Origin: a virus
Reading direction: 5' to 3' (one strand)
Virus record (IMG/VR): IMGVR_UViG_3300024180_000004
Span: 30,748-94,747 of that record
DNA length: 64,000 nucleotides
Part shown: one piece after another, positions 1 to 64,000 of the stretch
How positions within the stretch are numbered: position 1 is the stretch's first letter
Layout: each line of letters opens with the position of its first letter
Made by a program: the position numbers and the translations under genes
Notes under the pieces: model-generated
The model's input: the letters and a program-made list of their open reading frames with translations, nothing else
What the model was told of the DNA's origin: nothing
Databases searched by the model: none

Positions 1-82
1 ATTTGAAGAAGGTGTTATTACTGAGACAAAAGTAAAAAAAACCAAATCTAAGAAAGTAGAACTTGAGACAACTCAAGATTAA
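1..82 (+). CDS. C-terminal end of an unidentified protein (partial)
   Basis: An open frame runs in from the left edge (codons from base 2) and stops at a TAA at 80-82. The visible 26 residues are rich in lysine, threonine and glutamate and end ETTQD. A strong hairpin with a T-run follows 18 bases later, supporting a real gene end. Nothing about function can be said from this tail. Confidence 0.6.
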   Translation, partial: FEEGVITETKVKKTKSKKVELETTQD

Positions 83-99
83 ATTTCTACCAAAATAAA

Positions 100-130
100 A
101 AGCCTTTGATACTTCAAAGGCTTTTTATTT
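100..130. terminator. Bidirectional intrinsic terminator
   Basis: An AGCCTTTGA / TCAAAGGCT stem has a four-base loop, with A-run before and T-run after. It sits between the convergent ends of the left-edge gene (plus) and the 2004-aa structural gene (minus), so it can serve both. Confidence 0.85.
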
Positions 131-131
131 T

Positions 132-3100
132 TTAAAATATTGGTGTTATTGGTTGAAATGGTCCTATGACATCTAATTCACCTATTGGTTCTTGTAAATC
201 TTTTAGTCCTCTTATTTCATAGTTTTTTCTATCTCTATAAACGGATCCATATCCGTTTTCTGATGTTACTTCTATTGTTATGAACGGATCAATATTGGAA
301 TCAATAGTGAAATTAAATGGTGATACTATTGGTTCTTTGTGTGATCCTATATCACTTAAAGATATTATCGATTGTGTTACTCCTGTAATTGGTTCGGTTT
401 TTATTTTCCTGTATTCATCAATTGTTTGTACAGGTTCTAAATCAATTTCTTTCCACTCTGTTATATTTAACCAGTTTTTATCATCACCTTGGTCTAATAC
501 TGGTGGTGTGCTATCATATTGAGAACCTAATCCACTATAAACAAATATTTCATTTTCATATTTTACTATTGTTGTTACGGTATAGTTACTATTTGAATCC
601 CATTCAGATACATCTTCATACCTTCTAGGACTTTTAACTTTATTATTATCTATTGTTGATATATATAATTTGCCATAGTATGTTACTTTATCACCTTTCT
701 TATAATTTGTAAAGGGTGCCCATTCTTTATATGTTTTATATGTTCTTATTTTTATTGTAAAAAACTCAGGTAATTTAAGGTTTTCTTTATAGTCGTTGTA
801 TGGTTTTGGTGGTGGTACTAATCCAGTTGGATTTTTATCTGAACCTACACCTTCTAATATAGAATAAAAGTCCAATACACAATTATAAACAGTTGATCCA
901 GTATTAACTGGCATTAGATATACTTCATTAAGTTTTGTTGTTATGGGAGTCATATTTTCTTTTATATCTATTATTCTCATATCATGAACTCTATGTGTTA
1001 TTTGGTTTCCTCCTGTAAAATATGATTTACCTGTTATGTCTAATATTTTATGTGTTAGTGGTATTATATTTTTCTTTAACCAAAATTTAAGTCCTTGTAG
1101 TTTAATAGTTATTTCGTCTATATTATATGGTAATAAATTTTTACCTTCTTTATCTGTTATAAAGTAAGTTAAATTCATTAGATTTGTTTCTTCGAATTTT
1201 TCATTTGGAAAGGTATGTTTTATGAAATCACTTTCATTCCACCCATCCACCGTGTTGTCAAATATATCTGGTATCTCTACTTTAAATAGTTTTGAAAAGT
1301 TTTCTGATTTAACATCAATGTTTCTATAATACTCATTAAGTTGTAAGTCGTTGTAACCAAAGAAATTTATTGCATTTATTATAGATTTGTATGAACCGAT
1401 ATATGGGTATATAAGATTCTTCATGAATAACAATTCTTTCCTTTTTGAATTTAGGAAATTCCAATCTATACCACCTTCGTATATATCATAATCTTTGAAT
1501 ATAAAGATATCATTAACACCTATATTTTTACCTTGATTACCCAACTCTATTTTAAACCTTGGGTCTTCAATTTCGGTCTGTCCGATAGTGTTGAATCTAC
1601 CAATTTCTCTATCTATTACCTTAAAAGTAGTTTTTAGATATGTTATGTCGTTTGCTTTTGGGTAGTTCTCAATAACACTACTTTCTTTTTCGAAATAATC
1701 AAGTTGAGTGTTGAAAAAATCCACAATTATACTTTTTGTGTACAATTCTTTAATTTTAACAATGTATCCGTTATTTTGTGACGAATATTGATTTTTTGTG
1801 TTTGTTACATCCTTTATAGATACACCTAAGTATTGTCCGACTTTAAGTCCTTTATTAGTAAATGTCTCTTCTGACATTTGGTTTATTTTAATCTTACCTC
1901 TTTTATAGTCATTTGATGTAAGTGTTTCAAATGATACATTAGTATCATTTGTGTTTGTACTAACTATGCTAAATTCAACTTCCTCTTTTTTGTATAGCTG
2001 AAGTTGTGATTTATAAGCACCTTCCTCATCTGCCTTGAATCCAATAAATAACTCTAATGCACTTGGTTCGGTCGAAATATCATCTTGATCATCTATATAA
2101 CTAAGTTCGTATTCAACCTTATTGAATATAGTTTGTTGGTATTCTGGTAGATAAACCTTAGAAATATCTCTATTTGGATATTTATTTAATGGAACATCTT
2201 TTAATGGTTTTTCTCCTAAGTATGCATATTTTCCTGTGCTTTCTAATTGCTCACCACTCAAATCGTATATAAAAAATTCAGGACTTTGATCATCTATCCA
2301 TTTCCAATAGTACTTTACCGGAATATCACCTTCGAAGTTCTCTCTTGGTTTTCTAACACATTCTAATGCCTTTATCCATATATCACTTGGTTTTATGTAA
2401 TTTAAATCTAAAGTACCATATTTACCTTCGTCAATTGAAGATCCAGTTACACTAATTAATTCAATTTCGCTATTTACAGTGGATTGTATTTCATAGATAT
2501 TTTTAATACCTGGTTGTAGTGTCCATACAGATTTTCTTTCGGGATTATATATAATTTTAGTGTTTAGTGCTCCTGAATTTTCGGTATGTATAACATTTCC
2601 TGTTCCCGAATCTATAGTTAAAATCTGATTAGTTGTCTGTGATGCTAAGTAGACACCACCATCATATTGATTTAGTGTTAAATTACCATAAACTGCTGGA
2701 ATTTTATCAATGTTTATTGAGTTGTCGCTTATATTTAATGATTTGAATCTATATGTTTTATCTGAGATATTCATCTCTCCAGTAAGATTGTTATAGATTA
2801 CATCTACAAACTCACTCATAGTTATACCTACGATTGAATATGTAAGTCCGTTGTCGACTCTCCATAATTGAGTATCTGCATAGACATAAATAGATTCGTT
2901 AACTGGTTCGTAAAATATCGAAGATTGTGTTAGTCCTGGTATGTTATATGATTCTTGTATATCTCTTGTTGAACCATTTATTCTTAAAAGAATATCGGCA
3001 TCGGTTGTTATATACATATCCTTTTCGAATGAATTGTATACCATTTTCCCAGTTCTTGTATCTGTTGCAGGAGTTATTATTGTTGTCGTTAAAACATTAC

Positions 3101-6100
3101 TACTATCATATATTGATATTATTGGGTTGTTTGTGTATGTAATATAAACATCACCATTATCTGGATTTGATACTAAATCTGCAGCATCACTTGCTAATTC
3201 AATCGTTTCTATTATGGTATTCATAACAGGATCTACTATCCAAACTTTATTTATTGATAGACAATAAAGATAATTGTTATATACATTAAAATCCATCTTT
3301 ATACTATTACTATTATCTATACCATTCTCGGTTAGATAAATTGTTGATATATAAACACCGGTATATGCATCAATTACACTTATATTATCACCTAAAACAA
3401 ACATAGAGTTAGATAGTTGTATATATTTTAGATCTATTAAATTATCTACACCTGGTAAGTCTAATGTTATATTAGATGATAAGTAATCATTTTGATTGAA
3501 AGATACTCCAAACATTTGATCATTATATTGTATTGAGTTGAATGGTCCACCTTGACCTGTCGCACCAGTCGCTACTATACAAGTTGTTTGTGAGAATCCC
3601 AAATCAAATGCCAATGTTATGAATCCAGATGACTTACATGGATTAACTTCTGTTCCCCAGAATGGTCCTTGATATGATAGGTTAAGTGCCTTTGGGTCCA
3701 CACTAAGTAGGTTATATTTTATATCCTGTAATGGATATTTTGTATTATTTATAGAAACTACACGACCAGTTCCAAAACCTAAATCTTCAAATGATTCTGT
3801 TGATAGACTATCTAAAATTATTTCATTTCCGGTTATTATTACACCAGTATTACCCTTTATTTTATCTGTTATAACATAGTCTGTATGTCCTGGTAATAAT
3901 AACTTACCTGTTTTTATAGTATAATCAAGCCTTCTATCTGTTCTTTTAACATCAAATTTTATTAGGTTGTTAATATTATTTACAATTATACCATAACTTT
4001 CTAGTGTTAATGAATGATCTAATATCCATTGTTCTAAAGTTTTTGGAATATCTGGTATTTTTACTGATGCGGATGCCGAAGTTGCAGAAACGGTTGCACC
4101 GGTATTATCCAGGAATGTTCCAAATATCGTTTGTGTCTGATATGGAGTGTCATTTATTATAAATGTTATACTAGAACCGATTTCATTAAATAAAACTCTG
4201 GAATGCTCTATATGGTAATCTGCGGTTGTCCCTACTTCGATTCTTGTTATATCTATTGGTATATTTGGATATTCAGACTTTAATACTATTGCATTATAGA
4301 ATGGTGATGTATAACTACCTAAGTACTCTACCTCTGCAATTATACCAAGTTCTTTTAGTCTTATATAATATCTTTTTAACCAATTTCTAAGAGTTCTATC
4401 TATTGTTCTCTCCATATCAGGTTCTGCACCTGAATAAATCCAACTTATTTCTTCATCATAGATATTCTTATTGATGATTACTTTTAATCCAAAATCATCC
4501 AAGTCTGTAAAGACTATGTTATATTTAAAGTTTTCTGAGTAATCATAATTGAGTTCTTGTGTAAGAGTTTCTTTTACTTCAATTAATCTCTCATTTGTCT
4601 GTAAGGTATTACCTATTTTATATGAGTTACAATTATTAACCTCTGTATCATATAAATTCGATAATTGAGAATATTCATTATAAGTCAGTGAACTGGTTGA
4701 TGTTAAATCATTAGGTTTATTGAATAATTCTATTGCTTTATTTATTATAAATTCTTCTCTGTCGCCTAAATTTATTAAACAACTATCTACGATTTCTGTA
4801 TGATAGAAATTAACATCAATATATCTACTAGAGTACATCAAATCGGCCTTTAATATACCTTTGTCCATATACAAATCTACATTAAGTGCTTTAAAATCAT
4901 CTTTATATTTTTCGGATGCCATTGCTAATGTTGTTGAACTACTTTGAGTATATGTCTGTTCAAAATATAACCTATCGGTTGTTAGATAGAATTGTGTATT
5001 GTTCAAAACCTCATCATTTAAAGATTGGTCAACTTTTGTATATGTTGGTTTGCCCCAGTACTCTGGATTTTTATCAGGTGTTATAAACATAGTATTTGGA
5101 TCTGAATAATCCTGTGTATATGTCATCTTACATTCGTATATCGAGTTATTGTGTATTACCTGCTCTTCTATTTGATATGAAGTTAGTGATGTGTTATCGG
5201 TGAAACTTGGTATTGTGGATACTGAAAGAAAGTTTTTATTTAGGTTTGAACCCACTATTTTGAATTCTCTGCCAGGTTTTAATATCTTTGGGAAGTCATT
5301 TATATTATTAAAATAAATTCTCCCATTTGTTATATTTATACCACCATCATATATCTTTGGTACATCCGTTCTTGAAATAAGTTCTATAATAAGATTTTTA
5401 TCTGTTGGTATATCACTTGCATAATATTCAAAATGTATTGCATCTGGTATTTGGTTATTTTTAACCGTTATGACACCGTCATTGCTAGTAGAGTTTATAA
5501 TATTAAGTCTCTTGTCATTATAATATTTTTCATAAAATAATGTTTCATTCCAATCTGATAGGTTATTTATATAGTTAGAGTCTATATAGTTATATGTTCC
5601 AATTAAATTAGAACCTCTTATTATAATATTTTCATAATCACTAGATGTGTAATCGGTATAATATGTAGATTCAAATGTTGCATTATCCAATTCACTTATT
5701 ATCATGATTGCACCTTTTTTGCTACCAATTACGGCATAGGTTTTTTTAAGATCGGTGAATTCTAAAAATTCGGTGTCAAACATTATAAATGTTCCAACTG
5801 GAAATAATCTTTCAAAATCGGTTCCGTATATCCACTTGGAATAAAAGTTTGGATCGTTATTTACCGGTTCGATTTTAGTAATTGAGAATGTGCCCAGTTT
5901 TGCACCATAAAAGTGTACACCTAATTCATTAAATAGTTGAAACTTATCAAGTTTCAAATCACCTGGTGTGGAATAGTCAAATGAAGGTAAATATTCCATT
6001 GTATAAAGACCAAATGTCTTATAGATATCTGAAGAACTTTGATGAAAAAGTAAATCTCCTTCAAATCTATCTACCGTATTGTTATATTTTATATTTAAGT

Positions 6101-6146
6101 AGTCACCTTCTTTATTAAAGAATACTAAGCTTTTATGATTAGACAT
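132..6146 (-). CDS. Giant virion structural protein, probably baseplate or tail-fibre associated (2004 aa)
   Basis: The 2004-residue frame starts with MSNHKSLVFFNKEG. There is no signal peptide or membrane segment. Roughly residues 900-1230 show repeating short strands of the type YNNYLYCLS..KVWIVDP..NTIIETI, typical of YVTN/NHL-like beta-propeller blades. The C-terminal third contains a stretch (NLIYPYIGSYKSIINAI, then FFGYNDLQ) of a kind I associate with large baseplate-wedge or tail structural proteins of T4-like phages, and proline-rich linkers with FTNYKKGDKVTYYGKLY-type chitin-binding-like modules near residue 1840. It sits opposite other tail genes and has a TTTTAATATATAAC late-promoter-like motif before its start. 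The structural role is likely; the exact baseplate position is inference. Confidence 0.65.
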   Translation of the reverse strand: MSNHKSLVFFNKEGDYLNIKYNNTVDRFEGDLLFHQSSSDIYKTFGLYTMEYLPSFDYSTPGDLKLDKFQLFNELGVHFYGAKLGTFSITKIEPVNNDPNFYSKWIYGTDFERLFPVGTFIMFDTEFLEFTDLKKTYAVIGSKKGAIMIISELDNATFESTYYTDYTSSDYENIIIRGSNLIGTYNYIDSNYINNLSDWNETLFYEKYYNDKRLNIINSTSNDGVITVKNNQIPDAIHFEYYASDIPTDKNLIIELISRTDVPKIYDGGINITNGRIYFNNINDFPKILKPGREFKIVGSNLNKNFLSVSTIPSFTDNTSLTSYQIEEQVIHNNSIYECKMTYTQDYSDPNTMFITPDKNPEYWGKPTYTKVDQSLNDEVLNNTQFYLTTDRLYFEQTYTQSSSTTLAMASEKYKDDFKALNVDLYMDKGILKADLMYSSRYIDVNFYHTEIVDSCLINLGDREEFIINKAIELFNKPNDLTSTSSLTYNEYSQLSNLYDTEVNNCNSYKIGNTLQTNERLIEVKETLTQELNYDYSENFKYNIVFTDLDDFGLKVIINKNIYDEEISWIYSGAEPDMERTIDRTLRNWLKRYYIRLKELGIIAEVEYLGSYTSPFYNAIVLKSEYPNIPIDITRIEVGTTADYHIEHSRVLFNEIGSSITFIINDTPYQTQTIFGTFLDNTGATVSATSASASVKIPDIPKTLEQWILDHSLTLESYGIIVNNINNLIKFDVKRTDRRLDYTIKTGKLLLPGHTDYVITDKIKGNTGVIITGNEIILDSLSTESFEDLGFGTGRVVSINNTKYPLQDIKYNLLSVDPKALNLSYQGPFWGTEVNPCKSSGFITLAFDLGFSQTTCIVATGATGQGGPFNSIQYNDQMFGVSFNQNDYLSSNITLDLPGVDNLIDLKYIQLSNSMFVLGDNISVIDAYTGVYISTIYLTENGIDNSNSIKMDFNVYNNYLYCLSINKVWIVDPVMNTIIETIELASDAADLVSNPDNGDVYITYTNNPIISIYDSSNVLTTTIITPATDTRTGKMVYNSFEKDMYITTDADILLRINGSTRDIQESYNIPGLTQSSIFYEPVNESIYVYADTQLWRVDNGLTYSIVGITMSEFVDVIYNNLTGEMNISDKTYRFKSLNISDNSINIDKIPAVYGNLTLNQYDGGVYLASQTTNQILTIDSGTGNVIHTENSGALNTKIIYNPERKSVWTLQPGIKNIYEIQSTVNSEIELISVTGSSIDEGKYGTLDLNYIKPSDIWIKALECVRKPRENFEGDIPVKYYWKWIDDQSPEFFIYDLSGEQLESTGKYAYLGEKPLKDVPLNKYPNRDISKVYLPEYQQTIFNKVEYELSYIDDQDDISTEPSALELFIGFKADEEGAYKSQLQLYKKEEVEFSIVSTNTNDTNVSFETLTSNDYKRGKIKINQMSEETFTNKGLKVGQYLGVSIKDVTNTKNQYSSQNNGYIVKIKELYTKSIIVDFFNTQLDYFEKESSVIENYPKANDITYLKTTFKVIDREIGRFNTIGQTEIEDPRFKIELGNQGKNIGVNDIFIFKDYDIYEGGIDWNFLNSKRKELLFMKNLIYPYIGSYKSIINAINFFGYNDLQLNEYYRNIDVKSENFSKLFKVEIPDIFDNTVDGWNESDFIKHTFPNEKFEETNLMNLTYFITDKEGKNLLPYNIDEITIKLQGLKFWLKKNIIPLTHKILDITGKSYFTGGNQITHRVHDMRIIDIKENMTPITTKLNEVYLMPVNTGSTVYNCVLDFYSILEGVGSDKNPTGLVPPPKPYNDYKENLKLPEFFTIKIRTYKTYKEWAPFTNYKKGDKVTYYGKLYISTIDNNKVKSPRRYEDVSEWDSNSNYTVTTIVKYENEIFVYSGLGSQYDSTPPVLDQGDDKNWLNITEWKEIDLEPVQTIDEYRKIKTEPITGVTQSIISLSDIGSHKEPIVSPFNFTIDSNIDPFITIEVTSENGYGSVYRDRKNYEIRGLKDLQEPIGELDVIGPFQPITPIF

Positions 6147-6224
6147 TATATTGAATAGTTTTTGTTATATATTAAAATAGTGGTTCTCGATAATAATATA
6201 TAGAGTATAAAAATATAAATAACT

Positions 6225-6686
6225 ATGAGTAAAATTGATAAGATGGAGAAATTCTTAAAAGAAGAGAAGCCTAAAATGGAGAAGGATCTTGAGGTTGGTT
6301 TTGATATTGAATCTTTTGAGAAAGAAGAAGATACGGATACTCTTGGATTTAGATCAGAGTTTGAACCAATCACTAAAGGTAAAGAGAAAGCTCTTAAAAA
6401 AGAAATACAAGTAACTACACCAGGATTAAAGAAGTCTATCAAAAAGTTTGAGGATTTTAAAATCTCTATCTCTGTTGATGAAGTAGTACCAGAAGAAGAT
6501 GTTGTTATGGGTGGTTTGGCACCTAATGAAGAAGAATCTTGTGTTGTTTGTGAATGTAATCCTTGTGAGTGTGGTCAAGAAGAAGGTTGTTCAAATTGTG
6601 AATGTAATCCTTGTGAATGTGTATCTACATCAGATGATAGTGAAAAGGTTGTCAGATTTGAAGATTTTTTAAAAAGTATAATGTAA
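6225..6686 (+). CDS. Acidic protein with duplicated Cys-rich CxCNPCEC motifs (153 aa)
   Basis: This unrecognised protein has a charged, probably coiled N-terminal half (about residues 1-95) and a short cysteine-rich segment at 108-132. There the pattern C-x-C-N-P-C-E-C occurs twice, each preceded by another cysteine pair, so eight or more cysteines lie within 30 residues; metal binding is plausible. It carries two internal copies of a KKFEDF / RFEDFLKS motif, the second at the very C-terminus, resembling the leader shared by many proteins in this window. It ends one base before the next gene, so the two are probably co-transcribed and may be virion components. Confidence 0.6.
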   Translation: MSKIDKMEKFLKEEKPKMEKDLEVGFDIESFEKEEDTDTLGFRSEFEPITKGKEKALKKEIQVTTPGLKKSIKKFEDFKISISVDEVVPEEDVVMGGLAPNEEESCVVCECNPCECGQEEGCSNCECNPCECVSTSDDSEKVVRFEDFLKSIM

Positions 6687-6687
6687 T

Positions 6688-7257
6688 ATGAAACATATAA
6701 AACAATTTGCGGATTTCTCCGAAGGTTTAAAGTATCATTTGGTAAATTCTATGCCAATCACTGAAAATGTTTTTAGACCAGGTTCTAAACAATTCTTTTC
6801 TATATTGGAAGAAGCTAGAAATCTTTTTGATGAGGGTGCTTTAGTACTTGAAGGTATTGATAAAGAATTATACGAAAATACTGAGATTGGGTGCTTTGGT
6901 ACTTTTAATGGTGAAAGAGTCCCTTTAGATATTCCAATGGAAGTTGAGGAAGAATTGAATGAGGCTGAATATAAAGGTAAAGAAGTAGAACTTAATAAAC
7001 CTATGAGAAGTTCAGGTCCTAAGAAATATCAAGTTTATGTTAAAAATCCAAAAACTGGTAAAGTTAAAAAGATTTCTTTTGGTGATGTTAAGGGTGGATT
7101 GACAGCAAAGGTGAGTGATCCGGATGCTAGAAAGTCATTTGCCGCACGTCATAAATGCTCTACAAAAAAAGATAAGACTACCGCGGGCTACTGGGCGTGT
7201 CGTATAAATCGGTACGGTCACCTTTGGAATAATAAAACCTATCCAGGTTTCTGGTAA
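6688..7257 (+). CDS. DUF5872-type virion protein with capsid-targeting-like leader (189 aa)
   Basis: The N-terminus, MKHIKQFADFSEGL, matches the shared leader motif. The last 80 residues (about 110-189) form a compact domain with KKYQVYVKNPKTGKVKKI, then DPDARKSFAARHKC and YWACR. This DPxxRKSFAARHxC...YWxCR pattern is what I know from DUF5872 proteins of T4-like cyanophages and jumbo phages, often annotated as virion or prohead proteins. The middle is acidic. The gene follows the Cys-rich gene by one base. A head-internal or core role is inferred. Confidence 0.7.
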   Translation: MKHIKQFADFSEGLKYHLVNSMPITENVFRPGSKQFFSILEEARNLFDEGALVLEGIDKELYENTEIGCFGTFNGERVPLDIPMEVEEELNEAEYKGKEVELNKPMRSSGPKKYQVYVKNPKTGKVKKISFGDVKGGLTAKVSDPDARKSFAARHKCSTKKDKTTAGYWACRINRYGHLWNNKTYPGFW

Positions 7258-7301
7258 TCTAAGTGAGTTGGATTTCCTTTTCTATTTTTATATAAACATG
7301 T

Positions 7302-7562
7302 ATGAAACCATTTCAAGAAACAAAAATAAGTGATAATACATTCATCAGAGAGTTTAGTCAAAATACTGATTCTGGAGAAATGACTTGGCATCGTGATAGA
7401 GAAAATCGCGTAATAGAATGTATTGGAGATACTGATTGGATGATACAAATAGATAATGAACTTCCTAAGAAAATTGAAGGTGAGATACTTATACCGATGG
7501 GTATTTATCATAGACTTATAAAGGGTACTGGTGATTTGAAAATAAAATTATTAAAGTTATAA
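7302..7562 (+). CDS. Small cupin-like phage protein (86 aa)
   Basis: This 86-residue protein has the pattern MTWHRDRENRVIECI, WMIQIDNELP, then ILIPMGIYHRLIKGTGDLKI. It looks like a single small beta-barrel (cupin-type) with a conserved HR near the end. Short proteins of this kind are common and uncharacterised in T4-like phages of marine and freshwater bacteria. A TTTTTATATAAAC motif just upstream of the ATG resembles the local late promoters. Function unknown. Confidence 0.6.
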   Translation: MKPFQETKISDNTFIREFSQNTDSGEMTWHRDRENRVIECIGDTDWMIQIDNELPKKIEGEILIPMGIYHRLIKGTGDLKIKLLKL

Positions 7563-7717
7563 AATTGAAAAAGATTTTAAAGGAAAACTTAATGTTTTTA
7601 TTAATAATCTAGGAATTGAAGAGCGTGAAAGGTTTGGGTTAATATCAGATGAGGGTAGATCCTAAATTAAATTACGATTTATATATTGAAGACCGTTCAT
7701 AAGAGTGGCCTTTATAT

Positions 7718-7867
7718 TTATTTAGCATATCTTCTTTCGTATCCTTTAACTTTGTATTTATTTCGACCAATTGGATGTCCGCCTTTATTATAATTTTTAT
7801 AAACATAACTTCTACTGACACATCCGGTTAATGTTAAAATTAGTGTAATATATATTATTCTTTTCAT
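7718..7867 (-). CDS. Small lipoprotein (49 aa)
   Basis: MKRIIYITLILTLTGC is a clear lipoprotein signal peptide with lipobox LTGC (Cys16). A short basic, tyrosine-rich mature part follows and ends KGYERRYAK. The ATG overlaps the TAA of the 46-aa gene upstream (TAATG), suggesting translational coupling. Phage lipoproteins of this size can be outer-membrane spanins or superinfection-exclusion proteins; sequence alone does not decide. The predicted location is the periplasmic face of the outer membrane. Confidence 0.65.
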   Translation of the reverse strand: MKRIIYITLILTLTGCVSRSYVYKNYNKGGHPIGRNKYKVKGYERRYAK

Positions 7868-8007
7868 TAGTATCTATACTTATACAATATTTCGGTATGT
7901 ATATTTTGTGGTTTTTTTCTCGTATAGTAAGTAATACCAAATCTATTTCTGACTTTATACCACTTACCACCAATTATTTTCCTATATGATTTTATATATC
8001 TTAACAT
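7867..8007 (-). CDS. Small basic protein (46 aa), unknown
   Basis: The ATG directly abuts the TAA of the gp47 gene and the stop overlaps the start of the lipoprotein gene, so this short frame sits exactly inside a three-gene minus-strand operon. The product is strongly basic and aromatic (MLRYIKSYRKIIGGKWYKV...) with no membrane segment. The exact junctions are the main evidence that it is real. Confidence 0.5.
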   Translation of the reverse strand: MLRYIKSYRKIIGGKWYKVRNRFGITYYTRKKPQNIHTEILYKYRY

Positions 8008-9141
8008 TTAATCAATTTTTGATTTGTAATTCTCATTATAAATTCTTATTACTTCATCATACTCACTTAATATCCCATCTTTGAAATCAGGGTTCTCATA
8101 TTTTTGTTTATCTATATATTCTCTAATGTAGGTTTCATATTCTAGCTTTATAGATATATCCATAGATTCTTCATCTATCTCTACCGCTTCTGAAATAATA
8201 TCTTCACCATCCTCATTCTTTTGTACTATATCATCTATATATTCAACAGATGTAAAATTACCTTTCTCTAACATCATTTCGAGCTTCCTACGAAGCTTTC
8301 TGTTGTTTATAAGTAGATTGTTTGATATTGCCAAATCTATGTAGTCCTTTGTGTCTTTAATCTCATCCAATCCATCGATATCCTCTTCTGTTATTACTCT
8401 GAACTTTCTGAATACTGGTGATATATTATTTGGAAAAAACTCTTCACTATCATCTTCTGTGTTTATCACAAAAATGCCTTTTTGGTCGCCTGTATCATTT
8501 CTATCCATTTGAAAAATTGATCCAACAAATGTAAAACAATCATTTGATTGTACTAAATGAATATGACCAGATCTTACTTTTTTAAAAGATTTAAAGTTTT
8601 CAATATCTATCTTATCGTTATTTCTGTGTGCTGCGGAGTTTAAGTGCATTTTACAACCATTCAAATCTGAGTGACAGAATAAATAATCACAATTTTTATT
8701 TTCATCGATTACTTTTATTTGGTCTAACCTTTTCTCTATATATGGCATCATTAAAATATCCAAATTATTGAATTTTAATATTTTTGGGGAGTCATATATC
8801 TTTACATTTGGTATGTATTTGAAAGGTCTTATTGAATTTATTTCGGATGCACTTTTTGAGTACAAATCATGATTTCCTATTATTATATGAAGAGGTGCTA
8901 TTTTTGATATTTCCTCAACTATATCCATACCATAGTTTAATAGGTTTATAGGTATGATATTTCTATTGTCAAATAAATCACCTAAGTGTATGATTATATC
9001 ACCTTCTTTTACTTCTCTTTTAAGAAGAGGTATTAGAAAATCTCTAAAATATTCTATATGTACTTTGTGCCATTTATCTGTAGTGTTTGGATAGCCTAAC
9101 CCTATATGGGTATCTCCAATTAAAAATATTTTTTTACTCAT
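8008..9141 (-). CDS. 47: Recombination nuclease subunit, gp47 / SbcD-Mre11 family (377 aa)
   Basis: This is a calcineurin-type metallophosphoesterase. Metal-binding motifs appear in order: GDTHIG (residues 9-14), HLGDLFDNR (about 52-60), GNHD (89-92), a CHSDLNG histidine near 157 and SGHIH near 195. The C-terminal region is charged, as in gp47/SbcD capping regions. In T4, gp47 pairs with the ATPase gp46 to process DNA ends for recombination-dependent replication and host DNA breakdown; gp46 is not in this window. The length fits T4 gp47 (339 aa). It heads a minus-strand operon with two tiny genes. Confidence 0.88.
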   Translation of the reverse strand: MSKKIFLIGDTHIGLGYPNTTDKWHKVHIEYFRDFLIPLLKREVKEGDIIIHLGDLFDNRNIIPINLLNYGMDIVEEISKIAPLHIIIGNHDLYSKSASEINSIRPFKYIPNVKIYDSPKILKFNNLDILMMPYIEKRLDQIKVIDENKNCDYLFCHSDLNGCKMHLNSAAHRNNDKIDIENFKSFKKVRSGHIHLVQSNDCFTFVGSIFQMDRNDTGDQKGIFVINTEDDSEEFFPNNISPVFRKFRVITEEDIDGLDEIKDTKDYIDLAISNNLLINNRKLRRKLEMMLEKGNFTSVEYIDDIVQKNEDGEDIISEAVEIDEESMDISIKLEYETYIREYIDKQKYENPDFKDGILSEYDEVIRIYNENYKSKID

Positions 9142-9263
9142 GTGTAAGGGATAGATATTTTTTTAATTATAAATATATAATGTTATATTAAAAAATGAGA
9201 GATAGTTGTGAATTATGATATATATCTTTGAGTGATTGGTTTAGGATATTGAAAATGGAAAAA

Positions 9264-9382
9264 AATTGTTTTTTAAATATAATATATACATTATAGTAAA
9301 ATCCTTTTGAAAACAGAAGGTAAAAAAATATTAATATATACATTATAATTGTTAAGCAATTACATAAAAATAAATAAAAAAT
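9264..9382 (+). promoter_or_regulatory. Duplicated late-promoter-like element before the tail tube gene
   Basis: Two near-identical copies of an AT-only element, TAATATATACATTATA (about 9283-9298) and TTAATATATACATTATAA (about 9332-9350), lie 50 bases apart in the leader of the tail tube gene. The second is followed by an A-rich untranslated leader without a Shine-Dalgarno. Two promoters in series would suit a protein needed in high copy. Confidence 0.5.
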
Positions 9383-10003
9383 ATGCCATTACCACACTAT
9401 ACGCAGATTTCAAATGTTGGTTCACCAGGTGGACCAGGTACATTACCAGATGAGGTTGTATACACTAACCTTTTTGAGGTTACTTTTGTATTACCAACTA
9501 TTCTTCAAGCACAAAAGAGAGATGCTCTTTTATTGTTAGAAAATGCAACAAAGATAAGTTTAAACTTAACAGAGCATGATGTTGCAGAGAAGGTTCAGAG
9601 ATTTAAATACTCAACTAGAGCATTCTATGCCACTCCTACAAAGACTCATGGTAACTTAACAATTCCTTTTCAGGTTAACGTTAATAACAATGGTTCTATG
9701 GAGGTTTGGAATACTTTGAAAGCTTGGTATGATTTACTTTTCAACTCTCAAAATGGATCTCTTCACTACAAAAGTGATTTGATTGGTACTATTATTGTTA
9801 ATCAACATGATAAAAAGGGTGTTGTGTTAAGACGTGTTACTTTCCAAAACTGTCAGCTTTTTAAAGTTGCTGGTTATGATCTTGATTGGGCATCTAATGG
9901 TATCATTGAGAATGTTTCTGCCGAATTTGTTTATGATTATTTCATTGATGAATATATCGATTCGGGATTCTCTATCAATCCACCACTTGCGTCTGGATAT
10001 TAA
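9383..10003 (+). CDS. 19: Tail tube protein, gp19-like (206 aa)
   Basis: The length and layout match gp19-family tail tube proteins. The N-terminus has NLFEVTFVLP and the central part has the barrel pattern KTHGNLTIPFQVN...MEVWNTLKAWYDLLFN. The C-terminal strand set includes VVLRRVTFQNCQLFKVAG and IIENVSAEFVYDYF. In T4, gp19 hexamers stack inside the sheath as the DNA conduit. The gene has a doubled promoter-like leader and a strong terminator. It sits beside the gp26-like and sheath genes, in the tail cluster but on the opposite strand. Confidence 0.85.
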   Translation: MPLPHYTQISNVGSPGGPGTLPDEVVYTNLFEVTFVLPTILQAQKRDALLLLENATKISLNLTEHDVAEKVQRFKYSTRAFYATPTKTHGNLTIPFQVNVNNNGSMEVWNTLKAWYDLLFNSQNGSLHYKSDLIGTIIVNQHDKKGVVLRRVTFQNCQLFKVAGYDLDWASNGIIENVSAEFVYDYFIDEYIDSGFSINPPLASGY

Positions 10004-10022
10004 TATTGATATTAAAAATAAA

Positions 10023-10045
10023 AAACCCACTTTTGGTGGGTTTTT
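10023..10045. terminator. Bidirectional intrinsic terminator
   Basis: An AAACCCAC / GTGGGTTT stem with a five-base loop is followed by ten T on the plus strand and by an A-run reading as T on the minus strand. It separates the tail tube gene from the convergent 72-aa gene. Confidence 0.88.
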
Positions 10046-10053
10046 TTTTTATT

Positions 10054-10272
10054 TTAAAATTTTGGCATACTCATATTATTTGTAATGTTTGATGCGTTTT
10101 TCATCATTGAATTTGTATCAGGCATTGATTGTTGTTGATCATCCTCATCTTTCTTCCTTTGATTATCCTCCTCTTCAACAATTTCATTGACAATCTTAAT
10201 ATTCTCTTCGAACATCCAAAAGGGCCATTCATTCATTGAAACTTCCTGAGTGTGAAAATGTTTTTGAAGCAT
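10054..10272 (-). CDS. Small acidic protein downstream of gp26-like gene, possible tail assembly partner (72 aa)
   Basis: The ATG lies four bases past the stop of the gp26-like gene. The protein contains MNEWPFWMFEENIKIVNEI followed by an acidic, Gln- and Asn-rich tail. A short W/F-rich helix followed by a charged tail is common in the second partner of tail assembly chaperone pairs. The frame is open further upstream, overlapping the gp26-like gene by 92 bases in the +1 frame, so a frameshift fusion is possible, but a separate start is simpler. Confidence 0.55.
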   Translation of the reverse strand: MLQKHFHTQEVSMNEWPFWMFEENIKIVNEIVEEEDNQRKKDEDDQQQSMPDTNSMMKNASNITNNMSMPKF

Positions 10273-10276
10273 TAAT

Positions 10277-11227
10277 TTATTTTTCAATATATGCTTCAAA
10301 GGCATCATGAATAACGAAAATACCTGAAGCTCCGTTGGGAAACTGCATATCTGTGCGGACCTCCTCACCGCACGTGCAAGTTTTTTTAAGTTCTTTTATA
10401 CCAAAAGTCATTTTACTAACTGCAGCATTTAGAAATTGAAATGATATATCATCCATTCCCTCAAATTCTACAAGTTTTGCTTTTATACCATCATAAGTAA
10501 TTGATGATCTACCACCCATCATAAATGGTATTATTTTTAAGAAAGAAAGATTTGGACTTTTCTTTTCACTATTTTCTTTCATTATGTATTCTGTGAATGC
10601 CTTCTGTAATCCAATATTTGGTGGTGTTAATTCAAATGACTTACCATTAATAGCCTTGAAATGATATGATCCATTAGATTGGTTATAAAACTTTTTAAGT
10701 TTCTCATCTATTTCATGGAAAATAAAATTTTCTTTTTTAAGTTCGATTTCATTCTCTATTCCACATGTACATCTTGTGGTGGTTTTTAATGAGTTTCCTT
10801 CTTGAAAAGTTAACTCTCTTATTAAGAATACTAAAAATAACCTATCTTGATCCTTAATATCGAGATATGATGCAACTCTACCATCGTTATATTTAACTCT
10901 GACACATGCTTGTAATATATCATTCATTTTCTCAACTATATCATAGAAGTTATTATCATCTACCATAGAATATGCCTGAATCTCTCTAACTTGAGCAGGT
11001 CTTACCATAAATAGAGTTCCTGCTGGATAGAATTGACCACAAGGTAGTTCTCTGATATCAAAATTAAAATATTGTAAATCGGTCACTCTAGTACTCTCCA
11101 CTATAGGTTTCTCCACTATAGGTTTCTGTGGAATATCACTATTGAAACTATTTGTTGGTGTGGTATTTATATCTTGAAGATGTCTTTTTAAGTAATCTTC
11201 TTCGCTCATTTCTTGTTCTTTAGACAT
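10277..11227 (-). CDS. 26: gp26-like baseplate / tail assembly protein (T4_baseplate family, 316 aa)
   Basis: The gene has the hallmarks of the T4_baseplate (gp26) family. An N-terminal segment reads FDIRELPCGQFYPAGTLFMVRPAQVREI, split here as FDIRELPCGQFYP and GTLFMVRPAQVREI. A Cys pair follows in TRCTCGIENEIEL (about residue 185) and another, TCTCGEE, near residue 286. The protein ends GIFVIHDAFEAYIEK. In T4, gp26 belongs to the hub pathway; homologues elsewhere act as tail assembly chaperones. The two CxC motifs could bind zinc. The start is preceded by a TCTAATATATATTC promoter-like motif. Confidence 0.75.
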   Translation of the reverse strand: MSKEQEMSEEDYLKRHLQDINTTPTNSFNSDIPQKPIVEKPIVESTRVTDLQYFNFDIRELPCGQFYPAGTLFMVRPAQVREIQAYSMVDDNNFYDIVEKMNDILQACVRVKYNDGRVASYLDIKDQDRLFLVFLIRELTFQEGNSLKTTTRCTCGIENEIELKKENFIFHEIDEKLKKFYNQSNGSYHFKAINGKSFELTPPNIGLQKAFTEYIMKENSEKKSPNLSFLKIIPFMMGGRSSITYDGIKAKLVEFEGMDDISFQFLNAAVSKMTFGIKELKKTCTCGEEVRTDMQFPNGASGIFVIHDAFEAYIEK

Positions 11228-11399
11228 AATGTATATTATTATTTTTTAGAATATATATTAGATATATTCTTTTCTCTTATATATCTTAAATCATGTAAAG
11301 TTTACATATTATATACACATTTTTTATTACCTGTATTATATATTCTATGATAACCTATTTCATTCATTATTTCCTCTTCTGTCTTTTTGTTTAAACAAA

Positions 11400-11430
11400 A
11401 AAAGTCCCAAATTTCTTTGGGACTTTTTAA
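11400..11430. terminator. Bidirectional intrinsic terminator
   Basis: An AAAGTCCCAAA / TTTGGGACTTT stem of 11 bp with a TTTC loop is flanked by A- and T-runs. It lies just past the stop of the tail sheath gene. The remaining 170 bases up to the gp26-like gene hold only AT-rich sequence and a 21-codon frame (11302-11367, minus) too short to call. Confidence 0.88.
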
Positions 11431-11443
11431 TTTTAGTTTATTT

Positions 11444-14400
11444 TTATGCAAATCCACCTGCTGAAATAGCACCAGTTCTAAGTATTGTTACATTGTTGAC
11501 AATGATTCCCATACCCTTAATTGGTTCTACATAAGTATCAAGTACACCAATTTGGTTATCGATAACCTCTGTTGTATTATTCTCTTCATCCATTTTATTG
11601 AAGTAGTTATATAAACCATTTTTACTTACGTAAGTCTCACAAATTACATCAGCTCTAAGTTTTATTTCAGATCTGATATCTGGTGTATTGTATCTCCATT
11701 GGAAGTCCAATAACATTCTTGACAATTCTCTTTCAAGTTCTATCAATACCTCTCTAACGTGAATGTAAGAAAGAGCAGATTTATATAATGTTTGTGCAGT
11801 ATTTTCGGTCTCAATAACATTCCCTCTATTTCGTTTGAAAACGATTGGATTTATTTGTGCACCATTTAACCATTCTATATCAGATGGTGTTAAATCCATT
11901 TCTAACCCAGCGATATTTGTAATTCTACCATTAGTAACACCTGCTGCTATAGTCCAAGGTGTTATAGATCCAACATTTGATATATGTTTTCTCATATATG
12001 TTGTTGCTACGTGAGCTGCTGGTGGCATATCCAATGGTCTACCATTATCATTAACTGTTAAATATGGCATGAAGTAACCAACGCAAGTTGTACCCTCACC
12101 ATCACCGAATGAGTAAAGGAATGCTGGTCCACTCTCAGGATCTGCACCTTTTGCGATAAACTCTGCTTGAAGAACACCTTCAGAGTTTACGAATGTAGGT
12201 GAACTTGAGTTTTTGAATGACTTCATAGATGGCATGTTTAAAAATCCAAATGCATCTAATCTATCACCACATATATCAACCAATTGTTGTTTTGATCTCT
12301 CTGTTAAACCTAATCCAAACGAATCTACTAAATATCTGAAGTCAATTGCTTCTTTGTTAGTTAATGCCTTAAAAATAGGAGTTCCTTTTGCAGTAAGATT
12401 TAATAATGTATTTTGTCTAGCTTCGGTACCATCTGGTAAAGATGCTTCTCTTACTCTAAATCCTTTTAATGGTATTGCTTTATAAGTGGTAGCATAATTA
12501 TCTACCGTTTTATATCTTGTAGTTTGTAAGTCTGTTCCGAATGCAATAACTTTAATCTCTGAATCACAAGTTATCTCTACTAAGTCTACATTTCCTGAGT
12601 ATTGTCTTTTAGAAACAATTCTAGTAAGTTTTCTTGGGTATTCCCCTGCTACTAGTGTATTTTCGTCATAGAATGCCTCTAAGAAATCACCAACTTTAAC
12701 TTCTGTATATCTTGCACCATTAACAAGAACCTTATTAGGAACTTGAGTATATCCTGTTGGTACCTCAATTTCTAAAGTTTGTTTGTAGTTTGATATTGCA
12801 GATTGTATCTCTATTGTACCTGCGGTATTTGTATCAACTTCTTCAAATGCTGTGAAAGTTTCATCCATAAAGTATGTATTTAACTTACCATCTGTATCTA
12901 AATACATTTTAAGGTAATGTTTTGTGTTAAAATCTTCAATTATAGAAACATTTTGAACTCTTTCATATGTAGTATTTTCACTTACTTTATAAACATAGTT
13001 GAATATACCTGCACCATCATCTATAGTGGATATTAAATTATCAGATATTATTGTAAATGTTCCTGTGTTAGTAATTGCACTTGGTATAGATATAATATCA
13101 TATAATTCTAATGCCGGATCTTCAGAAGAGTTGAATGCTATATAATCATATCCTGCTGCAGATGAAGTTGGTCCTACATTTATACCAGCTGTCAATCCAA
13201 ATACCGAAACTGGTGACTCGCCATTGAAGAAGTAGATATCACTTATAAATTCTTCACCACTTACATATGGTAAGTTATTTGCATTTTGTAAGATACCAAA
13301 AGGTATTCTGTTTGTATAGAAGAAATCTCCTGTGTTTATACTACCATTTTCATATTTTGTATAGAAGTTAGATTCTAAACCTACAACACCATATCCTGTT
13401 TCTGTTTCTGCAACTTCATTTTGAGTTTTAACACCTTTTGATCCGATTATGAATTCGTTATCCACTGTATATAAAACTAAAAATCCTTCGATAACATCTG
13501 ATAATTCTACTGATGTTAAACCAGTGTTTAATACGAATGATTTATCTTGTGTTGTAGATGTTACTATATCTGTTATTGTCATTCCAGAAAGACTAGCCTT
13601 TTTACCACTAGTGTAGTTTAAAAGCATTGTCATTTTATCTTTATTAGTACTATCTATAAGTTCCACTAATCTATTGAACATTATAAATCTTCTATATTGT
13701 TCGTAGTTTTTAACACTTGGAGATGCATCGGTATCTAAGAATGTTACTTTAATAGATCCTGATCCTAAATCTTCTACTAAATAGTCTGTACCAACTTCAA
13801 AGTTTTTGAATCCATCTTCATCAATATTTACATTTGTGAAACTTGGAGTTCCTGAAATCTCTTGTTGGTAAACATCAAATGTTACATAACCTAATACAAT
13901 ATCGGTAGATGCAACTGTTGGATTTGTTGAATTGGAACTATTTACAACTTTGAAACTACCTGTAGAATCTAACACGAAAGTAGAAACGTAACTAGCAGTC
14001 GAACTACTATATACATAGTTATCCGTAGAAATTGATAATGTAACAGGATTTGAATCTAATTCAACCATGTTATCACCAACTACTGAGAATGCAATTGCAT
14101 CAGTGTTTAATAATGAATATGTGGCAACAATTGAGTTTGTTCCAAAAGATGGTGATAATTCACCTAAATAGTCTGCGGCTACATTATAAACATATCCTTC
14201 TGAGAAGTATGATGTTCTGTTGTTACCATTTGCAACCCATCCATTCACTTTAGGTGTACCATATGTATGGTTAGTACCCTGTGAATTATATGCCCAAGAT
14301 GCAGAACCACCTAATAGAGCAGTTACGTTACCTGGTAAATCTAATGGAGTTGAAGTCATTTCAACTTCTTCAGAAATCACATCTTTATAAGAAAGGAATT

Positions 14401-15367
14401 CTATATTAGTTTCATTTTTACCTGCAATTGTATGTCCAATTAAATCTAATTTACCATTAAAGAAATCTGTTTCAACTAAATCGTTATTAAACGCACAGAA
14501 AACTCCGGTTCTATCTGTATCTCTATTTATTACCGTTTCGATAAATATATTTCTACCATTATCATCTCTAAAATATGGAATTAAAGAAAGTCCTTCATAA
14601 TAAGATAGAAGGGTGATATTTCTATCATTTGCAAATTCTCTAACTTTATCTTTTCTAAGACCATCGGCATTGAAGTATGTACTCCATCTAGAATCGACTG
14701 CTAAGTCTCTATAGTTTGACCAGTCTCCACCTACAACAATAACATCGACCATATAGTCAGATGCGTAATCATTTGAACTAATGTAAGGTGGCATCTTTTC
14801 AACTGAACCATACCATTCGATTAAAGTTCTATCAAAACCTGTTACCGAAGACTTAAATGCAAATACTGTAACATATCTATCTGATAGATTGGTTAAACTA
14901 AATGCTCTTTCGGAATATCCTGTATTACTTTTTGTTAAGTTGATGAATGATTCAGTATCTCTTTTCCAGAAACCTGTTGTATCAAAGAATCTTCTATAAG
15001 GACCTACTCTATCAACATCATTTAAATAATCTGCTGATGTAGATAAAGATTTATACTCAATAGTATCTAAGTTGTCATCTGTTAGTAGTAGGTTTACTGC
15101 AAAAACTGGTGCAGTTTCCAACATTTTAGAAATAGTTCTGTGAAAAAAAGAGCCTTTTCTTTCCAAGCTTCTATCCAATTGACCGAAGATTGCTTCTAAA
15201 TCAGAATTATTAGTAATTCTGATAGGTGTGTTAACAGGTCCTTTTTTAGAGACACCGATTACTAAATTTGTAATACCACCTTCAGCAACTGGAGTTGCGA
15301 TAACTGAGTTATCATATTCTTCTAAGAATATCCCTGGTCTTTTGTATTTTCCAATTTGAATTGCCAT
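11444..15367 (-). CDS. 18: Tail sheath protein, gp18-like, greatly enlarged (1307 aa)
   Basis: The N-terminus MAIQIGKYKRPGIFLEEYD, followed by SKKGPVNTPIRITN and LEAIFGQLD, is the classic sheath start (gp18/phage_tail_sheath). The C-terminus (VFKRNRGNVIETENTAQT, LIELERELSRMLLDFQW, then VEPIKGMGIIVNNVTIL) is the conserved sheath polymerisation domain. T4 gp18 is 659 aa; here about 650 extra residues lie between roughly 340 and 960, built of Ser/Thr/Asp-rich beta-strand sequence. These are probably surface-exposed insertion domains decorating the contractile sheath. A TTTTATATATACTTT motif precedes the start and a strong terminator follows the stop. Confidence 0.92.
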   Translation of the reverse strand: MAIQIGKYKRPGIFLEEYDNSVIATPVAEGGITNLVIGVSKKGPVNTPIRITNNSDLEAIFGQLDRSLERKGSFFHRTISKMLETAPVFAVNLLLTDDNLDTIEYKSLSTSADYLNDVDRVGPYRRFFDTTGFWKRDTESFINLTKSNTGYSERAFSLTNLSDRYVTVFAFKSSVTGFDRTLIEWYGSVEKMPPYISSNDYASDYMVDVIVVGGDWSNYRDLAVDSRWSTYFNADGLRKDKVREFANDRNITLLSYYEGLSLIPYFRDDNGRNIFIETVINRDTDRTGVFCAFNNDLVETDFFNGKLDLIGHTIAGKNETNIEFLSYKDVISEEVEMTSTPLDLPGNVTALLGGSASWAYNSQGTNHTYGTPKVNGWVANGNNRTSYFSEGYVYNVAADYLGELSPSFGTNSIVATYSLLNTDAIAFSVVGDNMVELDSNPVTLSISTDNYVYSSSTASYVSTFVLDSTGSFKVVNSSNSTNPTVASTDIVLGYVTFDVYQQEISGTPSFTNVNIDEDGFKNFEVGTDYLVEDLGSGSIKVTFLDTDASPSVKNYEQYRRFIMFNRLVELIDSTNKDKMTMLLNYTSGKKASLSGMTITDIVTSTTQDKSFVLNTGLTSVELSDVIEGFLVLYTVDNEFIIGSKGVKTQNEVAETETGYGVVGLESNFYTKYENGSINTGDFFYTNRIPFGILQNANNLPYVSGEEFISDIYFFNGESPVSVFGLTAGINVGPTSSAAGYDYIAFNSSEDPALELYDIISIPSAITNTGTFTIISDNLISTIDDGAGIFNYVYKVSENTTYERVQNVSIIEDFNTKHYLKMYLDTDGKLNTYFMDETFTAFEEVDTNTAGTIEIQSAISNYKQTLEIEVPTGYTQVPNKVLVNGARYTEVKVGDFLEAFYDENTLVAGEYPRKLTRIVSKRQYSGNVDLVEITCDSEIKVIAFGTDLQTTRYKTVDNYATTYKAIPLKGFRVREASLPDGTEARQNTLLNLTAKGTPIFKALTNKEAIDFRYLVDSFGLGLTERSKQQLVDICGDRLDAFGFLNMPSMKSFKNSSSPTFVNSEGVLQAEFIAKGADPESGPAFLYSFGDGEGTTCVGYFMPYLTVNDNGRPLDMPPAAHVATTYMRKHISNVGSITPWTIAAGVTNGRITNIAGLEMDLTPSDIEWLNGAQINPIVFKRNRGNVIETENTAQTLYKSALSYIHVREVLIELERELSRMLLDFQWRYNTPDIRSEIKLRADVICETYVSKNGLYNYFNKMDEENNTTEVIDNQIGVLDTYVEPIKGMGIIVNNVTILRTGAISAGGFA

Positions 15368-15426
15368 ATTTTTAGTTTAATTTTTTATAGTTAAAGTATA
15401 TATAAAATGTAAAAAGTGATATTTTT

Positions 15427-15987
15427 CTATTTTTTTATATCATCTGTTATTTTTTTAGAAGAATCTACTAATTCCTTTTTTATATCATCCATTTTCTTCT
15501 TTAAATCACTTTCTGCAGTTGTTAAGTCTTTTTGTGTGTCAATTATTTCTTGGCCTTTCAACTTTTGTTTTGATTTTATGTCGTTTATAGTATTTGTCTT
15601 CGATTCTACGGAACTATCACTACTATTATCAGAGTTTAATAATTTTAAATCCTCTTGATTTTGATATAAATCATCATTGTACTTGACCAATTCATCTTGT
15701 ATCTTTTTTATTCTGCTCTGAAGACTCAAAACTTTTGTATATCCTTCGATAAAGGGGTTATTTGGAAATTTATCTCTTATCTCATTTATCTTATCCTTTA
15801 GTATAGTATCACCATCATCTGATTTTATATTTGTAAATGTACGATCCAGTTCGGCCTTTACTTTTGGATATTCCTTTATACTTTTCTCTAAATCATTTAA
15901 CTTTTCCTTAGCGAGCATTATCTCTGGTCTATCTGTTACCTCAACATTTATATTCTCAAAATGTTTGAATTTTTTTAAGTATTTCAT
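15427..15987 (-). CDS. Coiled-coil protein with capsid-targeting-like leader (186 aa)
   Basis: MKYLKKFKHFENINVEV matches the shared leader. The rest is almost entirely predicted helix with heptad-like spacing and high Lys/Asp/Glu content (RIKKIQDELVKYNDDLYQN...). It ends in a repeating DIKK pattern. It is encoded immediately downstream of the 1046-aa multi-motif protein (3 bases apart) and upstream of the sheath, on the same strand. Such proteins are typical of head core or internal proteins, but no homologue is recognised. Confidence 0.6.
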   Translation of the reverse strand: MKYLKKFKHFENINVEVTDRPEIMLAKEKLNDLEKSIKEYPKVKAELDRTFTNIKSDDGDTILKDKINEIRDKFPNNPFIEGYTKVLSLQSRIKKIQDELVKYNDDLYQNQEDLKLLNSDNSSDSSVESKTNTINDIKSKQKLKGQEIIDTQKDLTTAESDLKKKMDDIKKELVDSSKKITDDIKK

Positions 15988-15990
15988 AGT

Positions 15991-18900
15991 TTATTTAATA
16001 TTTGTATCTTTTATACCTTCGGTTGAACTTATATTTTCGAATCCACCATACTCTTTAATATTTTTTTCAGTTGAACTTTTGTCAATTTTAACCCTTTTAA
16101 AATCATCTTTAGTTGAACCTCTACTTAAATCTACTATGTGATTGGCCTTTATTATTTTCCAATTATTTTCTTTCTTAACAACTTTAGTTCCTTTATTGTC
16201 TGATTTCTTATCATCATTAACTCTCATAACACTATTTATAGTTATAGAGTTTGGGAGATTAAATTTACCATCTTTGTACAACTCTGTTGATTTTATACGT
16301 GTTGCCATAATTGGATAAATCTCACCATTTGGATCCTTCTCATTAAATTGATTAATTTCTTTGTTTAAATTAACCGTTGTTCTACTAAATTTTTGAAGAC
16401 TCTTTTTAAGATAAAATGCAGTTTCGGAATAGTTAATATATAAAAAGTTATCTTTTATTTCTTGTATTTGGAAATAAAATCTCTTTCCGTTACCACCATT
16501 CTCAGAAATAAGTAGTGAGAACCAAGTATACTCTAAAGAGTTCTCGTTTTTAATTTTTATACTTGTTTCTCTACCATCGACAAGACTTACTTCTACCGAT
16601 TTTATATTATTAGCAACTCCTGTTACAACACCACCGTCACCACCGTAATATAGATTACTATCATTCTTATCATCTTTATATCCAAAATATTTATCTAGGA
16701 ATTTAGCTTGTGCACCTTGTTCTTTACCTGAACCACCTTTGTATAGCTCATCACCATCCAACATATCAGTCATGAATTTTCTTAGGTTCATACCTGCCTT
16801 TTCTATATACTCATCTCCAACTTTTAATTTAGTACCGACATTGAATATTGCTTGATATTTTTTATCTTTTTTAACATCCAATACACAATTTTCCCATTGA
16901 TTAAAAATTGCATTATTTCTATATGGTCCACCACTTGCACCTGCGGTCTCTGGGGTACCACCTCCAAAACTATGATATTCTAAAAATGTTTTGTTAGATA
17001 CTTTACCACCAGATCTACCAGTTGGAATAACTTGTGTTGTGTGTAACTTATATGCTCTATTAAATACTTTCACAATCTCTAATATAGGATCCATACCATC
17101 TATTACAATAGAATCTTTTTTCTCTGCAAGTTTTTTATCTAAATTTACTCTTACTTTATCAACTTCAGTTTTTTCTAAAATCCATATTTTTAGATCCATT
17201 TTTTTATCCCACCAGTCTTGTATTTTGGTAACACTATTTGGATTTTTCCACTCACTTACTTCACTGTTATTGTCATTTGTAGTATCTTCCGTTGGATCTT
17301 CGGTATCTTCCGTTGGATCCGTAGTATCCTCTTCTTTCTTAAATCCAATTTTATTTTCGGTATAATCTGCCTCATTCATACTTAAAAAAGATTTATATCT
17401 AAGTAGAGTTTTAGACTCTTCTAAAACTTTCTCAACATCATCCATAGACTTTGTAAACTCTTTACCACTTTTATCTTTGAAGATGAGATTTCTACCATCA
17501 ATCCTTAATATTTCTTTAGTTATTTTCTTCCCGGTATCTCTACTATTCCAAGTAACCGTATCTCCTTCGTTCCATTTACTAGTCACTTCAAGAACATACT
17601 TCATGGATTCGTTGAATCCCTTTATATCATCCGTAAATACATCCCACGTCTCTCCCTTAACTTCAATTTTGTTTGTTTCATCAATATAAATAATGAAGCT
17701 ACCATCGGGCTTTTCTTTAGTCACCGTATATATGTCTGCTATATATTTACCTATTTCATTCGACTTTTCTAATATCGTATGTACATCTTCGTTTATTCCA
17801 TTTATAGATCTTATGTTTGTATATATTTTATCTATGCTTAATTTATACTTTTCATAACCGTCGTTTGTTGTTCTATCGTCAGAATTTAAAAACTTATGGA
17901 ATTCACCATCTTTTATCAATATGTTTGGTTCGCTTTTAAATGCTAAATACAATGGTTTTATTACATCCCATAGTTTTTTAGTATCTAAATCTAACTTACG
18001 CTCATCTTTCGAACTTGTGATGAATTTCCATATTTTACCAACAATTTTACCGATAGGTTTACCCACTTTAGATGTGTTTGTATCGTTAGTATCTTCATCT
18101 ATTTTTAGAAAATCATCATATTTCATTAATTTGGATTCAGTTTGAATTTGTTTCGGTGTTTTTTCTTTACTTTTGGCAACCGTAACATTTTCTTCACCTG
18201 GTAAAGGTTTTAGTTGATTTTTAGGAACGCTCATAGTTTTTTTATACATTCCTTTTACATCTTTAAATGCAACAAAAGCATGATCTCTCTTTATAACATC
18301 GGTTCCGATTATATCATCTTTTGTGAGAAATTCTTTATCTGGTCCAGCCTTTTTTGTTTTATCTAAAGAAATAATTTTAACAGGGTTTTCTTTACCACTT
18401 TTATTTGTAAATACATATTCTTTACCAATTTCAAACTCACCTTCTGTTGAAGATTGTTTATTTGTCTGTTGTGTTGGTGATTCTGTTGAATTTACTACAT
18501 TTTTTATTTCCTGTGTTATTCCTTGATAAGTCAATAAAATATCAAATAAATACTTAAAGTTTTCTAAATATGTTTCCGTTTCTGTTCTTTTTTCTTCATT
18601 TTTGTAATCATCATCTTCTGATTCACCCTCTTCAAATTGTTCTAAATATTTTTTCCATTCATTCAATTGTCTTAGTAGTTCATTTTTATCTTCTAAATCC
18701 TTATTCGAATTAACTTCTAAAATTGCAGATTCTGTTAGATTCAATAATTCAATCTTTGCTTCACCCTTTTCTACAGCATCTTGAAGAGCTATTAGATATG
18801 TTGATATTAAAGCCTTTGCATATAGTCTTTTATCATTTTCGTCCAACTCTGCAACTGATGAGGTTAATAAAATATCATCCATTGAATCTCTGAGTCTTTG

Positions 18901-19131
18901 TTCAACTGACTTTATTCTTAAAAGATTTGCACCTATTTTGGCTTTCCTTAATGTTGAATTTATTAATCTACCTAATAATGAATCACCCCAACCAACATTA
19001 TTGACAAAGGGACCACCTACTACATCTTCATTTATGGTTTTAATATTTTCGGAATTTGTATATTTATCTTTAATTTTTAAAATATTATTATAATTTTTTA
19101 AAAAATCTTCTCTTCTATTAATATATTTCAT
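15991..19131 (-). CDS. Large modular protein with three capsid-targeting-like motifs, possible internal polyprotein (1046 aa)
   Basis: No known enzyme domain is recognised. The leader MKYINRREDFLKNY recurs inside the protein as LMKYDDFLKIDED (residues about 335-347) and LLRYKSFLSMNE (about 576-587). Each internal copy is preceded by a short SH3/KOW-like beta segment: IGKEYVFTNKSGKENPVKII with NQLKPLP, and EGDTVTWNSRDTGKKITKEIL with MDDVEKVL. Acidic Thr/Asp/Pro linkers follow, including DPTEDTEDPTEDT near 610. This suggests a polyprotein of repeated modules, each ending near a glutamate that the gp21-type protease could cut. It is transcribed with the coiled-coil gene downstream. The C-terminal domain (about 640-1046) is unknown. 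Confidence 0.6.
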   Translation of the reverse strand: MKYINRREDFLKNYNNILKIKDKYTNSENIKTINEDVVGGPFVNNVGWGDSLLGRLINSTLRKAKIGANLLRIKSVEQRLRDSMDDILLTSSVAELDENDKRLYAKALISTYLIALQDAVEKGEAKIELLNLTESAILEVNSNKDLEDKNELLRQLNEWKKYLEQFEEGESEDDDYKNEEKRTETETYLENFKYLFDILLTYQGITQEIKNVVNSTESPTQQTNKQSSTEGEFEIGKEYVFTNKSGKENPVKIISLDKTKKAGPDKEFLTKDDIIGTDVIKRDHAFVAFKDVKGMYKKTMSVPKNQLKPLPGEENVTVAKSKEKTPKQIQTESKLMKYDDFLKIDEDTNDTNTSKVGKPIGKIVGKIWKFITSSKDERKLDLDTKKLWDVIKPLYLAFKSEPNILIKDGEFHKFLNSDDRTTNDGYEKYKLSIDKIYTNIRSINGINEDVHTILEKSNEIGKYIADIYTVTKEKPDGSFIIYIDETNKIEVKGETWDVFTDDIKGFNESMKYVLEVTSKWNEGDTVTWNSRDTGKKITKEILRIDGRNLIFKDKSGKEFTKSMDDVEKVLEESKTLLRYKSFLSMNEADYTENKIGFKKEEDTTDPTEDTEDPTEDTTNDNNSEVSEWKNPNSVTKIQDWWDKKMDLKIWILEKTEVDKVRVNLDKKLAEKKDSIVIDGMDPILEIVKVFNRAYKLHTTQVIPTGRSGGKVSNKTFLEYHSFGGGTPETAGASGGPYRNNAIFNQWENCVLDVKKDKKYQAIFNVGTKLKVGDEYIEKAGMNLRKFMTDMLDGDELYKGGSGKEQGAQAKFLDKYFGYKDDKNDSNLYYGGDGGVVTGVANNIKSVEVSLVDGRETSIKIKNENSLEYTWFSLLISENGGNGKRFYFQIQEIKDNFLYINYSETAFYLKKSLQKFSRTTVNLNKEINQFNEKDPNGEIYPIMATRIKSTELYKDGKFNLPNSITINSVMRVNDDKKSDNKGTKVVKKENNWKIIKANHIVDLSRGSTKDDFKRVKIDKSSTEKNIKEYGGFENISSTEGIKDTNIK

Positions 19132-19173
19132 TATTAAAAATCTATTTTTTGGTATATATTAAAGTTTTAATAT

Positions 19174-19602
19174 ATGTTTTCCTTTTTTAATCAGAAAAAA
19201 TTCACTATATTTGTAGAACAAAATAAAGAAAATATGAAAGATATAATTTGCGTTGACCTTACGATACTTAGTGATGATGAACTTAAAGAATTCTGCGTTG
19301 GGTATAATTTAATGTATGATAGTATTTTAAATCTTAAAGAAAGAACATATGCAAAGTTATGGTTAACTAAAGATGGTATACTAATTGCGTTCAATCTTGT
19401 TGAAGAAAATATTTTTGAAATTGATGATTTTGAGACAATTAGATTATTTAATAAATTCTTACCTGAATTATTGGCAGTAGAGGTATATGAACCGGTTAAA
19501 ATTCCAATTATTTTAGAGGTTGATGTTATCTTAGAAAAGATATCTAAATATGGTGTTGATTCTATAACCAAAGAAGAAAAAGACTTCTTAGATAATCAAT
19601 AA
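19174..19602 (+). CDS. Unknown protein with DUF6576-like C-terminal helix pair (142 aa)
   Basis: The body (about 1-110) is an alpha/beta sequence without recognised motifs. The last 25 residues, ILEKISKYGVDSITKEEKDF, resemble the short C-terminal DUF6576 segment of Bacteroidota rhomboid proteases (LDKISKxGxxSLTKEEKxFL). That points to gene flow with, or interaction in, a Bacteroidota host. The start ATG lies in TTTTAATATATG, divergent from the 1046-aa gene. Confidence 0.55.
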   Translation: MFSFFNQKKFTIFVEQNKENMKDIICVDLTILSDDELKEFCVGYNLMYDSILNLKERTYAKLWLTKDGILIAFNLVEENIFEIDDFETIRLFNKFLPELLAVEVYEPVKIPIILEVDVILEKISKYGVDSITKEEKDFLDNQ

Positions 19603-19757
19603 CTTAATTTTTAAATAAAATAATATTCAAAATTTATTAAAAATCCACGATTATAAAAAAAAAATTATAGAATCTCTAAAAAAAGACAATAAATAAGGTT
19701 ATTGATTTTTATATTATATAATATTGAATATATAAGATATAAAAAAAAGTCTCCAAT

Positions 19758-20042
19758 ATGAGATATATCGAATTAAAACATAATGGTAAAGTCTTTACCA
19801 ATGAAAGTGAAATAAATAAAATACTAATATCAAATAAATTATACTGGCTTATAGATTCTGAGTTTGAGAACGCAATTCTCGAATTAAGAAATAATACTAT
19901 AATATGGTATAGTGGTGACTTCTACTCTGGTGATTGGCACTATGGTATATTTAAGGGGGGTTCATTTCATGGTGTTTGGGAAAATGGAATCTTTGAAAAC
20001 GGAAATTTTAATGGTAAATGGGTAGAGGGAATCAAGTTATGA
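19758..20042 (+). CDS. Small protein with MORN-like GxFxxGxW repeats (94 aa)
   Basis: After a 50-residue alpha/beta start (MRYIELKHNGKVFTN...), the C-terminal half is a run of short strands: YSGDFYSGDWHYGIF, KGGSFHGVWENGIF, ENGNFNGKWVEG. This pattern of G-x-F/W every five to seven residues is MORN/pentapeptide-like and forms open beta structures. Function is unknown. The 155-base gap upstream (19603-19757) is AT-rich with promoter-like stretches. Confidence 0.55.
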   Translation: MRYIELKHNGKVFTNESEINKILISNKLYWLIDSEFENAILELRNNTIIWYSGDFYSGDWHYGIFKGGSFHGVWENGIFENGNFNGKWVEGIKL

Positions 20043-20064
20043 TCTAAAAAATAAACAAATAACT

Positions 20065-20520
20065 ATGAAAAGGAGAAAAGTTGCTCTAAAAACGGTTGGG
20101 AGAAACGATGTCTATAATAATGGAATCGTTAGAATTACTAAAGAAGAAAATATATATTTTTTTGAAATTGGTAATGAGTTAACCAGTGATATAGCAGAGG
20201 CGGTTGTCCTATTAATGAGAAAATTTGATTGGGATGATAATATATGGAATTTAGAACTTGGTGAAGTTGATACAGAGAACATAACACCTGAGAAGTCTCT
20301 ATTTTGGTTAACGGGTGGATATACGGAGTGGAGAACATTAGATAATTATAGTAAACCTTGGTGTGATTGCTATTTAGATTTTCAAGAAGAGTATGGTATG
20401 TTGATAATTAACATAGTAAAGCGAAGTAAAAAAATAAGTGAAATAAGAGATAATTATTGTAAGTATCTTAATTTACCTATACTTTATGATTTTGCATTAA
20501 GTAAAAATATGATAAAATAA
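20065..20520 (+). CDS. Hypothetical protein (151 aa)
   Basis: Starts MKRRKVALKTVGRNDVYNNG and has an alpha/beta composition with several tryptophans (WDDNIWNLELGEVD, SLFWLTGGYTEWRTL). No motif recognised. It lies 22 bases after the MORN-like gene and is followed by a clear terminator, so it ends a short plus-strand unit beginning at 19174 or 19758. Confidence 0.5.
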   Translation: MKRRKVALKTVGRNDVYNNGIVRITKEENIYFFEIGNELTSDIAEAVVLLMRKFDWDDNIWNLELGEVDTENITPEKSLFWLTGGYTEWRTLDNYSKPWCDCYLDFQEEYGMLIINIVKRSKKISEIRDNYCKYLNLPILYDFALSKNMIK

Positions 20521-20526
20521 TAAAAA

Positions 20527-20560
20527 ATAAAACACATAAAATAATGTGTTTTATTTTTTT
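20527..20560 (+). terminator. Intrinsic terminator
   Basis: An ATAAAACACAT / ATGTGTTTTAT stem of 11 bp with a six-base A-rich loop is followed by seven T. It closes the preceding unit; TTTTTATATATAC immediately after it looks like the promoter of the next gene. Confidence 0.8.
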
Positions 20561-20571
20561 ATATATACTTT

Positions 20572-20811
20572 ATGGATAATAAATTGGCGGTTTGTAGTAG
20601 TCCTTGGTGTAAGGCAACATTTTCTTATACTGATAGTGATATGGTTGGTAATGAAGATGTTAAATCACCACCTAAAAATTGTCCAAAATGTATAAGTTTT
20701 GATAATGAACTTAGTGGTGGTGTTACTTGGCTCGATAAAGAATATGAGGGTAGTAGATTTGATGTTATGCCACATGAAATAAAATATAAAGTAACAAATT
20801 TTAGACTATGA
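20572..20811 (+). CDS. Small putative zinc-ribbon protein (79 aa)
   Basis: Cysteines are spaced as a ribbon: CSSPWC near residues 8-13 and CPKC near 37-40. Between them lies TFSYTDSDMVGNEDVKSPPKN. A four-Cys zinc ribbon is likely; the role is unknown. The stop overlaps the start of the next gene (ATGA), so the two are translationally coupled. Confidence 0.6.
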   Translation: MDNKLAVCSSPWCKATFSYTDSDMVGNEDVKSPPKNCPKCISFDNELSGGVTWLDKEYEGSRFDVMPHEIKYKVTNFRL

Positions 20812-21653
20812 ATGCACATTTTTTTGACATAGAGACTATCTTGGTCATGGATAGCAAGGTTTGGTTGGTTGATAAGAATAGTCCAAATTTTCCAGTATTC
20901 AAAATTAGCAATTCTGACTTTAACCTTATAAGAAGTGGAATATACAAAAGTAAAAAAAATTCTATATATTTTGGTGGATCATCTTATTGGTTACCGGATG
21001 ATTTAATGAATAGTATTAAAATAAAGTGTAAAAATCTTAATATAGATATAACAGATCTAACATTTTCTATGCAGGAATTTATGAATTCTGATATAATAGA
21101 AACACTTGATTATGATATTAATATAGATAACTTAATACACTTAAAAAATAAAAATGATGATATCTATTTTATTTGCTCTAAAAACAATAAAAAAAATTAT
21201 GATAAAATAATTAAGAAGATTGAGAATAAGTTAGAGGAAGTTGGTCTTTTTATTAAAAAATATTATTTTATATCAGATACATTTTACAATAGAGACTTAG
21301 ATGATATATCACATAAAAAGATTAGGTTATTATTACAACATTCAATTGGAATGAAAACAGATGGTGATAAATTTGTTGACGATGAACTTCAAAGTTATGA
21401 TGATATTTACTTCTATGATGATGATCAAAATACAATAAGTCTTGGTATAAAATGTAATAACCTTTTACAACTTATTATTGATAATAGTGATTCTGATATA
21501 AAATCCGAGATAATTGATTTATTAAAATCTGAGAATAAAAATATTTATTTTAATTTTGTTAGTACTAACAAGGTTAAAAGATTTTCAACTACCAAGGTTG
21601 TAATAAAATATAACATGATAAAGACTTTTGAGAATTTTAATTGGAAGAAATAG
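20808..21653 (+). CDS. HAD-like phosphatase-fold protein (281 aa)
   Basis: Motif order suggests a HAD-type Rossmannoid fold: MNAHFFDIETIL at the start (motif I position), DDIYFICSKN near residue 118 (motif II), KKIRLLLQHSIG near 175, and DDIYFYDDDQNTI near 205 (motif IV acidic cluster). Motif I has DIE where active phosphatases have DxD, so catalysis is uncertain. The C-terminus ends IKTFENFNWKK, a copy of the FExF motif otherwise found at N-termini in this window. It is coupled to the zinc-ribbon gene and convergent with the terminase-neighbour gene. Confidence 0.55.
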   Translation: MNAHFFDIETILVMDSKVWLVDKNSPNFPVFKISNSDFNLIRSGIYKSKKNSIYFGGSSYWLPDDLMNSIKIKCKNLNIDITDLTFSMQEFMNSDIIETLDYDINIDNLIHLKNKNDDIYFICSKNNKKNYDKIIKKIENKLEEVGLFIKKYYFISDTFYNRDLDDISHKKIRLLLQHSIGMKTDGDKFVDDELQSYDDIYFYDDDQNTISLGIKCNNLLQLIIDNSDSDIKSEIIDLLKSENKNIYFNFVSTNKVKRFSTTKVVIKYNMIKTFENFNWKK

Positions 21654-21654
21654 A

Positions 21655-22278
21655 CTATTTATTCTTATCTTGTTCTTTATTCAACATTGCCATCTTAATC
21701 ATATCATTCAATTTTCTATTATCAGTTATCTCACCTTCTGGTTTTGACTCTATCTCTTCTGATACTTGTGTTTCTTGTTCAATCTCTTCGTATCCTAAAT
21801 CCTTTCTAAGTGTTTTATAGAACTTTTCCAATTCGGTCTTTTGTCCAGATAAAAACTTGGCATTTTCTCTTATTTGACCAACTGTTTGATTGACAACTTC
21901 ATGCATTCTTGCAGAATTATCGCCATTATCAACTTGCCTCATTTGTGTAAGTAAATTCTTTCTAGTCATCTTTGTTAAGAAGATTGCTTCTGCATAAACC
22001 ATAGCATCCTCTTTCATTTTACTTTTTATATAAGGATGTTCTTTTAATTTAGGAACATCACCTAAGTATAAATCTACAAGTGGTTCAACAACATCCATTG
22101 CTTGTTGACTTGCAACTGTTAAATCCGAATCATAGTCATATATTTCAATTTCTCCCAAATCGGGTAGATCCTCTGGTCTTGCAAGATGTTTAGAAAAGTC
22201 GAAATCACCGTTTTCTGACTGTATTTCGTCAAATTCGTATTTTATTCTATTTTTTTCATTTTCTTCTTTTTTAGACAT
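21655..22278 (-). CDS. Possible terminase small subunit or packaging-associated protein (207 aa)
   Basis: This helical, acidic protein has a long central helix-rich segment (MKEDAMVYAEAIFLTKMTR ... QTVGQIRENAKFLSGQKTE) and a charged tail. It is encoded back to back with the terminase large subunit, separated only by a small RHH gene. T4 gp16 is a similarly sized helical DNA-recognition subunit (164 aa). The assignment rests on position and helical character, not a specific motif. Its start overlaps the end of the RHH gene by eight bases. Confidence 0.4.
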   Translation of the reverse strand: MSKKEENEKNRIKYEFDEIQSENGDFDFSKHLARPEDLPDLGEIEIYDYDSDLTVASQQAMDVVEPLVDLYLGDVPKLKEHPYIKSKMKEDAMVYAEAIFLTKMTRKNLLTQMRQVDNGDNSARMHEVVNQTVGQIRENAKFLSGQKTELEKFYKTLRKDLGYEEIEQETQVSEEIESKPEGEITDNRKLNDMIKMAMLNKEQDKNK

Positions 22279-22453
22279 GGTTTATATGATTATTTTTAGT
22301 TTTTTCTTTTTCTAAAAAGTTTTTAAGAATCTTATCCATTAGTTTTGATTTATTAATTGAATTCTCTTCACAATATTGTTCAAACTCTTTGTAAGTCTCT
22401 ATGTCTACAGAGAAACCAACTTTTAATTTATTTACTCCCGATTTTCTTCCCAT
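22271..22453 (-). CDS. Ribbon-helix-helix protein (60 aa)
   Basis: KLKVGFSVDIETYKEFEQYC followed by EENSINKSKLMDKILKNFL is a textbook RHH (CopG/Arc) fold: one strand, then two helices separated by a short turn. It would dimerise and bind DNA through the strand. It overlaps the following gene by eight bases and is divergent from terminase, so it may regulate this locus or assist DNA recognition in packaging. Confidence 0.7.
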   Translation of the reverse strand: MGRKSGVNKLKVGFSVDIETYKEFEQYCEENSINKSKLMDKILKNFLEKEKTKNNHINHV

Positions 22454-22530
22454 ATTGTATATATAAATTGAAAAAAGTGTATTTTTTCCACTTTTACTAC
22501 TTTATATATACAAAAAATAAATGTATATAT

Positions 22531-24675
22531 ATGGCAGTGAAGTCAAATGATGAAAGACAAATGGTATTTACTACTAAATTTGTTGATGAGGCCACTGATA
22601 AGATAAATGATGGTGTTGTTGTTAAGAGATATCAAAATCCTTGGATGAAGAGTGAGGTCGGTATCAGAAGAGCCGGTGTCTCTTTCAGGATGACACCTGA
22701 AGAACAACAAGAATACGTAAGATGTGCGTTAGATATACATTACTTTACAGAAAAGTATTGTAAGACAAAAAGAGAAGATGGATCTGTTGGTTCTATTACT
22801 CTTAGGGACTATCAAAAAGAAATATTAGATAATTTTGTAAATAATAGATTTAATATACTTATGGCATCAAGACAGGTTGGTAAAACCGTGTCTTCTGCAA
22901 TTTTCATACTACATACAATATTATTTAATAATGATAAAAACTGTATGATTGTTGCGAATAAGGGTGATACTGCTGTTGAGATTGTCGATAAGGTTAAATC
23001 GATATACACATTACTACCATTTTTTTTAAAACCTGGTGTTAAGACTTGGAACCAGAAATCACTAACATTCGAGAATGGTTGTAGAATAAAAACATCTGCT
23101 AGATCTAAGACTCCTGCGATCGGTTTTACGATTGATGTTCTTTACTTAGATGAGTTTGCACATATTCCATCGAATATTATTGAACCGTACTATACGGCGG
23201 CATTTCCGACCGTATCTGCAGTACAGAATTCTAAAATTATAATAACTTCAACTCCAAATGGTATGAATTTATTTCATAGGTTACTTATTGATGCAGAGAG
23301 ACCTGATGGTGATCCATTGAAGAATAACTATAAACCAATGAGAGTTTATTGGTATCAAGTACCTGGTAGGTTTGTTACTTATATAAGATTAAATCCACAT
23401 AAACTTTATGAGTATGGTGTTACTAAGGATGATATCTTTGATTTAGTGAATGGTGAATATGGTGAGAAAACAAAGGTTAAAATTGAGTTTAATATGGATC
23501 AACAGAAAGATGTTATTCATGTATTTAATAATGATAAATGTACGGATGAACAGGTAAAGTCTATACATTTCATAGATAAAAATGGTTTTGAAACTTCTAT
23601 ATTAGCCATTGCAGAGTTGACTACTTGGCAGGATGAGGCGATAAAGGATATCGGTGGTGAAGATGCGTTCAATCAAGAGTATGGTTTGAGATTCATAAAT
23701 GGTAGTAAGTCACTTTTGAATGAGGCAATAATTGATGAGTTATTAAAATCTAAACGAAATTATAAATATGAGGAGATATCAGAATTTAAAAATAAATTGA
23801 AATTTATATATGAGGACCTAAAATGGATTGACGATGATGGAATATTCGTACCATTAAGACGAAAAGATTATAAATTTGTGTTATCGGTTGATATATCAGA
23901 GGGACTTGGTCAAGATTACTCTATAATAAATATTTTTAAGGTTTCTGAGAAACCAATTGATGTAATAGAACAACAAAAACATAAATATAAATCTATAACT
24001 GACTTTTTTAGATTAGAACAAGTTGGTATGTTTAGAAATAACTTTGTTTCGGTTAAACAACTTTCTGAAATTCTTTATTTATTAGTATTTGAATATTTAA
24101 ATCCTGAGAATGTTAGAGTTGTTTTGGAGTTAAATAATTATGGTAATACTTTACTTGCAGAAATGCCACATGTTTTTGATGGTAATAATAACTACGGTTC
24201 ATCTGTTTTTGTTAGATATAAACATAGAATAGATTCTACCGAAGAAAAGGTTGGTCTTAAAGTTGGTGAAAATAAGAATATGATGGTTAAGGATTATCAA
24301 GATCTTATGTATAGTAAAGGTTTTCATATAACAAATGAAGATAACATACGTGAGATTACGACATTCGTTAAACATACTACAAGTGCTGGTAATACAAGAT
24401 ATGCTGCCGATGTTGGTCATGATGATACTGTTATGACGATAGTTAATGCCACTTCTATATTTAATAAACCAGAGTTTAAAGAGTTAGTAGAAGAATGGGG
24501 TAATAAGTATAGTCCAAAGGAATTTATGAACTATGTAAATGAATGTATGAGAAATATGGATTATGTACAGGGTCTCGATTATGGTCAAGTACTTAAAGTA
24601 AGAAGACAGGTTAAATCAAGAGTACAAAATACTGGTGGTAATGTTAGTGGTATAAACTGGTTTAATAAAAGTTAA
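22531..24675 (+). CDS. 17: Terminase large subunit, gp17-like (714 aa)
   Basis: This is the DNA packaging motor ATPase/nuclease. Walker A is ASRQVGKT (about residues 112-119), after the adenine-binding LRDYQKEIL. Walker B is LYLDEFAHI (about 204-212), followed by the coupling motif ITSTPNG. The C-terminal RNase H-like nuclease begins FVLSVDISEGLGQDYSI and has later acidic residues, including AADVGHDDTVM. T4 gp17 is 610 aa. The frame is open 58 codons further upstream, but the ATG at 22531 follows the promoter-like ACTTTATATATAC and A-rich leader, and the upstream part would overlap the RHH gene. A terminator follows. Confidence 0.95.
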   Translation: MAVKSNDERQMVFTTKFVDEATDKINDGVVVKRYQNPWMKSEVGIRRAGVSFRMTPEEQQEYVRCALDIHYFTEKYCKTKREDGSVGSITLRDYQKEILDNFVNNRFNILMASRQVGKTVSSAIFILHTILFNNDKNCMIVANKGDTAVEIVDKVKSIYTLLPFFLKPGVKTWNQKSLTFENGCRIKTSARSKTPAIGFTIDVLYLDEFAHIPSNIIEPYYTAAFPTVSAVQNSKIIITSTPNGMNLFHRLLIDAERPDGDPLKNNYKPMRVYWYQVPGRFVTYIRLNPHKLYEYGVTKDDIFDLVNGEYGEKTKVKIEFNMDQQKDVIHVFNNDKCTDEQVKSIHFIDKNGFETSILAIAELTTWQDEAIKDIGGEDAFNQEYGLRFINGSKSLLNEAIIDELLKSKRNYKYEEISEFKNKLKFIYEDLKWIDDDGIFVPLRRKDYKFVLSVDISEGLGQDYSIINIFKVSEKPIDVIEQQKHKYKSITDFFRLEQVGMFRNNFVSVKQLSEILYLLVFEYLNPENVRVVLELNNYGNTLLAEMPHVFDGNNNYGSSVFVRYKHRIDSTEEKVGLKVGENKNMMVKDYQDLMYSKGFHITNEDNIREITTFVKHTTSAGNTRYAADVGHDDTVMTIVNATSIFNKPEFKELVEEWGNKYSPKEFMNYVNECMRNMDYVQGLDYGQVLKVRRQVKSRVQNTGGNVSGINWFNKS

Positions 24676-24700
24676 AGCCACTCAATGAGTGGCCTTTTAA
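24675..24700. terminator. Intrinsic terminator between terminase and clpS
   Basis: A GCCACTC / GAGTGGC stem with a three-base loop is followed by CTTTT on plus; A/T-rich flanks also suit the convergent clpS gene. Confidence 0.7.
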
Positions 24701-24979
24701 TTAGTTTGCTTCCATAGTTACTGAAAGTCCAGATACTGATAACTTTTCTTTCATTGTTGAGATTGTTTCGTAATCACCATATTTCACGTCACATTTGCCC
24801 TTAAAATGTACTATGTGTGCACATTGGTTTGCCTGTTCTTCTTGATGCTTACATACTTTCATAAGACATGTGATTACCCAATCGAAAGAATTGTGATCAT
24901 CATTGTGAAGTTCTAATCTATAAGGTTTTGATAAAATCTCCTCAACCTTAGACTCTACTTGTTCTTTAGTTTTACTCAT
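24701..24979 (-). CDS. clpS: ClpS-like adaptor for the Clp protease (92 aa)
   Basis: The ClpS core is present. LELHNDDHNSFDWVITCLM contains the N-end-rule pocket signature NDDxxxxFxxVI (residues about 26-36), followed by the conserved histidine in AHIVHFKGKCDV and the terminal strand VSGLSVTMEAN. ClpS binds ClpA or ClpC and delivers proteins with bulky N-terminal residues; it also inhibits ClpAP degradation of SsrA-tagged proteins (known for E. coli). A phage copy could redirect host proteolysis. It stands alone, convergent with terminase, with an ATAATATATAATAAAAAA promoter-like leader. Confidence 0.85.
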   Translation of the reverse strand: MSKTKEQVESKVEEILSKPYRLELHNDDHNSFDWVITCLMKVCKHQEEQANQCAHIVHFKGKCDVKYGDYETISTMKEKLSVSGLSVTMEAN

Positions 24980-25015
24980 ATTGTATTTATCTCTTTTTTT
25001 ATTATATATTATATA

Positions 25016-25543
25016 CTAGATCCCTGATATAGTTGTTGTGGTTTTATTGACAACATCTATAATTTCACTTTTAATATCAAGTTCTTTTGCCCATTCTACA
25101 AACTTTGGTAAGTGTGCTTCACGATCATCATAGAACTTTAATTCTTCCACACCCATTTTTGTAATCATTCTTTCAAGTAGGTTACATTTGAATATAAATG
25201 TATCACTTCCCCAGTTTAAGTGTACTTCGTCGAACTCTATATTATTATCCCTTAGAATCTTTTCTACATTAGTTCTCATACCAGGAACTTTATCTAATCT
25301 TCCGGTTGCCATAATAACATATGCGTCTGGATCCGCAACTGCTTCTAAATATCTTTGGTATGTCCATTCATTCTTTGGGATATCAAAGATATCATCATCA
25401 ATAGATTCTGGTTTACCCCACCATCCTCTATGTGGCCACTCTGTTCCTGTTTTTTCTTTCCAGACTATTTTACCTTCTTCAGGAAGAGGTGTGTGGAAAA
25501 GTGTATCATCAAAATCGAAACAGATAAGTCTTTTATATTGCAT
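25016..25543 (-). CDS. HAD-family hydrolase, RNA-repair (SAK)-type (175 aa)
   Basis: Motif I is LICFDFDDTLFHTP (DxD at about residues 9-11). A cap-like segment WPHRGWWGKPES follows, motif II is VIMATGRLDK, and motif IV is LKFYDDREAHLPKF. The WPHRGWW segment and the DDRxxH pattern fit the HAD_SAK group (the HAD domain found in Swiss Army Knife RNA-repair proteins), often carried by phages. It probably acts on a nucleic-acid or nucleotide phosphate. All catalytic positions are present. Confidence 0.75.
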   Translation of the reverse strand: MQYKRLICFDFDDTLFHTPLPEEGKIVWKEKTGTEWPHRGWWGKPESIDDDIFDIPKNEWTYQRYLEAVADPDAYVIMATGRLDKVPGMRTNVEKILRDNNIEFDEVHLNWGSDTFIFKCNLLERMITKMGVEELKFYDDREAHLPKFVEWAKELDIKSEIIDVVNKTTTTISGI

Positions 25544-25612
25544 AAGTCTTTTATTTATTTATACAAATATATATAAAATATTTTGATATATAAAATAAAT
25601 TATAAAAAATTT

Positions 25613-26395
25613 ATGAAAATTTCAACACAGAGAAATATACTAGTAATAGTATTGATAATCCTACTGTTTTTATTTATTCGTTCTTGTAGTGGTTCGAGTA
25701 GTCAATTAAATACACTTAATCAGAATATATTCACATTAAATGATTCTATTAGAACATATCGTGATGATAATGGTAAACTTGTTTATGAGAAAGGTGTGCT
25801 TATATCAGAAAATGGTAATTTGAATAGTCTTAATAGTAATTTATCAAAAGAGGTTAAATATTTAAAGGATAATCCAATTGTGATTATAAGACCCGTTATT
25901 AGTATAACTCATGATACTACTTATATTGAAATAAAATCTACAAGTCCTGGTAAATGGGATGGTAATACTTTTACAAAAAACTTCGAATGGGATTTAAGTA
26001 ATAAATATTCATCAAAAAACTATAGATTACTTGAGGGTAATTTTGATGTAAATATTGATAGTTCCTTTAACATATCAACATCTAAAATGTCTATTACTAA
26101 AGATGAATTTAACATTGAATTATCTACTGGCTTAACTGAAAATAAAGATGGTATATTGGAGATTTTTGTTAAAAGTGATTATCCAGGATTTAAACCATCT
26201 AAATTAGATGGTGCTTTAATTGATCCAAAAGACTCCGACGTTTTGAAAAAATACTTTCCGCCTAAAAAATGGGCAATTGGTGTTTACGGTGGTTATGGTG
26301 TTGGTTTAAATCCTGTCACTTTACTTCCAGTCACGGGTGTACAAATAGGTATAGGTTTACAGTATAATATATTACAATGGAATTTTAAAAAGTGA
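25613..26395 (+). CDS. Membrane-anchored coiled-coil protein (260 aa)
   Basis: One N-terminal transmembrane segment (NILVIVLIILLFLFI, residues about 8-22) is followed by RSC, then a Ser/Asn-rich helical stretch with heptad character (NTLNQNIFTLNDSIRTYRD). A beta-rich periplasmic domain ends with a glycine-rich WAIGVYGGYGVGLNP segment. The topology (short cytoplasmic end, TM, periplasmic coil) resembles inner-membrane spanin-like proteins of Bacteroidota phages. The ATG at 25613 is preferred over an upstream TTG at 25583. Confidence 0.55.
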   Translation: MKISTQRNILVIVLIILLFLFIRSCSGSSSQLNTLNQNIFTLNDSIRTYRDDNGKLVYEKGVLISENGNLNSLNSNLSKEVKYLKDNPIVIIRPVISITHDTTYIEIKSTSPGKWDGNTFTKNFEWDLSNKYSSKNYRLLEGNFDVNIDSSFNISTSKMSITKDEFNIELSTGLTENKDGILEIFVKSDYPGFKPSKLDGALIDPKDSDVLKKYFPPKKWAIGVYGGYGVGLNPVTLLPVTGVQIGIGLQYNILQWNFKK

Positions 26396-26450
26396 AAAAA
26401 ATCATATTTTTTACTTAATATATAACTATATAAAAAATTAAACAAAAAGA

Positions 26451-27023
26451 ATGAAACATATCAGACAATTTGAAAGTTTTAGAGTTCAAAAGAATAGAGA
26501 AGAGATAATTAAAGAATCTGTTCTACAAGTGAACGATTTATATAAGGTTAAAACAATGATTGATATTCCACAATCATTAATAAATTCTTATGTTAAGAAA
26601 GTAAAAGAAACGACAGGTAAAAATCTTCGTCAATTTTTCGGTGATGTTGATATTGCAGAAGAGATTGTTAAATATATCACATTGAATAATACTGATATTG
26701 ATAAAATACCGGGTAATGCTCTAATGGGTGGTGCACAAGGTCAATCACAGGCTCAAGGTCAGGGTCAAGTTCAGATACAAACTGAAGTTCAACCACAGGC
26801 ACAGACTCAAGGTCAAGAAGAAGTTCAACCACAAGGTCAAGAAGAAGTTCAACCACAAGGTCAAGAAGAAGTTCAACCACAAGGTCAAGAAGAAGTTCAA
26901 CCACAAGGTCAAGAAGAAGTTCAACCACAAGGTCAAGAAGAAGTTCAACCACAAGGTGATTTCGAAGAGCCACAGGCACAGACTCAAGGTCAAGAAGAAG
27001 ATGAAGAAGAGCTTCCACTTTAA
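26451..27023 (+). CDS. Protein with capsid-targeting-like leader and Gln-rich octapeptide repeats (190 aa)
   Basis: MKHIRQFESFRVQKN matches the shared leader almost exactly as in the DUF5872 protein. Residues about 15-95 are a helical domain (LINSYVKKVKETTGKNLRQF). The rest is low complexity: AQGQ runs, then six copies of QGQEEVQP, then an acidic end. The repeat is encoded by perfect 24-bp units. It is preceded by CTTAATATATAAC and followed by a strong terminator. An internal virion protein is inferred. Confidence 0.65.
   Translation: MKHIRQFESFRVQKNREEIIKESVLQVNDLYKVKTMIDIPQSLINSYVKKVKETTGKNLRQFFGDVDIAEEIVKYITLNNTDIDKIPGNALMGGAQGQSQAQGQGQVQIQTEVQPQAQTQGQEEVQPQGQEEVQPQGQEEVQPQGQEEVQPQGQEEVQPQGQEEVQPQGDFEEPQAQTQGQEEDEEELPL
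26808..26951 (+). repeat. Six tandem 24-bp coding repeats
   Basis: The unit starting CAAGGTCAAGAAG and ending TTCAACCA is repeated six times with perfect identity, adding eight residues (QGQEEVQP) per copy. The perfect DNA identity suggests recent expansion by slippage or recombination. Confidence 0.95.
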
Positions 27024-27039
27024 TCTAAAAAAATAAAAA

Positions 27040-27067
27040 AAACTCATCAGAAATGATGAGTTTTTTT
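27040..27067 (+). terminator. Intrinsic terminator
   Basis: An ACTCATCA / TGATGAGT stem with a GAAA tetraloop is followed by seven T. The T-run runs straight into the promoter-like motif of the next gene. Confidence 0.88.
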
Positions 27068-27076
27068 AATATATAA
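27066..27076 (+). promoter_or_regulatory. Late-promoter-like motif TTAATATATAA
   Basis: TTAATATATAA lies four bases before the ATG of the 51-aa gene, directly after a terminator, so it should initiate a new transcript. It is a clear instance of the motif found upstream of most genes here and similar to the T4 late -10 TATAAATA. Confidence 0.5.
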
Positions 27077-27079
27077 ACC

Positions 27080-27235
27080 ATGAAAAATTTAAAACTATTT
27101 GAAAACTTTATTAGTGATAAGTTAATAGAGGATAAAATAAAGGATACTTGGAAAGTAGACCCTTATGAGTTTAAAGATTATATCTTATCCTCTATGGATC
27201 ATGGTGGTTTATATGGTGGTTATGAAGATATTTGA
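27080..27235 (+). CDS. Small protein with capsid-targeting-like leader (51 aa)
   Basis: MKNLKLFENFISDKL is one of the cleanest copies of the shared leader. The remainder is a short helical segment (LIEDKIKDTWKVDPYEFKD) and a glycine-rich tail ending YGGYEDI. A terminator lies just upstream with its own promoter-like motif, so it starts a unit with the hydrolase gene 33 bases downstream. Confidence 0.55.
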   Translation: MKNLKLFENFISDKLIEDKIKDTWKVDPYEFKDYILSSMDHGGLYGGYEDI

Positions 27236-27268
27236 AAAATATCAAATTATGTAAATAATATATAGTAA

Positions 27269-27919
27269 ATGAGATACCTAAAAACCTTCGAAAGCCATAC
27301 AAATAAAGATATTCTTATTGTTGTTGATGTACAAAAATCATTTAAAGAATTTTTCACGGATAATTATGTTAAAGAGTTGAAAAAATATTGTAACCGGTTT
27401 AATAGGGTATACCAAATATGGGATAATCATGTAGATGGTAAAAATGTTGATAAAGATTATTTATACGATGAGGATCCAGAAGTTCCTGATCATGATGATT
27501 TATATGATTTTCCAAATCAAATCGATTTAATCGAGAAAAGATATAACTATGATGTTGATGCAGATTTTTATAAAAAGGTATTATCCGAAGATACATATAA
27601 AGAGGTTAAATCTAAGGAAGATTCAGATGATATTAAAATAGGTGATGTTTTTCCTACAAAGGAGGGTACTCTTATTGTCTATGTCGGTAACAATCATGTT
27701 TGGTATCACATACCAAAGAAATTACATGAATTATTTACAGAGGTTGTTGATGCACAAAATTTAAACGAAGGATTAAATGAAGTTAATGATGTTATTCTTG
27801 TTGGTGGTGCAGATGGTGAGTGTTTGGAGGATATTGAAATTGCGGCTAAATCGATGGGAGTTCATTTAAAGATGAATAAAGACTATATTTATAGTGCAAA
27901 ACATTGTCCTATAAAATAA
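27269..27919 (+). CDS. Isochorismatase-like cysteine hydrolase with capsid-targeting-like leader (216 aa)
   Basis: After the leader MRYLKTFESHTNK, the protein reads DILIVVDVQKSF, the first strand and catalytic Asp (D20) of the isochorismatase/nicotinamidase fold. It ends with the nucleophile motif VILVGGADGECLEDIEIA (C185). The usual catalytic Lys is not certain; K90 in DLIEKRYNYDVDADF is a candidate. The central acidic insertion (about 55-85) is unusual. Family members hydrolyse nicotinamide, isochorismate or related amides. If it is a nicotinamidase it would act on NAD breakdown products; the substrate is inference. Confidence 0.65.
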   Translation: MRYLKTFESHTNKDILIVVDVQKSFKEFFTDNYVKELKKYCNRFNRVYQIWDNHVDGKNVDKDYLYDEDPEVPDHDDLYDFPNQIDLIEKRYNYDVDADFYKKVLSEDTYKEVKSKEDSDDIKIGDVFPTKEGTLIVYVGNNHVWYHIPKKLHELFTEVVDAQNLNEGLNEVNDVILVGGADGECLEDIEIAAKSMGVHLKMNKDYIYSAKHCPIK

Positions 27920-27929
27920 ACTATTTACT

Positions 27930-28136
27930 ATGCCAACTAAATCAAAACAACAATTTAAATATATTTGGGCTATGCGCAATAAGTATGGTTCTAAAAAGAA
28001 AGCACCTAAAAATATGAAATGGGTTTTTGATAAAGAATGGACCGATGTTAGTTTCAAAGATTTGCCAAAAAAGATAAAAGAAAAAAATATACATAGTTAT
28101 GTTGATTTTCTAAATGAGATATATTTTTACAAATAA
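27930..28136 (+). CDS. Small basic phage protein, MPxKSxxQ type (68 aa)
   Basis: MPTKSKQQFKYIWAMRNKYG followed by KKKAPKNMKWVFDKEW belongs to a common class of short phage and mobile-element proteins that begin MPxKSxxQ(F/R) and carry a K-rich core. The role is unknown; many lie near virion genes. It starts ten bases after the hydrolase gene. Confidence 0.55.
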   Translation: MPTKSKQQFKYIWAMRNKYGSKKKAPKNMKWVFDKEWTDVSFKDLPKKIKEKNIHSYVDFLNEIYFYK

Positions 28137-28145
28137 TATGGTTAA

Positions 28146-28523
28146 TTAAGAAACTACATAATAAACATCCAAATCCCTTATTTGAAAAAATACCTCCATA
28201 TACTCTTGGTGTCTTTCCGGATCTTCGAAGAATGAGACCTTCAATATATATGGCACGGAATCTAATTCTTTTATATATGTTGATATTTGACTTCGTAAAT
28301 CATCCTCTATTGACTTCTCGGATAACCTTGTTTGGTGTAAGTAATATGGTAAATCGCCTCCAAATTCTGGGTCAAAGAAAAGTTCACCTTTATTTGTGAA
28401 TAATATCATTTCCCATTTTTGAACAATTACCCTTATAGTATCATCCTCTATTAGTCGTTTATCGACAAATCTTGGGTGTTCGGGATATCCAAGATAAAAA
28501 TCTATAAAGTTATAGTTTGCCAT
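28146..28523 (-). CDS. 25: Baseplate wedge protein, gp25-like (125 aa)
   Basis: The gp25/GPW lysozyme-like fold is visible: IRVIVQKWEMILFTNKGELF followed by FDPEFGGDLPYYLHQ, then SIEDDLRSQISTYIKEL and a terminal strand MEVFFQIRDLDVYYVV. The size matches T4 gp25 (132 aa). In contractile systems gp25 forms the core of the baseplate wedge that nucleates sheath assembly. A perfect TTAATATATAA sits just upstream. Confidence 0.85.
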   Translation of the reverse strand: MANYNFIDFYLGYPEHPRFVDKRLIEDDTIRVIVQKWEMILFTNKGELFFDPEFGGDLPYYLHQTRLSEKSIEDDLRSQISTYIKELDSVPYILKVSFFEDPERHQEYMEVFFQIRDLDVYYVVS

Positions 28524-28526
28524 AAT

Positions 28527-28537
28527 TTATATATTAA
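28527..28537 (-). promoter_or_regulatory. Late-promoter-like motif before gp25
   Basis: On the minus strand the sequence reads TTAATATATAA four bases before the ATG, with a T-rich stretch further upstream, identical to motifs upstream of 27080 and 44177. Confidence 0.5.
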
Positions 28538-28626
28538 AAAATGAAATCTCTTATGGAAGAAACTAACCAAAGTATCACTCCAACTTTTGATTATATTTTT
28601 TAATATAAAATTATATAAAATGAATA

Positions 28627-29589
28627 TCAACCATGAATTATCTCTCTTATTTTTCCTATAAACGATATTCCGACTATGATGGGATCTATGGAAGATTCCA
28701 TCATCAATGTATATTCACAAACAGTGTTTGCTACTTTAAATAATAAATTAACATCCTTTCCATTCTCAATCGACCAATCGATGAATGGTTTACCCAATAG
28801 TTTAATCATTGAGTCTATTTTCTCCTGACCAAAGTTTGACATTAAAAAGTGGTAAACACTTTCATAGTTTCCACTTTCATATAGAAAGTTATAAAGATCA
28901 TTTTTGACCTTACTGGATACGTTACTAACACCATTATTTATCTCACCAGTTTCGATGAAATCTTGAACTTCAACAAGTATATTACGAAAGTCTGGAAACT
29001 TCTTATTGATAATATATCCTAAGTTCTCTTTAGAAATCTCTTTCCCTTCTTTAGGTAGAATCACATTTTGAATTCTTTTATATAATTCGGTTTTTAGATA
29101 CCTTTCTTCATTCGCACCTATGCAATCAAATCCAATAGTTTTAATTCTAGATTTTAGTCCTTCTGTTATTTTATTTATATGATTTGTAGTTATTATAAAT
29201 CTAACATTATTGTTATACTTTTCTATAAATGCTTTGAATGCATCTTGGAATTGTGCAGAAACTCTTTCGAACTCATCCAGGAATACATATTTAATATCTG
29301 AATTAGACTCAAACATTGGTGTGAATTTACAAAAATTTTGTATTTCCTCTCTAAGGACATCTATAGATGTATCCAAAGAACAATTTAGTTCTAAGAATGG
29401 TGTCTCTTTACTATACTTACCAATAAGTATTCTCGCTAAACTTGTTTTACCTGTTCCATAGTTTCCATAAAATATATAATGTTGATTTATACCATTTTCA
29501 AATTGTTTACGTATTCTTGGAAGAAGAATTATATCTTCTATTTTTTTGGGTCTCCATCTTTCCCAAAGTATTAGACTTTTTACTGACAT
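28627..29589 (-). CDS. 44: Sliding-clamp loader small/ATPase subunit, gp44-like (320 aa)
   Basis: This is an AAA+ clamp loader. LWERWRPKKIEDIILLPRI is the N-terminal RFC/gp44 signature, with Walker A GNYGTGKTS (42-50) and Walker B YVFLDEFERVS (101-111). Sensor 1 is FIITTNHINKI and sensor 2 region GLKSRIKTIGFDC holds the arginine of the SRC-like motif. T4 gp44 (319 aa) forms the loader with gp62 for clamp gp45. The length matches exactly. gp45 and gp62 are not in this window. Confidence 0.92.
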   Translation of the reverse strand: MSVKSLILWERWRPKKIEDIILLPRIRKQFENGINQHYIFYGNYGTGKTSLARILIGKYSKETPFLELNCSLDTSIDVLREEIQNFCKFTPMFESNSDIKYVFLDEFERVSAQFQDAFKAFIEKYNNNVRFIITTNHINKITEGLKSRIKTIGFDCIGANEERYLKTELYKRIQNVILPKEGKEISKENLGYIINKKFPDFRNILVEVQDFIETGEINNGVSNVSSKVKNDLYNFLYESGNYESVYHFLMSNFGQEKIDSMIKLLGKPFIDWSIENGKDVNLLFKVANTVCEYTLMMESSIDPIIVGISFIGKIREIIHG

Positions 29590-29655
29590 ATTTAAAATTT
29601 ATTTATCACATGATATATAGTTATGCAGAAGGAAAGTTTATTTAATATATAATGA

Positions 29656-30636
29656 ATGATTGGAGATAGTTTTAATTTTGAAGATGTATTCTTTAGAGAC
29701 TTAACAGTTTGTGTCTTAGATACGCTAGAGGGTCAGATAAAATGGACAAATAGATTTACATCTGGTGATGTTTTTGTACAAGTTCCTATATACTACTCAC
29801 TTACTGGTGATGAGAGATTCTTATTAGACTCATTTTCGGATGATATAGTATCTGAAAATAGGTTTGTCGAATTAAATACCGATATGATACCAAGAGGTCA
29901 TTTAACAATGACTGGTTTTAATATAAAATCTGATGAATTTGCCAATCCAAACGTTTGGTTGAGGATGGTTATTGAGAATGAGGTGGAGATTAGAAAAGTC
30001 TTAGGTAAAGTTAGGGCAATTCCAATAACTGTAAATTATGATTTAGAAATAACATTATCAAGCGAGGTCGATACTTTTAAATGTAGTCAGGCTATATTAG
30101 ATACACTTTGGATTTATAAATTCATGTATTTTGAACACAATTTCATGAATATTGATGCAGTAATTGTTATGCCAGATTCAAATACCATTGAAATGAGTAG
30201 AGAAAAAAATCTAACAAGTGATAATAATATAAAGTTGAAGGTATCATTTACGGTGGAAACATACTACCCTGCATTTAGAAGAGACCGGGTTACAGATACT
30301 GGTTATCCAAGAGAATTTGGATCTGGTATGAAAGATGCCAATGGATTTGAAATTACTGGTGGTTATTCTGATTACTTTGAACAACCTTGGATAAATGGAC
30401 CCTTTGATCCAAATAATCCTTTACCAGGATACGGTCAAACCGGTAGTTTCTATAATACAAATGGTGTAAATCCAAATGATATATATGGAACATTTGGAGA
30501 AGACGGTTATGCAATTGTACCAAAACGTAGTAGATGGTTCAATAATATATTAAAATCTAGAGAACGTGCTGGTGGTAGTTCAATCAATCCGGTTACAGGG
30601 CAACAAAATATAACTCCAAGAGATACAAATAAATAA
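29656..30636 (+). CDS. 15: Tail sheath stabiliser / tail completion protein, gp15-like (326 aa)
   Basis: The order of features matches the gp15 family: an N-terminal helix (FFRDLTVCVLDTLEGQ), IKWTNRFTSGDVFVQVPIYY, then PRGHLTMTGFNIKSDEF. Next come IPITVNYDLEITLSS and the helical pair with WIYKFMYFEHNFMNIDAV, and the strand KVSFTVETYYPAFR. T4 gp15 is 272 aa and caps the tail to join it to the head; the C-terminal 100 residues here are an extra Gly/Asn/Pro-rich tail. TTTAATATATAA lies directly before the start. Confidence 0.8.
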   Translation: MIGDSFNFEDVFFRDLTVCVLDTLEGQIKWTNRFTSGDVFVQVPIYYSLTGDERFLLDSFSDDIVSENRFVELNTDMIPRGHLTMTGFNIKSDEFANPNVWLRMVIENEVEIRKVLGKVRAIPITVNYDLEITLSSEVDTFKCSQAILDTLWIYKFMYFEHNFMNIDAVIVMPDSNTIEMSREKNLTSDNNIKLKVSFTVETYYPAFRRDRVTDTGYPREFGSGMKDANGFEITGGYSDYFEQPWINGPFDPNNPLPGYGQTGSFYNTNGVNPNDIYGTFGEDGYAIVPKRSRWFNNILKSRERAGGSSINPVTGQQNITPRDTNK

Positions 30637-30706
30637 AAAAAAATAGAAAAAAACGGCTTTTTGTAGTTAATATATACTCTATAATATAAAAAAAATATCT
30701 AAAAAT

Positions 30707-31990
30707 ATGAAGAATCTTAAACTTGAATTGTTTAACTTTAAAAAGAATCTTTCTCTTGAACAAGATGAGATCTCTACGATAGTTGAGGGACATATGAATG
30801 CTTGTAACACTGCATCAGAGAAAACAATTGTTAATTCGTTAAACGAAAGACTTAAACCTTATACTTATGATAAAAGTGTAAAGTCTCTTTTAGAAGGGTT
30901 GAACGACGATATGAAGAACTTCGAGTTACTTTATGAGTTGAAAAACCTTTACAATGTTCTTAACACTAAGAATAGTGGTGAGTTATATAGACAACCTATT
31001 AATGTACTTCTACAAACTATAAACCTTGAAACTGATCAAGATAGAATGTCTAAAGTATTAAACGAACTTTCGGTTTATGATTGGGTACCTGAGATTAAAC
31101 TATTCGTTCATAATTTAACAAAATCTCCTGAACAAAAATCAAATTTATTAAGTGGTGGTAAAGGTGAGTCTATTTTCACAATAGTTGAATCTGTTGAAGA
31201 GGGTCACATTGCATTAGTTAAAGATTCTTGGTTCCTTTTAAGTGAGAGTGTTATCGAAAAGACATTAGTTGAAAATCATGTTAAAGATGAAGAAACATTG
31301 AGATCTTTAAGAATGTTAGAGACTGCAATGAAATATGCATCTGTCACAGAGGATAGAGTTAATTTTAAAATTTCCGAGTACTTAACAATTGGTTTATCAG
31401 TTGGTAAAAAAGGTAAAGTATTTATCAATGATGATGAGATGAATGATGAGACAACTTTAGAAAGTTTATTCAATTCTCCTATTATTCCAATTGTAAATAA
31501 AAACTTTTACCCAATCTTATTAGAAGTTTCTAGTAATCTTGATAAATTTGTTGAGTTAGATGTGGTTAAAAGAGTTAATAACTTAATTAATCCACATTTA
31601 GAATGTTTTGCATTTAATTATAAAAATACAACTTTCTTATATAGATGTGATGAGAGATATGGTAATTCATTTTTTAAGTATGAATCTGCATTAGAATTAG
31701 TTAATGAAGTAAGGAATGAACTTAATTATGACTTAACTTACTTTTATGAAAATAAATTAGGTAAAGAACTTATTGTTAAAAGAAGATTGGAAGATAAAGA
31801 AAGAGAAATAACTCTTAAATTAGAAGACGTTAATTTTAACATTGATAAACTTAAAGGTTCTATTAAAATGGTAGGTGAATCTGAAGTATTGTCAACTGCA
31901 CTTAATAATTTAGAAAAGAGGAAATCAGTTTTAGATTCTGAATTATATGCTATAAAAGAAACACAATATAATGAGAGAATTAAATTATAA
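30707..31990 (+). CDS. Probable abundant virion or head-internal protein (427 aa)
   Basis: Starts MKNLKLELFNFKKNLSLEQD, a loose version of the shared leader. It is mostly helical with Leu/Asn/Glu-rich segments, and the C-terminal 80 residues form a probable coiled coil (DKEREITLKLEDVNFNIDKL). No domain recognised. It has its own promoter-like GTTAATATATACTC and a strong terminator, and codon choice resembles that of the capsid genes (TTA/CTT Leu, GTT Val), suggesting high expression. It lies after gp15. Confidence 0.55.
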   Translation: MKNLKLELFNFKKNLSLEQDEISTIVEGHMNACNTASEKTIVNSLNERLKPYTYDKSVKSLLEGLNDDMKNFELLYELKNLYNVLNTKNSGELYRQPINVLLQTINLETDQDRMSKVLNELSVYDWVPEIKLFVHNLTKSPEQKSNLLSGGKGESIFTIVESVEEGHIALVKDSWFLLSESVIEKTLVENHVKDEETLRSLRMLETAMKYASVTEDRVNFKISEYLTIGLSVGKKGKVFINDDEMNDETTLESLFNSPIIPIVNKNFYPILLEVSSNLDKFVELDVVKRVNNLINPHLECFAFNYKNTTFLYRCDERYGNSFFKYESALELVNEVRNELNYDLTYFYENKLGKELIVKRRLEDKEREITLKLEDVNFNIDKLKGSIKMVGESEVLSTALNNLEKRKSVLDSELYAIKETQYNERIKL

Positions 31991-32007
31991 TTCATATTGA
32001 TATTTTT

Positions 32008-32036
32008 AAAAATCCCCTATTAGGGGATTTTTTATT
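32008..32036 (+). terminator. Intrinsic terminator
   Basis: An AAAAATCCCCT / AGGGGATTTTT stem has a three-base loop and a T-rich tail, directly after the 427-aa gene. Confidence 0.9.
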
Positions 32037-32107
32037 TTATAAACTTTTTTGACTTTTTGTTATATAACATGAAAGTATAAAAAATCCATAAGGATTACAA
32101 AAAAATA

Positions 32108-32485
32108 ATGCTTAATTTAATGTATTTAAATAATAGAGAACTTTATATAGAATTAGTGGTTAGTAAGGCACAAGGTAGACTTACAAGACCTGCACAAAAA
32201 ATGTTAGAACTACTTGCAAAAAAGACAATCAAAAAAATGAGATACTGGTCTAATGATGATAAAATGGATTGTTATCAAAGTGGACTACTTTATGTTTTTC
32301 AAAACTGGTATAATTTTAACGAGGAAAAATCAGTAAATGCTTTCGCATATTTTACGGAAATATTTAAGCGAGGGATTGCGAAGGGTTATAATGACTTATA
32401 TAAAAAGAAGGGTGATAATGACCACCAAATAAGGTTAATATCTATAGAAGGGTCTAATGATGGAATGGGTTTACACTCTTTATGA
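32108..32485 (+). CDS. 55: Late transcription sigma factor, gp55-like (125 aa)
   Basis: YLNNRELYIELVVSKAQGRL followed by a helix pair, then WSNDDKMDCYQSGLLYVFQN, FNEEKSVNAFAYFTEIFKRG and IAKGYNDLYKKKG, follows the layout of T4 gp55. That layout is the NNKELL start and the sigma region-2-like helices with the DxxQxG and NPFAYFTxxxxxAF pattern. gp55 (185 aa in T4) directs host RNA polymerase to late promoters. This copy is shorter because it lacks the C-terminal clamp-binding tail, ending soon after IRLISIEGS. Its presence fits the AT-only motifs upstream of most genes here. Confidence 0.75.
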   Translation: MLNLMYLNNRELYIELVVSKAQGRLTRPAQKMLELLAKKTIKKMRYWSNDDKMDCYQSGLLYVFQNWYNFNEEKSVNAFAYFTEIFKRGIAKGYNDLYKKKGDNDHQIRLISIEGSNDGMGLHSL

Positions 32486-32613
32486 TTAAACTATTTACAT
32501 ATGACATAATACTTCCACCAAGTATTGGAATGACTGCTATTAGTATAAATCCTTCAAAAAGTGCTTTGAGAAGATATAAGATTAAGAAGGTATTTCTACA
32601 ATATTTATTGTAA
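32482..32613 (+). CDS. Possible small coupled ORF after gp55 (43 aa)
   Basis: The ATG overlaps the gp55 stop (ATGA) and a 43-codon frame follows (MIKLFTYDIILPPSIGM ... VFLQYLL), basic at the end. It overlaps the convergent 65-aa gene by 32 bases. The coupling is the only argument for it. Confidence 0.25.
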   Translation: MIKLFTYDIILPPSIGMTAISINPSKSALRRYKIKKVFLQYLL

Positions 32614-32779
32614 TCTCTACTTTTATATTCTTACCTGTAAATTCTGCAAGTTTCTCATCAACAAAGTTTGATGGATTATTTAATCTTACTGAATTTTCAC
32701 CATTTACGGTTTCTATTAAAAAATTATCTTTTGCCTCAAATACTCTACCTTGATATTCTTTTATATTTATTGATTTCAT
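32582..32779 (-). CDS. Small hypothetical protein (65 aa)
   Basis: MKSINIKEYQGRVFEAKDN, then FLIETVNGENSVRLN and a C-terminal strand-rich stretch IKVEITINIVEIPS. It looks like a compact beta-rich fold. It has a leader with AATATATTATG-like sequence. No family recognised. Confidence 0.5.
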   Translation of the reverse strand: MKSINIKEYQGRVFEAKDNFLIETVNGENSVRLNNPSNFVDEKLAEFTGKNIKVEITINIVEIPS

Positions 32780-32847
32780 AATATATTATTTTTTGTCTTA
32801 CAAATATAAGTATAATTTTACATTATCACAAATTTATATATAATAAT

Positions 32848-33507
32848 ATGAGATGGATAAACGACTTTAGAGTATTCGAATCTAACGATTCTGATGATAA
32901 AACAAATAAGAGATCTGATAGGTTACTTACTGACGCACAACGGAACTATGAAGAGAATAAGAGTGAGTATCCTGGTGGTGATTCGCCTACAATGCTTTTC
33001 ACAGATGTTGTTGGATCTTCTAGTATGTGGTCTGATGATGCAAAAACAATGAGTATTCAGTTGGATAAACATTTTAAAATAATGGATGATTTGGCAAGAA
33101 AAAGAGGAGGATTTGTTGTTAAGACAATTGGTGATGCATTTATGATTTATTTCAGTAAAAGTGAAAAATCTTTGGAGAATGCAATCGATTTTGCAGTTGA
33201 TGTTATAAATACAGAAGAACTACCACTTAGAATTGGTATATGTTCTGGTAAAATGACTGCAAAAAAATGTAGAATACAAAATGTAGAGCTTCTAGATTTC
33301 TTTGGTGATGTTGTAAATACTGCATCAAGAATGGAATCGAAAGTCGCAGAGAAGGGTTCAATTGCATTCACATCTGTTGATAATATTGATGAACAAATAA
33401 AGTCGATATCGAAAAAACATAAGGGTTTGATTAAAATAGAAGGATCTAGTATTCCGGATTTAAAAGGTGTGAAGGTTCCATTTGTATATAAATTAAGAGT
33501 TAAATAA
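32848..33507 (+). CDS. Class III nucleotidyl (adenylate/guanylate) cyclase with capsid-targeting-like leader (219 aa)
   Basis: The leader MRWINDFRVFESND is followed by a complete class III cyclase homology domain (about 45-215). Metal Asp 1 is in MLFTDVVGSSSMW (D53), and the substrate-contact Lys with metal Asp 2 is in VVKTIGDAFMIYF (K92, D96). The strand RIGICSGK follows, then the transition-state Asn/Arg in FFGDVVNTASRMES (N157, R161). The KT before GDA is typical of bacterial adenylate cyclases. All catalytic residues are present, so it should make cAMP or cGMP; which one is uncertain. There is no membrane or regulatory domain. It has its own TTTATATATAATAATATG leader. Confidence 0.85.
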   Translation: MRWINDFRVFESNDSDDKTNKRSDRLLTDAQRNYEENKSEYPGGDSPTMLFTDVVGSSSMWSDDAKTMSIQLDKHFKIMDDLARKRGGFVVKTIGDAFMIYFSKSEKSLENAIDFAVDVINTEELPLRIGICSGKMTAKKCRIQNVELLDFFGDVVNTASRMESKVAEKGSIAFTSVDNIDEQIKSISKKHKGLIKIEGSSIPDLKGVKVPFVYKLRVK

Positions 33508-33560
33508 TATAAATAAAACTTTTAAGTATATTTTCATATAAATGATATAAAATTATTTTT

Positions 33561-33860
33561 ATGAACAAGGTTATTTTACAAATTTGGGAAGAGTCTGAAA
33601 GAGGATCGGTGATAATACCCTCCGGATGTTCTCTACATTTAGACTTTAAAGAAAGATTGAGTTATATTAGTAAAATTTATGAGGGTAGAGAGTCTGATAC
33701 TGTACCTGATGAGTATGATAGAATCGTCGGTGACGGAGTTGAGGTCTTTGTAGAAGATTCACTTTTTAACATAATCAAAAAAGATAAGTCAGTTAGAATA
33801 ACTGAGTATCAAATGAATAATCTTATATCATTAGATGATATAACAATAAAGGATATATGA
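33561..33860 (+). CDS. Hypothetical protein (99 aa)
   Basis: MNKVILQIWEESERGSVIIPSG then LHLDFKERLSYISKIYEGR, acidic in the middle (SDTVPDEYDRIVGDGVEVF). Alpha/beta, no motif recognised. It overlaps the start of the membrane protein gene by four bases (ATGATAG region), suggesting coupling. Confidence 0.5.
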   Translation: MNKVILQIWEESERGSVIIPSGCSLHLDFKERLSYISKIYEGRESDTVPDEYDRIVGDGVEVFVEDSLFNIIKKDKSVRITEYQMNNLISLDDITIKDI

Positions 33861-34201
33861 TAGTTACATTTTATATTATAATATTTAGTTTTATATTTTC
33901 AGAAATATATCATTTTTTTAATAAAAAAAGATTAGATATTATCTTCAAAAATAAAGATATCGATACAATCAGGAAGTCTGATGGTATTTTTTATATCTTA
34001 AAAATACTCTCTATAATTTGGCCAATTATTGGCCTTTTTTCAAGCTTTATTGATATATTTTTACTATTGATAGTATTTAATTTGATTAAATTCATATTCT
34101 ATCATATATCAGAAACTACTTATAATTATTATATAAGGATACTACCATTTATAAACATAACTTTATATCTAATAATACTATATTATAAGTTTATACACTA
34201 A
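33857..34201 (+). CDS. Small multi-pass membrane protein (114 aa)
   Basis: Three to four hydrophobic segments are visible: residues about 3-18, 46-64, 66-84 and 93-110, with a basic loop KKRLDIIFKNKD after the first. Predicted inner-membrane. Its small size and coupling to the 99-aa gene suggest a lysis, exclusion or membrane-remodelling role, but no family is recognised. Its end overlaps that of the convergent gp4-like gene by 11 bases. Confidence 0.5.
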   Translation: MIVTFYIIIFSFIFSEIYHFFNKKRLDIIFKNKDIDTIRKSDGIFYILKILSIIWPIIGLFSSFIDIFLLLIVFNLIKFIFYHISETTYNYYIRILPFINITLYLIILYYKFIH

Positions 34202-34718
34202 AGTTTTTTAGATTATCTTCTGTTATTATGATGAATGAATAACCTTTTTTTTTACACCACTTTATCATAGTTTCCCATTTCTGTTTATTTTTATATGCCA
34301 TCTTTAAATCATATTCAAAGCTCTTCAATTTCTTCATTCCTTTATCAGGGACTGTTAGTTTACCTTCTGTTAGTGCAATAACCATTTTATACTCCTTCAT
34401 CGGTTTAACTTCAACCACCACTTCTTTCAGAACACCATCATCTCCTCTCATTCTATAGAAAAAATCTGGATAATATCTATGTGCTTTTATTCTAGAGTCA
34501 CCATTTTCAAAGTGTGTCATTTGATATGGGATTTCTAGACATTCTGCACCCCATTGGAATATTTCATCTTTTAAATCTAACCAAATCATAATCTTTTGTT
34601 CCCAAGAACTTCTGTAATATACACCACCTTCTGAATTAAGTTTTAATACTTTATCTTTATTTTTTGGTATGAAATTACCTCCATGATACTTTTTATTACT
34701 AGGTTTCGAATTTATCAT
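34191..34718 (-). CDS. 4: Head completion protein, gp4-like endonuclease fold (175 aa)
   Basis: The gp4 pattern is clear: YHGGNFIPKNKDKVLKLN, then VYYRSSWEQKIMIWLDL, WGAECLEIPYQ, and the nuclease-type core RYYPDFFYRMRG with VVVEVKPMKEYK (D..ExK of the PD-(D/E)XK fold). T4 gp4 (150 aa; the SSWExKxxxWLDxN motif) is needed to finish DNA-filled heads before tail joining. The C-terminal 60 residues include KWCKKKGYSFIIITED, which forms the last strand. It lies beside portal genes, as expected for head morphogenesis. Confidence 0.82.
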   Translation of the reverse strand: MINSKPSNKKYHGGNFIPKNKDKVLKLNSEGGVYYRSSWEQKIMIWLDLKDEIFQWGAECLEIPYQMTHFENGDSRIKAHRYYPDFFYRMRGDDGVLKEVVVEVKPMKEYKMVIALTEGKLTVPDKGMKKLKSFEYDLKMAYKNKQKWETMIKWCKKKGYSFIIITEDNLKNFSV

Positions 34719-34764
34719 ATGATTGATTTTTTTTTATTTATATATAAAAGAAAAAAGTTTACAT

Positions 34765-35466
34765 ATGAGTAGTGGTGTATTAGATGAAAAAGTAAGATTA
34801 AGTCTTTTAGTTTATGGTAATGGTATTGAAGAGAATTTTAGAACAAATTCATTCTTTATGATGGATAAATACTCTAAGAGTGATGAAATGGTTACTTCAA
34901 AATCAACTACTGATATACAAACAGGTGGATTTTACTTTCTTCACTATATGGATGATTCAAATTGGATGAAATACTCACCGGTATTTGTGGTTGAACAAAG
35001 AAATTTCAATAACCAAATTATTGTTATGGCAGTAAATTTGAATTTTATACCATTAGAAGTTCGTGTTTTAATATTTGATAAGTACATTACTGAAGAACAT
35101 TTTGAGAAGGATTCATTCTTAAAAGTTGATTATAATGGTATGTATGCCGAGTTGATAAAATTTGGATTTGAATATGCATTAATGGAATATAATGCCATAC
35201 AAATAAAACTGGTACATAAAATAAATATGAATTTATTACCAAGATTTTTATACTCACAACATCCCAAGGCTACTTATGATCCAAAAAAACTTATGGATAT
35301 TTGGTATAAGAAATTAGAGACTAAATCAAAGAGAAATCAAGAATTGATGAATTCTATGTTAAATGAATTCTATGATATAAATAATGAGATATCTGATAAA
35401 TATTCGGTTATGAAAGGTCATATAGAAAGATTAAGAAAAAGTTATAAGAAGTATGGAAATGGGTAA
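34765..35466 (+). CDS. Conserved-looking virion assembly protein upstream of portal (233 aa)
   Basis: The ATG after TTTATATATAAAAG was chosen. The core has GGFYFLHYMDDSNWMKYS, then PVFVVEQRNFNNQIIVMAV and NLNFIPLEVRVLIFDKYI. This is the pattern of small beta-rich phage proteins in which a segment of the form YYDxxP(x)VxV is followed by GLNLHYLPxxxR; I associate such proteins with T4-like virion clusters but cannot name it. The C-terminus (about 185-233) is a basic coiled coil. It precedes the portal gene by 79 bases. Confidence 0.55.
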   Translation: MSSGVLDEKVRLSLLVYGNGIEENFRTNSFFMMDKYSKSDEMVTSKSTTDIQTGGFYFLHYMDDSNWMKYSPVFVVEQRNFNNQIIVMAVNLNFIPLEVRVLIFDKYITEEHFEKDSFLKVDYNGMYAELIKFGFEYALMEYNAIQIKLVHKINMNLLPRFLYSQHPKATYDPKKLMDIWYKKLETKSKRNQELMNSMLNEFYDINNEISDKYSVMKGHIERLRKSYKKYGNG

Positions 35467-35545
35467 AAATAGTTATTAGTGTCACTTATTTTATTTTTTG
35501 GGAGTTAACTATTTTTATATATAACTTAAAATTTTAATAATTTTA

Positions 35546-37276
35546 ATGGCATCATATAATTATAATAACGAAAGAGAAGGACAAGGAATGGGCTTTGTGA
35601 ACTCTGCAGTAGAAAATAAAGGTCTTTTTAGTAGGATTTTAAGAACCTTATCAAACCATGGTATGAACTATGATGATATGATTATCAGAAATCAAGTTGG
35701 TATTGGTATAAACGAAGATCCTTATGCAGCTAAGGGTAACTCTATGTATGATTTCTTCTCACAAAGGGCAGTTGCATCTGTTTTAAATAGAAAGTCAATT
35801 CCCTATTTAGATAAGGCATATGGTGATAAGAGAAGAATACTTAGAGAGTATTCTATAAAAGATGAGATCCGTGATATGGTTAGTTCTGTTGCAGATGAAT
35901 GTATCGTTTATAATGATGATAGAGATTTTTGTTCACCTAGACCAATTTCAAATGATTACTCACAAGAAGTTAGCGATAAATATCAAGAATATTTTGAAAA
36001 AATATATAATAAATATGGATTTTCCGATAGTATAACAGCATGGAATATGATGAAAGATTTCCTAATCGATGGTTATGTTGCAATAGAGATTGTTTATGAT
36101 GACAAAAAAAAGAATATTGTTGCATTTAATAGACTTAGACCCGAAACACTTGTTCCTGCATATGAACCAAATGTTGGTCACTTATGGATACAATTCCCTG
36201 AGGATCCGCAATTAAGAAGAATATTTTTAGATTCGCAAATAGTTTTCGTTTCTTACTCTACACAAAATGATTATTCAGAGACATCTTATGTCGAGGGTCT
36301 TATTAAACCTTATAATCAATTAAAGATTCTTGAGCAAACTAAGATAATGTTTAACGTTATAAATGCAACAATTTATCAAAAATTTACTATTCCTATCAAA
36401 GGTCTTTCAAGACAAAGAGCAGAAGAACAAATAGGTCAACTTATACATGATTATTCAGAAGAAGTTGAGTGGGATGATACGTTAGGTACATTATCAATGA
36501 ATGGTTCAAAACATTTACCTTATAATAAACAAATATGGTTTCCTGAAGGTGATGCAGGTACTCCAAATATGGAACTTGTTTCTCCACAAGGACATGATTT
36601 AAATGAGGATGGTATGCTTAAATGGTTCCACCAAGCACTTAAAAGGGCTTCTAAAATTCCTTTAACTAGATTCGAAGGAGAAAGTGGAGGTGGAAATTTA
36701 GTTAGTGATGCTGCAGAGATGACTAGGGATGAAATTAAGTTTCATAATTTCATATCAAGGGTTAGAGCCAATTTTAAAGAACTTATTGTTAAACCTTTAA
36801 AATTACAAATGTTGATTGAGTTTCCTGAACTGAAAGAGGATGATATGATTCTTAATCAAATGGATATTATTTTCTATACTAATCAAATATTCGAAGAATG
36901 GAAAAAAATAAATAACTTAGCAAAAAGAGCAGAGGCTATAACTACACTTACTAGTGTAATGGATGGTGAAAAACCTTATTTCCACATTGAATGGATAATG
37001 GATAATGTTTTCAAACTTACTCCTGAGGAGAAAGCAGAGAATCAAAAATATTGGGCAAAAGATTCCGGTAGTGGTGATGGATCCGGGCCAGAAGGAGGTG
37101 CTCAAGGTGGAGACTTCGGTGGAGGTGCTCAAGGTGGAGACTTCGGTGGAGGTGCTCAAGGTGGAGACTTCGGTGGAGGTGCTCAAGGTGGAGACTTCGA
37201 AAGTGGACCAGAAGGTGGTGCACAAGGTGGTTCGGAACCACCTGCAGATGAAGGTGGATCAGAATTTGAATTCTAA
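35546..37276 (+). CDS. 20: Portal protein, gp20-like (576 aa)
   Basis: The gp20 family is recognisable along its length: IKDEIRDMVSSVADECIVYN at the start, DFLIDGYVAIEIVYD, and FNRLRPETLVPAYEP. Next are PYNQLKILEQTKIMFNVINA, PFxEGDAGTPNMELVSPQGH-type residues and FHNFISRVRANFKELIVKPL. T4 gp20 is 524 aa. The portal dodecamer forms the DNA gate at the head vertex. The last 70 residues are Gly-rich with four copies of GGAQGGDFG, an accessory tail not present in T4. TTTTATATATAACTT precedes the gene and a terminator follows. Confidence 0.92.
   Translation: MASYNYNNEREGQGMGFVNSAVENKGLFSRILRTLSNHGMNYDDMIIRNQVGIGINEDPYAAKGNSMYDFFSQRAVASVLNRKSIPYLDKAYGDKRRILREYSIKDEIRDMVSSVADECIVYNDDRDFCSPRPISNDYSQEVSDKYQEYFEKIYNKYGFSDSITAWNMMKDFLIDGYVAIEIVYDDKKKNIVAFNRLRPETLVPAYEPNVGHLWIQFPEDPQLRRIFLDSQIVFVSYSTQNDYSETSYVEGLIKPYNQLKILEQTKIMFNVINATIYQKFTIPIKGLSRQRAEEQIGQLIHDYSEEVEWDDTLGTLSMNGSKHLPYNKQIWFPEGDAGTPNMELVSPQGHDLNEDGMLKWFHQALKRASKIPLTRFEGESGGGNLVSDAAEMTRDEIKFHNFISRVRANFKELIVKPLKLQMLIEFPELKEDDMILNQMDIIFYTNQIFEEWKKINNLAKRAEAITTLTSVMDGEKPYFHIEWIMDNVFKLTPEEKAENQKYWAKDSGSGDGSGPEGGAQGGDFGGGAQGGDFGGGAQGGDFGGGAQGGDFESGPEGGAQGGSEPPADEGGSEFEF
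37094..37198 (+). repeat. Four tandem 27-bp coding repeats in portal C-terminus
   Basis: The 27-bp unit GGAGGTGCTCAAGG...TTCGGT is repeated almost perfectly four times and encodes GGAQGGDFG. Neighbouring sequence (PEGGAQGG) is a diverged copy. Confidence 0.92.
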
Positions 37277-37282
37277 TATAAT

Positions 37283-37316
37283 AAAAAAGTCACTCAATTT
37301 GAGTGACTTTTTTTAT
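37283..37316. terminator. Bidirectional intrinsic terminator
   Basis: An AAAAGTCACTC / GAGTGACTTTT stem with an AATTT loop is flanked by A- and T-runs between convergent portal and 148-aa genes. Confidence 0.88.
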
Positions 37317-37759
37317 GCTATATTTTTCTCATATGTATCTACATAGAAGTAAACTACTTTATTATCTATAATATGTGGTTTTAAATCGATTTCTGTCGAA
37401 TTGTCTATAAGTTCCTCTATAACTTTACCCATTGGTGTTTCTAAAGTTTTACATCTTAAAGTTAGTTTGTCTATTTTATTATCTTTTAGAATAAAAGACA
37501 TTGATTTTATAGTAAGTACAGACATTTGTATCGAAAGAATATTTTCAACATTTCCAAGTTGTACAAACATAGATATTGACTCTACATCAAATTGTATTCT
37601 TTTACCAGATTCTAAAACATTTGTTAGTTTAATATCTCTTTTGATTGATTTCCATTCTTTGTATCTACACATCAAATCCTCAAATTGATCCAAAGTATTG
37701 TTGTTTAACAATACTTCGTAATCAAAATGTTTTATATCATCATCTAATTCAGATTTCAT
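37313..37759 (-). CDS. Hypothetical protein (148 aa)
   Basis: MKSELDDDIKHFDYEVLLNN then alternating beta-strand segments (GKRIQFDVESISMFVQLG, ILSIQMSVLTIKSMSFIL) and a terminal VVYFYVDTYEKNIA. No motif recognised. Its ATG overlaps the RNase R stop by one base (TAATG), so the two are probably coupled. Confidence 0.5.
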   Translation of the reverse strand: MKSELDDDIKHFDYEVLLNNNTLDQFEDLMCRYKEWKSIKRDIKLTNVLESGKRIQFDVESISMFVQLGNVENILSIQMSVLTIKSMSFILKDNKIDKLTLRCKTLETPMGKVIEELIDNSTEIDLKPHIIDNKVVYFYVDTYEKNIA

Positions 37760-39642
37760 TAGAACTTTGTAAAATTTATCTGTTTTTTCTCCAAATCTAC
37801 AGATTTGACAACAACTTTAATAGGATCACCTAATCTTATCTGTTCACCTATTGCACTATATGCAAAGTAATTATCCGAATCTGCCGTCCATTTTCCATTT
37901 AATGTTTCTAATCTTATCAATCCTTCACACTTATTTTCAGAAATCTCCACATATATACCTCTATCCATTACACCGGTAACGATACCATCAAATACTTGCC
38001 CAAGTCTTTCTTGAAGATACTCTGCTTGTTTATACTTTATAGAATCTCTTTGTGCTTTAGATGCAATCAGTTCTCTACTAGAACACCACTTTGCCTGTTC
38101 CTCTATTTTAACAGGATTTCTTTGTTTACCATTACTTAGTTTATCGAATAATATTCTATGTGTTATCAAATCTGGATATCTTCTTATAGGAGAAGTAAAA
38201 TGAGAGTAGTGTGTAAACCCTAATCCATAATGTCCTATATTCTGTATAGTATAAGTAGCCTTTGACATACATCTTGTTACCAGTGTTTCAATCATATTTT
38301 CTTCAGGTGTTCCTTTTATTTCTCTTAAAAGTTTATTAAGATTATTTTTCAAAACATCACCATCTTCATTCAATTCAAGTTTATAACCAAAGTTTGTACA
38401 TATACTTTTTAAAGCGGATAATTTATCATTATTCGGTTTATCATGTACCCTATAAACATTGTACCATTGATCTTTTGCTAAAAGTTTCGCAACTGCCTTA
38501 TTCGCGAGTAACATATACTCTTCGATCAATTTATTTGCATCTTTTTGTTCTTTGAAATAAACACCTACTGGTTTTTTATCATCTTCGGCAAGTTTAAATT
38601 TAACTTCAATACCACCCATTTCGATAGAACCATTTTTAATTCTAGATTTTCTTATATTTTTCGCAATAGAGTCTAATTGTCTTATTTCCTTGTGGTAATC
38701 ACCATCAAAACCTTCAATTATTTCCTGCGCATCTTCATATGCAAATCTTCTATCTGAGTGTATAACTGTTTTCCCATACCAGGTATCTTTAATCTTACCA
38801 TCTTGTCCAAGTGTGAAAACAACCGAGAATGCCAATCTATCTACATTTGGTTTTAATGAGCATATACCATTTGATAATCTTTCCGGTAACATAGGTACAC
38901 ATCTATCTACTAAGTAAACAGAAGTCGCTCTTTTAAATGCTTCTTTATCTAGTTCTGTTCCAAACTTAACATAGTGTGCAACATCAGCAATATGCACACC
39001 AACTTTTATATTATTAGGATCCTTCATATCGATAGATATGGCATCATCAAAATCTTTTGCATCAACCGGATCAATAGTTATAGTTGTAACCGATCTCATA
39101 TCCCTTCTAGATTTGATTTCACTTTCGGTTATAACTTCCGGAACAAGTTCCGACTCATTTAATACTTCTTGTGAGAAATCTACAGGTAATCCATATTCAT
39201 ACATTATCGCATTCATTTCAGTATTATTCTCACCAACAAAACCTAATATCTTAGTAACCTTTCCTCTCGGTGACTTTTTACCAATTTCCCAATCTAAAAA
39301 GTCAACTAGTACCTTCTGACCATTCTCAACTGTAGTATTTCCTTTTATATAGAAATCTACAGAGATTTTTGGATTATCAGGTATAACAAATGTTGTATCT
39401 TTTTTAACTTGTGCTGTTCCTACAAATTGTGTTTTAAATCTCGAAGTTACTTCTAATACTTTTGCCTCTAACTTACGTTCTCCTTGGAATATCTCTATTC
39501 TAACTGTATCTAAGTGAAGTGCATTTAAAGTTTTTTTCTTATGTACGAAAACTTCTTTACCATCGATTTTAACTCTTGCATTTCTCGATGCAGTGAACTC
39601 TATTTGTGATTCAAATATGTCACCTTCTTTTATTTTATTCAT
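37759..39642 (-). CDS. rnr: RNase R / RNase II family exoribonuclease (627 aa)
   Basis: Domains in order: N-terminal cold-shock/OB region (about 1-150), RNB catalytic domain (about 185-510) and C-terminal S1 domain (about 545-627, QVFDGIVTGVMDRGIYVEI). The catalytic aspartates are in TIDPVDAKDFDDAISI, with VHIADVAHYV, VYLVDRCVPMLPERLSNG, and the C-terminal HYSHFTSPIRRYPDL following. The active site looks intact. Compared with E. coli RNase R (813 aa) it lacks the N-terminal helix-turn-helix and the basic tail. It would degrade RNA 3' to 5'; RNase R is a known partner of tmRNA-SmpB in nonstop mRNA decay, notable because a tmRNA is encoded 7 kb away. Confidence 0.93.
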   Translation of the reverse strand: MNKIKEGDIFESQIEFTASRNARVKIDGKEVFVHKKKTLNALHLDTVRIEIFQGERKLEAKVLEVTSRFKTQFVGTAQVKKDTTFVIPDNPKISVDFYIKGNTTVENGQKVLVDFLDWEIGKKSPRGKVTKILGFVGENNTEMNAIMYEYGLPVDFSQEVLNESELVPEVITESEIKSRRDMRSVTTITIDPVDAKDFDDAISIDMKDPNNIKVGVHIADVAHYVKFGTELDKEAFKRATSVYLVDRCVPMLPERLSNGICSLKPNVDRLAFSVVFTLGQDGKIKDTWYGKTVIHSDRRFAYEDAQEIIEGFDGDYHKEIRQLDSIAKNIRKSRIKNGSIEMGGIEVKFKLAEDDKKPVGVYFKEQKDANKLIEEYMLLANKAVAKLLAKDQWYNVYRVHDKPNNDKLSALKSICTNFGYKLELNEDGDVLKNNLNKLLREIKGTPEENMIETLVTRCMSKATYTIQNIGHYGLGFTHYSHFTSPIRRYPDLITHRILFDKLSNGKQRNPVKIEEQAKWCSSRELIASKAQRDSIKYKQAEYLQERLGQVFDGIVTGVMDRGIYVEISENKCEGLIRLETLNGKWTADSDNYFAYSAIGEQIRLGDPIKVVVKSVDLEKKQINFTKF

Positions 39643-40057
39643 CTTTTTTATTCATTTTTGATATATTATCAACACCATATTTATCTACTAGTGTTTTTTT
39701 CATTTTTGATAATACATTTTTATTTTGTATTGGGTAGTCAACACCAAAGTTTTTTCTAAGAGTTTCCTTTCTTTTAACTTCAGAACATTTTCTACAGGAA
39801 TAGTCTCCCCAATTATCATTATCATATTTAAGGTAATTTTTGTAGATTACTTCTTTCTCAAGACCACAACCATCACATTTACACTTTATTTTATAGTGTG
39901 ATCCATTTGGTAAAAGTCCCACTGGTATATTAATTTTTTCACCTATCGAAATATCATATCCCAAGTCTTCATAATATTGATAGTTAGACTCATTTATTTT
40001 TATTTCAATTTCTCTTGTAAGTATCATATTTCTTAATTGAGGATATAAAAAATCCAC
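39635..40057 (-). CDS. Homing-endonuclease-like protein, probably a fragment (140 aa)
   Basis: It contains a CxxC pair CKCDGCG (about residues 59-65) and a second CRKC (87-90). The repeat-like end TLRKNFGVDYPIQNKNVLSK, then DKYGVDNISKMN, is typical of the N-terminal DNA-recognition part of phage-borne endonucleases with KYGVxxPxQ repeats. No catalytic domain follows; the frame ends in the RNase R start codon region. It may be a remnant of an inserted endonuclease or a regulator made from one. The real start may be the internal ATG before LTREIEI, because the upstream part contains the leader repeat. Confidence 0.5.
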   Translation of the reverse strand: MDFLYPQLRNMILTREIEIKINESNYQYYEDLGYDISIGEKINIPVGLLPNGSHYKIKCKCDGCGLEKEVIYKNYLKYDNDNWGDYSCRKCSEVKRKETLRKNFGVDYPIQNKNVLSKMKKTLVDKYGVDNISKMNKKDE

Positions 40058-40140
40058 TATATATTTTATAAAAAAAAATGATTTAGTTTCAAAATAATAA
40101 TAAGATATTCTTAATCTATAAAAAATCCACCTTTATATTT
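40035..40140. repeat. Repeated leader element TATAAAAAATCCAC
   Basis: Two copies of TATAAAAAATCCAC followed by (C)TWTATATTTT occur at about 40044-40070 and 40117-40140, upstream of the protease-scaffold gene. A third, with the full TTAATCTATAAAAAATCCAC, lies at the start of the capsid gene leader (about 42293-42312). The core AAAAATCCAC also occurs near 19641. The role is unknown; a promoter or processing element of the head operon is possible. Confidence 0.5.
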
Positions 40141-40200
40141 TGCTTGTTTTTGGTAGTTATATATACACTAATAATTATACAAAAAAAAACAAACTATTTC

Positions 40201-42297
40201 ATGAAACCAGTTCTAATTGTAGAAAATTCAACGAACTCTCTTATAAGAGAAAGTTCAAGTACTGGTAAGAAGGATTATATTTTAGGTGGTACATTTACTG
40301 AGTTCGGTGTTAAAAACCGTAACGAAAGAATCTATACTGCTCCTAAATTCCTTCCTGCTTTAGAGGAGATGAATGAAAGAATGAACAATTTAGGAATTGT
40401 CTATGGTGAATTTGATCACCCGGATGTTTTCGATACTTCACTTTCAAGAGCTTCTCACGTAATTACAAAGGCTAATTATGTAAAAGAATCAAACTTAGTA
40501 GAAGGTGAAATCAGATTATTAAGCACTTATTGGGGAAAAGAGGCAAAATCGTTAGTTGACGATGGTTGTCCTATTTTCGTTTCATCAAGAGCTGCAGGTA
40601 TTACTGAATCTGACGGAACCGTATCATTAAAAAAACTATTCACTTATGACATTGTTGCTGATCCAGGATTTGCATCAGCTAAGATGAGTGTAAAGGTTCT
40701 TAATGAGTCACTTGGTTATGACAACCCAAAATCCAACTTTAGGATATATGATTTATCCAACGAGTCAAAAACAGAAGAGTTATTTAACATGAACAACAAC
40801 GAATTTGTTACTAAACAACAATTAACTGATTACTCTCAGTATTTAGTTAAAGAGTTGGCGTCAACTAAGAAAGAAGTTAAGAACGCCATTACTAAAGGTA
40901 ATATTGAACCTAAAAAACTTGAGCAATTACTTGAGTATTATGATGAATTGAACAACACTAATTCACAAGTAGCTAAATATTTAGACTACTTAGCTGAGAA
41001 AGTTCAAATTATGGTTAATGAGAATCAATCATTAAAAGAAACTACAGATAAACTAATCAAACATAATGATTATTTGGCTGAAAATCTAGAAAAGGCAGTA
41101 AATTATTCTGAATATGTTGCTGAAAATTTAGATAAGAACATTGCATATTCTGAATATGTTGCTGAAAATTTAGATAAGAACATTGCATATTCTGAATATG
41201 TTGCTGAAAATTTAGATAAGAACATTTCTTATACAGAATATGTTGCTGAAAATTTAGATAAAAACATCGCTTACTCTGAATACATTGCTGAAAATTTAGA
41301 TAAAAACATCGCTTACTCTGAATACATCGCGGAAAACTTAGATAAAAACATCGCTTATGGTGAGTATATCGCTGAACATGTTGATAATTCTATCGCTTAT
41401 TCAGAATATTTGGCAGAACATGTTGAAGGTAATATTGCTTACTCTGAATACATTGCTGAAAATTTAGATGATAATATTGCATATGGTGAGTATATCGCTG
41501 AAAATTTAGATAAATCTATTAACTACCAAGGATTAATAGTTGAGAAGTTAAATGGTGGTAAATTAAACGAATCGGAAGGGGCATTCCCAACTTTAAATAC
41601 TGTTGGTTTTGAGACTATCGTTGAAGAAAACGAAGTTGAAGAAAACGAAGTTGAAGAAAACGAAGTTGAAGAAAACGAAGAAAATGGTATTGCAGAAATT
41701 GCACCCGAAAATGTACATGCATACGAAGAAGAAAAAGAAGAAGAATGTGCTACTGATTATAAAGTTAACGGTAACTCTGATTCTGAATTATCTGAATCTA
41801 TTGATAAATTAATTGAAGAAGCTAAAAAACGTAAAGTTTCTGAAACATCAGATTTGAATTTCTTGAAATTCTTATCTAAGTCACAAGTTGATAGCTATTA
41901 TGCTTTAACAAATGAAGAACAAGATAGTGTTAAACTACACATAAACGAAAGTAGTTACTTCACACAAAAAGAAGTATTGTCTTTGATCTCTGAAGCATTA
42001 TCAACTAAAAACGAAACTCTTGAAGAAAGAGTAATCAGATTAATGCCTGATAACACAAAGGCTATCTGGAACCAATTGAACGAATCGGCTAAAAAATCTA
42101 TCATTTCACAAGCTAGATTATACCCAGCTGAGGTACTTCAAACTGAAGGTCAAGTTGAACACTTTTGGACAACAAGAAACCTTAAAACAAATGAATCAGT
42201 ATCCAAAAAACTTGTTTCACATGAAGCTCTTATCCAAGAAGATAAGTTGTCTGATAATGATGTAACAGCAATTATGGAAAGATTCAAAAACATTTAA
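40201..42297 (+). CDS. 21: Prohead protease (gp21-like) fused to a repeat-rich scaffold-like region (698 aa)
   Basis: The N-terminal 190 residues are a gp21-family serine protease. GGTFTEFGVKNRNERIYTA is followed by the catalytic His in YGEFDHPD (H73) and the catalytic Ser in CPIFVSSRAAG (about 128), and DIVADPGFASAKM ends the fold. T4 gp21 is about 212 aa. The remaining 500 residues are helical and scaffold-like (gp22 role): coiled coil, ten copies of a 14-residue repeat (YSEYVAENLDKNIA), an acidic VEENE repeat, and a conserved-looking C-terminal helical domain. In T4 these are separate genes. It lies directly before the capsid gene. The ATG at 40201 follows the A-rich leader. Confidence 0.85.
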   Translation: MKPVLIVENSTNSLIRESSSTGKKDYILGGTFTEFGVKNRNERIYTAPKFLPALEEMNERMNNLGIVYGEFDHPDVFDTSLSRASHVITKANYVKESNLVEGEIRLLSTYWGKEAKSLVDDGCPIFVSSRAAGITESDGTVSLKKLFTYDIVADPGFASAKMSVKVLNESLGYDNPKSNFRIYDLSNESKTEELFNMNNNEFVTKQQLTDYSQYLVKELASTKKEVKNAITKGNIEPKKLEQLLEYYDELNNTNSQVAKYLDYLAEKVQIMVNENQSLKETTDKLIKHNDYLAENLEKAVNYSEYVAENLDKNIAYSEYVAENLDKNIAYSEYVAENLDKNISYTEYVAENLDKNIAYSEYIAENLDKNIAYSEYIAENLDKNIAYGEYIAEHVDNSIAYSEYLAEHVEGNIAYSEYIAENLDDNIAYGEYIAENLDKSINYQGLIVEKLNGGKLNESEGAFPTLNTVGFETIVEENEVEENEVEENEVEENEENGIAEIAPENVHAYEEEKEEECATDYKVNGNSDSELSESIDKLIEEAKKRKVSETSDLNFLKFLSKSQVDSYYALTNEEQDSVKLHINESSYFTQKEVLSLISEALSTKNETLEERVIRLMPDNTKAIWNQLNESAKKSIISQARLYPAEVLQTEGQVEHFWTTRNLKTNESVSKKLVSHEALIQEDKLSDNDVTAIMERFKNI
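41104..41523 (+). repeat. Ten tandem 42-bp repeats in the scaffold region
   Basis: The 42-bp unit TATTCTGAATATGTTGCTG...ATTGCA is repeated about ten times, with early copies identical and later ones diverged (EYLAEHVE, EYIAENLDD). It encodes a 14-residue helical period, consistent with an extended rod. Confidence 0.9.
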
Positions 42298-42384
42298 TCT
42301 ATAAAAAATCCACTTATGTAAAAATAAGGTTTTTTAACGATATATATAGATTATTAAAAAAAGAAAAAAAAAAGAAAAAAAATT
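42293..42384 (+). promoter_or_regulatory. Leader of the major capsid gene
   Basis: Contains the repeated TTAATCTATAAAAAATCCAC element, then AACGATATATATAGATTATT as the late-promoter-like core, then a 28-base almost pure A leader up to the ATG. The A-rich leader without a Shine-Dalgarno is typical of highly expressed genes in Bacteroidota and their phages. Confidence 0.5.
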
Positions 42385-44088
42385 ATGTCACACATTAGAA
42401 TAGACAACGCGAAAGCAACTAAGAAATGGGCTCCAGTTTTAGAAAACATGGGAGTAACAGGTGATAGAGTTGAATGGATGTCGGAGTACGCTGAATTTCA
42501 CTCAATCAATGAAAATGCATATGTAAACGCATCTAACGTTGCGGGTATGGGAGGTGTATTTGCACCACAACCAGCTGCTTATGCAGGTAACACAATCGGT
42601 GGTAACTATGCAGCAACAACTGCAGGTGGAACAATTGGTTCAGGAGACGTAGGTCAAAACTTATTACCAGTAGCTATGAAAATTGCTGCTCAAACAATCG
42701 GTTTGGATTTAGTAGCTGTTAAACCAACTCCGGGTCCAAAAATCGATTTACTTTATATTGATTTCCAATATGATGATACTAGATTAGGTGATTCTGACGA
42801 AAGACCACAAGTTTTCAAATTAAATACTACTAACAATTCTGATCTTGTTGCTGCAATCCAAACTGGTGCTGGTTCAACAATTGTAAATACACAAGGTGGT
42901 TTAGCAAATGGAAGATTCTTCTATTCAATCAACGCAACAGGTACTGCTTCTTTAGGTGCTACTGTATCAACTACTGAACCTGCAAGTAAAGAAGGTGTTG
43001 TTGAGTTTTTAGGATTCTCTAGAATCGATGGTTTCCCAATGTTCAGAGCATTTAGACAAACAAATACTGCACATACTGGTGTTAATCAATTCACAACTGC
43101 TTGGGGATTTGATGTAACAAGAAACACTTTCGCACCAACTGCATCAATGGTTTCTCAAATCGATCAAATCGCGGGAGTTACACCAACAGGAACAACAATT
43201 GAATTAATCTCTGCATTAGAAGATCATATCCCAGGTTTCTCTACAAACTTTGGTGGTGTTCCTTCAGGTTCTGCACAAGGGTCTTACCCAATGTCAAGAG
43301 AAGAAGATGATAACAGTTATGCTGGTGTTATCGGACCAAAAATTTCTTCTAAAACTATCGCAGTTGGTACTATTGAAGTAACTTCAGCTTTAAGAAGAAC
43401 AGAAATCGAAGATATCAAAGCTAACACAGGTATGGATATCGTTCAAAAAATGGAATCTATCCTTGTTAATGAGTTGTCTCAAACAATCTCTAAACAAATC
43501 GTTGCTAAAATCTTCGAAATGGGTTCTTTAAATAGAGCAAGTGCTCCTATCAAATCTGGTTCAGATACTATTTTTGATTTAAATACAAACTATGCTGCAA
43601 CTGGAGTTGTAGGTGGTGAAACTACTCACGCGGTACAAAGAAAATTGATCACGAAAATTGCTCACGCTTCTAACTATATCGCAACAGAAGGTCGTGTTGG
43701 TCCTGCTCAATACCTTATCACAAATGGAGGTTTAGCTGCGGCATTACAAGATATCGCTGGTTACACAATCAACCCTGTTAAATCTAAATTAAACGGACAA
43801 GGTCAATTATACCCTGTAGGTTCTATCGGAGATATCGCTATCTATGTTGATCCTTACATGAAATATAATGACAACAGAATCGTTTTAGGTAGAAAAAATA
43901 ACCCAGATCAACCAGGTATTATTTTCGTACCTTACTTGATGGCACAATCTATCTCAGTTATTTCTGAAGCGACTTTCGCACCAAGAATGTTACTAAGATC
44001 TAGATATGCGGTTGCTGAAGTTGGATGGTTCCCACAAAAACAATTTATGACTATTCAAGTTACTGATACTGAACAATTATTGAACTAA
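42385..44088 (+). CDS. 23: Major capsid protein, gp23-like (567 aa)
   Basis: This HK97-fold capsid protein is of T4 type. It has N-terminal propeptide-like MSHIRIDNAKATKKWAPVLE, then the segment LLPVAMKIAAQTIGLDLVAV with KPTPGPKIDLLYIDFQYDD. The spine/P-domain follows (IEVTSALRRTEIEDIKANTG ... QTISKQIVAKI), then the conserved end IYVDPYMKYNDNRIVLGRK and SEATFAPRMLLRSRYAVAEV with GWFPQKQFMTI. T4 gp23 is 521 aa and is cleaved after a glutamate by gp21; an FHSINE site near residue 43 is a candidate. Codon use is strongly biased, as for a very abundant protein. Confidence 0.95.
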   Translation: MSHIRIDNAKATKKWAPVLENMGVTGDRVEWMSEYAEFHSINENAYVNASNVAGMGGVFAPQPAAYAGNTIGGNYAATTAGGTIGSGDVGQNLLPVAMKIAAQTIGLDLVAVKPTPGPKIDLLYIDFQYDDTRLGDSDERPQVFKLNTTNNSDLVAAIQTGAGSTIVNTQGGLANGRFFYSINATGTASLGATVSTTEPASKEGVVEFLGFSRIDGFPMFRAFRQTNTAHTGVNQFTTAWGFDVTRNTFAPTASMVSQIDQIAGVTPTGTTIELISALEDHIPGFSTNFGGVPSGSAQGSYPMSREEDDNSYAGVIGPKISSKTIAVGTIEVTSALRRTEIEDIKANTGMDIVQKMESILVNELSQTISKQIVAKIFEMGSLNRASAPIKSGSDTIFDLNTNYAATGVVGGETTHAVQRKLITKIAHASNYIATEGRVGPAQYLITNGGLAAALQDIAGYTINPVKSKLNGQGQLYPVGSIGDIAIYVDPYMKYNDNRIVLGRKNNPDQPGIIFVPYLMAQSISVISEATFAPRMLLRSRYAVAEVGWFPQKQFMTIQVTDTEQLLN

Positions 44089-44112
44089 TCTTAACTAATA
44101 GTATAAAGATAA

Positions 44113-44145
44113 TAAAAAAGCTTCTCTCAGAGAAGCTTTTTTTTA
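44113..44145 (+). terminator. Intrinsic terminator after the capsid gene
   Basis: An AAAAAGCTTCTC / GAGAAGCTTTTT stem of about 12 bp with a TCA loop is followed by a T-run. Confidence 0.9.
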
Positions 44146-44161
44146 TTTTGTGTTTTTTTTA

Positions 44162-44173
44162 TTTAATATATAA
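44162..44173 (+). promoter_or_regulatory. Late-promoter-like motif before the NFACT-R gene
   Basis: TTTAATATATAA lies three bases before the ATG, directly after the capsid terminator, so it should start the transcript covering the NFACT-R, peptidase and 136-aa genes. Confidence 0.5.
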
Positions 44174-44176
44174 ACT

Positions 44177-45010
44177 ATGAAAAATATAATCACATTTAAA
44201 AAATATTTTGAAAGTAAAAATAAAGTAAATGAAGGTTCTGTTGAATTGTTTATGGCAGGTGTTACTTTATTAGGATTGACTAATTTAGGCTATTGGGCCA
44301 CCGAAAATATAAAATATTGGACATCTAAACATGGAAGATATTTCAAAGCTTTAGAAAAAGATAAAGAATTCTTTAAACAATTTGTAGAATTACTTACTAC
44401 TTATGGTAAAGGAGATCCTACACAAGCATTTAGATATATCTTTAGAGGTTTAGGTTTTGAAAAAAAGAAATTTATAGATGAAATTTTTGAATTACCTAGA
44501 GCACTTGAGATAAGAGAAAAATTAGGTATTAGTGACGATCCAGATTCAACAATGTGGAAAGTAAAATATGATTTTAATGATGCACTTATAAATGGATATG
44601 TTGAACGATTCATAGTTAAAAAACTGAAAAGTATCAAGAGAGACATAAATGAGTCTAAAAATAAGTTTCCTGATGTTAAGAAGATGGATATAGATGGTTT
44701 TATAGTTTATATCGGTAAAGATGCAAAATCTAATGATTACTTAACATTTAATATGGCTGATGATGAGGATATATGGATGCATGCAAAGGGTGTTCCAGGT
44801 AGCCATGTTGTTATCAGAGTTATGGATAATCTACCAACAGAAACAACAATTAAAAAGGTTGCAGAACTTGCAAAAAAGAATAGTAAGGCAAAAAGGGAAA
44901 CTAATGTACCGGTAGTATATTGTCAGAGAAAGTTTGTTAAGAAAGAACCTGGTATGAATGATGGTCAGGTAAAAGTTGACTATATAAATTCAAATGATAT
45001 TAATATATAA
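44177..45010 (+). CDS. NFACT-R (DUF814) domain protein with capsid-targeting-like leader (277 aa)
   Basis: MKNIITFKKYFESKNKVNEG matches the shared leader. A short hydrophobic segment (SVELFMAGVTLLGLTNLGYW) and a helical middle follow. Residues about 172-268 are an NFACT-R domain: DGFIVYIGKDAKSNDYLTF, then the hallmark DIWMHAKGVPGSHVVIRV (198-215), ELAKKNSKAKRETNVPVVYC and KFVKKEPGMNDGQV. In RqcH/Rqc2 this domain helps bind tRNA-Ala and the obstructed large ribosomal subunit during C-terminal Ala-tailing; the NFACT-N and HhH domains are absent here. It leads a short operon with a peptidase, followed by a tmRNA. A role at stalled ribosomes is inferred. Confidence 0.8.
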   Translation: MKNIITFKKYFESKNKVNEGSVELFMAGVTLLGLTNLGYWATENIKYWTSKHGRYFKALEKDKEFFKQFVELLTTYGKGDPTQAFRYIFRGLGFEKKKFIDEIFELPRALEIREKLGISDDPDSTMWKVKYDFNDALINGYVERFIVKKLKSIKRDINESKNKFPDVKKMDIDGFIVYIGKDAKSNDYLTFNMADDEDIWMHAKGVPGSHVVIRVMDNLPTETTIKKVAELAKKNSKAKRETNVPVVYCQRKFVKKEPGMNDGQVKVDYINSNDINI

Positions 45011-45025
45011 ATAAAATAAAAAGAT

Positions 45026-46381
45026 ATGGCTGAACAAAAAATAGAGTTCTCAAAAGAACTTACTGAAGTACTAACTAAGTTGGAAAAACAAGGAAATTAC
45101 GTTGCATTTGAACTTCTTTGGATGACAGAACCTGATGCTGAATATTTCAATGGTTTAAAGATAACTAAGGTTGATGTATCTAAAGTTGATTGGTGTTTTA
45201 ATATAACAACAGAAAATGGTGTTAAAAACGATATGAAGATTGGTAAATTCATCAGATATTACTTTAAAAATATTATAAATGATTATGAAATAACTAAGTT
45301 TTCCAAACTTTATAATAGTTTAAAAAGTGGTAAACCACATGAAGATGGTAATCCTATAAATGTTGAGAAATTTGTATATTCTCCTAAGGATCCAAGAAAA
45401 ACATTTTTATCATTGGTAACCAAAACATACCCACATGGTAATGAAGATGAGGTTCTACAATTCTTACCTACTTTACAGAAAGATATTATAGGTAATTATT
45501 ATACTATTATAGGTGGTAACACAAACACAATGTTTACTTGTCACTTAGATACCGCAGATAGAACACAAATGACAACAACACTATTCTCTAAAAAAGAAGG
45601 TGATGATGAGATTATCGTAACTGATGGTAATACGGTTTTAGGTGCCGATGATAAATCAGGAACTACCGTTATGCTTTATATGATGGCACATAATGTACCT
45701 GGATTATACTATTTCTTTATTGGAGAAGAAAGAGGTGGAATTGGATCAAACGCACTTGCAGATGTTTATGAAAGTGTAGATTATTTAAAAAATGTTAAAA
45801 GATGTATTTCATTCGATAGAAGAAACTATAATTCTATTATAACAAACCAAATGGGTACAGAATGTTGTTCTCCTGAATTTGCAGATGCTTTATGTGATGC
45901 ATATAATGCGAATGGTATGGAAATGAAACCTGATAATGGTGGTATTTATACAGATTCTGCATCATTTATCGAAGATATACCTGAATGTACAAATGTTTCG
46001 GTTGGGTATTTTAACGAACATACTGGAAAAGAGAAACAAAATATAACCTTCCTTATTAAACTATGTGAGGCATCAGTAAAGGTAAATTGGGATTCTCTAC
46101 CTACCAAAAGATCATTAGATGAGATTATATCATATAAAAAACAATCATTAGAAGCAAAAAAGAAACATAAAGGTTTATTAGAAGAAGTTAAGAAAACAAT
46201 TAATTTAGATAGACTTATTTCAGTTGATGGTGGTGTAACATATATGTGTCTTGATTTAGAAGGATCTGATATCGATACTATACTTGATTCTTTAAAATCT
46301 CTAAAAGAGATAATGAAAAAACATAATCTTAGAGAAGAAGTAGTCTTTGATGAGACATATTTAAAAATAGAACTTAAATAA
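45026..46381 (+). CDS. Zinc metallopeptidase, M20/M42-like (451 aa)
   Basis: Di-zinc peptidase motifs occur in order: MFTCHLDTAD (H173, D175 base), VLGADDKSGTTV (bridging D208/209), FFIGEERGGIGS (E234 catalytic, E235 ligand), ISFDRRN (D264) and the late ligand FNEHTGKE (H332). All metal and catalytic positions are present. An N-terminal domain (1-120) is specific to this protein, and the C-terminal 80 residues are helical. Relatives are aminopeptidases or tripeptidases, so it may trim peptides in the host cytoplasm. It lies 15 bases after the NFACT-R gene and one base before the next gene, so it is part of that operon. Confidence 0.8.
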   Translation: MAEQKIEFSKELTEVLTKLEKQGNYVAFELLWMTEPDAEYFNGLKITKVDVSKVDWCFNITTENGVKNDMKIGKFIRYYFKNIINDYEITKFSKLYNSLKSGKPHEDGNPINVEKFVYSPKDPRKTFLSLVTKTYPHGNEDEVLQFLPTLQKDIIGNYYTIIGGNTNTMFTCHLDTADRTQMTTTLFSKKEGDDEIIVTDGNTVLGADDKSGTTVMLYMMAHNVPGLYYFFIGEERGGIGSNALADVYESVDYLKNVKRCISFDRRNYNSIITNQMGTECCSPEFADALCDAYNANGMEMKPDNGGIYTDSASFIEDIPECTNVSVGYFNEHTGKEKQNITFLIKLCEASVKVNWDSLPTKRSLDEIISYKKQSLEAKKKHKGLLEEVKKTINLDRLISVDGGVTYMCLDLEGSDIDTILDSLKSLKEIMKKHNLREEVVFDETYLKIELK

Positions 46382-46382
46382 A

Positions 46383-46793
46383 ATGATAAAGAGATATAAC
46401 AACTATATTAAAGAGGATAAATACGAAGATGAATTCTTTGACGATTATGGTTCACAAGATGAATATGAGGGTCAAGATGACGCACAAGGTGATGATGATA
46501 TGGAACACCTTCTTTACCTTTTGAGGGCTTTCTTAAAGGATGCTGGTATTAAAAATGTGAGTTTGAAAAATACAAATTCTAGTATACAATTAGAAATAAT
46601 TACTAAAAGAAAAGAATCTATAACAGAAGTTATAAGAATTTTTGAAGTTTTGAAAAAATTATCTAATGATATAATGGGTGATTATGATTGTGAGTTTGAT
46701 ATTTGGGAAACAAATAAGGGTAATCCATTATTGATAATTGACTTCTACTTACCAGGTGATTATAATTATGAAGATGATGATATGCCATTTTAA
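46383..46793 (+). CDS. Acidic protein with loose leader motif (136 aa)
   Basis: MIKRYNNYIKEDKYEDEFFDD is a loose variant of the shared leader followed by an acidic stretch. A compact alpha/beta domain starts at about residue 40 (MEHLLYLLRAFLKDAGIKNV, LEIITKRKESITEVIRIFEV) and ends LLIIDFYLPGDYNYEDDDMPF-like in acid. No family recognised. It follows the peptidase by one base and precedes the tmRNA by 73 bases. Confidence 0.55.
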   Translation: MIKRYNNYIKEDKYEDEFFDDYGSQDEYEGQDDAQGDDDMEHLLYLLRAFLKDAGIKNVSLKNTNSSIQLEIITKRKESITEVIRIFEVLKKLSNDIMGDYDCEFDIWETNKGNPLLIIDFYLPGDYNYEDDDMPF

Positions 46794-46833
46794 AAAAATA
46801 TTAAACTTTTTTAGGTATTTAGAATATTATATA

Positions 46834-46841
46834 TATCTTTG
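46834..46841 (+). promoter_or_regulatory. Host-type -7 box (TAnnTTTG) before the tmRNA
   Basis: TATCTTTG matches the Bacteroidota primary-sigma -7 consensus TAnnTTTG and lies 26 bases before the first base of the tmRNA. The overlapping TATTATATATAT could be a late-type element. A clear -33 TTTG box is not visible. Confidence 0.35.
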
Positions 46842-46866
46842 TTAAGATAAATAACGAATACAACTT

Positions 46867-47225
46867 GGGGGTGTCTTAGAATCGCCTAGCAGATTGGTAG
46901 TAGTTATGCAGGTATCGGGTTATCTAGTGTCCGATTAATAAATTAAGAGGTAACGTCGTAAATGGCAAAACAAATGAAGTAGGAACTCGTGAAGACTTAG
47001 TAGCGACCCTTAAAGCAATTGGAGTTAACACTCCAGAATTGGTATAAGAGAACCAATAAAAAATTTCTCCCAGCTGTATCACACAGACCAAATGTGAAAC
47101 CCTTTTTGTTAGAGTTTGAGTTAAAACTAAATATTTTGTAAGTTTAAGAAAAAACTTTCTAAGCCTGTGAAGATTAGTTATTAACAACTGAGTAGTACAT
47201 GAGGAGCAGTACCTCATCACCTCCA
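46867..47225 (+). ncRNA. ssrA: Phage tmRNA (ssrA-like), 359 nt
   Basis: The 5' end GGGGGUG (46867-46873) pairs perfectly with the 3' end CACCUCC (47218-47224), giving a 7-bp acceptor stem with G3-U70, the alanine identity pair, and discriminator A47225. The 3' side has a hairpin in the T-arm place (AUGAGG/CCUCAU, 7-nt loop AGCAGUA) and the 5' side a small D-arm-like hairpin. A GUAAAU-GGC resume region like that of Bacteroidota tmRNAs opens a 27-codon tag frame (46964-47044, stop UAA 47045-47047). The tag begins GKTNEV and ends NTPELV. Its 3' half folds as UGGAGU/ACUCCA, and just after it UUGG/CCAA and GAGAA/UUCUC interleave as an H-type pseudoknot. A strong terminator follows five bases on. 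CCA is not encoded (CUA). The T-loop is non-canonical. SmpB is not seen in this window. Confidence 0.85.
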
Positions 47226-47230
47226 CTAAC

Positions 47231-47266
47231 GATCTCATTATCATTTGATAATGAGATCTTTTTTTT
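47231..47266 (+). terminator. Intrinsic terminator of the tmRNA
   Basis: A perfect 12-bp stem GATCTCATTATC / GATAATGAGATC with an ATTT loop is followed by eight T, five bases after the tmRNA. The convergent HNH frame ends inside this hairpin. Confidence 0.95.
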
Positions 47267-47945
47267 CAAACATATTTACCTTACTACATAGAGGTTGTAG
47301 ATTCGTATAATGATTTAATCTTATTATATCTTCTTCTGTTTCTGCTGAAGATAATGGTATAATATGATCAATTTGCCAGGTTTTTTCGTACTCACCATTA
47401 TATAAACCGTGATTTTTCCAATCCATCCAGTTCTCAAACTTAGACTCCAAATAATTTTTAAAATAATCAAATGAACAACCTAATACTTCCTCTGTTTTTG
47501 ATTTTTTATTGAAACCGCCTTTCCTAATGCTATTTGATACCAATGTCCTTATTACACATTTTAATTTAAATAATGGATCTATTTTTTTCCTATATTTTAG
47601 ATAGTTTCGATGATTTTTTCTAAATCTATCTATATTATTATAATAATATTTTCTATTTAACTCCTTATACTTATCCGGGTTTTTAATATATCTTTCTCTA
47701 TCTTGTTCTTGCTTTCTTTTTTTATTTTATTCAATTTCTCTATATAATTTATTATTTTTATTTCTCTTTTCTTTATTATTATCTCTATATTCCTTTTCCA
47801 TTTTTTTATATTTCTCTATATTATTCTCTCTATATAATTTTATACAAATTTTGCACTCATTTTTAAATCCATCTTTAATTGCATTACTTTTGTGAAATTC
47901 ATTAAATTCCTTTTCGGTATTACACTTTTTACATATCTTTATCAT
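47241..47945 (-). pseudogene. HNH endonuclease interrupted by an in-frame stop
   Basis: The N-terminal part (47727-47945) has a zinc-finger start MIKICKKCNTEKEFNEFHKS with ECKIC, followed by a Lys/Asn-rich helix. A single in-frame TAA at 47727-47729 breaks the frame after REIE. The same frame then continues open (NKKRKQEQDRERYIK ...) through to the HNH domain, WQIDHIIPLSSAETEEDIIR, ending at 47241. The catalytic His and Asn-region residues are present. Intact relatives are about 230 aa, so the gene would be full length but for one nonsense codon. It sits beside the tmRNA, as homing endonucleases often sit beside RNA genes. It is probably inactive, unless read through. Confidence 0.8.
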
Positions 47946-47998
47946 AACAAATCATTTCTTTTTTCATATATAGTATATATAAAAAAATATATCTCCTT

Positions 47999-48166
47999 AT
48001 GGAAAAATATAAAGAAACTAATCAAAAATCGAAGAAAAATTATAATTCAGATAAAACTTTTATTCAGATATCAAAGGAGCTACATCAAAGAGTTAAGAAA
48101 CATTGTGAAGAAAATAACCTTAAAGTAAAAGATTTTTTAGAAAAATTATTAATAGATAACCTATGA
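47999..48166 (+). CDS. Small ribbon-helix-helix-like protein (55 aa)
   Basis: DKTFIQISKELHQRVKKHC then EENNLKVKDFLEKLLIDNL has the strand-helix-turn-helix layout of RHH proteins and resembles the one beside terminase. The N-terminus is basic and disordered. It is divergent from the HNH frame. A DNA-binding regulator is likely. Confidence 0.55.
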   Translation: MEKYKETNQKSKKNYNSDKTFIQISKELHQRVKKHCEENNLKVKDFLEKLLIDNL

Positions 48167-48213
48167 AAAAATTATTAGACAGATTGTAAGTAAATAAAAA
48201 ATAACTTACACTC

Positions 48214-48510
48214 ATGAACAAACATCAAAACAAACACTGGTTAAGAGAAAAAGAATATCGTTCTCTAAAGAATCTCTATTATTCGGATTTTTATTGCACC
48301 AGAACCTCTACAGAAGCAGAGATAGAAGAAAGACTATGTTCAAAATTCTGGAACGAGTTTTGTGGATTCTATCATACTGCACCTAAACACTACAGAAAGA
48401 CTCTTAACAGAATACAAAGAGCAAAATCAAAACAAACTCTTATCAGAGAGCTCAATGGATATGATGTGTCCTATGAAGATAATTATAAAGACTGTAGCTG
48501 GTTTTGGTAA
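48214..48510 (+). CDS. Hypothetical basic protein (98 aa)
   Basis: MNKHQNKHWLREKEYRSLKN then helical, basic sequence rich in Arg, Tyr and Trp, with scattered cysteines and a terminal DCSWFW. It may bind nucleic acid, judging from charge; no motif recognised. It stands alone between the RHH gene and the convergent GNAT gene. Confidence 0.5.
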   Translation: MNKHQNKHWLREKEYRSLKNLYYSDFYCTRTSTEAEIEERLCSKFWNEFCGFYHTAPKHYRKTLNRIQRAKSKQTLIRELNGYDVSYEDNYKDCSWFW

Positions 48511-48520
48511 TTTTTATATT

Positions 48521-48991
48521 TTATTTTAGATATTTTATTGTATAATAACTATGTTTGTCTTCTTTATATAATTCTCTCCTTTTTAACCAAGAATCTATAT
48601 TGTTCAATCCCTTTAGATGTTGACCAAATATAAAATCATAACCATTATCTTTGGCATAATTTTCAAACCAATCTTTCAACTTATCACCCAATCCATTACC
48701 TCTATACTCTTTTTTAAGACCAAGTGCGACTCCTTCTAATCCACTTTTATCTTTTATTTTCTTGTGTGATAATAGATAGAACCCAATAATATCACCATTA
48801 TTGGTTAATTTACATGATATATCAAAATCGACAATAGACCTAATATAATCTTGGTTGTCATCATATGACATCAAATTAGAAAAAATATGTGATGCCATAT
48901 CAACAACCACATCTATATCCTCAATTTTAATCTTCTGAATTTTAATATCACCAATTTTAAAAGATTCATTATATTTTCTCAAATATTTCAT
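48521..48991 (-). CDS. GNAT acetyltransferase with capsid-targeting-like leader (156 aa)
   Basis: MKYLRKYNESFKIGD matches the shared leader. The GNAT core follows: IKIQKIKIEDIDVVVDMAS, the strand IIGFYLLSHKKI, then motif A with the acetyl-CoA loop GVALGLKKEYRGNGLGDKL (RGNGLG at 97-102) and motif B with YAKDNGYDFIFGQHLKG. It should transfer an acetyl group from acetyl-CoA to an amine; the target is unknown. It has its own TTTTTATATATAGAAAATG leader. If packaged in the virion, it could modify a host target right after injection, as T4 Alt does by ADP-ribosylation. Confidence 0.8.
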   Translation of the reverse strand: MKYLRKYNESFKIGDIKIQKIKIEDIDVVVDMASHIFSNLMSYDDNQDYIRSIVDFDISCKLTNNGDIIGFYLLSHKKIKDKSGLEGVALGLKKEYRGNGLGDKLKDWFENYAKDNGYDFIFGQHLKGLNNIDSWLKRRELYKEDKHSYYTIKYLK

Positions 48992-49037
48992 TTTCTATAT
49001 ATAAAAACAAATAACTACTTTTTTAATATAAGTATCT

Positions 49038-49559
49038 ATGATAGATAAATTTGAAGGACGTTGGAGATTCTTATCGAATTTCCATGCATGTAAAGTTGAA
49101 CATCAGGGAATAGTATATCCTTCTGTTGAGCACTACTACGTAGCGATGAAGTGCAACAATGAACAAATGTTAAACGGTAAGCATTATACTATTGGTGATT
49201 TTAGAGAGATGATTGCCAAAATTTCAAGTCCGGCAATTGTTAAATCTTTAGGTAGAAAAATACAAGTTAGAAAGGACTGGGATGAGAAAAAGCTTGGCTT
49301 TATGCTTTATGGTGTAAGAGAAAAGTTCAAAGATCCTGTATTAAAAGAACTTCTATTGAGTACTGAAGATTTTTCATTGGTTGAATCTAATGATTGGAAT
49401 GATAAATTCTGGGGTGTGTGTCAAGGAAAAGGATTAAATCATTTAGGTCGAATCTTAATGAAAGTTAGAAAGGAAATAAGAGATAAAGAAAACGGTGTTG
49501 TTGAAAGACCAAATTCTTTGGATCAATTCTTCAAACAAAGTGGACAACAAACCGACTAG
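49038..49559 (+). CDS. NADAR-family (YbiA/DUF1768) N-glycosidase (173 aa)
   Basis: NADAR motifs are clear: RWRFLSNFHACKVEHQGIVY, then PSVEHYYVAMKC (Glu and His at the active site) and WDEKKLGFMLYGVREKF. The C-terminal part reads WNDKFWGVCQGKGLNHLGRIL (W-G....G.N.LG). Family members cleave N-glycosidic bonds in ADP-ribose-type and riboflavin-pathway compounds, and some remove ADP-ribose from DNA as antitoxins of DarT-like systems. In a phage, reversing defensive ADP-ribosylation is a plausible role (inference). It is immediately followed by the adenine methylase. Confidence 0.87.
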   Translation: MIDKFEGRWRFLSNFHACKVEHQGIVYPSVEHYYVAMKCNNEQMLNGKHYTIGDFREMIAKISSPAIVKSLGRKIQVRKDWDEKKLGFMLYGVREKFKDPVLKELLLSTEDFSLVESNDWNDKFWGVCQGKGLNHLGRILMKVRKEIRDKENGVVERPNSLDQFFKQSGQQTD

Positions 49560-49672
49560 TTGGTTTGAAGATGTGACCGTTTATTTAGAAAGAAAAAAGA
49601 AAACTTTCGAAGTAGCAGTCTCTATAAGTAATAGTAAAATTAAATACAGAAAAAACAATAAAATAAATAAAA

Positions 49673-50602
49673 ATGTCGGTAATATCCTATTTTGGAGGTA
49701 AGGCGAACTTCCAATCATTCATCACGCCAAAAATACCTAAAGATTGTAAAACATACATTGAACCATTTTCAGGTTCTTTTGCAATCTATATGGATTCAGA
49801 CTTAGAGTTTGAAAATGTTATCTTTAATGACCGAAACAGACACCAAGCAAATCTTATGAGATGTTGTGCATCTCCGGAAGAATTCTTAGTTGAAATAAAA
49901 GCACTTATGGCACCAGGTGGTTTACTATACAATGAATTAACTACACCAGAAGAGAAATGGGATTTCTATAAAGCCATATATCGAGATTATGTTAAGAACG
50001 ATTTCTTAGATAATATGGATTTTGAGATTGGTGATTTCAAAGTAGGTGCTATTTATGCATTTCTTATCACATCTTCTTTCTCAAGTGTTTATCCAAGAGG
50101 TGGTGGTTTCACTGGATATAAAAAGAAAAAAGATAAACTGAATCTTTCTATTTTAATAAACAAGCTTGAGAAAAACAAATATACTAAAAGACTTCAAAAC
50201 ATCACTGAGTTCAACAACTCTGACTTTGAAGAAGTAATCAGAAGACATGATTCAGAAGATACTTATATCTATTTAGACCCACCTTATGCTCGATTTAACG
50301 ACGTTAAAAACGATGATGATGGTAGACGTTTATTTTGGTATGGATGTGATGATAAAGACACTTTTGGTGTTGAATCACATAGAAGATTGTTAGAGTTGTT
50401 GAAAACTACAAAATCAAGATGGTCTCTATCCTATTATTACTTTCCTTTATTAGAAGAGATTTTACCAAAAGATAAATATATTTGGACTTCAAAGGAATTT
50501 CATAGACCATCTGCGGTAATTAAGACAGAGGGAGTTGAAAAGGAGAAGGGAATCGAACTTTTAATTATGAACTACGACCCAGAAACAGGAGAAAGAGTAT
50601 AA
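49673..50602 (+). CDS. dam: DNA adenine methyltransferase, D12 (Dam) class (309 aa)
   Basis: The D12-class layout is present: N-terminal VISYFGGKANFQSFI, motif I TYIEPFSGSFAIYM, the FNDRNRH motif, and catalytic motif IV IYLDPPYARF (DPPY at 202-205). The C-terminus ends EKGIELLIMNYDP. It should place N6-methyladenine at a short site (in T4, GATC). The DPPY and SAM-binding motifs are intact. The stop overlaps the next ATG (TAATGG). It probably protects phage DNA from restriction or marks it. Confidence 0.9.
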   Translation: MSVISYFGGKANFQSFITPKIPKDCKTYIEPFSGSFAIYMDSDLEFENVIFNDRNRHQANLMRCCASPEEFLVEIKALMAPGGLLYNELTTPEEKWDFYKAIYRDYVKNDFLDNMDFEIGDFKVGAIYAFLITSSFSSVYPRGGGFTGYKKKKDKLNLSILINKLEKNKYTKRLQNITEFNNSDFEEVIRRHDSEDTYIYLDPPYARFNDVKNDDDGRRLFWYGCDDKDTFGVESHRRLLELLKTTKSRWSLSYYYFPLLEEILPKDKYIWTSKEFHRPSAVIKTEGVEKEKGIELLIMNYDPETGERV

Positions 50603-51306
50603 TGGATATAGTGGATATGATAAATTCCGGAATGGATCTTTTTGACTATTCCGGTTTTTTCAGAAAGAGTGATTATATTTCTGGTCTTGAAAGAGTTCAA
50701 TTAAGTATGAATGTTCCGATTCAATCATGTGTTGATTATCAACAAGAATATATTCGACAACTAAAAGATGAATTTAAATCAACCATACTTTCTAAAACAT
50801 TTAAAAATATACGAATTACTAATGAATATTCAGTTTTAGATTTAAGAGGTAATAATCTAGAAGATGGTGATCAAGTTATCATAAACAGAGTATTAGATGA
50901 AATAAGAAGTAATAATTACAGAAATTTAGTTGTTTCTTCTAAAATTGGATCCATACTACAAGATTCCTCTTCATTTTTAATGACTTCTGAACCAATATCA
51001 CAAGGTATTTATAAAATAGGTAGTATTTATGGATATCAAGATATATATGTTGATCCTTATCTTAGATATGATGATATGAGTATTTTATTATTTAATGATG
51101 TTTTTATAAACATAAGGGATATTGAAAGTAGTTTAAAACTTGAAACAACTTTTAGTCCTAGGGTTCTTATAGATTTTAATTATTCTATTAATTGTGCTAG
51201 TTCTAAAGTTATCTATTTATTAGATGATAAATATCCTAATATTAGTCCAGATTTATTACAAAGAATACGTGAAGATAAAATAAATGAAATATTAGATGAA
51301 GACTGA
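50602..51306 (+). CDS. Half-length capsid protein paralogue (gp23 C-terminal half, 234 aa)
   Basis: The C-terminal 150 residues align by eye with the major capsid protein of this phage. NLVVSSKIGSILQD matches YLITNGGLAAALQD. YKIGSIYGYQDIYVDPYLRY matches YPVGSIGDIAIYVDPYMKY. LETTFSPRVLIDFNYSIN matches SEATFAPRMLLRSRYAV. The N-terminal 110 residues correspond to the spine region. The first half of gp23, including the propeptide, is missing. It is coupled to the methylase gene by a one-base overlap and overlaps the next gene by 11 bases. It could be a vertex or decoration protein, an assembly regulator, or a domesticated capsid relic. Confidence 0.75.
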   Translation: MDIVDMINSGMDLFDYSGFFRKSDYISGLERVQLSMNVPIQSCVDYQQEYIRQLKDEFKSTILSKTFKNIRITNEYSVLDLRGNNLEDGDQVIINRVLDEIRSNNYRNLVVSSKIGSILQDSSSFLMTSEPISQGIYKIGSIYGYQDIYVDPYLRYDDMSILLFNDVFINIRDIESSLKLETTFSPRVLIDFNYSINCASSKVIYLLDDKYPNISPDLLQRIREDKINEILDED

Positions 51307-51607
51307 AGATTTTGATAAGATACATTCGTTAGGATTTTGGATAACAATAGATTGGAATATTTGTTTTACGATTGAGTTATCCACGGATGATATGTTAAAT
51401 ATATTAGTCTGTTCTTATGATGAACAATGGTCACCTAATATAAAATTTGAGGATATTATTGAGTTATCTTGTGATATATTTTATGAATGGTATAATGAGA
51501 ATAAGGATAAGATAGATAATCTAACACATGAAGATTTAGATGATATCATATTGGGTGATATTACTAAACGTGTTAAAAGGAATCTAAACTTAGACAAACT
51601 TCTATAA
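51296..51607 (+). CDS. Hypothetical acidic protein (103 aa)
   Basis: MKTEDFDKIHSLGFWITIDW begins a compact alpha/beta protein with FTIELSTDDMLNILVCSYDE and an acidic helical end (HEDLDDIILGDITKRVKRN). It overlaps the capsid-paralogue gene by 11 bases and is followed by a terminator, so it ends the methylase operon. No family recognised. Confidence 0.5.
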   Translation: MKTEDFDKIHSLGFWITIDWNICFTIELSTDDMLNILVCSYDEQWSPNIKFEDIIELSCDIFYEWYNENKDKIDNLTHEDLDDIILGDITKRVKRNLNLDKLL

Positions 51608-51608
51608 A

Positions 51609-51640
51609 CAAAAAGAGAGTCAAATGACTCTCTTTTTTAT
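51609..51640. terminator. Bidirectional intrinsic terminator
   Basis: An AAAAGAGAGTC / GACTCTCTTTTT stem with an AAAT loop lies between convergent genes. An almost identical terminator occurs at 57630. Confidence 0.88.
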
Positions 51641-52209
51641 TTTTTTAACCAATCTATAAAACTCATTTCCAAATCATAGAATTCCATTTCAAATCTATAT
51701 TTTTCATAAACTTTTAAACAAATTTCCTTTTCTTTCCTTGTAATTTCTTCAGAATCATTATCTCTATCATAGAATCTCGAGTTCGTACCAAAATGTGGGT
51801 AATGACCTTCGTTTTTTATTTCAGTGTTTTTAGGAACTAACTTTTTTAAATCCTTACTCATTTGTTTATCAACAGATTTACAATAATCGTTATCATTTTC
51901 CATCATCCAATTATGAAGTTTTAAAAAGTCTTTTTGTGATAGATTTTCACCATCTAATTTAAGTTTGATTAGTTTAGATATATCACCAGATATACCTTCA
52001 TTAGTTTCTTCTAATGATTTTAAATCATCAACTACTTCATCCTTTGTAACTGTAGTTATTTTACGTGTCGTTTCATCAAACTCATTTCTTGTATTAGTTG
52101 TATATTGTTGTTGATCAGAATTAGGTTTAAAAGATCTTTTAATCTTTTGAAGTCTTTCTTTTTCAACTTCGATGTTGAAATCTTCGAATCCTTTTACTTT
52201 TTTTGACAT
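51637..52209 (-). CDS. Hypothetical protein with FEDF motif near N-terminus (190 aa)
   Basis: MSKKVKGFEDFNIEVEKERL carries a variant of the shared FExF motif five residues in. The rest is charged and helical with Lys/Asp-rich segments and ends MEFYDLEMSFIDWLKK. No domain recognised. It is the last gene of a minus-strand set with the two genes upstream (one base apart). Possible virion-internal protein. Confidence 0.5.
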   Translation of the reverse strand: MSKKVKGFEDFNIEVEKERLQKIKRSFKPNSDQQQYTTNTRNEFDETTRKITTVTKDEVVDDLKSLEETNEGISGDISKLIKLKLDGENLSQKDFLKLHNWMMENDNDYCKSVDKQMSKDLKKLVPKNTEIKNEGHYPHFGTNSRFYDRDNDSEEITRKEKEICLKVYEKYRFEMEFYDLEMSFIDWLKK

Positions 52210-52210
52210 A

Positions 52211-52906
52211 TTATTTATTTTTTAGTTTTTTATCCAATAGTTTAGCTATATTAGATCCTATGAAGTAATGTAAGTTCTTAAGAGTATCTGCTTCTACCGT
52301 TTCAATCTCATCCATAAATCTAAACTGATATTTATAAGTATCTTTATCATCTTTATCATCGGCATCGATTTTAGAAATAGATAATTCCATATGATAGTTA
52401 TCATTTATATTTATTTTAAAATCAAATGTAGTTTTATCACAAGGTGTTGTTTTAAACTTAGGTTCATACTCTACATCAAATATAGAATATTCAGTTATCT
52501 TAGCTCTTTTCATGTAATAATTTAAGAACATAGCAGGTGCCTCAATAAAATCCGAAAGTATTTGTAAGTCTTCACCAAAATCTTTAGATTCGATAACATC
52601 TTCAATTTTCTTTTTTAAGTCGATTATTGTAGAGAACTCTATTTTGTGATATACACAATTTATATCATATAAATATATAAATGAGTTATCAATTATATGT
52701 CTTTTATTTAGATCGGTTTTAAATATGAATTTTGTATGTATTATTGAAGTATCTTCGGTTGTTAGGCCATGAATAGATATTATAAGTTTCAAGAAATCTT
52801 CATCATTTGACATTTCATAAACCGTTTCAACCGTGTTTACCATTCCCTTTTCTTCCTGAAATATATCTCTAAATACTTCTTCTATTTCTGATATTTTAAT
52901 ATCCAT
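52211..52906 (-). CDS. Hypothetical protein (231 aa)
   Basis: Alpha/beta protein starting MDIKISEIEEVFRDIFQEEK, with strands of the form LKLIISIHGLTTEDTSIIHTK, shown here in part as LIISIHGLTTED, and FDFKININDNYHMELSISK. No motif recognised. It overlaps the nucleotidyltransferase stop by one base and is followed within one base by the FEDF protein, so the three are an operon. Confidence 0.5.
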   Translation of the reverse strand: MDIKISEIEEVFRDIFQEEKGMVNTVETVYEMSNDEDFLKLIISIHGLTTEDTSIIHTKFIFKTDLNKRHIIDNSFIYLYDINCVYHKIEFSTIIDLKKKIEDVIESKDFGEDLQILSDFIEAPAMFLNYYMKRAKITEYSIFDVEYEPKFKTTPCDKTTFDFKININDNYHMELSISKIDADDKDDKDTYKYQFRFMDEIETVEADTLKNLHYFIGSNIAKLLDKKLKNK

Positions 52907-53676
52907 TATTTATTATTTATTTTAGTATTTGATTCAAATTGTTTATCATAAGACTTACGTTTTAATTTCATTATCTTTTCGATATATCCATTACGACGCA
53001 AAAGCTTAAATACAAGATTACCTAATGAAAGTTCACCACCTTCTTCTGCCAATCCACTTTTTCTATATTTTTTAACTTTATCCCAAGCTTTATTCAATTT
53101 CTCATTGAATTTTTCATATTTATCCTCATCAACTTCATCCTCAATTTCATCAACCATCATCATTACAGACTTCGATTTTTCTCTTAAAGATTCTTCATCT
53201 GGTTCGAATTCAACTTTCTTTGGTTTAACATTCCACTTATTTTCCAATAATGAAAATACACCGCTTGATTTATGTGGTTCATCTACATCTTGTATATAAA
53301 CTTCAACTTCATATCCTTTTATTTTGATATCATGTCCGTCATTCCAGTTTTTCTTTGCAGAATCCACAAACTTTTTAACTAATTCAACATTATCATCAAT
53401 ATCTTTGAAATCAATAAGAATATGTAAGTCATAGTCTGAGTACTTTTCGGACCAGTTATAATTAGATAACGATCCAGTTAAAATAATATCTTTAACTTCT
53501 GCTTCAAGATCCGTAGATTTATAAAAGTCTTCTGCAATTTGTAGCAGTTGTCTTCTAACCTCTGAATCTAATTCAAAGTCCTCCCATAGTTTAGGGTTTA
53601 ACTCATCTTTTATATAAAAAGATTTTATCGGTTCAAAATCATCCTGAACGAATTCGTAAAATTTATTAAGTTTCAT
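52906..53676 (-). CDS. Nucleotidyltransferase (Pol beta/MNT-like) with capsid-targeting-like leader (256 aa)
   Basis: MKLNKFYEFVQDDFE is a variant of the shared leader. The catalytic core is DIILTGSLSNYNWSEKYSDYDLHILIDF, given here as GSLSNYNWSEKYSDYDLHI: GS at 68-69 and the DxD pair at D81/D83. The third acidic position is in VEVYIQD near 125. The helical C-terminal half is charged. This is the minimal nucleotidyltransferase fold used by antitoxins, tRNA-modifying enzymes and CD-NTases; the product is unknown. TTTTTTAATATATACTTTATG leads into the gene. Confidence 0.75.
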   Translation of the reverse strand: MKLNKFYEFVQDDFEPIKSFYIKDELNPKLWEDFELDSEVRRQLLQIAEDFYKSTDLEAEVKDIILTGSLSNYNWSEKYSDYDLHILIDFKDIDDNVELVKKFVDSAKKNWNDGHDIKIKGYEVEVYIQDVDEPHKSSGVFSLLENKWNVKPKKVEFEPDEESLREKSKSVMMMVDEIEDEVDEDKYEKFNEKLNKAWDKVKKYRKSGLAEEGGELSLGNLVFKLLRRNGYIEKIMKLKRKSYDKQFESNTKINNK

Positions 53677-53706
53677 AAAGTATATATTAAAAAATATATT
53701 ACAAAA

Positions 53707-56343
53707 TTAGTATAATGTACAAGCAAATCTAACTGCTGTTCCGGTTCCGATCGGAGAAGTCGGCATTGTTGAAATATTAGCCGTATTTGTTATTGCAAAT
53801 GTAGAATCTGATATACCTGTATCATAAATTGTTCTCCAAGAAGTACCTGATGGATAAAACCCAACAACTATATCCTCACCAGCAGTAACGTTCAAATTTT
53901 GACCTTCCTCTGCAGTTAAATTAATAACATTTGGTCCAATTCCTGCAAGAGCACTACCCTGTCCTATTAGTGTTAAACTACCAAAAACTCCTCTATAAAT
54001 ACCAAATAGTACGTTATCACTTCCTGAGAAACCCCACATTTTAACCTTACTTATAGTCATTGTAACTTCTGCAACTGTTTGGTAGTAATATTGAGTTGTT
54101 GCTGCAGTTGGGGCCGTATCACATATACCTACATTTATAGGAGAAAATGCAACATTTCTCTGATTAACCCATTGTGTATTATAATCTATAGAATCTATTT
54201 TAGATAAAATTTGACCACTTGTTCCTCCAGATGCCATACTTATTCCCGATGTTCCACTTGTTCCATCAATTCCTGAAGTTCCTGATGTTCCATCAATTCC
54301 TGAAGTTCCCGATGTTCCACTTGTTCCGTCAATTCCTGATGTTCCTGATGTTCCGTCAACTCCTGAAGTTCCCGATGTTCCATCAATTCCTGAAGTTCCC
54401 GATGTTCCACTTGTTCCGTCAATTCCCGATGTTCCACTTGTTCCGTCAATTCCTGATGTTCCTGATGTTCCATCAATTCCTGAAGTTCCCGATGTTCCAC
54501 TTGTTCCGTCAATTCCTGATGTTCCTGATGTTCCTGATGTTCCGTCAACTCCTGATGTTCCTGATGTTCCGTCAACTCCTGAAGTTCCCGATGTTCCATC
54601 AATTCCTGAAGTTCCTGATGTTCCATCAATTCCTGAAGTTCCCGATGTTCCACTTGTTCCGTCAACTCCTGAAGTTCCTGATGTTCCATCAATTCCTGAA
54701 GTTCCTGATGTTCCATCAATTCCTGAAGTTCCTGATGTTCCATCAATTCCTGAAGTTCCTGAAGTTCCATCAATTCCTGAAGTTCCTGATGTTCCATCAA
54801 TTCCTGAAGTTCCTGAAGTTCCATCAATTCCTGAAGTTCCCGATGTTCCGTCAACTCCTGAAGTTCCCGATGTTCCACTTGTTCCGTCAACTCCTGAAGT
54901 TCCTGATGTTCCATCAATTCCGTCATTTCCATTTACTACCCGGTTGTAGAAAAATACCCCAGATTGTCGGTTTATAATAATCTCAACATCGGCTATACTT
55001 ATTCCAGTATTGGTAGTATTTATTATTATTCTATGTGTAGGTACAATTTCCGGAAAGGGAAGACCATATGAGGAAATTGTTTCCTCGAGAGCATCCTTTA
55101 TTTGTGAATGTTTCTGTCTACCCATCAATAATTTAATAGGATATATTGAATCATTTGTTGCCAATAACCAATATGCTATATAAGTGTTATTTGTAGATTC
55201 AACTAAACTACCAGTACCGCCTATTCCAATTGGATTGTACATCGCATATGATGATCCTGAAACCCAAGGATTTGTAGATGGTGTTATCTGAACATAACTA
55301 TCATTACTATAATATAAAACAGGTATGTAAGCAGTTGGTGATAATATTTGTTGATATGGTGAAGATGGTGTAGTATTGTTTGTTATTTCATGTACCAAAT
55401 CTTCATCTGCAATTTCAATATCTTCTATTGAAAGTGTTGTTTCTTCAGTATCATCTAATGTATAATTAATAGCACCACCACTTCTCCAAACAGCACCAAC
55501 ATCTAAATGTTGTGAAAGGTGCCATTGAGTATCTCTATGGGATGCATGTCTTTCATCTCCAAATATTACTACTTTAGAGTTTGTGGCATCCCAATAGATA
55601 TATGATACTAATAAATGTTCTAATATATTAGGTGGATTTCCAATATCTTCTAATAATAAAGTTATTGGATTAAATATTATATACCTACCACCACTTGTAT
55701 TATCTATCGACAATGACTTAGATGTATTTATTTCTATTTCTTCACCCCTATACCAAACAGTATATGATGATGAGACTGGATCTATAGTGATAGTTCTATT
55801 TGATGCACTAAATGATAAAACACTATCTACTCTATTAACAAATCCTGTCATATCTAATGTTATCGAACCCACTTCCTCAATGTTTATTGAAGTTCCACTT
55901 GTTCCAGAAGTTCCATCAATTCCGCTTGTCCCATCAATTCCTGAAGTCCCACTTGTCCCATCAATTCCTGAAGTTCCACTTGTCCCATCAATTCCAGAAG
56001 TTCCCGAAAGACCAATCAACATTTTTTCCCAATATGTCATATCTAAATCAGGTGAAGTCCAAGGTGCATTACCAACCAAGTCTAATTTACACAAATATTG
56101 ACTACCATTATAAGTAACGGTATCGTAATAAAAATAACGCATATTTGGATCCCATTCACCTTGAAAAACCATTGAAACCCCATCTGAACCAGTAGGTCCG
56201 ATTGGTCCGATAGATGAAGTACCTACACCTAAATCCAAAAGATTACCAAATCCATCATAATATGTGTTTGGTGATCCTAAAGAAACTTGAACTATTCGAC
56301 CATATGTTGATGATACTGTGGCCCCGGTTAAATTAAAATTCAT
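53707..56343 (-). CDS. Tail fibre-like protein with collagen-like repeats (878 aa)
   Basis: The ATG at 56343 is chosen because TTTAATATATATAAAT lies directly upstream; a longer frame to 56379 would bury that motif. The N-terminal part (1-130) contains carbohydrate-module-like FQGEWDPNMRYFYYDTV. A first collagen-like block of GTS/GID triplets lies at about 120-152, and a second, much longer Gly-X-Y block of GTSGTSGID at about 470-705 fills the middle. The C-terminal 170 residues are a beta-rich receptor-binding-type domain ending ANISTMPTSPIGTG. Such proteins form trimeric fibres. The gene is next to two glycosyltransferases. Confidence 0.75.
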   Translation of the reverse strand: MNFNLTGATVSSTYGRIVQVSLGSPNTYYDGFGNLLDLGVGTSSIGPIGPTGSDGVSMVFQGEWDPNMRYFYYDTVTYNGSQYLCKLDLVGNAPWTSPDLDMTYWEKMLIGLSGTSGIDGTSGTSGIDGTSGTSGIDGTSGIDGTSGTSGTSINIEEVGSITLDMTGFVNRVDSVLSFSASNRTITIDPVSSSYTVWYRGEEIEINTSKSLSIDNTSGGRYIIFNPITLLLEDIGNPPNILEHLLVSYIYWDATNSKVVIFGDERHASHRDTQWHLSQHLDVGAVWRSGGAINYTLDDTEETTLSIEDIEIADEDLVHEITNNTTPSSPYQQILSPTAYIPVLYYSNDSYVQITPSTNPWVSGSSYAMYNPIGIGGTGSLVESTNNTYIAYWLLATNDSIYPIKLLMGRQKHSQIKDALEETISSYGLPFPEIVPTHRIIINTTNTGISIADVEIIINRQSGVFFYNRVVNGNDGIDGTSGTSGVDGTSGTSGTSGVDGTSGTSGIDGTSGTSGIDGTSGTSGIDGTSGTSGIDGTSGTSGIDGTSGTSGIDGTSGTSGVDGTSGTSGTSGIDGTSGTSGIDGTSGTSGVDGTSGTSGVDGTSGTSGTSGIDGTSGTSGTSGIDGTSGTSGIDGTSGTSGIDGTSGTSGTSGIDGTSGTSGVDGTSGTSGIDGTSGTSGTSGIDGTSGTSGIDGTSGTSGISMASGGTSGQILSKIDSIDYNTQWVNQRNVAFSPINVGICDTAPTAATTQYYYQTVAEVTMTISKVKMWGFSGSDNVLFGIYRGVFGSLTLIGQGSALAGIGPNVINLTAEEGQNLNVTAGEDIVVGFYPSGTSWRTIYDTGISDSTFAITNTANISTMPTSPIGTGTAVRFACTLY
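54240..54930 (-). repeat. Collagen-like 9/18-bp coding repeat array
   Basis: About 690 bases made of 9-bp units coding Gly-Thr-Ser and Gly-(Ile/Val)-Asp. Because of the 9-base period, several other frames are also open through this block; these are shadows. Confidence 0.9.
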
Positions 56344-56506
56344 ATTTATATATATTAAATAAACCATCATTAGTTTCAAACGAAATAAATTTCATGTTAA
56401 CATTTTGTAGGCGAAAATATTTAGAGTAAATCTATACTGAATTAGCAAAAAATAAAGATGAGTATAGTGGATCCCAACATGTAATATATATAAATAAAAA
56501 AATAAA

Positions 56507-56902
56507 ATGCCAATAAAACATTCAACATTATTAAATACCGATTTAGTATGGAGTGAAGATGAAATAATCGCGGGCAAAAAGTGGTTAAAATGGGAAGAGG
56601 TTACTATAAACTGGGAAAAAATTGATCTCACCTGGGATGAAGTTTTCATATTACTAGAAGTTGAAAATATAATTCGTGGAGGTAGTGGATATGGCATGAA
56701 AGACTATATAGACGGAAATCCCTGGAGAAAAGTAAATGAAAATATTGGTTTAGAAAAAACCAATAAATTAATAAAAGTTTATTGTAGAGTAAATGGTGTA
56801 GACTATGAAGAATCTAGATACAATATGGATGATATTAAAGTTTCGATAAACGAATTCGAAAGATTTATCAAAGAAACGGTAAGTGTAAAAGTTAATATTT
56901 AA
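56507..56902 (+). CDS. Hypothetical Trp-rich protein (131 aa)
   Basis: MPIKHSTLLNTDLVWSEDEI is followed by a repeat of short tryptophan motifs (KKWLKWEEVTINWEKIDLTW) and a segment LLEVENIIRGGSGYGMKDYI. It looks like a small virion-associated protein, but no family is recognised. TAATATATATAAATAAAAAAATAAAATG leads into it; the conserved core is TAATATATATAAAT. Confidence 0.5.
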   Translation: MPIKHSTLLNTDLVWSEDEIIAGKKWLKWEEVTINWEKIDLTWDEVFILLEVENIIRGGSGYGMKDYIDGNPWRKVNENIGLEKTNKLIKVYCRVNGVDYEESRYNMDDIKVSINEFERFIKETVSVKVNI

Positions 56903-56918
56903 AAATAATATATATGTT

Positions 56919-57626
56919 ATGGAAAAAGATGTATTTAAATTTGATGATTTTATCAATGGTGATAAATTTAGTGATTTACAGAAAATGAAATCAGAGCTTA
57001 TTAAAGAAGGTTTATTCTCTGATAGAGAAGGTTATAGAGAAGAGGAAGAGTATGATAATGGTATATTTACTAATCACATTCAAAAACAAGATTTTGAAGA
57101 AGACGAAGAGATAAACCAGGAATTCAATCCTTATAATTTTTCTACAAAAGAAGAAACTAATGATGAACTTGATTTTGTAGATAAAGATGAATTTAACGAA
57201 GTAGACGAAGGTGAAATTGAAGACTTTTTAAATATTGACGAGTCGAAGTCTGATACTGAAGACTATTACAAGTTATTTAAAGATAAGTCTGAAGATTTTA
57301 TATGTGATATCGCAGTTGAAGGTGTAAATCAAGACGATACAGAAGTTCGACTTATTATAGAGTCAAGTGATTGGACTCTTATGTTTAAGGGTGAAGTAAA
57401 AAACGGGAAATGTATTGTACCTATTAAAAAATTGAATATATTTAATGAAGGTCAAACAGGTAATATTAAGTTAGAGGTAAATGCAGATGGTAATCTATTT
57501 ACTCCATGGGAAGATAAATTTATTATTAAAACATCTAAGAAGGTTACTATTAAATTAAATGAGAATAAGAAATTTGGAAAGGACACTAAACCCAAAATGG
57601 GAGTAAAAGTAAATGTTAAAAAATAA
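56919..57626 (+). CDS. Acidic protein with Ig-like C-terminal domain (235 aa)
   Basis: MEKDVFKFDDFINGDKFSDL contains a FDDF variant of the shared motif. Residues about 40-120 are very acidic and probably disordered. The C-terminal 100 residues are beta-rich (CDIAVEGVNQDDTEVRLIIE, then WTLMFKGEVKNGKCIVPIKK), resembling a small Ig or C2-like domain seen in virion proteins. It follows the 131-aa gene by 16 bases and ends at a terminator. Possible capsid-internal or decoration protein. Confidence 0.5.
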   Translation: MEKDVFKFDDFINGDKFSDLQKMKSELIKEGLFSDREGYREEEEYDNGIFTNHIQKQDFEEDEEINQEFNPYNFSTKEETNDELDFVDKDEFNEVDEGEIEDFLNIDESKSDTEDYYKLFKDKSEDFICDIAVEGVNQDDTEVRLIIESSDWTLMFKGEVKNGKCIVPIKKLNIFNEGQTGNIKLEVNADGNLFTPWEDKFIIKTSKKVTIKLNENKKFGKDTKPKMGVKVNVKK

Positions 57627-57627
57627 T

Positions 57628-57660
57628 AAAAAAGAGAGTCATTAGACTCTCTTTTTTATT
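57628..57660. terminator. Bidirectional intrinsic terminator
   Basis: An AAAAGAGAGTC / GACTCTCTTTTTT stem with an ATTA loop lies between convergent genes; the glycosyltransferase stop is inside it. Confidence 0.85.
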
Positions 57661-58805
57661 AAACCTTCATTGATAATAGAATTAATAACCATTTCACTAG
57701 TTATCGATTTACTACATTCAAATTGTCTAGTAGTGCCTTTGTGTTCGGGACACCAGTTCCAATCACCTGGATCAAATTTATGTCTAGACCAACAACCATT
57801 ACAAACACTACTGTTCATAACTCTTATAACACCATCTTTTGGTTCCAAATCTTCTGATGTAAACCCAGAAATTAACACAACCGGTATTCTACTAGCCCAT
57901 GCCAACCAACTTAATCCACTACTTAAACCAATAAAGAATTCACAAGAATTTATATTATCTATCAACTCTTCTATTTTCTGTTCACCAAGTTGAATAACAC
58001 CGGATGGGTAAAAATTACCCATATAACCATCACACTCTTTTGAGATTGAAACAACCTCATATCCATTTGATATTAAAAAGTCAACTACTTCTTGCCAACC
58101 TATTTCATTATTCCAATATTTAGCCTGTGATGTAGAATGAAATCCTATACCAACTCTCTTTTTTTTCTCAACATTAGAAACTCTTAAACGTGGTTTAACC
58201 TCAACATAATCTAAGCCAAGTATATCCGAGCACATCTGTAACAAAGACACCTGTGTAGGATCATTCCTATGTTTTTCTTTATCTATAATACCATCTTTAA
58301 AAAAGAGTCCAATTCTATAGCCTGCATAAACAGAATTGTGTACAAAACCAGGATTAACAAACTTTATATGAGGATATTGATCCTCAAATAAACTATTCCA
58401 AAAGGTGGAACATATTATATCACAATCCCATTTTTTTCTAAACTCTTCAACATAAGGAAACCATGCAATGTTATCTCCGAGAGATTTCGAATCGAAAGAA
58501 ATCATTACAGTTTTACCCTTAGGATTATAAGTCTCATCAAATATCAATTCACCGGTTTCTAAATCCGTAACTTTACAAGTATATTTCTCAAAATACTTTT
58601 TATTTGTTTTACACCACATGTTAGATTTTAACTCAGATGAGTATTCTAAATCACCATTTTCTTTAAAAATATCAACTTTAAAATTTTTATCTAATTCCGA
58701 AAGTATTTCTAAATAGGCACCATCAACATAATGGTTTATTATTTTAATACCACTTTCTCTTTTATTAACCTTATTATCCAACCTTTTAATTATATTATCA
58801 TACAT
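57642..58805 (-). CDS. Glycosyltransferase of the autotransporter O-heptosyltransferase type (387 aa)
   Basis: A GT-B fold with GT9-like features: VMISFDSKSLGDNIAWFPYV near residue 107, VGIGFHSTSQAKYWNN near 218, and the acceptor/donor motif SCEFFIGLSSGLSWLAWASR with PVVLISGFT. The C-terminus has four cysteines as VCNGCW...WCPEHKG...FECSKS, matching the iron-finger of bacterial autotransporter heptosyltransferases (BAHT/TibC family), which O-glycosylate Ser/Thr of repetitive surface proteins. All motif positions are present. Beside a Thr/Ser-rich collagen-like fibre, it may glycosylate that fibre or host envelope (inference). It follows the second glycosyltransferase by four bases. Confidence 0.8.
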   Translation of the reverse strand: MYDNIIKRLDNKVNKRESGIKIINHYVDGAYLEILSELDKNFKVDIFKENGDLEYSSELKSNMWCKTNKKYFEKYTCKVTDLETGELIFDETYNPKGKTVMISFDSKSLGDNIAWFPYVEEFRKKWDCDIICSTFWNSLFEDQYPHIKFVNPGFVHNSVYAGYRIGLFFKDGIIDKEKHRNDPTQVSLLQMCSDILGLDYVEVKPRLRVSNVEKKKRVGIGFHSTSQAKYWNNEIGWQEVVDFLISNGYEVVSISKECDGYMGNFYPSGVIQLGEQKIEELIDNINSCEFFIGLSSGLSWLAWASRIPVVLISGFTSEDLEPKDGVIRVMNSSVCNGCWSRHKFDPGDWNWCPEHKGTTRQFECSKSITSEMVINSIINEGLIKKRV

Positions 58806-58809
58806 AACT

Positions 58810-60441
58810 TTATTTATTTTTTTCTACTCTATGTACATTATCTATCAATGAGAATCCTTCCGACTGTTTAGTTAATACTATATTTTTAAATGATGGCATT
58901 GGTTCATTTGCTCTTTCAAATGCAAAATTTAACCACCAGTCTGGAGTATGCCATCCAATCGTATCATATCTTTCTAAGTACCAATCTCTATGTTTAGAGT
59001 GTATCATATAACAATGACCAAGTGTCATTATATTACCCAGATATATATTATCTGATACTTTTTCACCATACTCAACCTGTTTACTTGGTGCCTCAAATCT
59101 TACTATCTTATAGTCACTATTCTCTAATAATTCTATTGCCTCATCTACTCTATCTCTAAAATATTCTGGATCAACATTTAGAAGACAATCACACTCACAT
59201 ATTAAAGAGTAATCCTCATCAACAAATGATGCCATTATTGCAGACATATGACCCTGCCAAGCACCATAATGTCCCGATGTCAATCCCCACTCATCTGGAT
59301 TAGGTTTTGTTACACCAACATACCAATCTTTCCTACCGTCTATTATTTTATTTAATGGTGGTAATTCATTAAAACGAGGATTTAAAATTCTTAAATACCT
59401 ATATCCCAATGATGATAAAGAATTATATGAATCAATTTCTCTCTTTTCTCCAGGTTCACTTGAAATTTGTATAATCTTAATATCCGATCGATTATCTCTA
59501 CGTCTACCCGATACCTCTATAAGTTTATTTTTATTTTTAATTTGGTCATCCACTATATAAATAACTTTACCATCATACATATTTTTATATGTATTTAACT
59601 TTTTTATAAAAGTTGGTAATTGATAACCCAGGGCTTCTTTTATTGCCAATGGGCTAAGTTCGTAATTTGATGCGAAATAGAATATATCGGCAGCCTTATA
59701 GAACCTATCGACGTCCTTTCTCTCACCATGTATAATACAATTATTCGGAATATCTTTCATCAAAGGTCCCCAATACTCTTCAAAATTAATAGCCTGATTG
59801 CCAACAAAATGGAATATAAAATTATCACCTAAGATTCTTGCCAATTCAAATAACTCACCTTGATTTTTACCTCTAGTGAAAAGACCAACATTAAGTACAT
59901 GAGTTTTATTTAAATCCCATCCCATTTCAATTTTAGAAATACCTTTATCATATTGTTTTATCTCTATTGGATATTCCCAAATTTCACAAGAAACATCATC
60001 GCCAAGATGGTTTACAAAAACATCCCTACTCCATTCAGAAACGAGTATATATCTATCTGCTATATAGTTAAAGGTAGACGGATTTGTGGATGATGAGTGT
60101 GTAGTAACCACTATAAAATATTCTCTTTCATCTGAGTATATGATTTCCAACTTAGATTTATCTATAAATGTCTCTGGAACTTCATGAAAATGAATAATAT
60201 TCGGATTTATTTTCTCAATTATATCAAATATATTCGACTTATCATGATTAAGTGTGTAGAATCTATCCAATAATAATTCCATTATCTTATTTCTTTGCAC
60301 CACAAAGACTCCACCAGTTATATTATCCCATTCTACTAAATATATATCATACTTATTTTTGTAGATTTCTATCTGTTTTAAAACAAATTGTGGCATTCCA
60401 CCGGTTGATAGATGAGGTACAATAAATAAAATTTTCTCCAT
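58810..60441 (-). CDS. Two-domain glycosyltransferase (GT4-like plus C-terminal GT-A-like domain, 543 aa)
   Basis: The N-terminal half (about 1-310) is a GT-B glycosyltransferase: ILFIVPHLSTGGMPQFVLKQ, HVLNVGLFTRGKNQGELFEL, and AADIFYFASNYELSPLAIKE with EALGYQLP (GT4 donor motif). The C-terminal half (about 325-543) looks like a GT-A/GT25-like transferase: QISSEPGEKREIDSYNSL, GVTKPNPDEWGLTSGHYGAW and the acidic CECDCLLNVDPEYF, then GHCYMIHSKHRDWYL. The start MEKILFIV is preferred over an ATG seven codons upstream. It is paired with the heptosyltransferase-like gene downstream. Confidence 0.78.
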   Translation of the reverse strand: MEKILFIVPHLSTGGMPQFVLKQIEIYKNKYDIYLVEWDNITGGVFVVQRNKIMELLLDRFYTLNHDKSNIFDIIEKINPNIIHFHEVPETFIDKSKLEIIYSDEREYFIVVTTHSSSTNPSTFNYIADRYILVSEWSRDVFVNHLGDDVSCEIWEYPIEIKQYDKGISKIEMGWDLNKTHVLNVGLFTRGKNQGELFELARILGDNFIFHFVGNQAINFEEYWGPLMKDIPNNCIIHGERKDVDRFYKAADIFYFASNYELSPLAIKEALGYQLPTFIKKLNTYKNMYDGKVIYIVDDQIKNKNKLIEVSGRRRDNRSDIKIIQISSEPGEKREIDSYNSLSSLGYRYLRILNPRFNELPPLNKIIDGRKDWYVGVTKPNPDEWGLTSGHYGAWQGHMSAIMASFVDEDYSLICECDCLLNVDPEYFRDRVDEAIELLENSDYKIVRFEAPSKQVEYGEKVSDNIYLGNIMTLGHCYMIHSKHRDWYLERYDTIGWHTPDWWLNFAFERANEPMPSFKNIVLTKQSEGFSLIDNVHRVEKNK

Positions 60442-60557
60442 ATTAATTATATGAATAGACATATGTAATGTTTAGCAATTAAAAAGACACTACATCATTT
60501 TTATATATATATTCTTATGATACAAAAACAAAAATCATATGTATAAATATAAATATT

Positions 60558-61883
60558 ATGGGAAAACTAATAAATCTTAACGAGAACGAAAGTCAAACTT
60601 TACTTGATGAAATATTCAAAAATGAAATTATTGTATTTGAGGATGTACAAGGGTCTAAAATATGGGTAAACTGGAATGGTAATGAATTTATCATTAAGCC
60701 AAAATCCATAAACAATCAAGAAATAAACCTTGTTGATTTAGCAATGCAGAATTATTATAATCCTGCAATAGATTATCTAAATTCCTTAGATATAAGAGTT
60801 AAATCACTTCTCAATAAAAAATGGTGGTTTTGTTTCGAATATTTTCCTGATAACCAACCTGCAAATATCGAATATGAAAGAATACCAACTAACAACTTGG
60901 TATTAAGCAGTATATATAAAAATGGTAAATATGATTTCATCATAGATGAGATAGATGAATATGCCAGATTATTTGGAGTGGATATGTTACCAATAATTTT
61001 TCAAGGTATCTTATCCGAAAGAATGATTGAGGCAGTTAAATATTTCTTAAACACAAGTGAGGAAGATTTGGAATATGTTTTTGGTGAGAAGAGTTTTGCA
61101 TTTTTCTTTTATAAGATATTGAATCCATCTTCAGAAAATTCTTTTTTAATGTATGATGACTTCCAATCTAATATAGAGAAGTTAATAATAAGATCAAATC
61201 ATAATGATGTATCATTTGAATTATTAAACCCATTATACAAAAGAGTAAGTGACTCAAATAGTACAGATTTTGTTGAGATATATACACTTATATTGATAAA
61301 CTTTTTAAATTTCTGTCAAAGTATAGACTTAAAAGATATGAAAGTAAAAGGTCATAGAAAAGATGATATCTATATCTATTTAATATGTCGTCTTTTCAAC
61401 TTATATGTTGGTGATTTAAAACAAGATTTATTAGATTTTGATTTCGTAGTTCCTCAATTTTTTGACAAAGAAAAGTTTAAGATAAATACAGAACTTATAG
61501 AAAATAAATTAACAAAGGAATATATTTCAGATAGTCCAAAATTGGAATATATCTTTAAGGTTATATTAGGATCATTCAATAAAAAGAGGAAAAAACCAAT
61601 CGGTGTTTTTACTGAAAATACAGTTAAACTTTTTAATTTATTTGTTGATGATATTAGTAAATATATTGATAATCACTTAAATAAAATACATGAGTTAGAA
61701 CTAAATAGATCAGGTTTATTGGATTTTGATGATTTCTTCTCTATTAAATATGATGTTGATGGTGAGGGTAATACATACCCTGATGTTTATGATGAATTTA
61801 CCAAAGGTGGTACAAATGATAAGAAGAAAAAGGGTAAGGGTAAAGGTCCCGTAATTCCAGAAAATCAAGAAGAACCCAAATAA
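60558..61883 (+). CDS. RNA/DNA ligase-like nucleotidyltransferase, probably inactive (441 aa)
   Basis: The layout resembles a phage ligase-like family in which [YF]EKxDG (motif I) is followed by an RxxGFEYF-like motif III, LPxIIFQGxLS and EGIVF (motif IV). Here motif I reads FEDVQGSKIW (27-36), with Asp29 in place of the AMP-accepting lysine. WWFCFEYFPDNQPANIEYER (89-108), MLPIIFQGILSERM and IEKLIIRS (206-213) keep the rest. The lysine-rich C-terminus (KKKKGKGKGP) could bind nucleic acid. Family placement is from memory, so moderately sure; loss of the nucleophile suggests a structural or regulatory role. Confidence 0.5.
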   Translation: MGKLINLNENESQTLLDEIFKNEIIVFEDVQGSKIWVNWNGNEFIIKPKSINNQEINLVDLAMQNYYNPAIDYLNSLDIRVKSLLNKKWWFCFEYFPDNQPANIEYERIPTNNLVLSSIYKNGKYDFIIDEIDEYARLFGVDMLPIIFQGILSERMIEAVKYFLNTSEEDLEYVFGEKSFAFFFYKILNPSSENSFLMYDDFQSNIEKLIIRSNHNDVSFELLNPLYKRVSDSNSTDFVEIYTLILINFLNFCQSIDLKDMKVKGHRKDDIYIYLICRLFNLYVGDLKQDLLDFDFVVPQFFDKEKFKINTELIENKLTKEYISDSPKLEYIFKVILGSFNKKRKKPIGVFTENTVKLFNLFVDDISKYIDNHLNKIHELELNRSGLLDFDDFFSIKYDVDGEGNTYPDVYDEFTKGGTNDKKKKGKGKGPVIPENQEEPK

Positions 61884-62095
61884 TGAAATCTATAGATTTA
61901 AAGATGACCTCTGTTGAAGTAAAAACAGAGACAAGGCCTTTGCGTTCCAAATGGACTCGTGAAATGGCTGCGGATTTACAAAGCATACATATGGACGATG
62001 CTTCTGAAATTGAGGCAACTCTTATGAAAGAGTGGCGGAATATGACCAGAACTTCTGTTCGAAGATTGAAGGTTCGTAAAATCTACAAATTTTGA
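61883..62095 (+). CDS. Small protein with capsid-spine-like motif (70 aa)
   Basis: VEVKTETRPLRSKWTREMAA, then DLQSIHMDDASEIEATLMKE, follows a pattern (K-T-x-x-R-x-L-R-x-x-W-T-x-E-M-x-x-D-L-x-x-x-H) seen in small phage proteins and within some T4-like capsid proteins. The end is basic (RTSVRRLKVRKIYKF). The ATG overlaps the previous stop (TAATG) and the stop overlaps the alternative TTG start of the polymerase-like gene, so it is coupled on both sides. Function unknown. Confidence 0.6.
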   Translation: MKSIDLKMTSVEVKTETRPLRSKWTREMAADLQSIHMDDASEIEATLMKEWRNMTRTSVRRLKVRKIYKF

Positions 62096-62112
62096 AAACA
62101 TATCCAACTAAA

Positions 62113-63366
62113 ATGGATATAAATCTTATGAATGTAAAATCAGTTTTACCACTATCTAAAATAAGTGGATATTCCAATATTAGAAAAAAGTTAGAAGATA
62201 AAAAAAATAGTCTTCAGTTCTTACCAGAATCACTGGAAGAGTTTTCAAAAACTAAAACTTTTGTCTATAAAAATAAAAAGTTAAAGGTTGCATATATAAT
62301 TGATATAATACATAATCTAATATTAAAATACTATTTTAAAAAGGATAATAGATTCCATTTGATGTCGACGATTCTTAAAGAGAAGTATGGACACTTATAT
62401 AACTATTATATGGACTATCTAATAGAAAATAATACCATTACAATGATTGTCAATTATAAGGCAGGCAGAAATTCAAAAGTTTATAAAATATCAGAAACTA
62501 TATTAAAAGGTAAAATCAAAAGATATATAAATAGTGATAATATACTCTTAAAGAAATATAAGAATAAAGTATCACAAGTTGAAGAAGTTGGTATTAAGAA
62601 TAATAGTCTAATTGATAATGATATAAAAGCGATGCTTGTCGATGATTTATTCTATACTAAAATAGAATTTGATAAGGCAATCTTCTACCTAGATAACTTA
62701 CAACATAATGATACTGATATTTACAATAGAAATAGATATTCTGTTGAGTGTGTAAATGATAAACATATATTTTATCATTTCGATGGTTATGGTAGAATGC
62801 ACACAAACTTTACTATATTAAAATCTTTTATTAGAAAGAATTGTCTTTTATTAGATGGTGAAGAAACACATGAAATAGATATTGCAAATAGTCAACCACT
62901 ATTTCTAACTAAAATAATATCAGATAGTGATTCTAAATGGGTAAATAAAGATGAGTTTGAATTATTTAAAAATCTAACAATAAATGGTAATTACTACCAA
63001 TATGTAATGAGTAATTTAAAAACCAATGATAAACCAATGGTCAAAGAAATGACGTATAAAGTTCTTTTTGGTAGAAATATACATAATAGTAAGGCGGATA
63101 AAATATTTAAAGAGTTATTTCCAACCATACATAATTTTATTAAATTATATAAGAAAGAGAAGGGTGATTATAAAGTACTTGCATATGAATTACAAAAAGC
63201 AGAATCTAATCTTATTTTTAATAAAATAATAAGAGAAGTTAAAAATACTTACCCAGAAATTAAAATAATTACAGTACACGATAGTATAATTATACCAAGA
63301 AAAATGAAAGATAAAGTAGAAATAATTTTCAAAACAAAATTATTTGAAGAATTTCAACTTTTTTAA
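62113..63366 (+). CDS. Small family A DNA polymerase-like protein (417 aa)
   Basis: The C-terminal half has the palm/finger motifs of family A polymerases. YGRMHTNFTILKSFIRKNC leads into motif A HEIDIANSQPLFLTKI (second Asp-like position is N). Next come a finger-helix region KEMTYKVLFGRN (motif B place; K and YG-like residues) and motif C IKIITVHDSIIIP with the HD pair. The first 200 residues are helical without a 3'-5' exonuclease. At 417 aa it is far shorter than PolA or T7 polymerase. Such proteins are spread in phages and plasmids and are poorly characterised. The ATG is used; an in-frame TTG at 62092 overlaps the previous gene. Confidence 0.65.
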   Translation: MDINLMNVKSVLPLSKISGYSNIRKKLEDKKNSLQFLPESLEEFSKTKTFVYKNKKLKVAYIIDIIHNLILKYYFKKDNRFHLMSTILKEKYGHLYNYYMDYLIENNTITMIVNYKAGRNSKVYKISETILKGKIKRYINSDNILLKKYKNKVSQVEEVGIKNNSLIDNDIKAMLVDDLFYTKIEFDKAIFYLDNLQHNDTDIYNRNRYSVECVNDKHIFYHFDGYGRMHTNFTILKSFIRKNCLLLDGEETHEIDIANSQPLFLTKIISDSDSKWVNKDEFELFKNLTINGNYYQYVMSNLKTNDKPMVKEMTYKVLFGRNIHNSKADKIFKELFPTIHNFIKLYKKEKGDYKVLAYELQKAESNLIFNKIIREVKNTYPEIKIITVHDSIIIPRKMKDKVEIIFKTKLFEEFQLF

Positions 63367-63411
63367 GTTAATATATAACATATGTCGTAATTAAATATTT
63401 ATATATAAACT

Positions 63412-63966
63412 ATGCTAGGATTAGAAAAACCAAACACATCATACATTCTTATCTCTTCTGATAAACTAGATCAGATGACATCAGTTTTATATGCTAAAAA
63501 TTATCAAATACTGACATTAAAGGGATATTTTGAGGGTAAGTTCGAAGATTCTATAATGGCGTTTAGTAAAGGTGATAACGAAGATTTAAGAAATGATACA
63601 CTTTTCATATTAAATCAGTTTCATGAGAATAATGCAATTATAAAATATTTAGGAGAGTCTGATACAAAGAAGATTTTCAAAAATGGATCTGAAAATCCGA
63701 TGGAAATACTAATGTATAATACCAATGAATCAAATAAATCATACTTGTACAATGGTATATCATTTTCATTTATAGAAAAAACTAGATACTGGAAACCTAG
63801 AAATCAAGATGATCTTAAAATAGGAATGATTGTGGAATATCAGAACAATAATAAATGGTACGAAAGAATCGTTAGGAATCCTAAAGAGGAATGGGATAAA
63901 CTATATAAGTTACTTACTAAATATGATAAAGTAAGAATTGCCACAGAAAAACTTCAATATACATAA
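63412..63966 (+). CDS. Hypothetical protein (184 aa)
   Basis: MLGLEKPNTSYILISSDKLD starts an alpha/beta N-terminal half (YAKNYQILTLKGYFEGKFED, NDTLFILNQFHENNAIIKYL). A second part follows with the pattern YWKPRNQDDLKIGMIVEYQ and NNNKWYERIVRNPKEEWDKL, which looks like a small SH3-type module. Unrecognised. Its leader holds TTTATATATAAAC and its end is a terminator. Confidence 0.55.
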   Translation: MLGLEKPNTSYILISSDKLDQMTSVLYAKNYQILTLKGYFEGKFEDSIMAFSKGDNEDLRNDTLFILNQFHENNAIIKYLGESDTKKIFKNGSENPMEILMYNTNESNKSYLYNGISFSFIEKTRYWKPRNQDDLKIGMIVEYQNNNKWYERIVRNPKEEWDKLYKLLTKYDKVRIATEKLQYT

Positions 63967-63994
63967 AAAGCACTCAACGAGTGCTTTTCTTATT
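63964..63994 (+). terminator. Intrinsic terminator
   Basis: An AAAAGCACTC / GAGTGCTTTT stem with an AAC loop lies directly after the last gene of the window. Confidence 0.88.
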
Positions 63995-64000
63995 TTACAT

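Follow-up and report, generated by a model that had tools for sequence, protein, structure and literature searches.

The window analysed here, a stretch of 64,000 nucleotides, and the 94.7-kb virus record to which it belongs (IMGVR_UViG_3300024180_000004, here G000) encode a set of otherwise dissimilar proteins that begin with the same kind of short peptide, and such starts are also found in LR745206, the closest named relative of G000 as judged by the capsid protein. These N-terminal peptides are probably capsid-targeting sequences of the T4 kind (we put this at about three chances in four), in an expanded system that takes in well over a hundred proteins of this closest huge phage. During prohead assembly the tag (h-x-x-[FY]-x-x-[FY]) would bind the internal core, its most likely partner being a long helical scaffold whose repeats bear the same signature; a gp21-type protease, made in one chain with the scaffold, would then cleave behind glutamate (L/I-x-E), in the scaffold repeats as well as in the tags, and this cleavage would release mature cargo within the head, to exit with the DNA at infection. 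The shared tag looks like a detachable head-loading label, and it should therefore be feasible to list, from sequence, proteins that are probably delivered to the host.

Enrichment of the tag at protein starts

A core pattern was defined as [ILVMFY]xx[FY]xx[FYH], with its start allowed at residues 2–5. Enrichment of the motif at position 1, which the first-pass annotation had proposed as a check, was found in both genomes: 21 of the 115 G000 genes carry the pattern, compared with 4 of 502 internal methionines, and in LR745206 the figures are 110/950 and 46/3188. Shuffled N-termini gave a mean of 3.8 matches (maximum 10) for G000 and of 17.5 (maximum 31) for LR745206. Twelve of the 71 genes in the window are core-positive, including one false positive, and the remaining nine G000 matches lie to the left of it. 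A scoring matrix trained on LR745206 N-termini, with G000 as the held-out record, flagged 134/931 genes of LR745206 at a threshold of 6 (2.9 expected) and 23/109 of G000 (1.1 expected). A threshold of 4 lets in signal-peptide-like starts, and also takes in the LR745206 terminase (identified by position and sequence), so the higher one was preferred and its count of 134 given precedence.

Within protein interiors, high-scoring segments were about as rare in LR745206 as in shuffles (6 versus 7), and G000 had three versus none. Judged by sequence, the tag is confined to the N-terminus of otherwise unrelated proteins. It occurs in several forms, only one of which has the exact T4 spacing. The first-pass annotation saw unrelated folds behind its ten starts, and in LR745206 most tagged bodies are unrelated to each other: when the first 14 residues were removed from the 107 proteins taken as tagged there (core or T4 pattern, at least 60 aa), BLAST at E 1e-3 grouped the bodies with other proteins of that genome into ten clusters, of which the largest has eight members, three of them untagged.

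Four core matches were rejected. Window positions 9188–9343 were judged a false positive by eye (hydrophobic), and three are native N-termini (MKEHIFVYGLF, MISVFMYHDI and MTLYVFLTHQ), presumably those of the proteins matching the GGACT, polysaccharide deacetylase and galactosyltransferase families, which were excluded from the cargo. All four were retained in the core-pattern, T4-spacing and non-circular glutamate-site counts.

Tagged genes of the window

Each of the ten starts listed by the first-pass annotation is the ATG start of an open reading frame whose position and strand agree with that list. Eight match the core pattern, and that at 53676 is a weak case; the list was also incomplete, having missed the starts at 46383, 52209 and 56919. 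The genes are as follows, with a slash marking a candidate cleavage position.

6688–7257, plus strand: tagged protein, MKHIKQFADFSEG...MPITE/NVF, matrix score 7.5
15427–15987, minus strand: tagged protein, MKYLKKFKHFE/N, matrix score 8.3
15991–19131, minus strand: tagged 1046-aa protein, MKYINRREDFL...TINE/DVV, not a core match, matrix score 6.4
26451–27023, plus strand: tagged protein, MKHIRQFESFR...IIKE/SVL, matrix score 10.0
27080–27235, plus strand: tagged 51-aa open reading frame, MKNLKLFENF, matrix score 8.9
27269–27919, plus strand: tagged protein, MRYLKTFESH before LIVVDVQ, no family in a Pfam search, matrix score 8.9
32848–33507, plus strand: tagged adenylate/guanylate cyclase-family protein (PF00211, 8.8e-22), MRWINDFRVFE/S, matrix score 3.8
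44177–45010, plus strand: tagged NFACT-R protein (PF05670, 5.9e-16), MKNIITFKKYFE/S, matrix score 5.2
46383–46793, plus strand: tagged protein, MIKRYNNYIKE/D, T4-type spacing, matrix score 4.3
48521–48991, minus strand: tagged GNAT acetyltransferase-like protein (PF00583, 1e-4), MKYLRKYNES (MKYLRKYNESF), not a core match, matrix score 11.2
51637–52209, minus strand: probable variant tag, MSKKVKGFEDFN (MSKKVKGFEDF), matrix score 4.8
52906–53676, minus strand: weak case, MKLNKFYEFVQ, matrix score 4.3
56919–57626, plus strand: possible variant tag, MEKDVFKFDDFI (MEKDVFKFDDF), core match, not among matrix scores above 3
35546–37276, plus strand: portal protein (phrog_213), untagged control
42385–44088, plus strand: major capsid protein (phrog_138), untagged

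Tags are exchanged in front of a fixed cargo domain. The NFACT-R gene, which adjoins the capsid gene, has relatives in which the domain is preceded by 32 distinct leaders (one an over-long start call) that are conserved in pattern only. Homologues of the 27269 protein carry MKYIRTYESY or MKHIKIFEDF ahead of the same body, and the L060 homologue of the 6688 protein opens with another tag, MIHKFNQYKEISEN, yet retains PITE/NVF. The LR745206 homologue of the protein at 15427–15987 (28% identity) starts with MKYLKKYKIFLE and that of the cyclase-family protein with MQHLDKYKYFQINE/A; a homologue of the 1046-aa protein, which has additional tag-like segments internally, reads MKYLSKRSEYL...VINE/SVS. 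The pattern [ILVMF]xx[FY] is present in residues 2–11 of 41 of the 42 distinct homologues of the 46383 protein, and of 6/66 homologues of the portal protein. Among the 21 distinct homologues of the 53676 protein, some of them truncated, 14 have it, two of these with a nearby glutamate site, and the first residues of MKLNKFYEFV align with the homologues together with the rest of the protein. The capsid, portal, terminase and sheath proteins of the window lack the tag. The capsid protein has a conserved SINE/N at residues 40–43 (42502–42513), a candidate cleavage site, with which the T4 gp23 site did not align in a MAFFT alignment that included the G000 clade.

Spacing and candidate cleavage sites

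The tag resembles the capsid-targeting sequence of T4 IPIII, MKTYQEFIAEA, the start of which (MKTYQEFIAE) the first-pass annotation had given correctly. Residues 4 and 7 of IPIII are its main targeting determinants, residues 8 and 10 serve processing, and T4 gp21 cleaves after L/I-X-E (PMC9026906). The T4 spacing, [YF]xx[FY][IVL]xE with its start at residues 3–8, was found in 20 LR745206 genes (1.85 expected) and three G000 genes (0.59 expected), the remaining tag forms being spaced differently; the form [YF]x[ILV][FY]E[SAND] occurs 18 times in LR745206 (0.20 expected) and twice in G000.

With tags defined without glutamate, [ILV]xE[SNADE] was present in residues 9–30 of 52/105 tagged and 78/771 untagged LR745206 proteins, and in residues 61–82 of 10/105 and 91/771. 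The aspartate control gave 45/105 and 261/771, and the reversed control Ex[ILV] was also raised (56/105 versus 239/771). The candidate glutamate peaks at residue 11 (T4: 10), serine follows it in 32/99 sites, and the frequency of serine after glutamate is 0.18 behind tags compared with 0.08 in untagged proteins. The enrichment of gp21-type sites is due in part to glutamate itself, which makes up 0.104 of residues 9–30 in tagged and 0.072 in untagged proteins; given a glutamate, I/L/V lies two residues before it at modestly raised frequency (0.35 versus 0.27), and two residues after it at 0.32 versus 0.26. Matrix-defined tags gave 73/132 versus 38/489 for the glutamate site and 11/132 versus 51/489 for the aspartate control, the former being partly circular because the matrix favours glutamate. 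In G000 the effect is weak or absent (6/18 tagged versus 17/86), without preference for I/L/V two before glutamate (0.20 tagged versus 0.24), and some tags, such as MRYLKTFESH, have no L/I-x-E close by. Trimming by the protease encoded at 40201, as earlier suggested, is less firmly supported than prohead targeting.

The protease, its repeats and phage PAU

The gp21-like protease that the first-pass annotation had placed at 40201 matches a head maturation protease family:

40201–42297, plus strand: head maturation protease joined to a probable scaffold, phrog_207 at E 3.8e-30 (match over residues 2–268)
41104–41502, plus strand: ten repeats of YSEYIAE or YSEYIAEN type, [YF]xx[FY][IVL]xE, with a 14-residue period, residues 302–434

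A PTm1 protein annotated 'prohead core scaffolding protein and protease' shares 35% identity with it across 141 aa; the window's Pfam search returned sub-threshold matches, and no match to sequences of solved structures was seen at 0.01. Its ten YSEYIAEN-type units have the aromatic spacing and glutamate site of the T4 targeting peptide, an eleventh copy, YLDYLAE, lies at residue 260, and the repeats are predicted to lie inside one helix (residues 237–451); the AF2 model of the protein is poor overall (mean pLDDT 58, pTM 0.25). The repeat region is probably the scaffold. No other protein has as many copies of the motif [ILVFM]xE[SAN] as the protease-scaffold protein, a result that holds for G000, LR745206 and, with PAU as the exception, six of seven other relatives; in G000 and LR745206 the motif is also densest there among proteins of at least 200 aa; in the T4 stretch most copies are in the scaffold gp22, a known gp21 substrate (PMC9026906). 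The best match of the T4 peptide in both proteomes is a scaffold repeat, at scores that shuffled proteomes also reach.

In the cultured Sphingomonas (Sphingobacterium) phage PAU, which has a related capsid protein, 17/199 genes in 150 kb share MK[TS][IL]xxLYE-like starts, by a pattern written after inspecting them (internal methionines, 0/912), and three of the four genes noted 'internal capsid protein' carry this tag, which contains L-[YF]-E-[AS]. PAU differs in the letters of its tag (MKTLxxLYEA) and in that its probable scaffold, gp155, is apart from the protease and lacks YSEYIAE repeats. Gp155 lies beside the capsid gene, is untagged and has 11 sites, all with leucine two before glutamate, and it looks more like the scaffold than does gp152, which is tagged and noted 'scaffolding'; PAU is therefore not a demonstration of a tagged scaffold.

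The targeting to the prohead that was first proposed is supported, as far as sequence goes, by the T4-spaced subset, the protease, the 11 repeat copies and the three PAU genes. An unlikely alternative is that the tag serves to dock or localise proteins at another phage structure or a host factor (replication compartment, membrane or ribosome) and not at the head. The tag is short and basic, its cargo of RNA-repair enzymes and nucleotide hydrolases could function anywhere in the cell, and the cleavage signal has a directional component of modest size, but docking leaves unexplained the T4-type spacing, the same signature repeated behind a head protease, the Glu-Ser sites behind LR745206 tags, and the presence of the PAU tag on genes for internal capsid proteins.

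If capsid targeting is accepted, a further and tentative step is that the tag mimics the phage's own scaffold, so that any protein gaining a short leader of scaffold type would be incorporated during prohead assembly and later released by the protease. This might amount to a general address system for at least 100 proteins in huge phages, including RNA-repair and nucleotide-signal enzymes with a possible role in overcoming host defences ahead of any phage gene expression. T4 could be another case of such mimicry, its gp22 starting with MLKEQLIAEA and IPIII with MKTYQEFIAEA.

Proposed cargo

Families were scanned in 102 of the 107 tagged LR745206 proteins (omitting one that spans two pieces and four that looked hydrophobic or native) and in 54/126 matrix-only proteins. 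For comparison, 135 random draws were made from 293 low-scoring untagged proteins, of which 103 were used, three core-pattern proteins and the list tail being left out; L088:37326 and L085:24666 are present in both the tagged and untagged sets. A PHROGs comparison covered 53 and 103 of these proteins. The named cargo includes RNA-repair and nucleotide enzymes, among them a SMODS-associated Nudix hydrolase, RNA ligase, tRNA nucleotidyltransferase, nucleotide cyclase, and a 2'-5' RNA ligase-family protein (Acb1-like, below Pfam's cut-off) fused to an exonuclease. If the targeting reading is true, these are candidates for instant counter-defence.

A reading in which the tagged proteins serve mainly as accessories of the core or scaffold, to be digested during head maturation and not delivered, is improbable: in T4, protease action reduces the core proteins gp22 and gp67 to fragments (PMC9026906) and some tagged proteins have tag-like segments inside, but several tagged bodies are enzymes, most are mutually unrelated, and there is no excess of downstream sites in them at residues 61–82. 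That the starts spread as a copied 5' module, comprising the promoter and first codons of a gene, and have no targeting role is very improbable, for although an [AT]ATATATA box lies within 30 bases upstream of 54/132 tagged and 51/489 other LR745206 genes, and codons in tags lean to TTA for leucine (0.67 versus 0.51) and ATA for isoleucine (0.62 versus 0.52), those for lysine, phenylalanine and glutamate are near genome usage and the 32 leaders before one domain share only a pattern.

Relation to known systems

The T4 sequence occupies the N-terminal 10–19 residues of the small proteins IPI, IPII and IPIII (Mullaney and Black 1996, as cited in PMC9026906). Like it, the present tag is N-terminal on different proteins and, judged by sequence, has aromatics three apart, with a candidate L/I-x-E site behind part of the tags. 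Unlike T4, with three internal proteins and Alt, one huge phage genome has well over a hundred such starts, in several forms, and protease and repeats share one protein. According to PMC9024508, the packaging signal of P1 DarB lies in its N-terminal 30 residues, directs this large defence protein into the head and also functions on a reporter; the P1 Dar N-termini are described there as having no BLAST consensus, whereas a common pattern exists here. Head proteins of the SPN3US/phiKZ type have N-terminal propeptides that are removed behind glutamate and have a proposed CTS-like role, but, as described in PMC5694885, several exceed 100 residues and they do not share a single short motif; candidate sites here peak, as noted, at residue 11. 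No earlier report of such a shared tag was found in an open-licence library of papers.

If the proposal is true, sequence would suffice to define the protein cargo that a huge phage carries into its host, with no need for an isolate, the largest phages would bring a large protein cargo and not DNA alone, the binding partner of a capsid-targeting tag would have a concrete answer in the scaffold, and the tags would be a source of interchangeable labels for packaging proteins into phage heads.

In a Lak-A1 stretch, 1/65 starts was tag-like, a value that was not relied on (standard code, coding density 0.64). In 50-kb stretches of other phages, no genes of pT24, MA9V-1, S-H9-2, PAU or T4 scored above 6 with the matrix, compared with 1/63 in PTm1, two each in LR756504 and LR756500, and four in LR756501.

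A shared N-terminal tag and its distribution

A short N-terminal peptide, here called the tag, is shared by otherwise unrelated proteins of this virus, and it is a genuine, N-terminal, peptide-level feature. Its best explanation is a greatly expanded T4-type capsid-targeting system, with packaging, trimming and injection of the tagged proteins predicted; we put the probability of this reading at about three in four. A T4-like tag at N-termini occurs together with a gp21-type protease carrying matching repeats.

The window (30748-94747 of a 94,747-bp virus record, "the record") encodes a T4-type head set of portal, head maturation protease, major head protein and terminase, plus a tail sheath. 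By capsid protein, the nearest named phage records are two uncultured phages of 634,780 and 642,428 bp (74% identity), followed by uncultured phages of 636,363, 735,411 and 462,018 bp (52.6%, 51.7% and 35.3%), and then by Tenacibaculum PTm1, Prevotella Lak and Sphingomonas PAU. We take the uncultured relatives to be the 'huge phages' of Al-Shayeb and colleagues; the closest named one, LR745206, was used for most comparisons below.

All ten starts listed in the first-pass annotation were found in the window, and the enrichment at position 1 over internal positions that it had proposed as a check was seen in both the record and LR745206. With genes from a simple gene caller, the core pattern [ILVMFY]xx[FY]xx[FYH], starting at residue 2-5, occurs in 21/115 genes of the record against 4/502 internal methionines (shuffle maximum 10), and in 110/950 LR745206 genes against 46/3188 (shuffle maximum 31), where matches peak at residue 4 (62 versus 3.4 expected). 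An unsupervised matrix, trained on LR745206 with the record held out and with expectations taken from internal methionines, scored above 6 at 134/931 LR745206 N-termini (2.9 expected) and 13/109 in the record (0.4), and above 4 at 218/931 (12.4) and 23/109 (1.1), respectively. Applied to 78 IMG/VR loci surrounding homologous capsid genes, it picked out 129 of 1638 genes (4.1 expected), with hits in 66 of the loci. Recurrent forms are MKYLKxYKLFE/S, MIKKYNQFIKE/S and MKYLKxFNE/S, the slash marking the proposed cut.

No N-terminus scored above 6 in 50-kb stretches of pT24, MA9V-1, S-H9-2, PAU and T4; that of PTm1 had 1/63, and those of LR756501, LR756504 and LR756500 had four, two and two. Going by the stretches compared, the expansion seems to be a feature of the clade that unites the window with LR745206. 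An [AT]ATATATA box lies within the 30 bases upstream of 54/132 tagged and 51/489 untagged LR745206 starts, perhaps marking a shared promoter class.

Resemblance to T4 and candidate cleavage sites

In the T4 record, IPIII reads MKTYQEFIAEASVV and IPI reads MKTFKEFTSTTTPVSTITEATL; in that phage, residues 4 and 7 mainly govern targeting and residues 8 and 10 processing, and gp21 cuts behind L/I-X-E (PMC9026906). The tag resembles this targeting sequence: the pattern [YF]xx[FY][IVL]xE, derived from those four residues and allowed to start at residue 3-8, is found in 20 LR745206 genes (1.85 expected) and 3 in the record (0.59 expected). For the form [YF]x[ILV][FY]E[SAND], the counts are 18 LR745206 genes (0.20 expected) and 2 genes of the record, which has no internal copy.

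For the site test in LR745206, only a match to the core, a pattern free of Glu, decided whether a gene counted as tagged.

Motif counts in LR745206 proteins (residues 9-30 unless given)
Motif; tagged; untagged
[ILV]xE[SNADE]; 52/105; 78/771
[ILV]xE; 67/105; 255/771
Glu replaced by Asp (control); 45/105; 261/771
Glu replaced by Lys (control); 30/105; 310/771
Reversed, Ex[ILV]; 56/105; 239/771
[ILV]xE[SNADE], residues 61-82; 10/105; 91/771

The site Glu peaks at residue 11 and is followed by Ser in 32/99 sites. The reversed motif is raised too, and Glu makes up 0.104 of residues 9-30 in tagged against 0.072 in untagged proteins. Given a Glu, I/L/V stands two before it at 0.35 versus 0.27 and two after at 0.32 versus 0.26, and Ser directly behind it at 0.18 versus 0.08. 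After allowing for Glu richness, these sequences thus support a candidate Glu-Ser site at a fixed place behind the tags, and a strict L/I-x-E rule only in part. The effect is weak in the record: [ILV]xE[SNADE] in 6/18 tagged versus 17/86 untagged proteins, and no preference for I/L/V two before Glu (0.20 versus 0.24), although [ILV][NKFRT]E reaches 8/18 versus 12/86.

It has been suggested that the targeting sequence may be the route by which T4-like phages take up various proteins (PMC9026906). P1 DarB has an N-terminal signal, with no consensus shared among the Dar proteins (PMC9024508). In SPN3US, several propeptides are longer than 100 residues (PMC5694885). Tags of the present kind are not mentioned in the available portions of PMC7824862 and PMC13282480, and no description of a shared tag in huge phages was found in the open-licence literature, which takes in only a minority of subscription journals and no bioRxiv preprints.

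A head maturation protease with a probable scaffold part

40201..42297 (+), head maturation protease joined to a probable scaffold

The protease annotated here in the first pass is borne out by a match to phrog_207 (head maturation protease). It is followed by ten 14-residue units such as YSEYIAENLDKNIA (residues 302-434), with an extra copy, YLDYLAE, at 260; from its place, its repeats and the PTm1 annotation, this part is probably the scaffold. In an AlphaFold2 model that is otherwise poor, residues 237-451 form a single helix, with pLDDT for the most part around 60-78. Across 82 near-full homologues, [YF]xx[FY][IVL]xE has a median of 11 copies (range 0-14; shuffles 0.13), tandem copies not being independent events. 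With the T4 IPIII leader as query, the top hit in the record and in LR745206 is this type of protein, with shuffles reaching equal scores.

Copies of [ILVFM]xE[SAN] are most numerous in the protease-scaffold protein of the record (25), LR745206 (23), LR756501 (18), LR756504 (19), LR756500 (13), PTm1 (17), pT24 (23) and MA9V-1 (20); in the T4 stretch, scaffold gp22 ranks first with 10. Among proteins of at least 200 aa, density is also highest there in the record and LR745206. Residues 40-43 of the capsid protein read SINE/N, with E in 84/87 aligned rows, the T4 row's E in this column not being T4's known site.

A separate shared start in phage PAU

PAU, whose host is a Sphingobacterium (PMC3738902), has a start of its own, MK[TS][IL]xxLYE, in 17/199 genes over 150 kb against 0/912 internal methionines, the pattern having been composed after its starts were viewed. 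It is carried by gp142, gp154 and gp199, three of four 'internal capsid protein' genes (gp70 lacks it), and by gp152, annotated 'scaffolding', whose one candidate site lies inside the tag. Next to the capsid gene, gp155 (23798-24544 of comparison locus L098) is an acidic, untagged protein of 248 aa with 11 L-x-E-[SAN] sites, Leu standing two before every Glu, and the most [ILVFM]xE[SAN] copies in PAU; its site type equals that of the tag (LYEA, LFES). Given these site numbers, gp155 rather than gp152 looks like the PAU scaffold candidate, so as evidence PAU would speak more for tags being cut than for a scaffold that carries one.

Exchange of tags and nature of the predicted cargo

[ILVMF]xx[FY] falls in residues 2-11 of 43/47 distinct homologues of the NFACT-R protein adjoining the capsid gene and of 41/42 of the 46383 protein, compared with 6/66 for the neighbouring portal and 10/53 for the 45026 protein (peptidase-like by our reading). 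The NFACT-R domain is preceded by 32 distinct leaders ending in E, one an over-long start call. Tag codons for Lys, Phe and Glu are near genome choice, and those for Leu and Ile are biased towards TTA and ATA. Leader variety and codon choice together point to selection acting on the peptide rather than on a copied DNA stretch. In locus L036, a further coding stretch of 100 aa precedes the NFACT-R domain and its leader MNFSLFNES in frame, which reflects either a fusion or a start placed too far upstream.

That tagged proteins are mutually unrelated, as first claimed, agrees with their bodies: once their first 14 residues are taken off, most of the 107 tagged LR745206 proteins are unrelated to one another. 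Ten clusters with further proteins of LR745206 emerge, and the biggest has eight members, three of which lack the tag. Families named among the tagged proteins include Nudix (2), SMODS-associated Nudix, tRNA nucleotidyltransferase/poly(A) polymerase, T4-type RNA ligase, a GH108 domain, NFACT-R, a cyclase and, in the window, GNAT. One tagged protein fuses a 2'-5' RNA ligase-family domain (Acb1 below cut-off) to a DEDD exonuclease, and DHH and Toprim proteins match below cut-off. Family matches are scarce in tagged proteins (12 families in 49 proteins, 9 in 53, 7 in 54) compared with 81 Pfam families in 103 untagged ones, a descriptive contrast with two proteins common to both sets. Among 25 families listed for the untagged sample are tRNA synthetases, ribonucleotide reductase, dihydrofolate reductase, methyltransferases and sugar epimerases; its PHROGs matches include DNA polymerases.

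Several further features of the window were observed:
6225-6686 (+), 153-aa protein with Cys-rich stretches that resembles the tag in three places: MEKFLKE close to its N-terminus, IKKFEDFKISISVDE internally and VVRFEDFLKSIM at the C-terminus
15991-19131 (-), tagged 1046-aa protein that resembles the tag internally as well, at SKLMKYDDFLKIDE/D and SKTLLRYKSFLSMNE/A; in its homologue from LR745206, ILKTFESFVSVILESE stands at residue 372; it may be a polyprotein with several tags
20808-21653 (+), protein whose C-terminal end, MIKTFENFNWKK, resembles the tag
26451-27023 (+), tagged protein with low-complexity repeat QPQGQEEV
32848-33507 (+), tagged cyclase with matches to the Pycsar cyclase models of PADLOC (best E 1.6e-7), perhaps owing to the cyclase domain in general
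35546-37276 (+), portal with low-complexity repeat GGDFGGGAQ at its C-terminus
53707-56379 (-), fibre-like protein with low-complexity repeat GTSGIDGTSG
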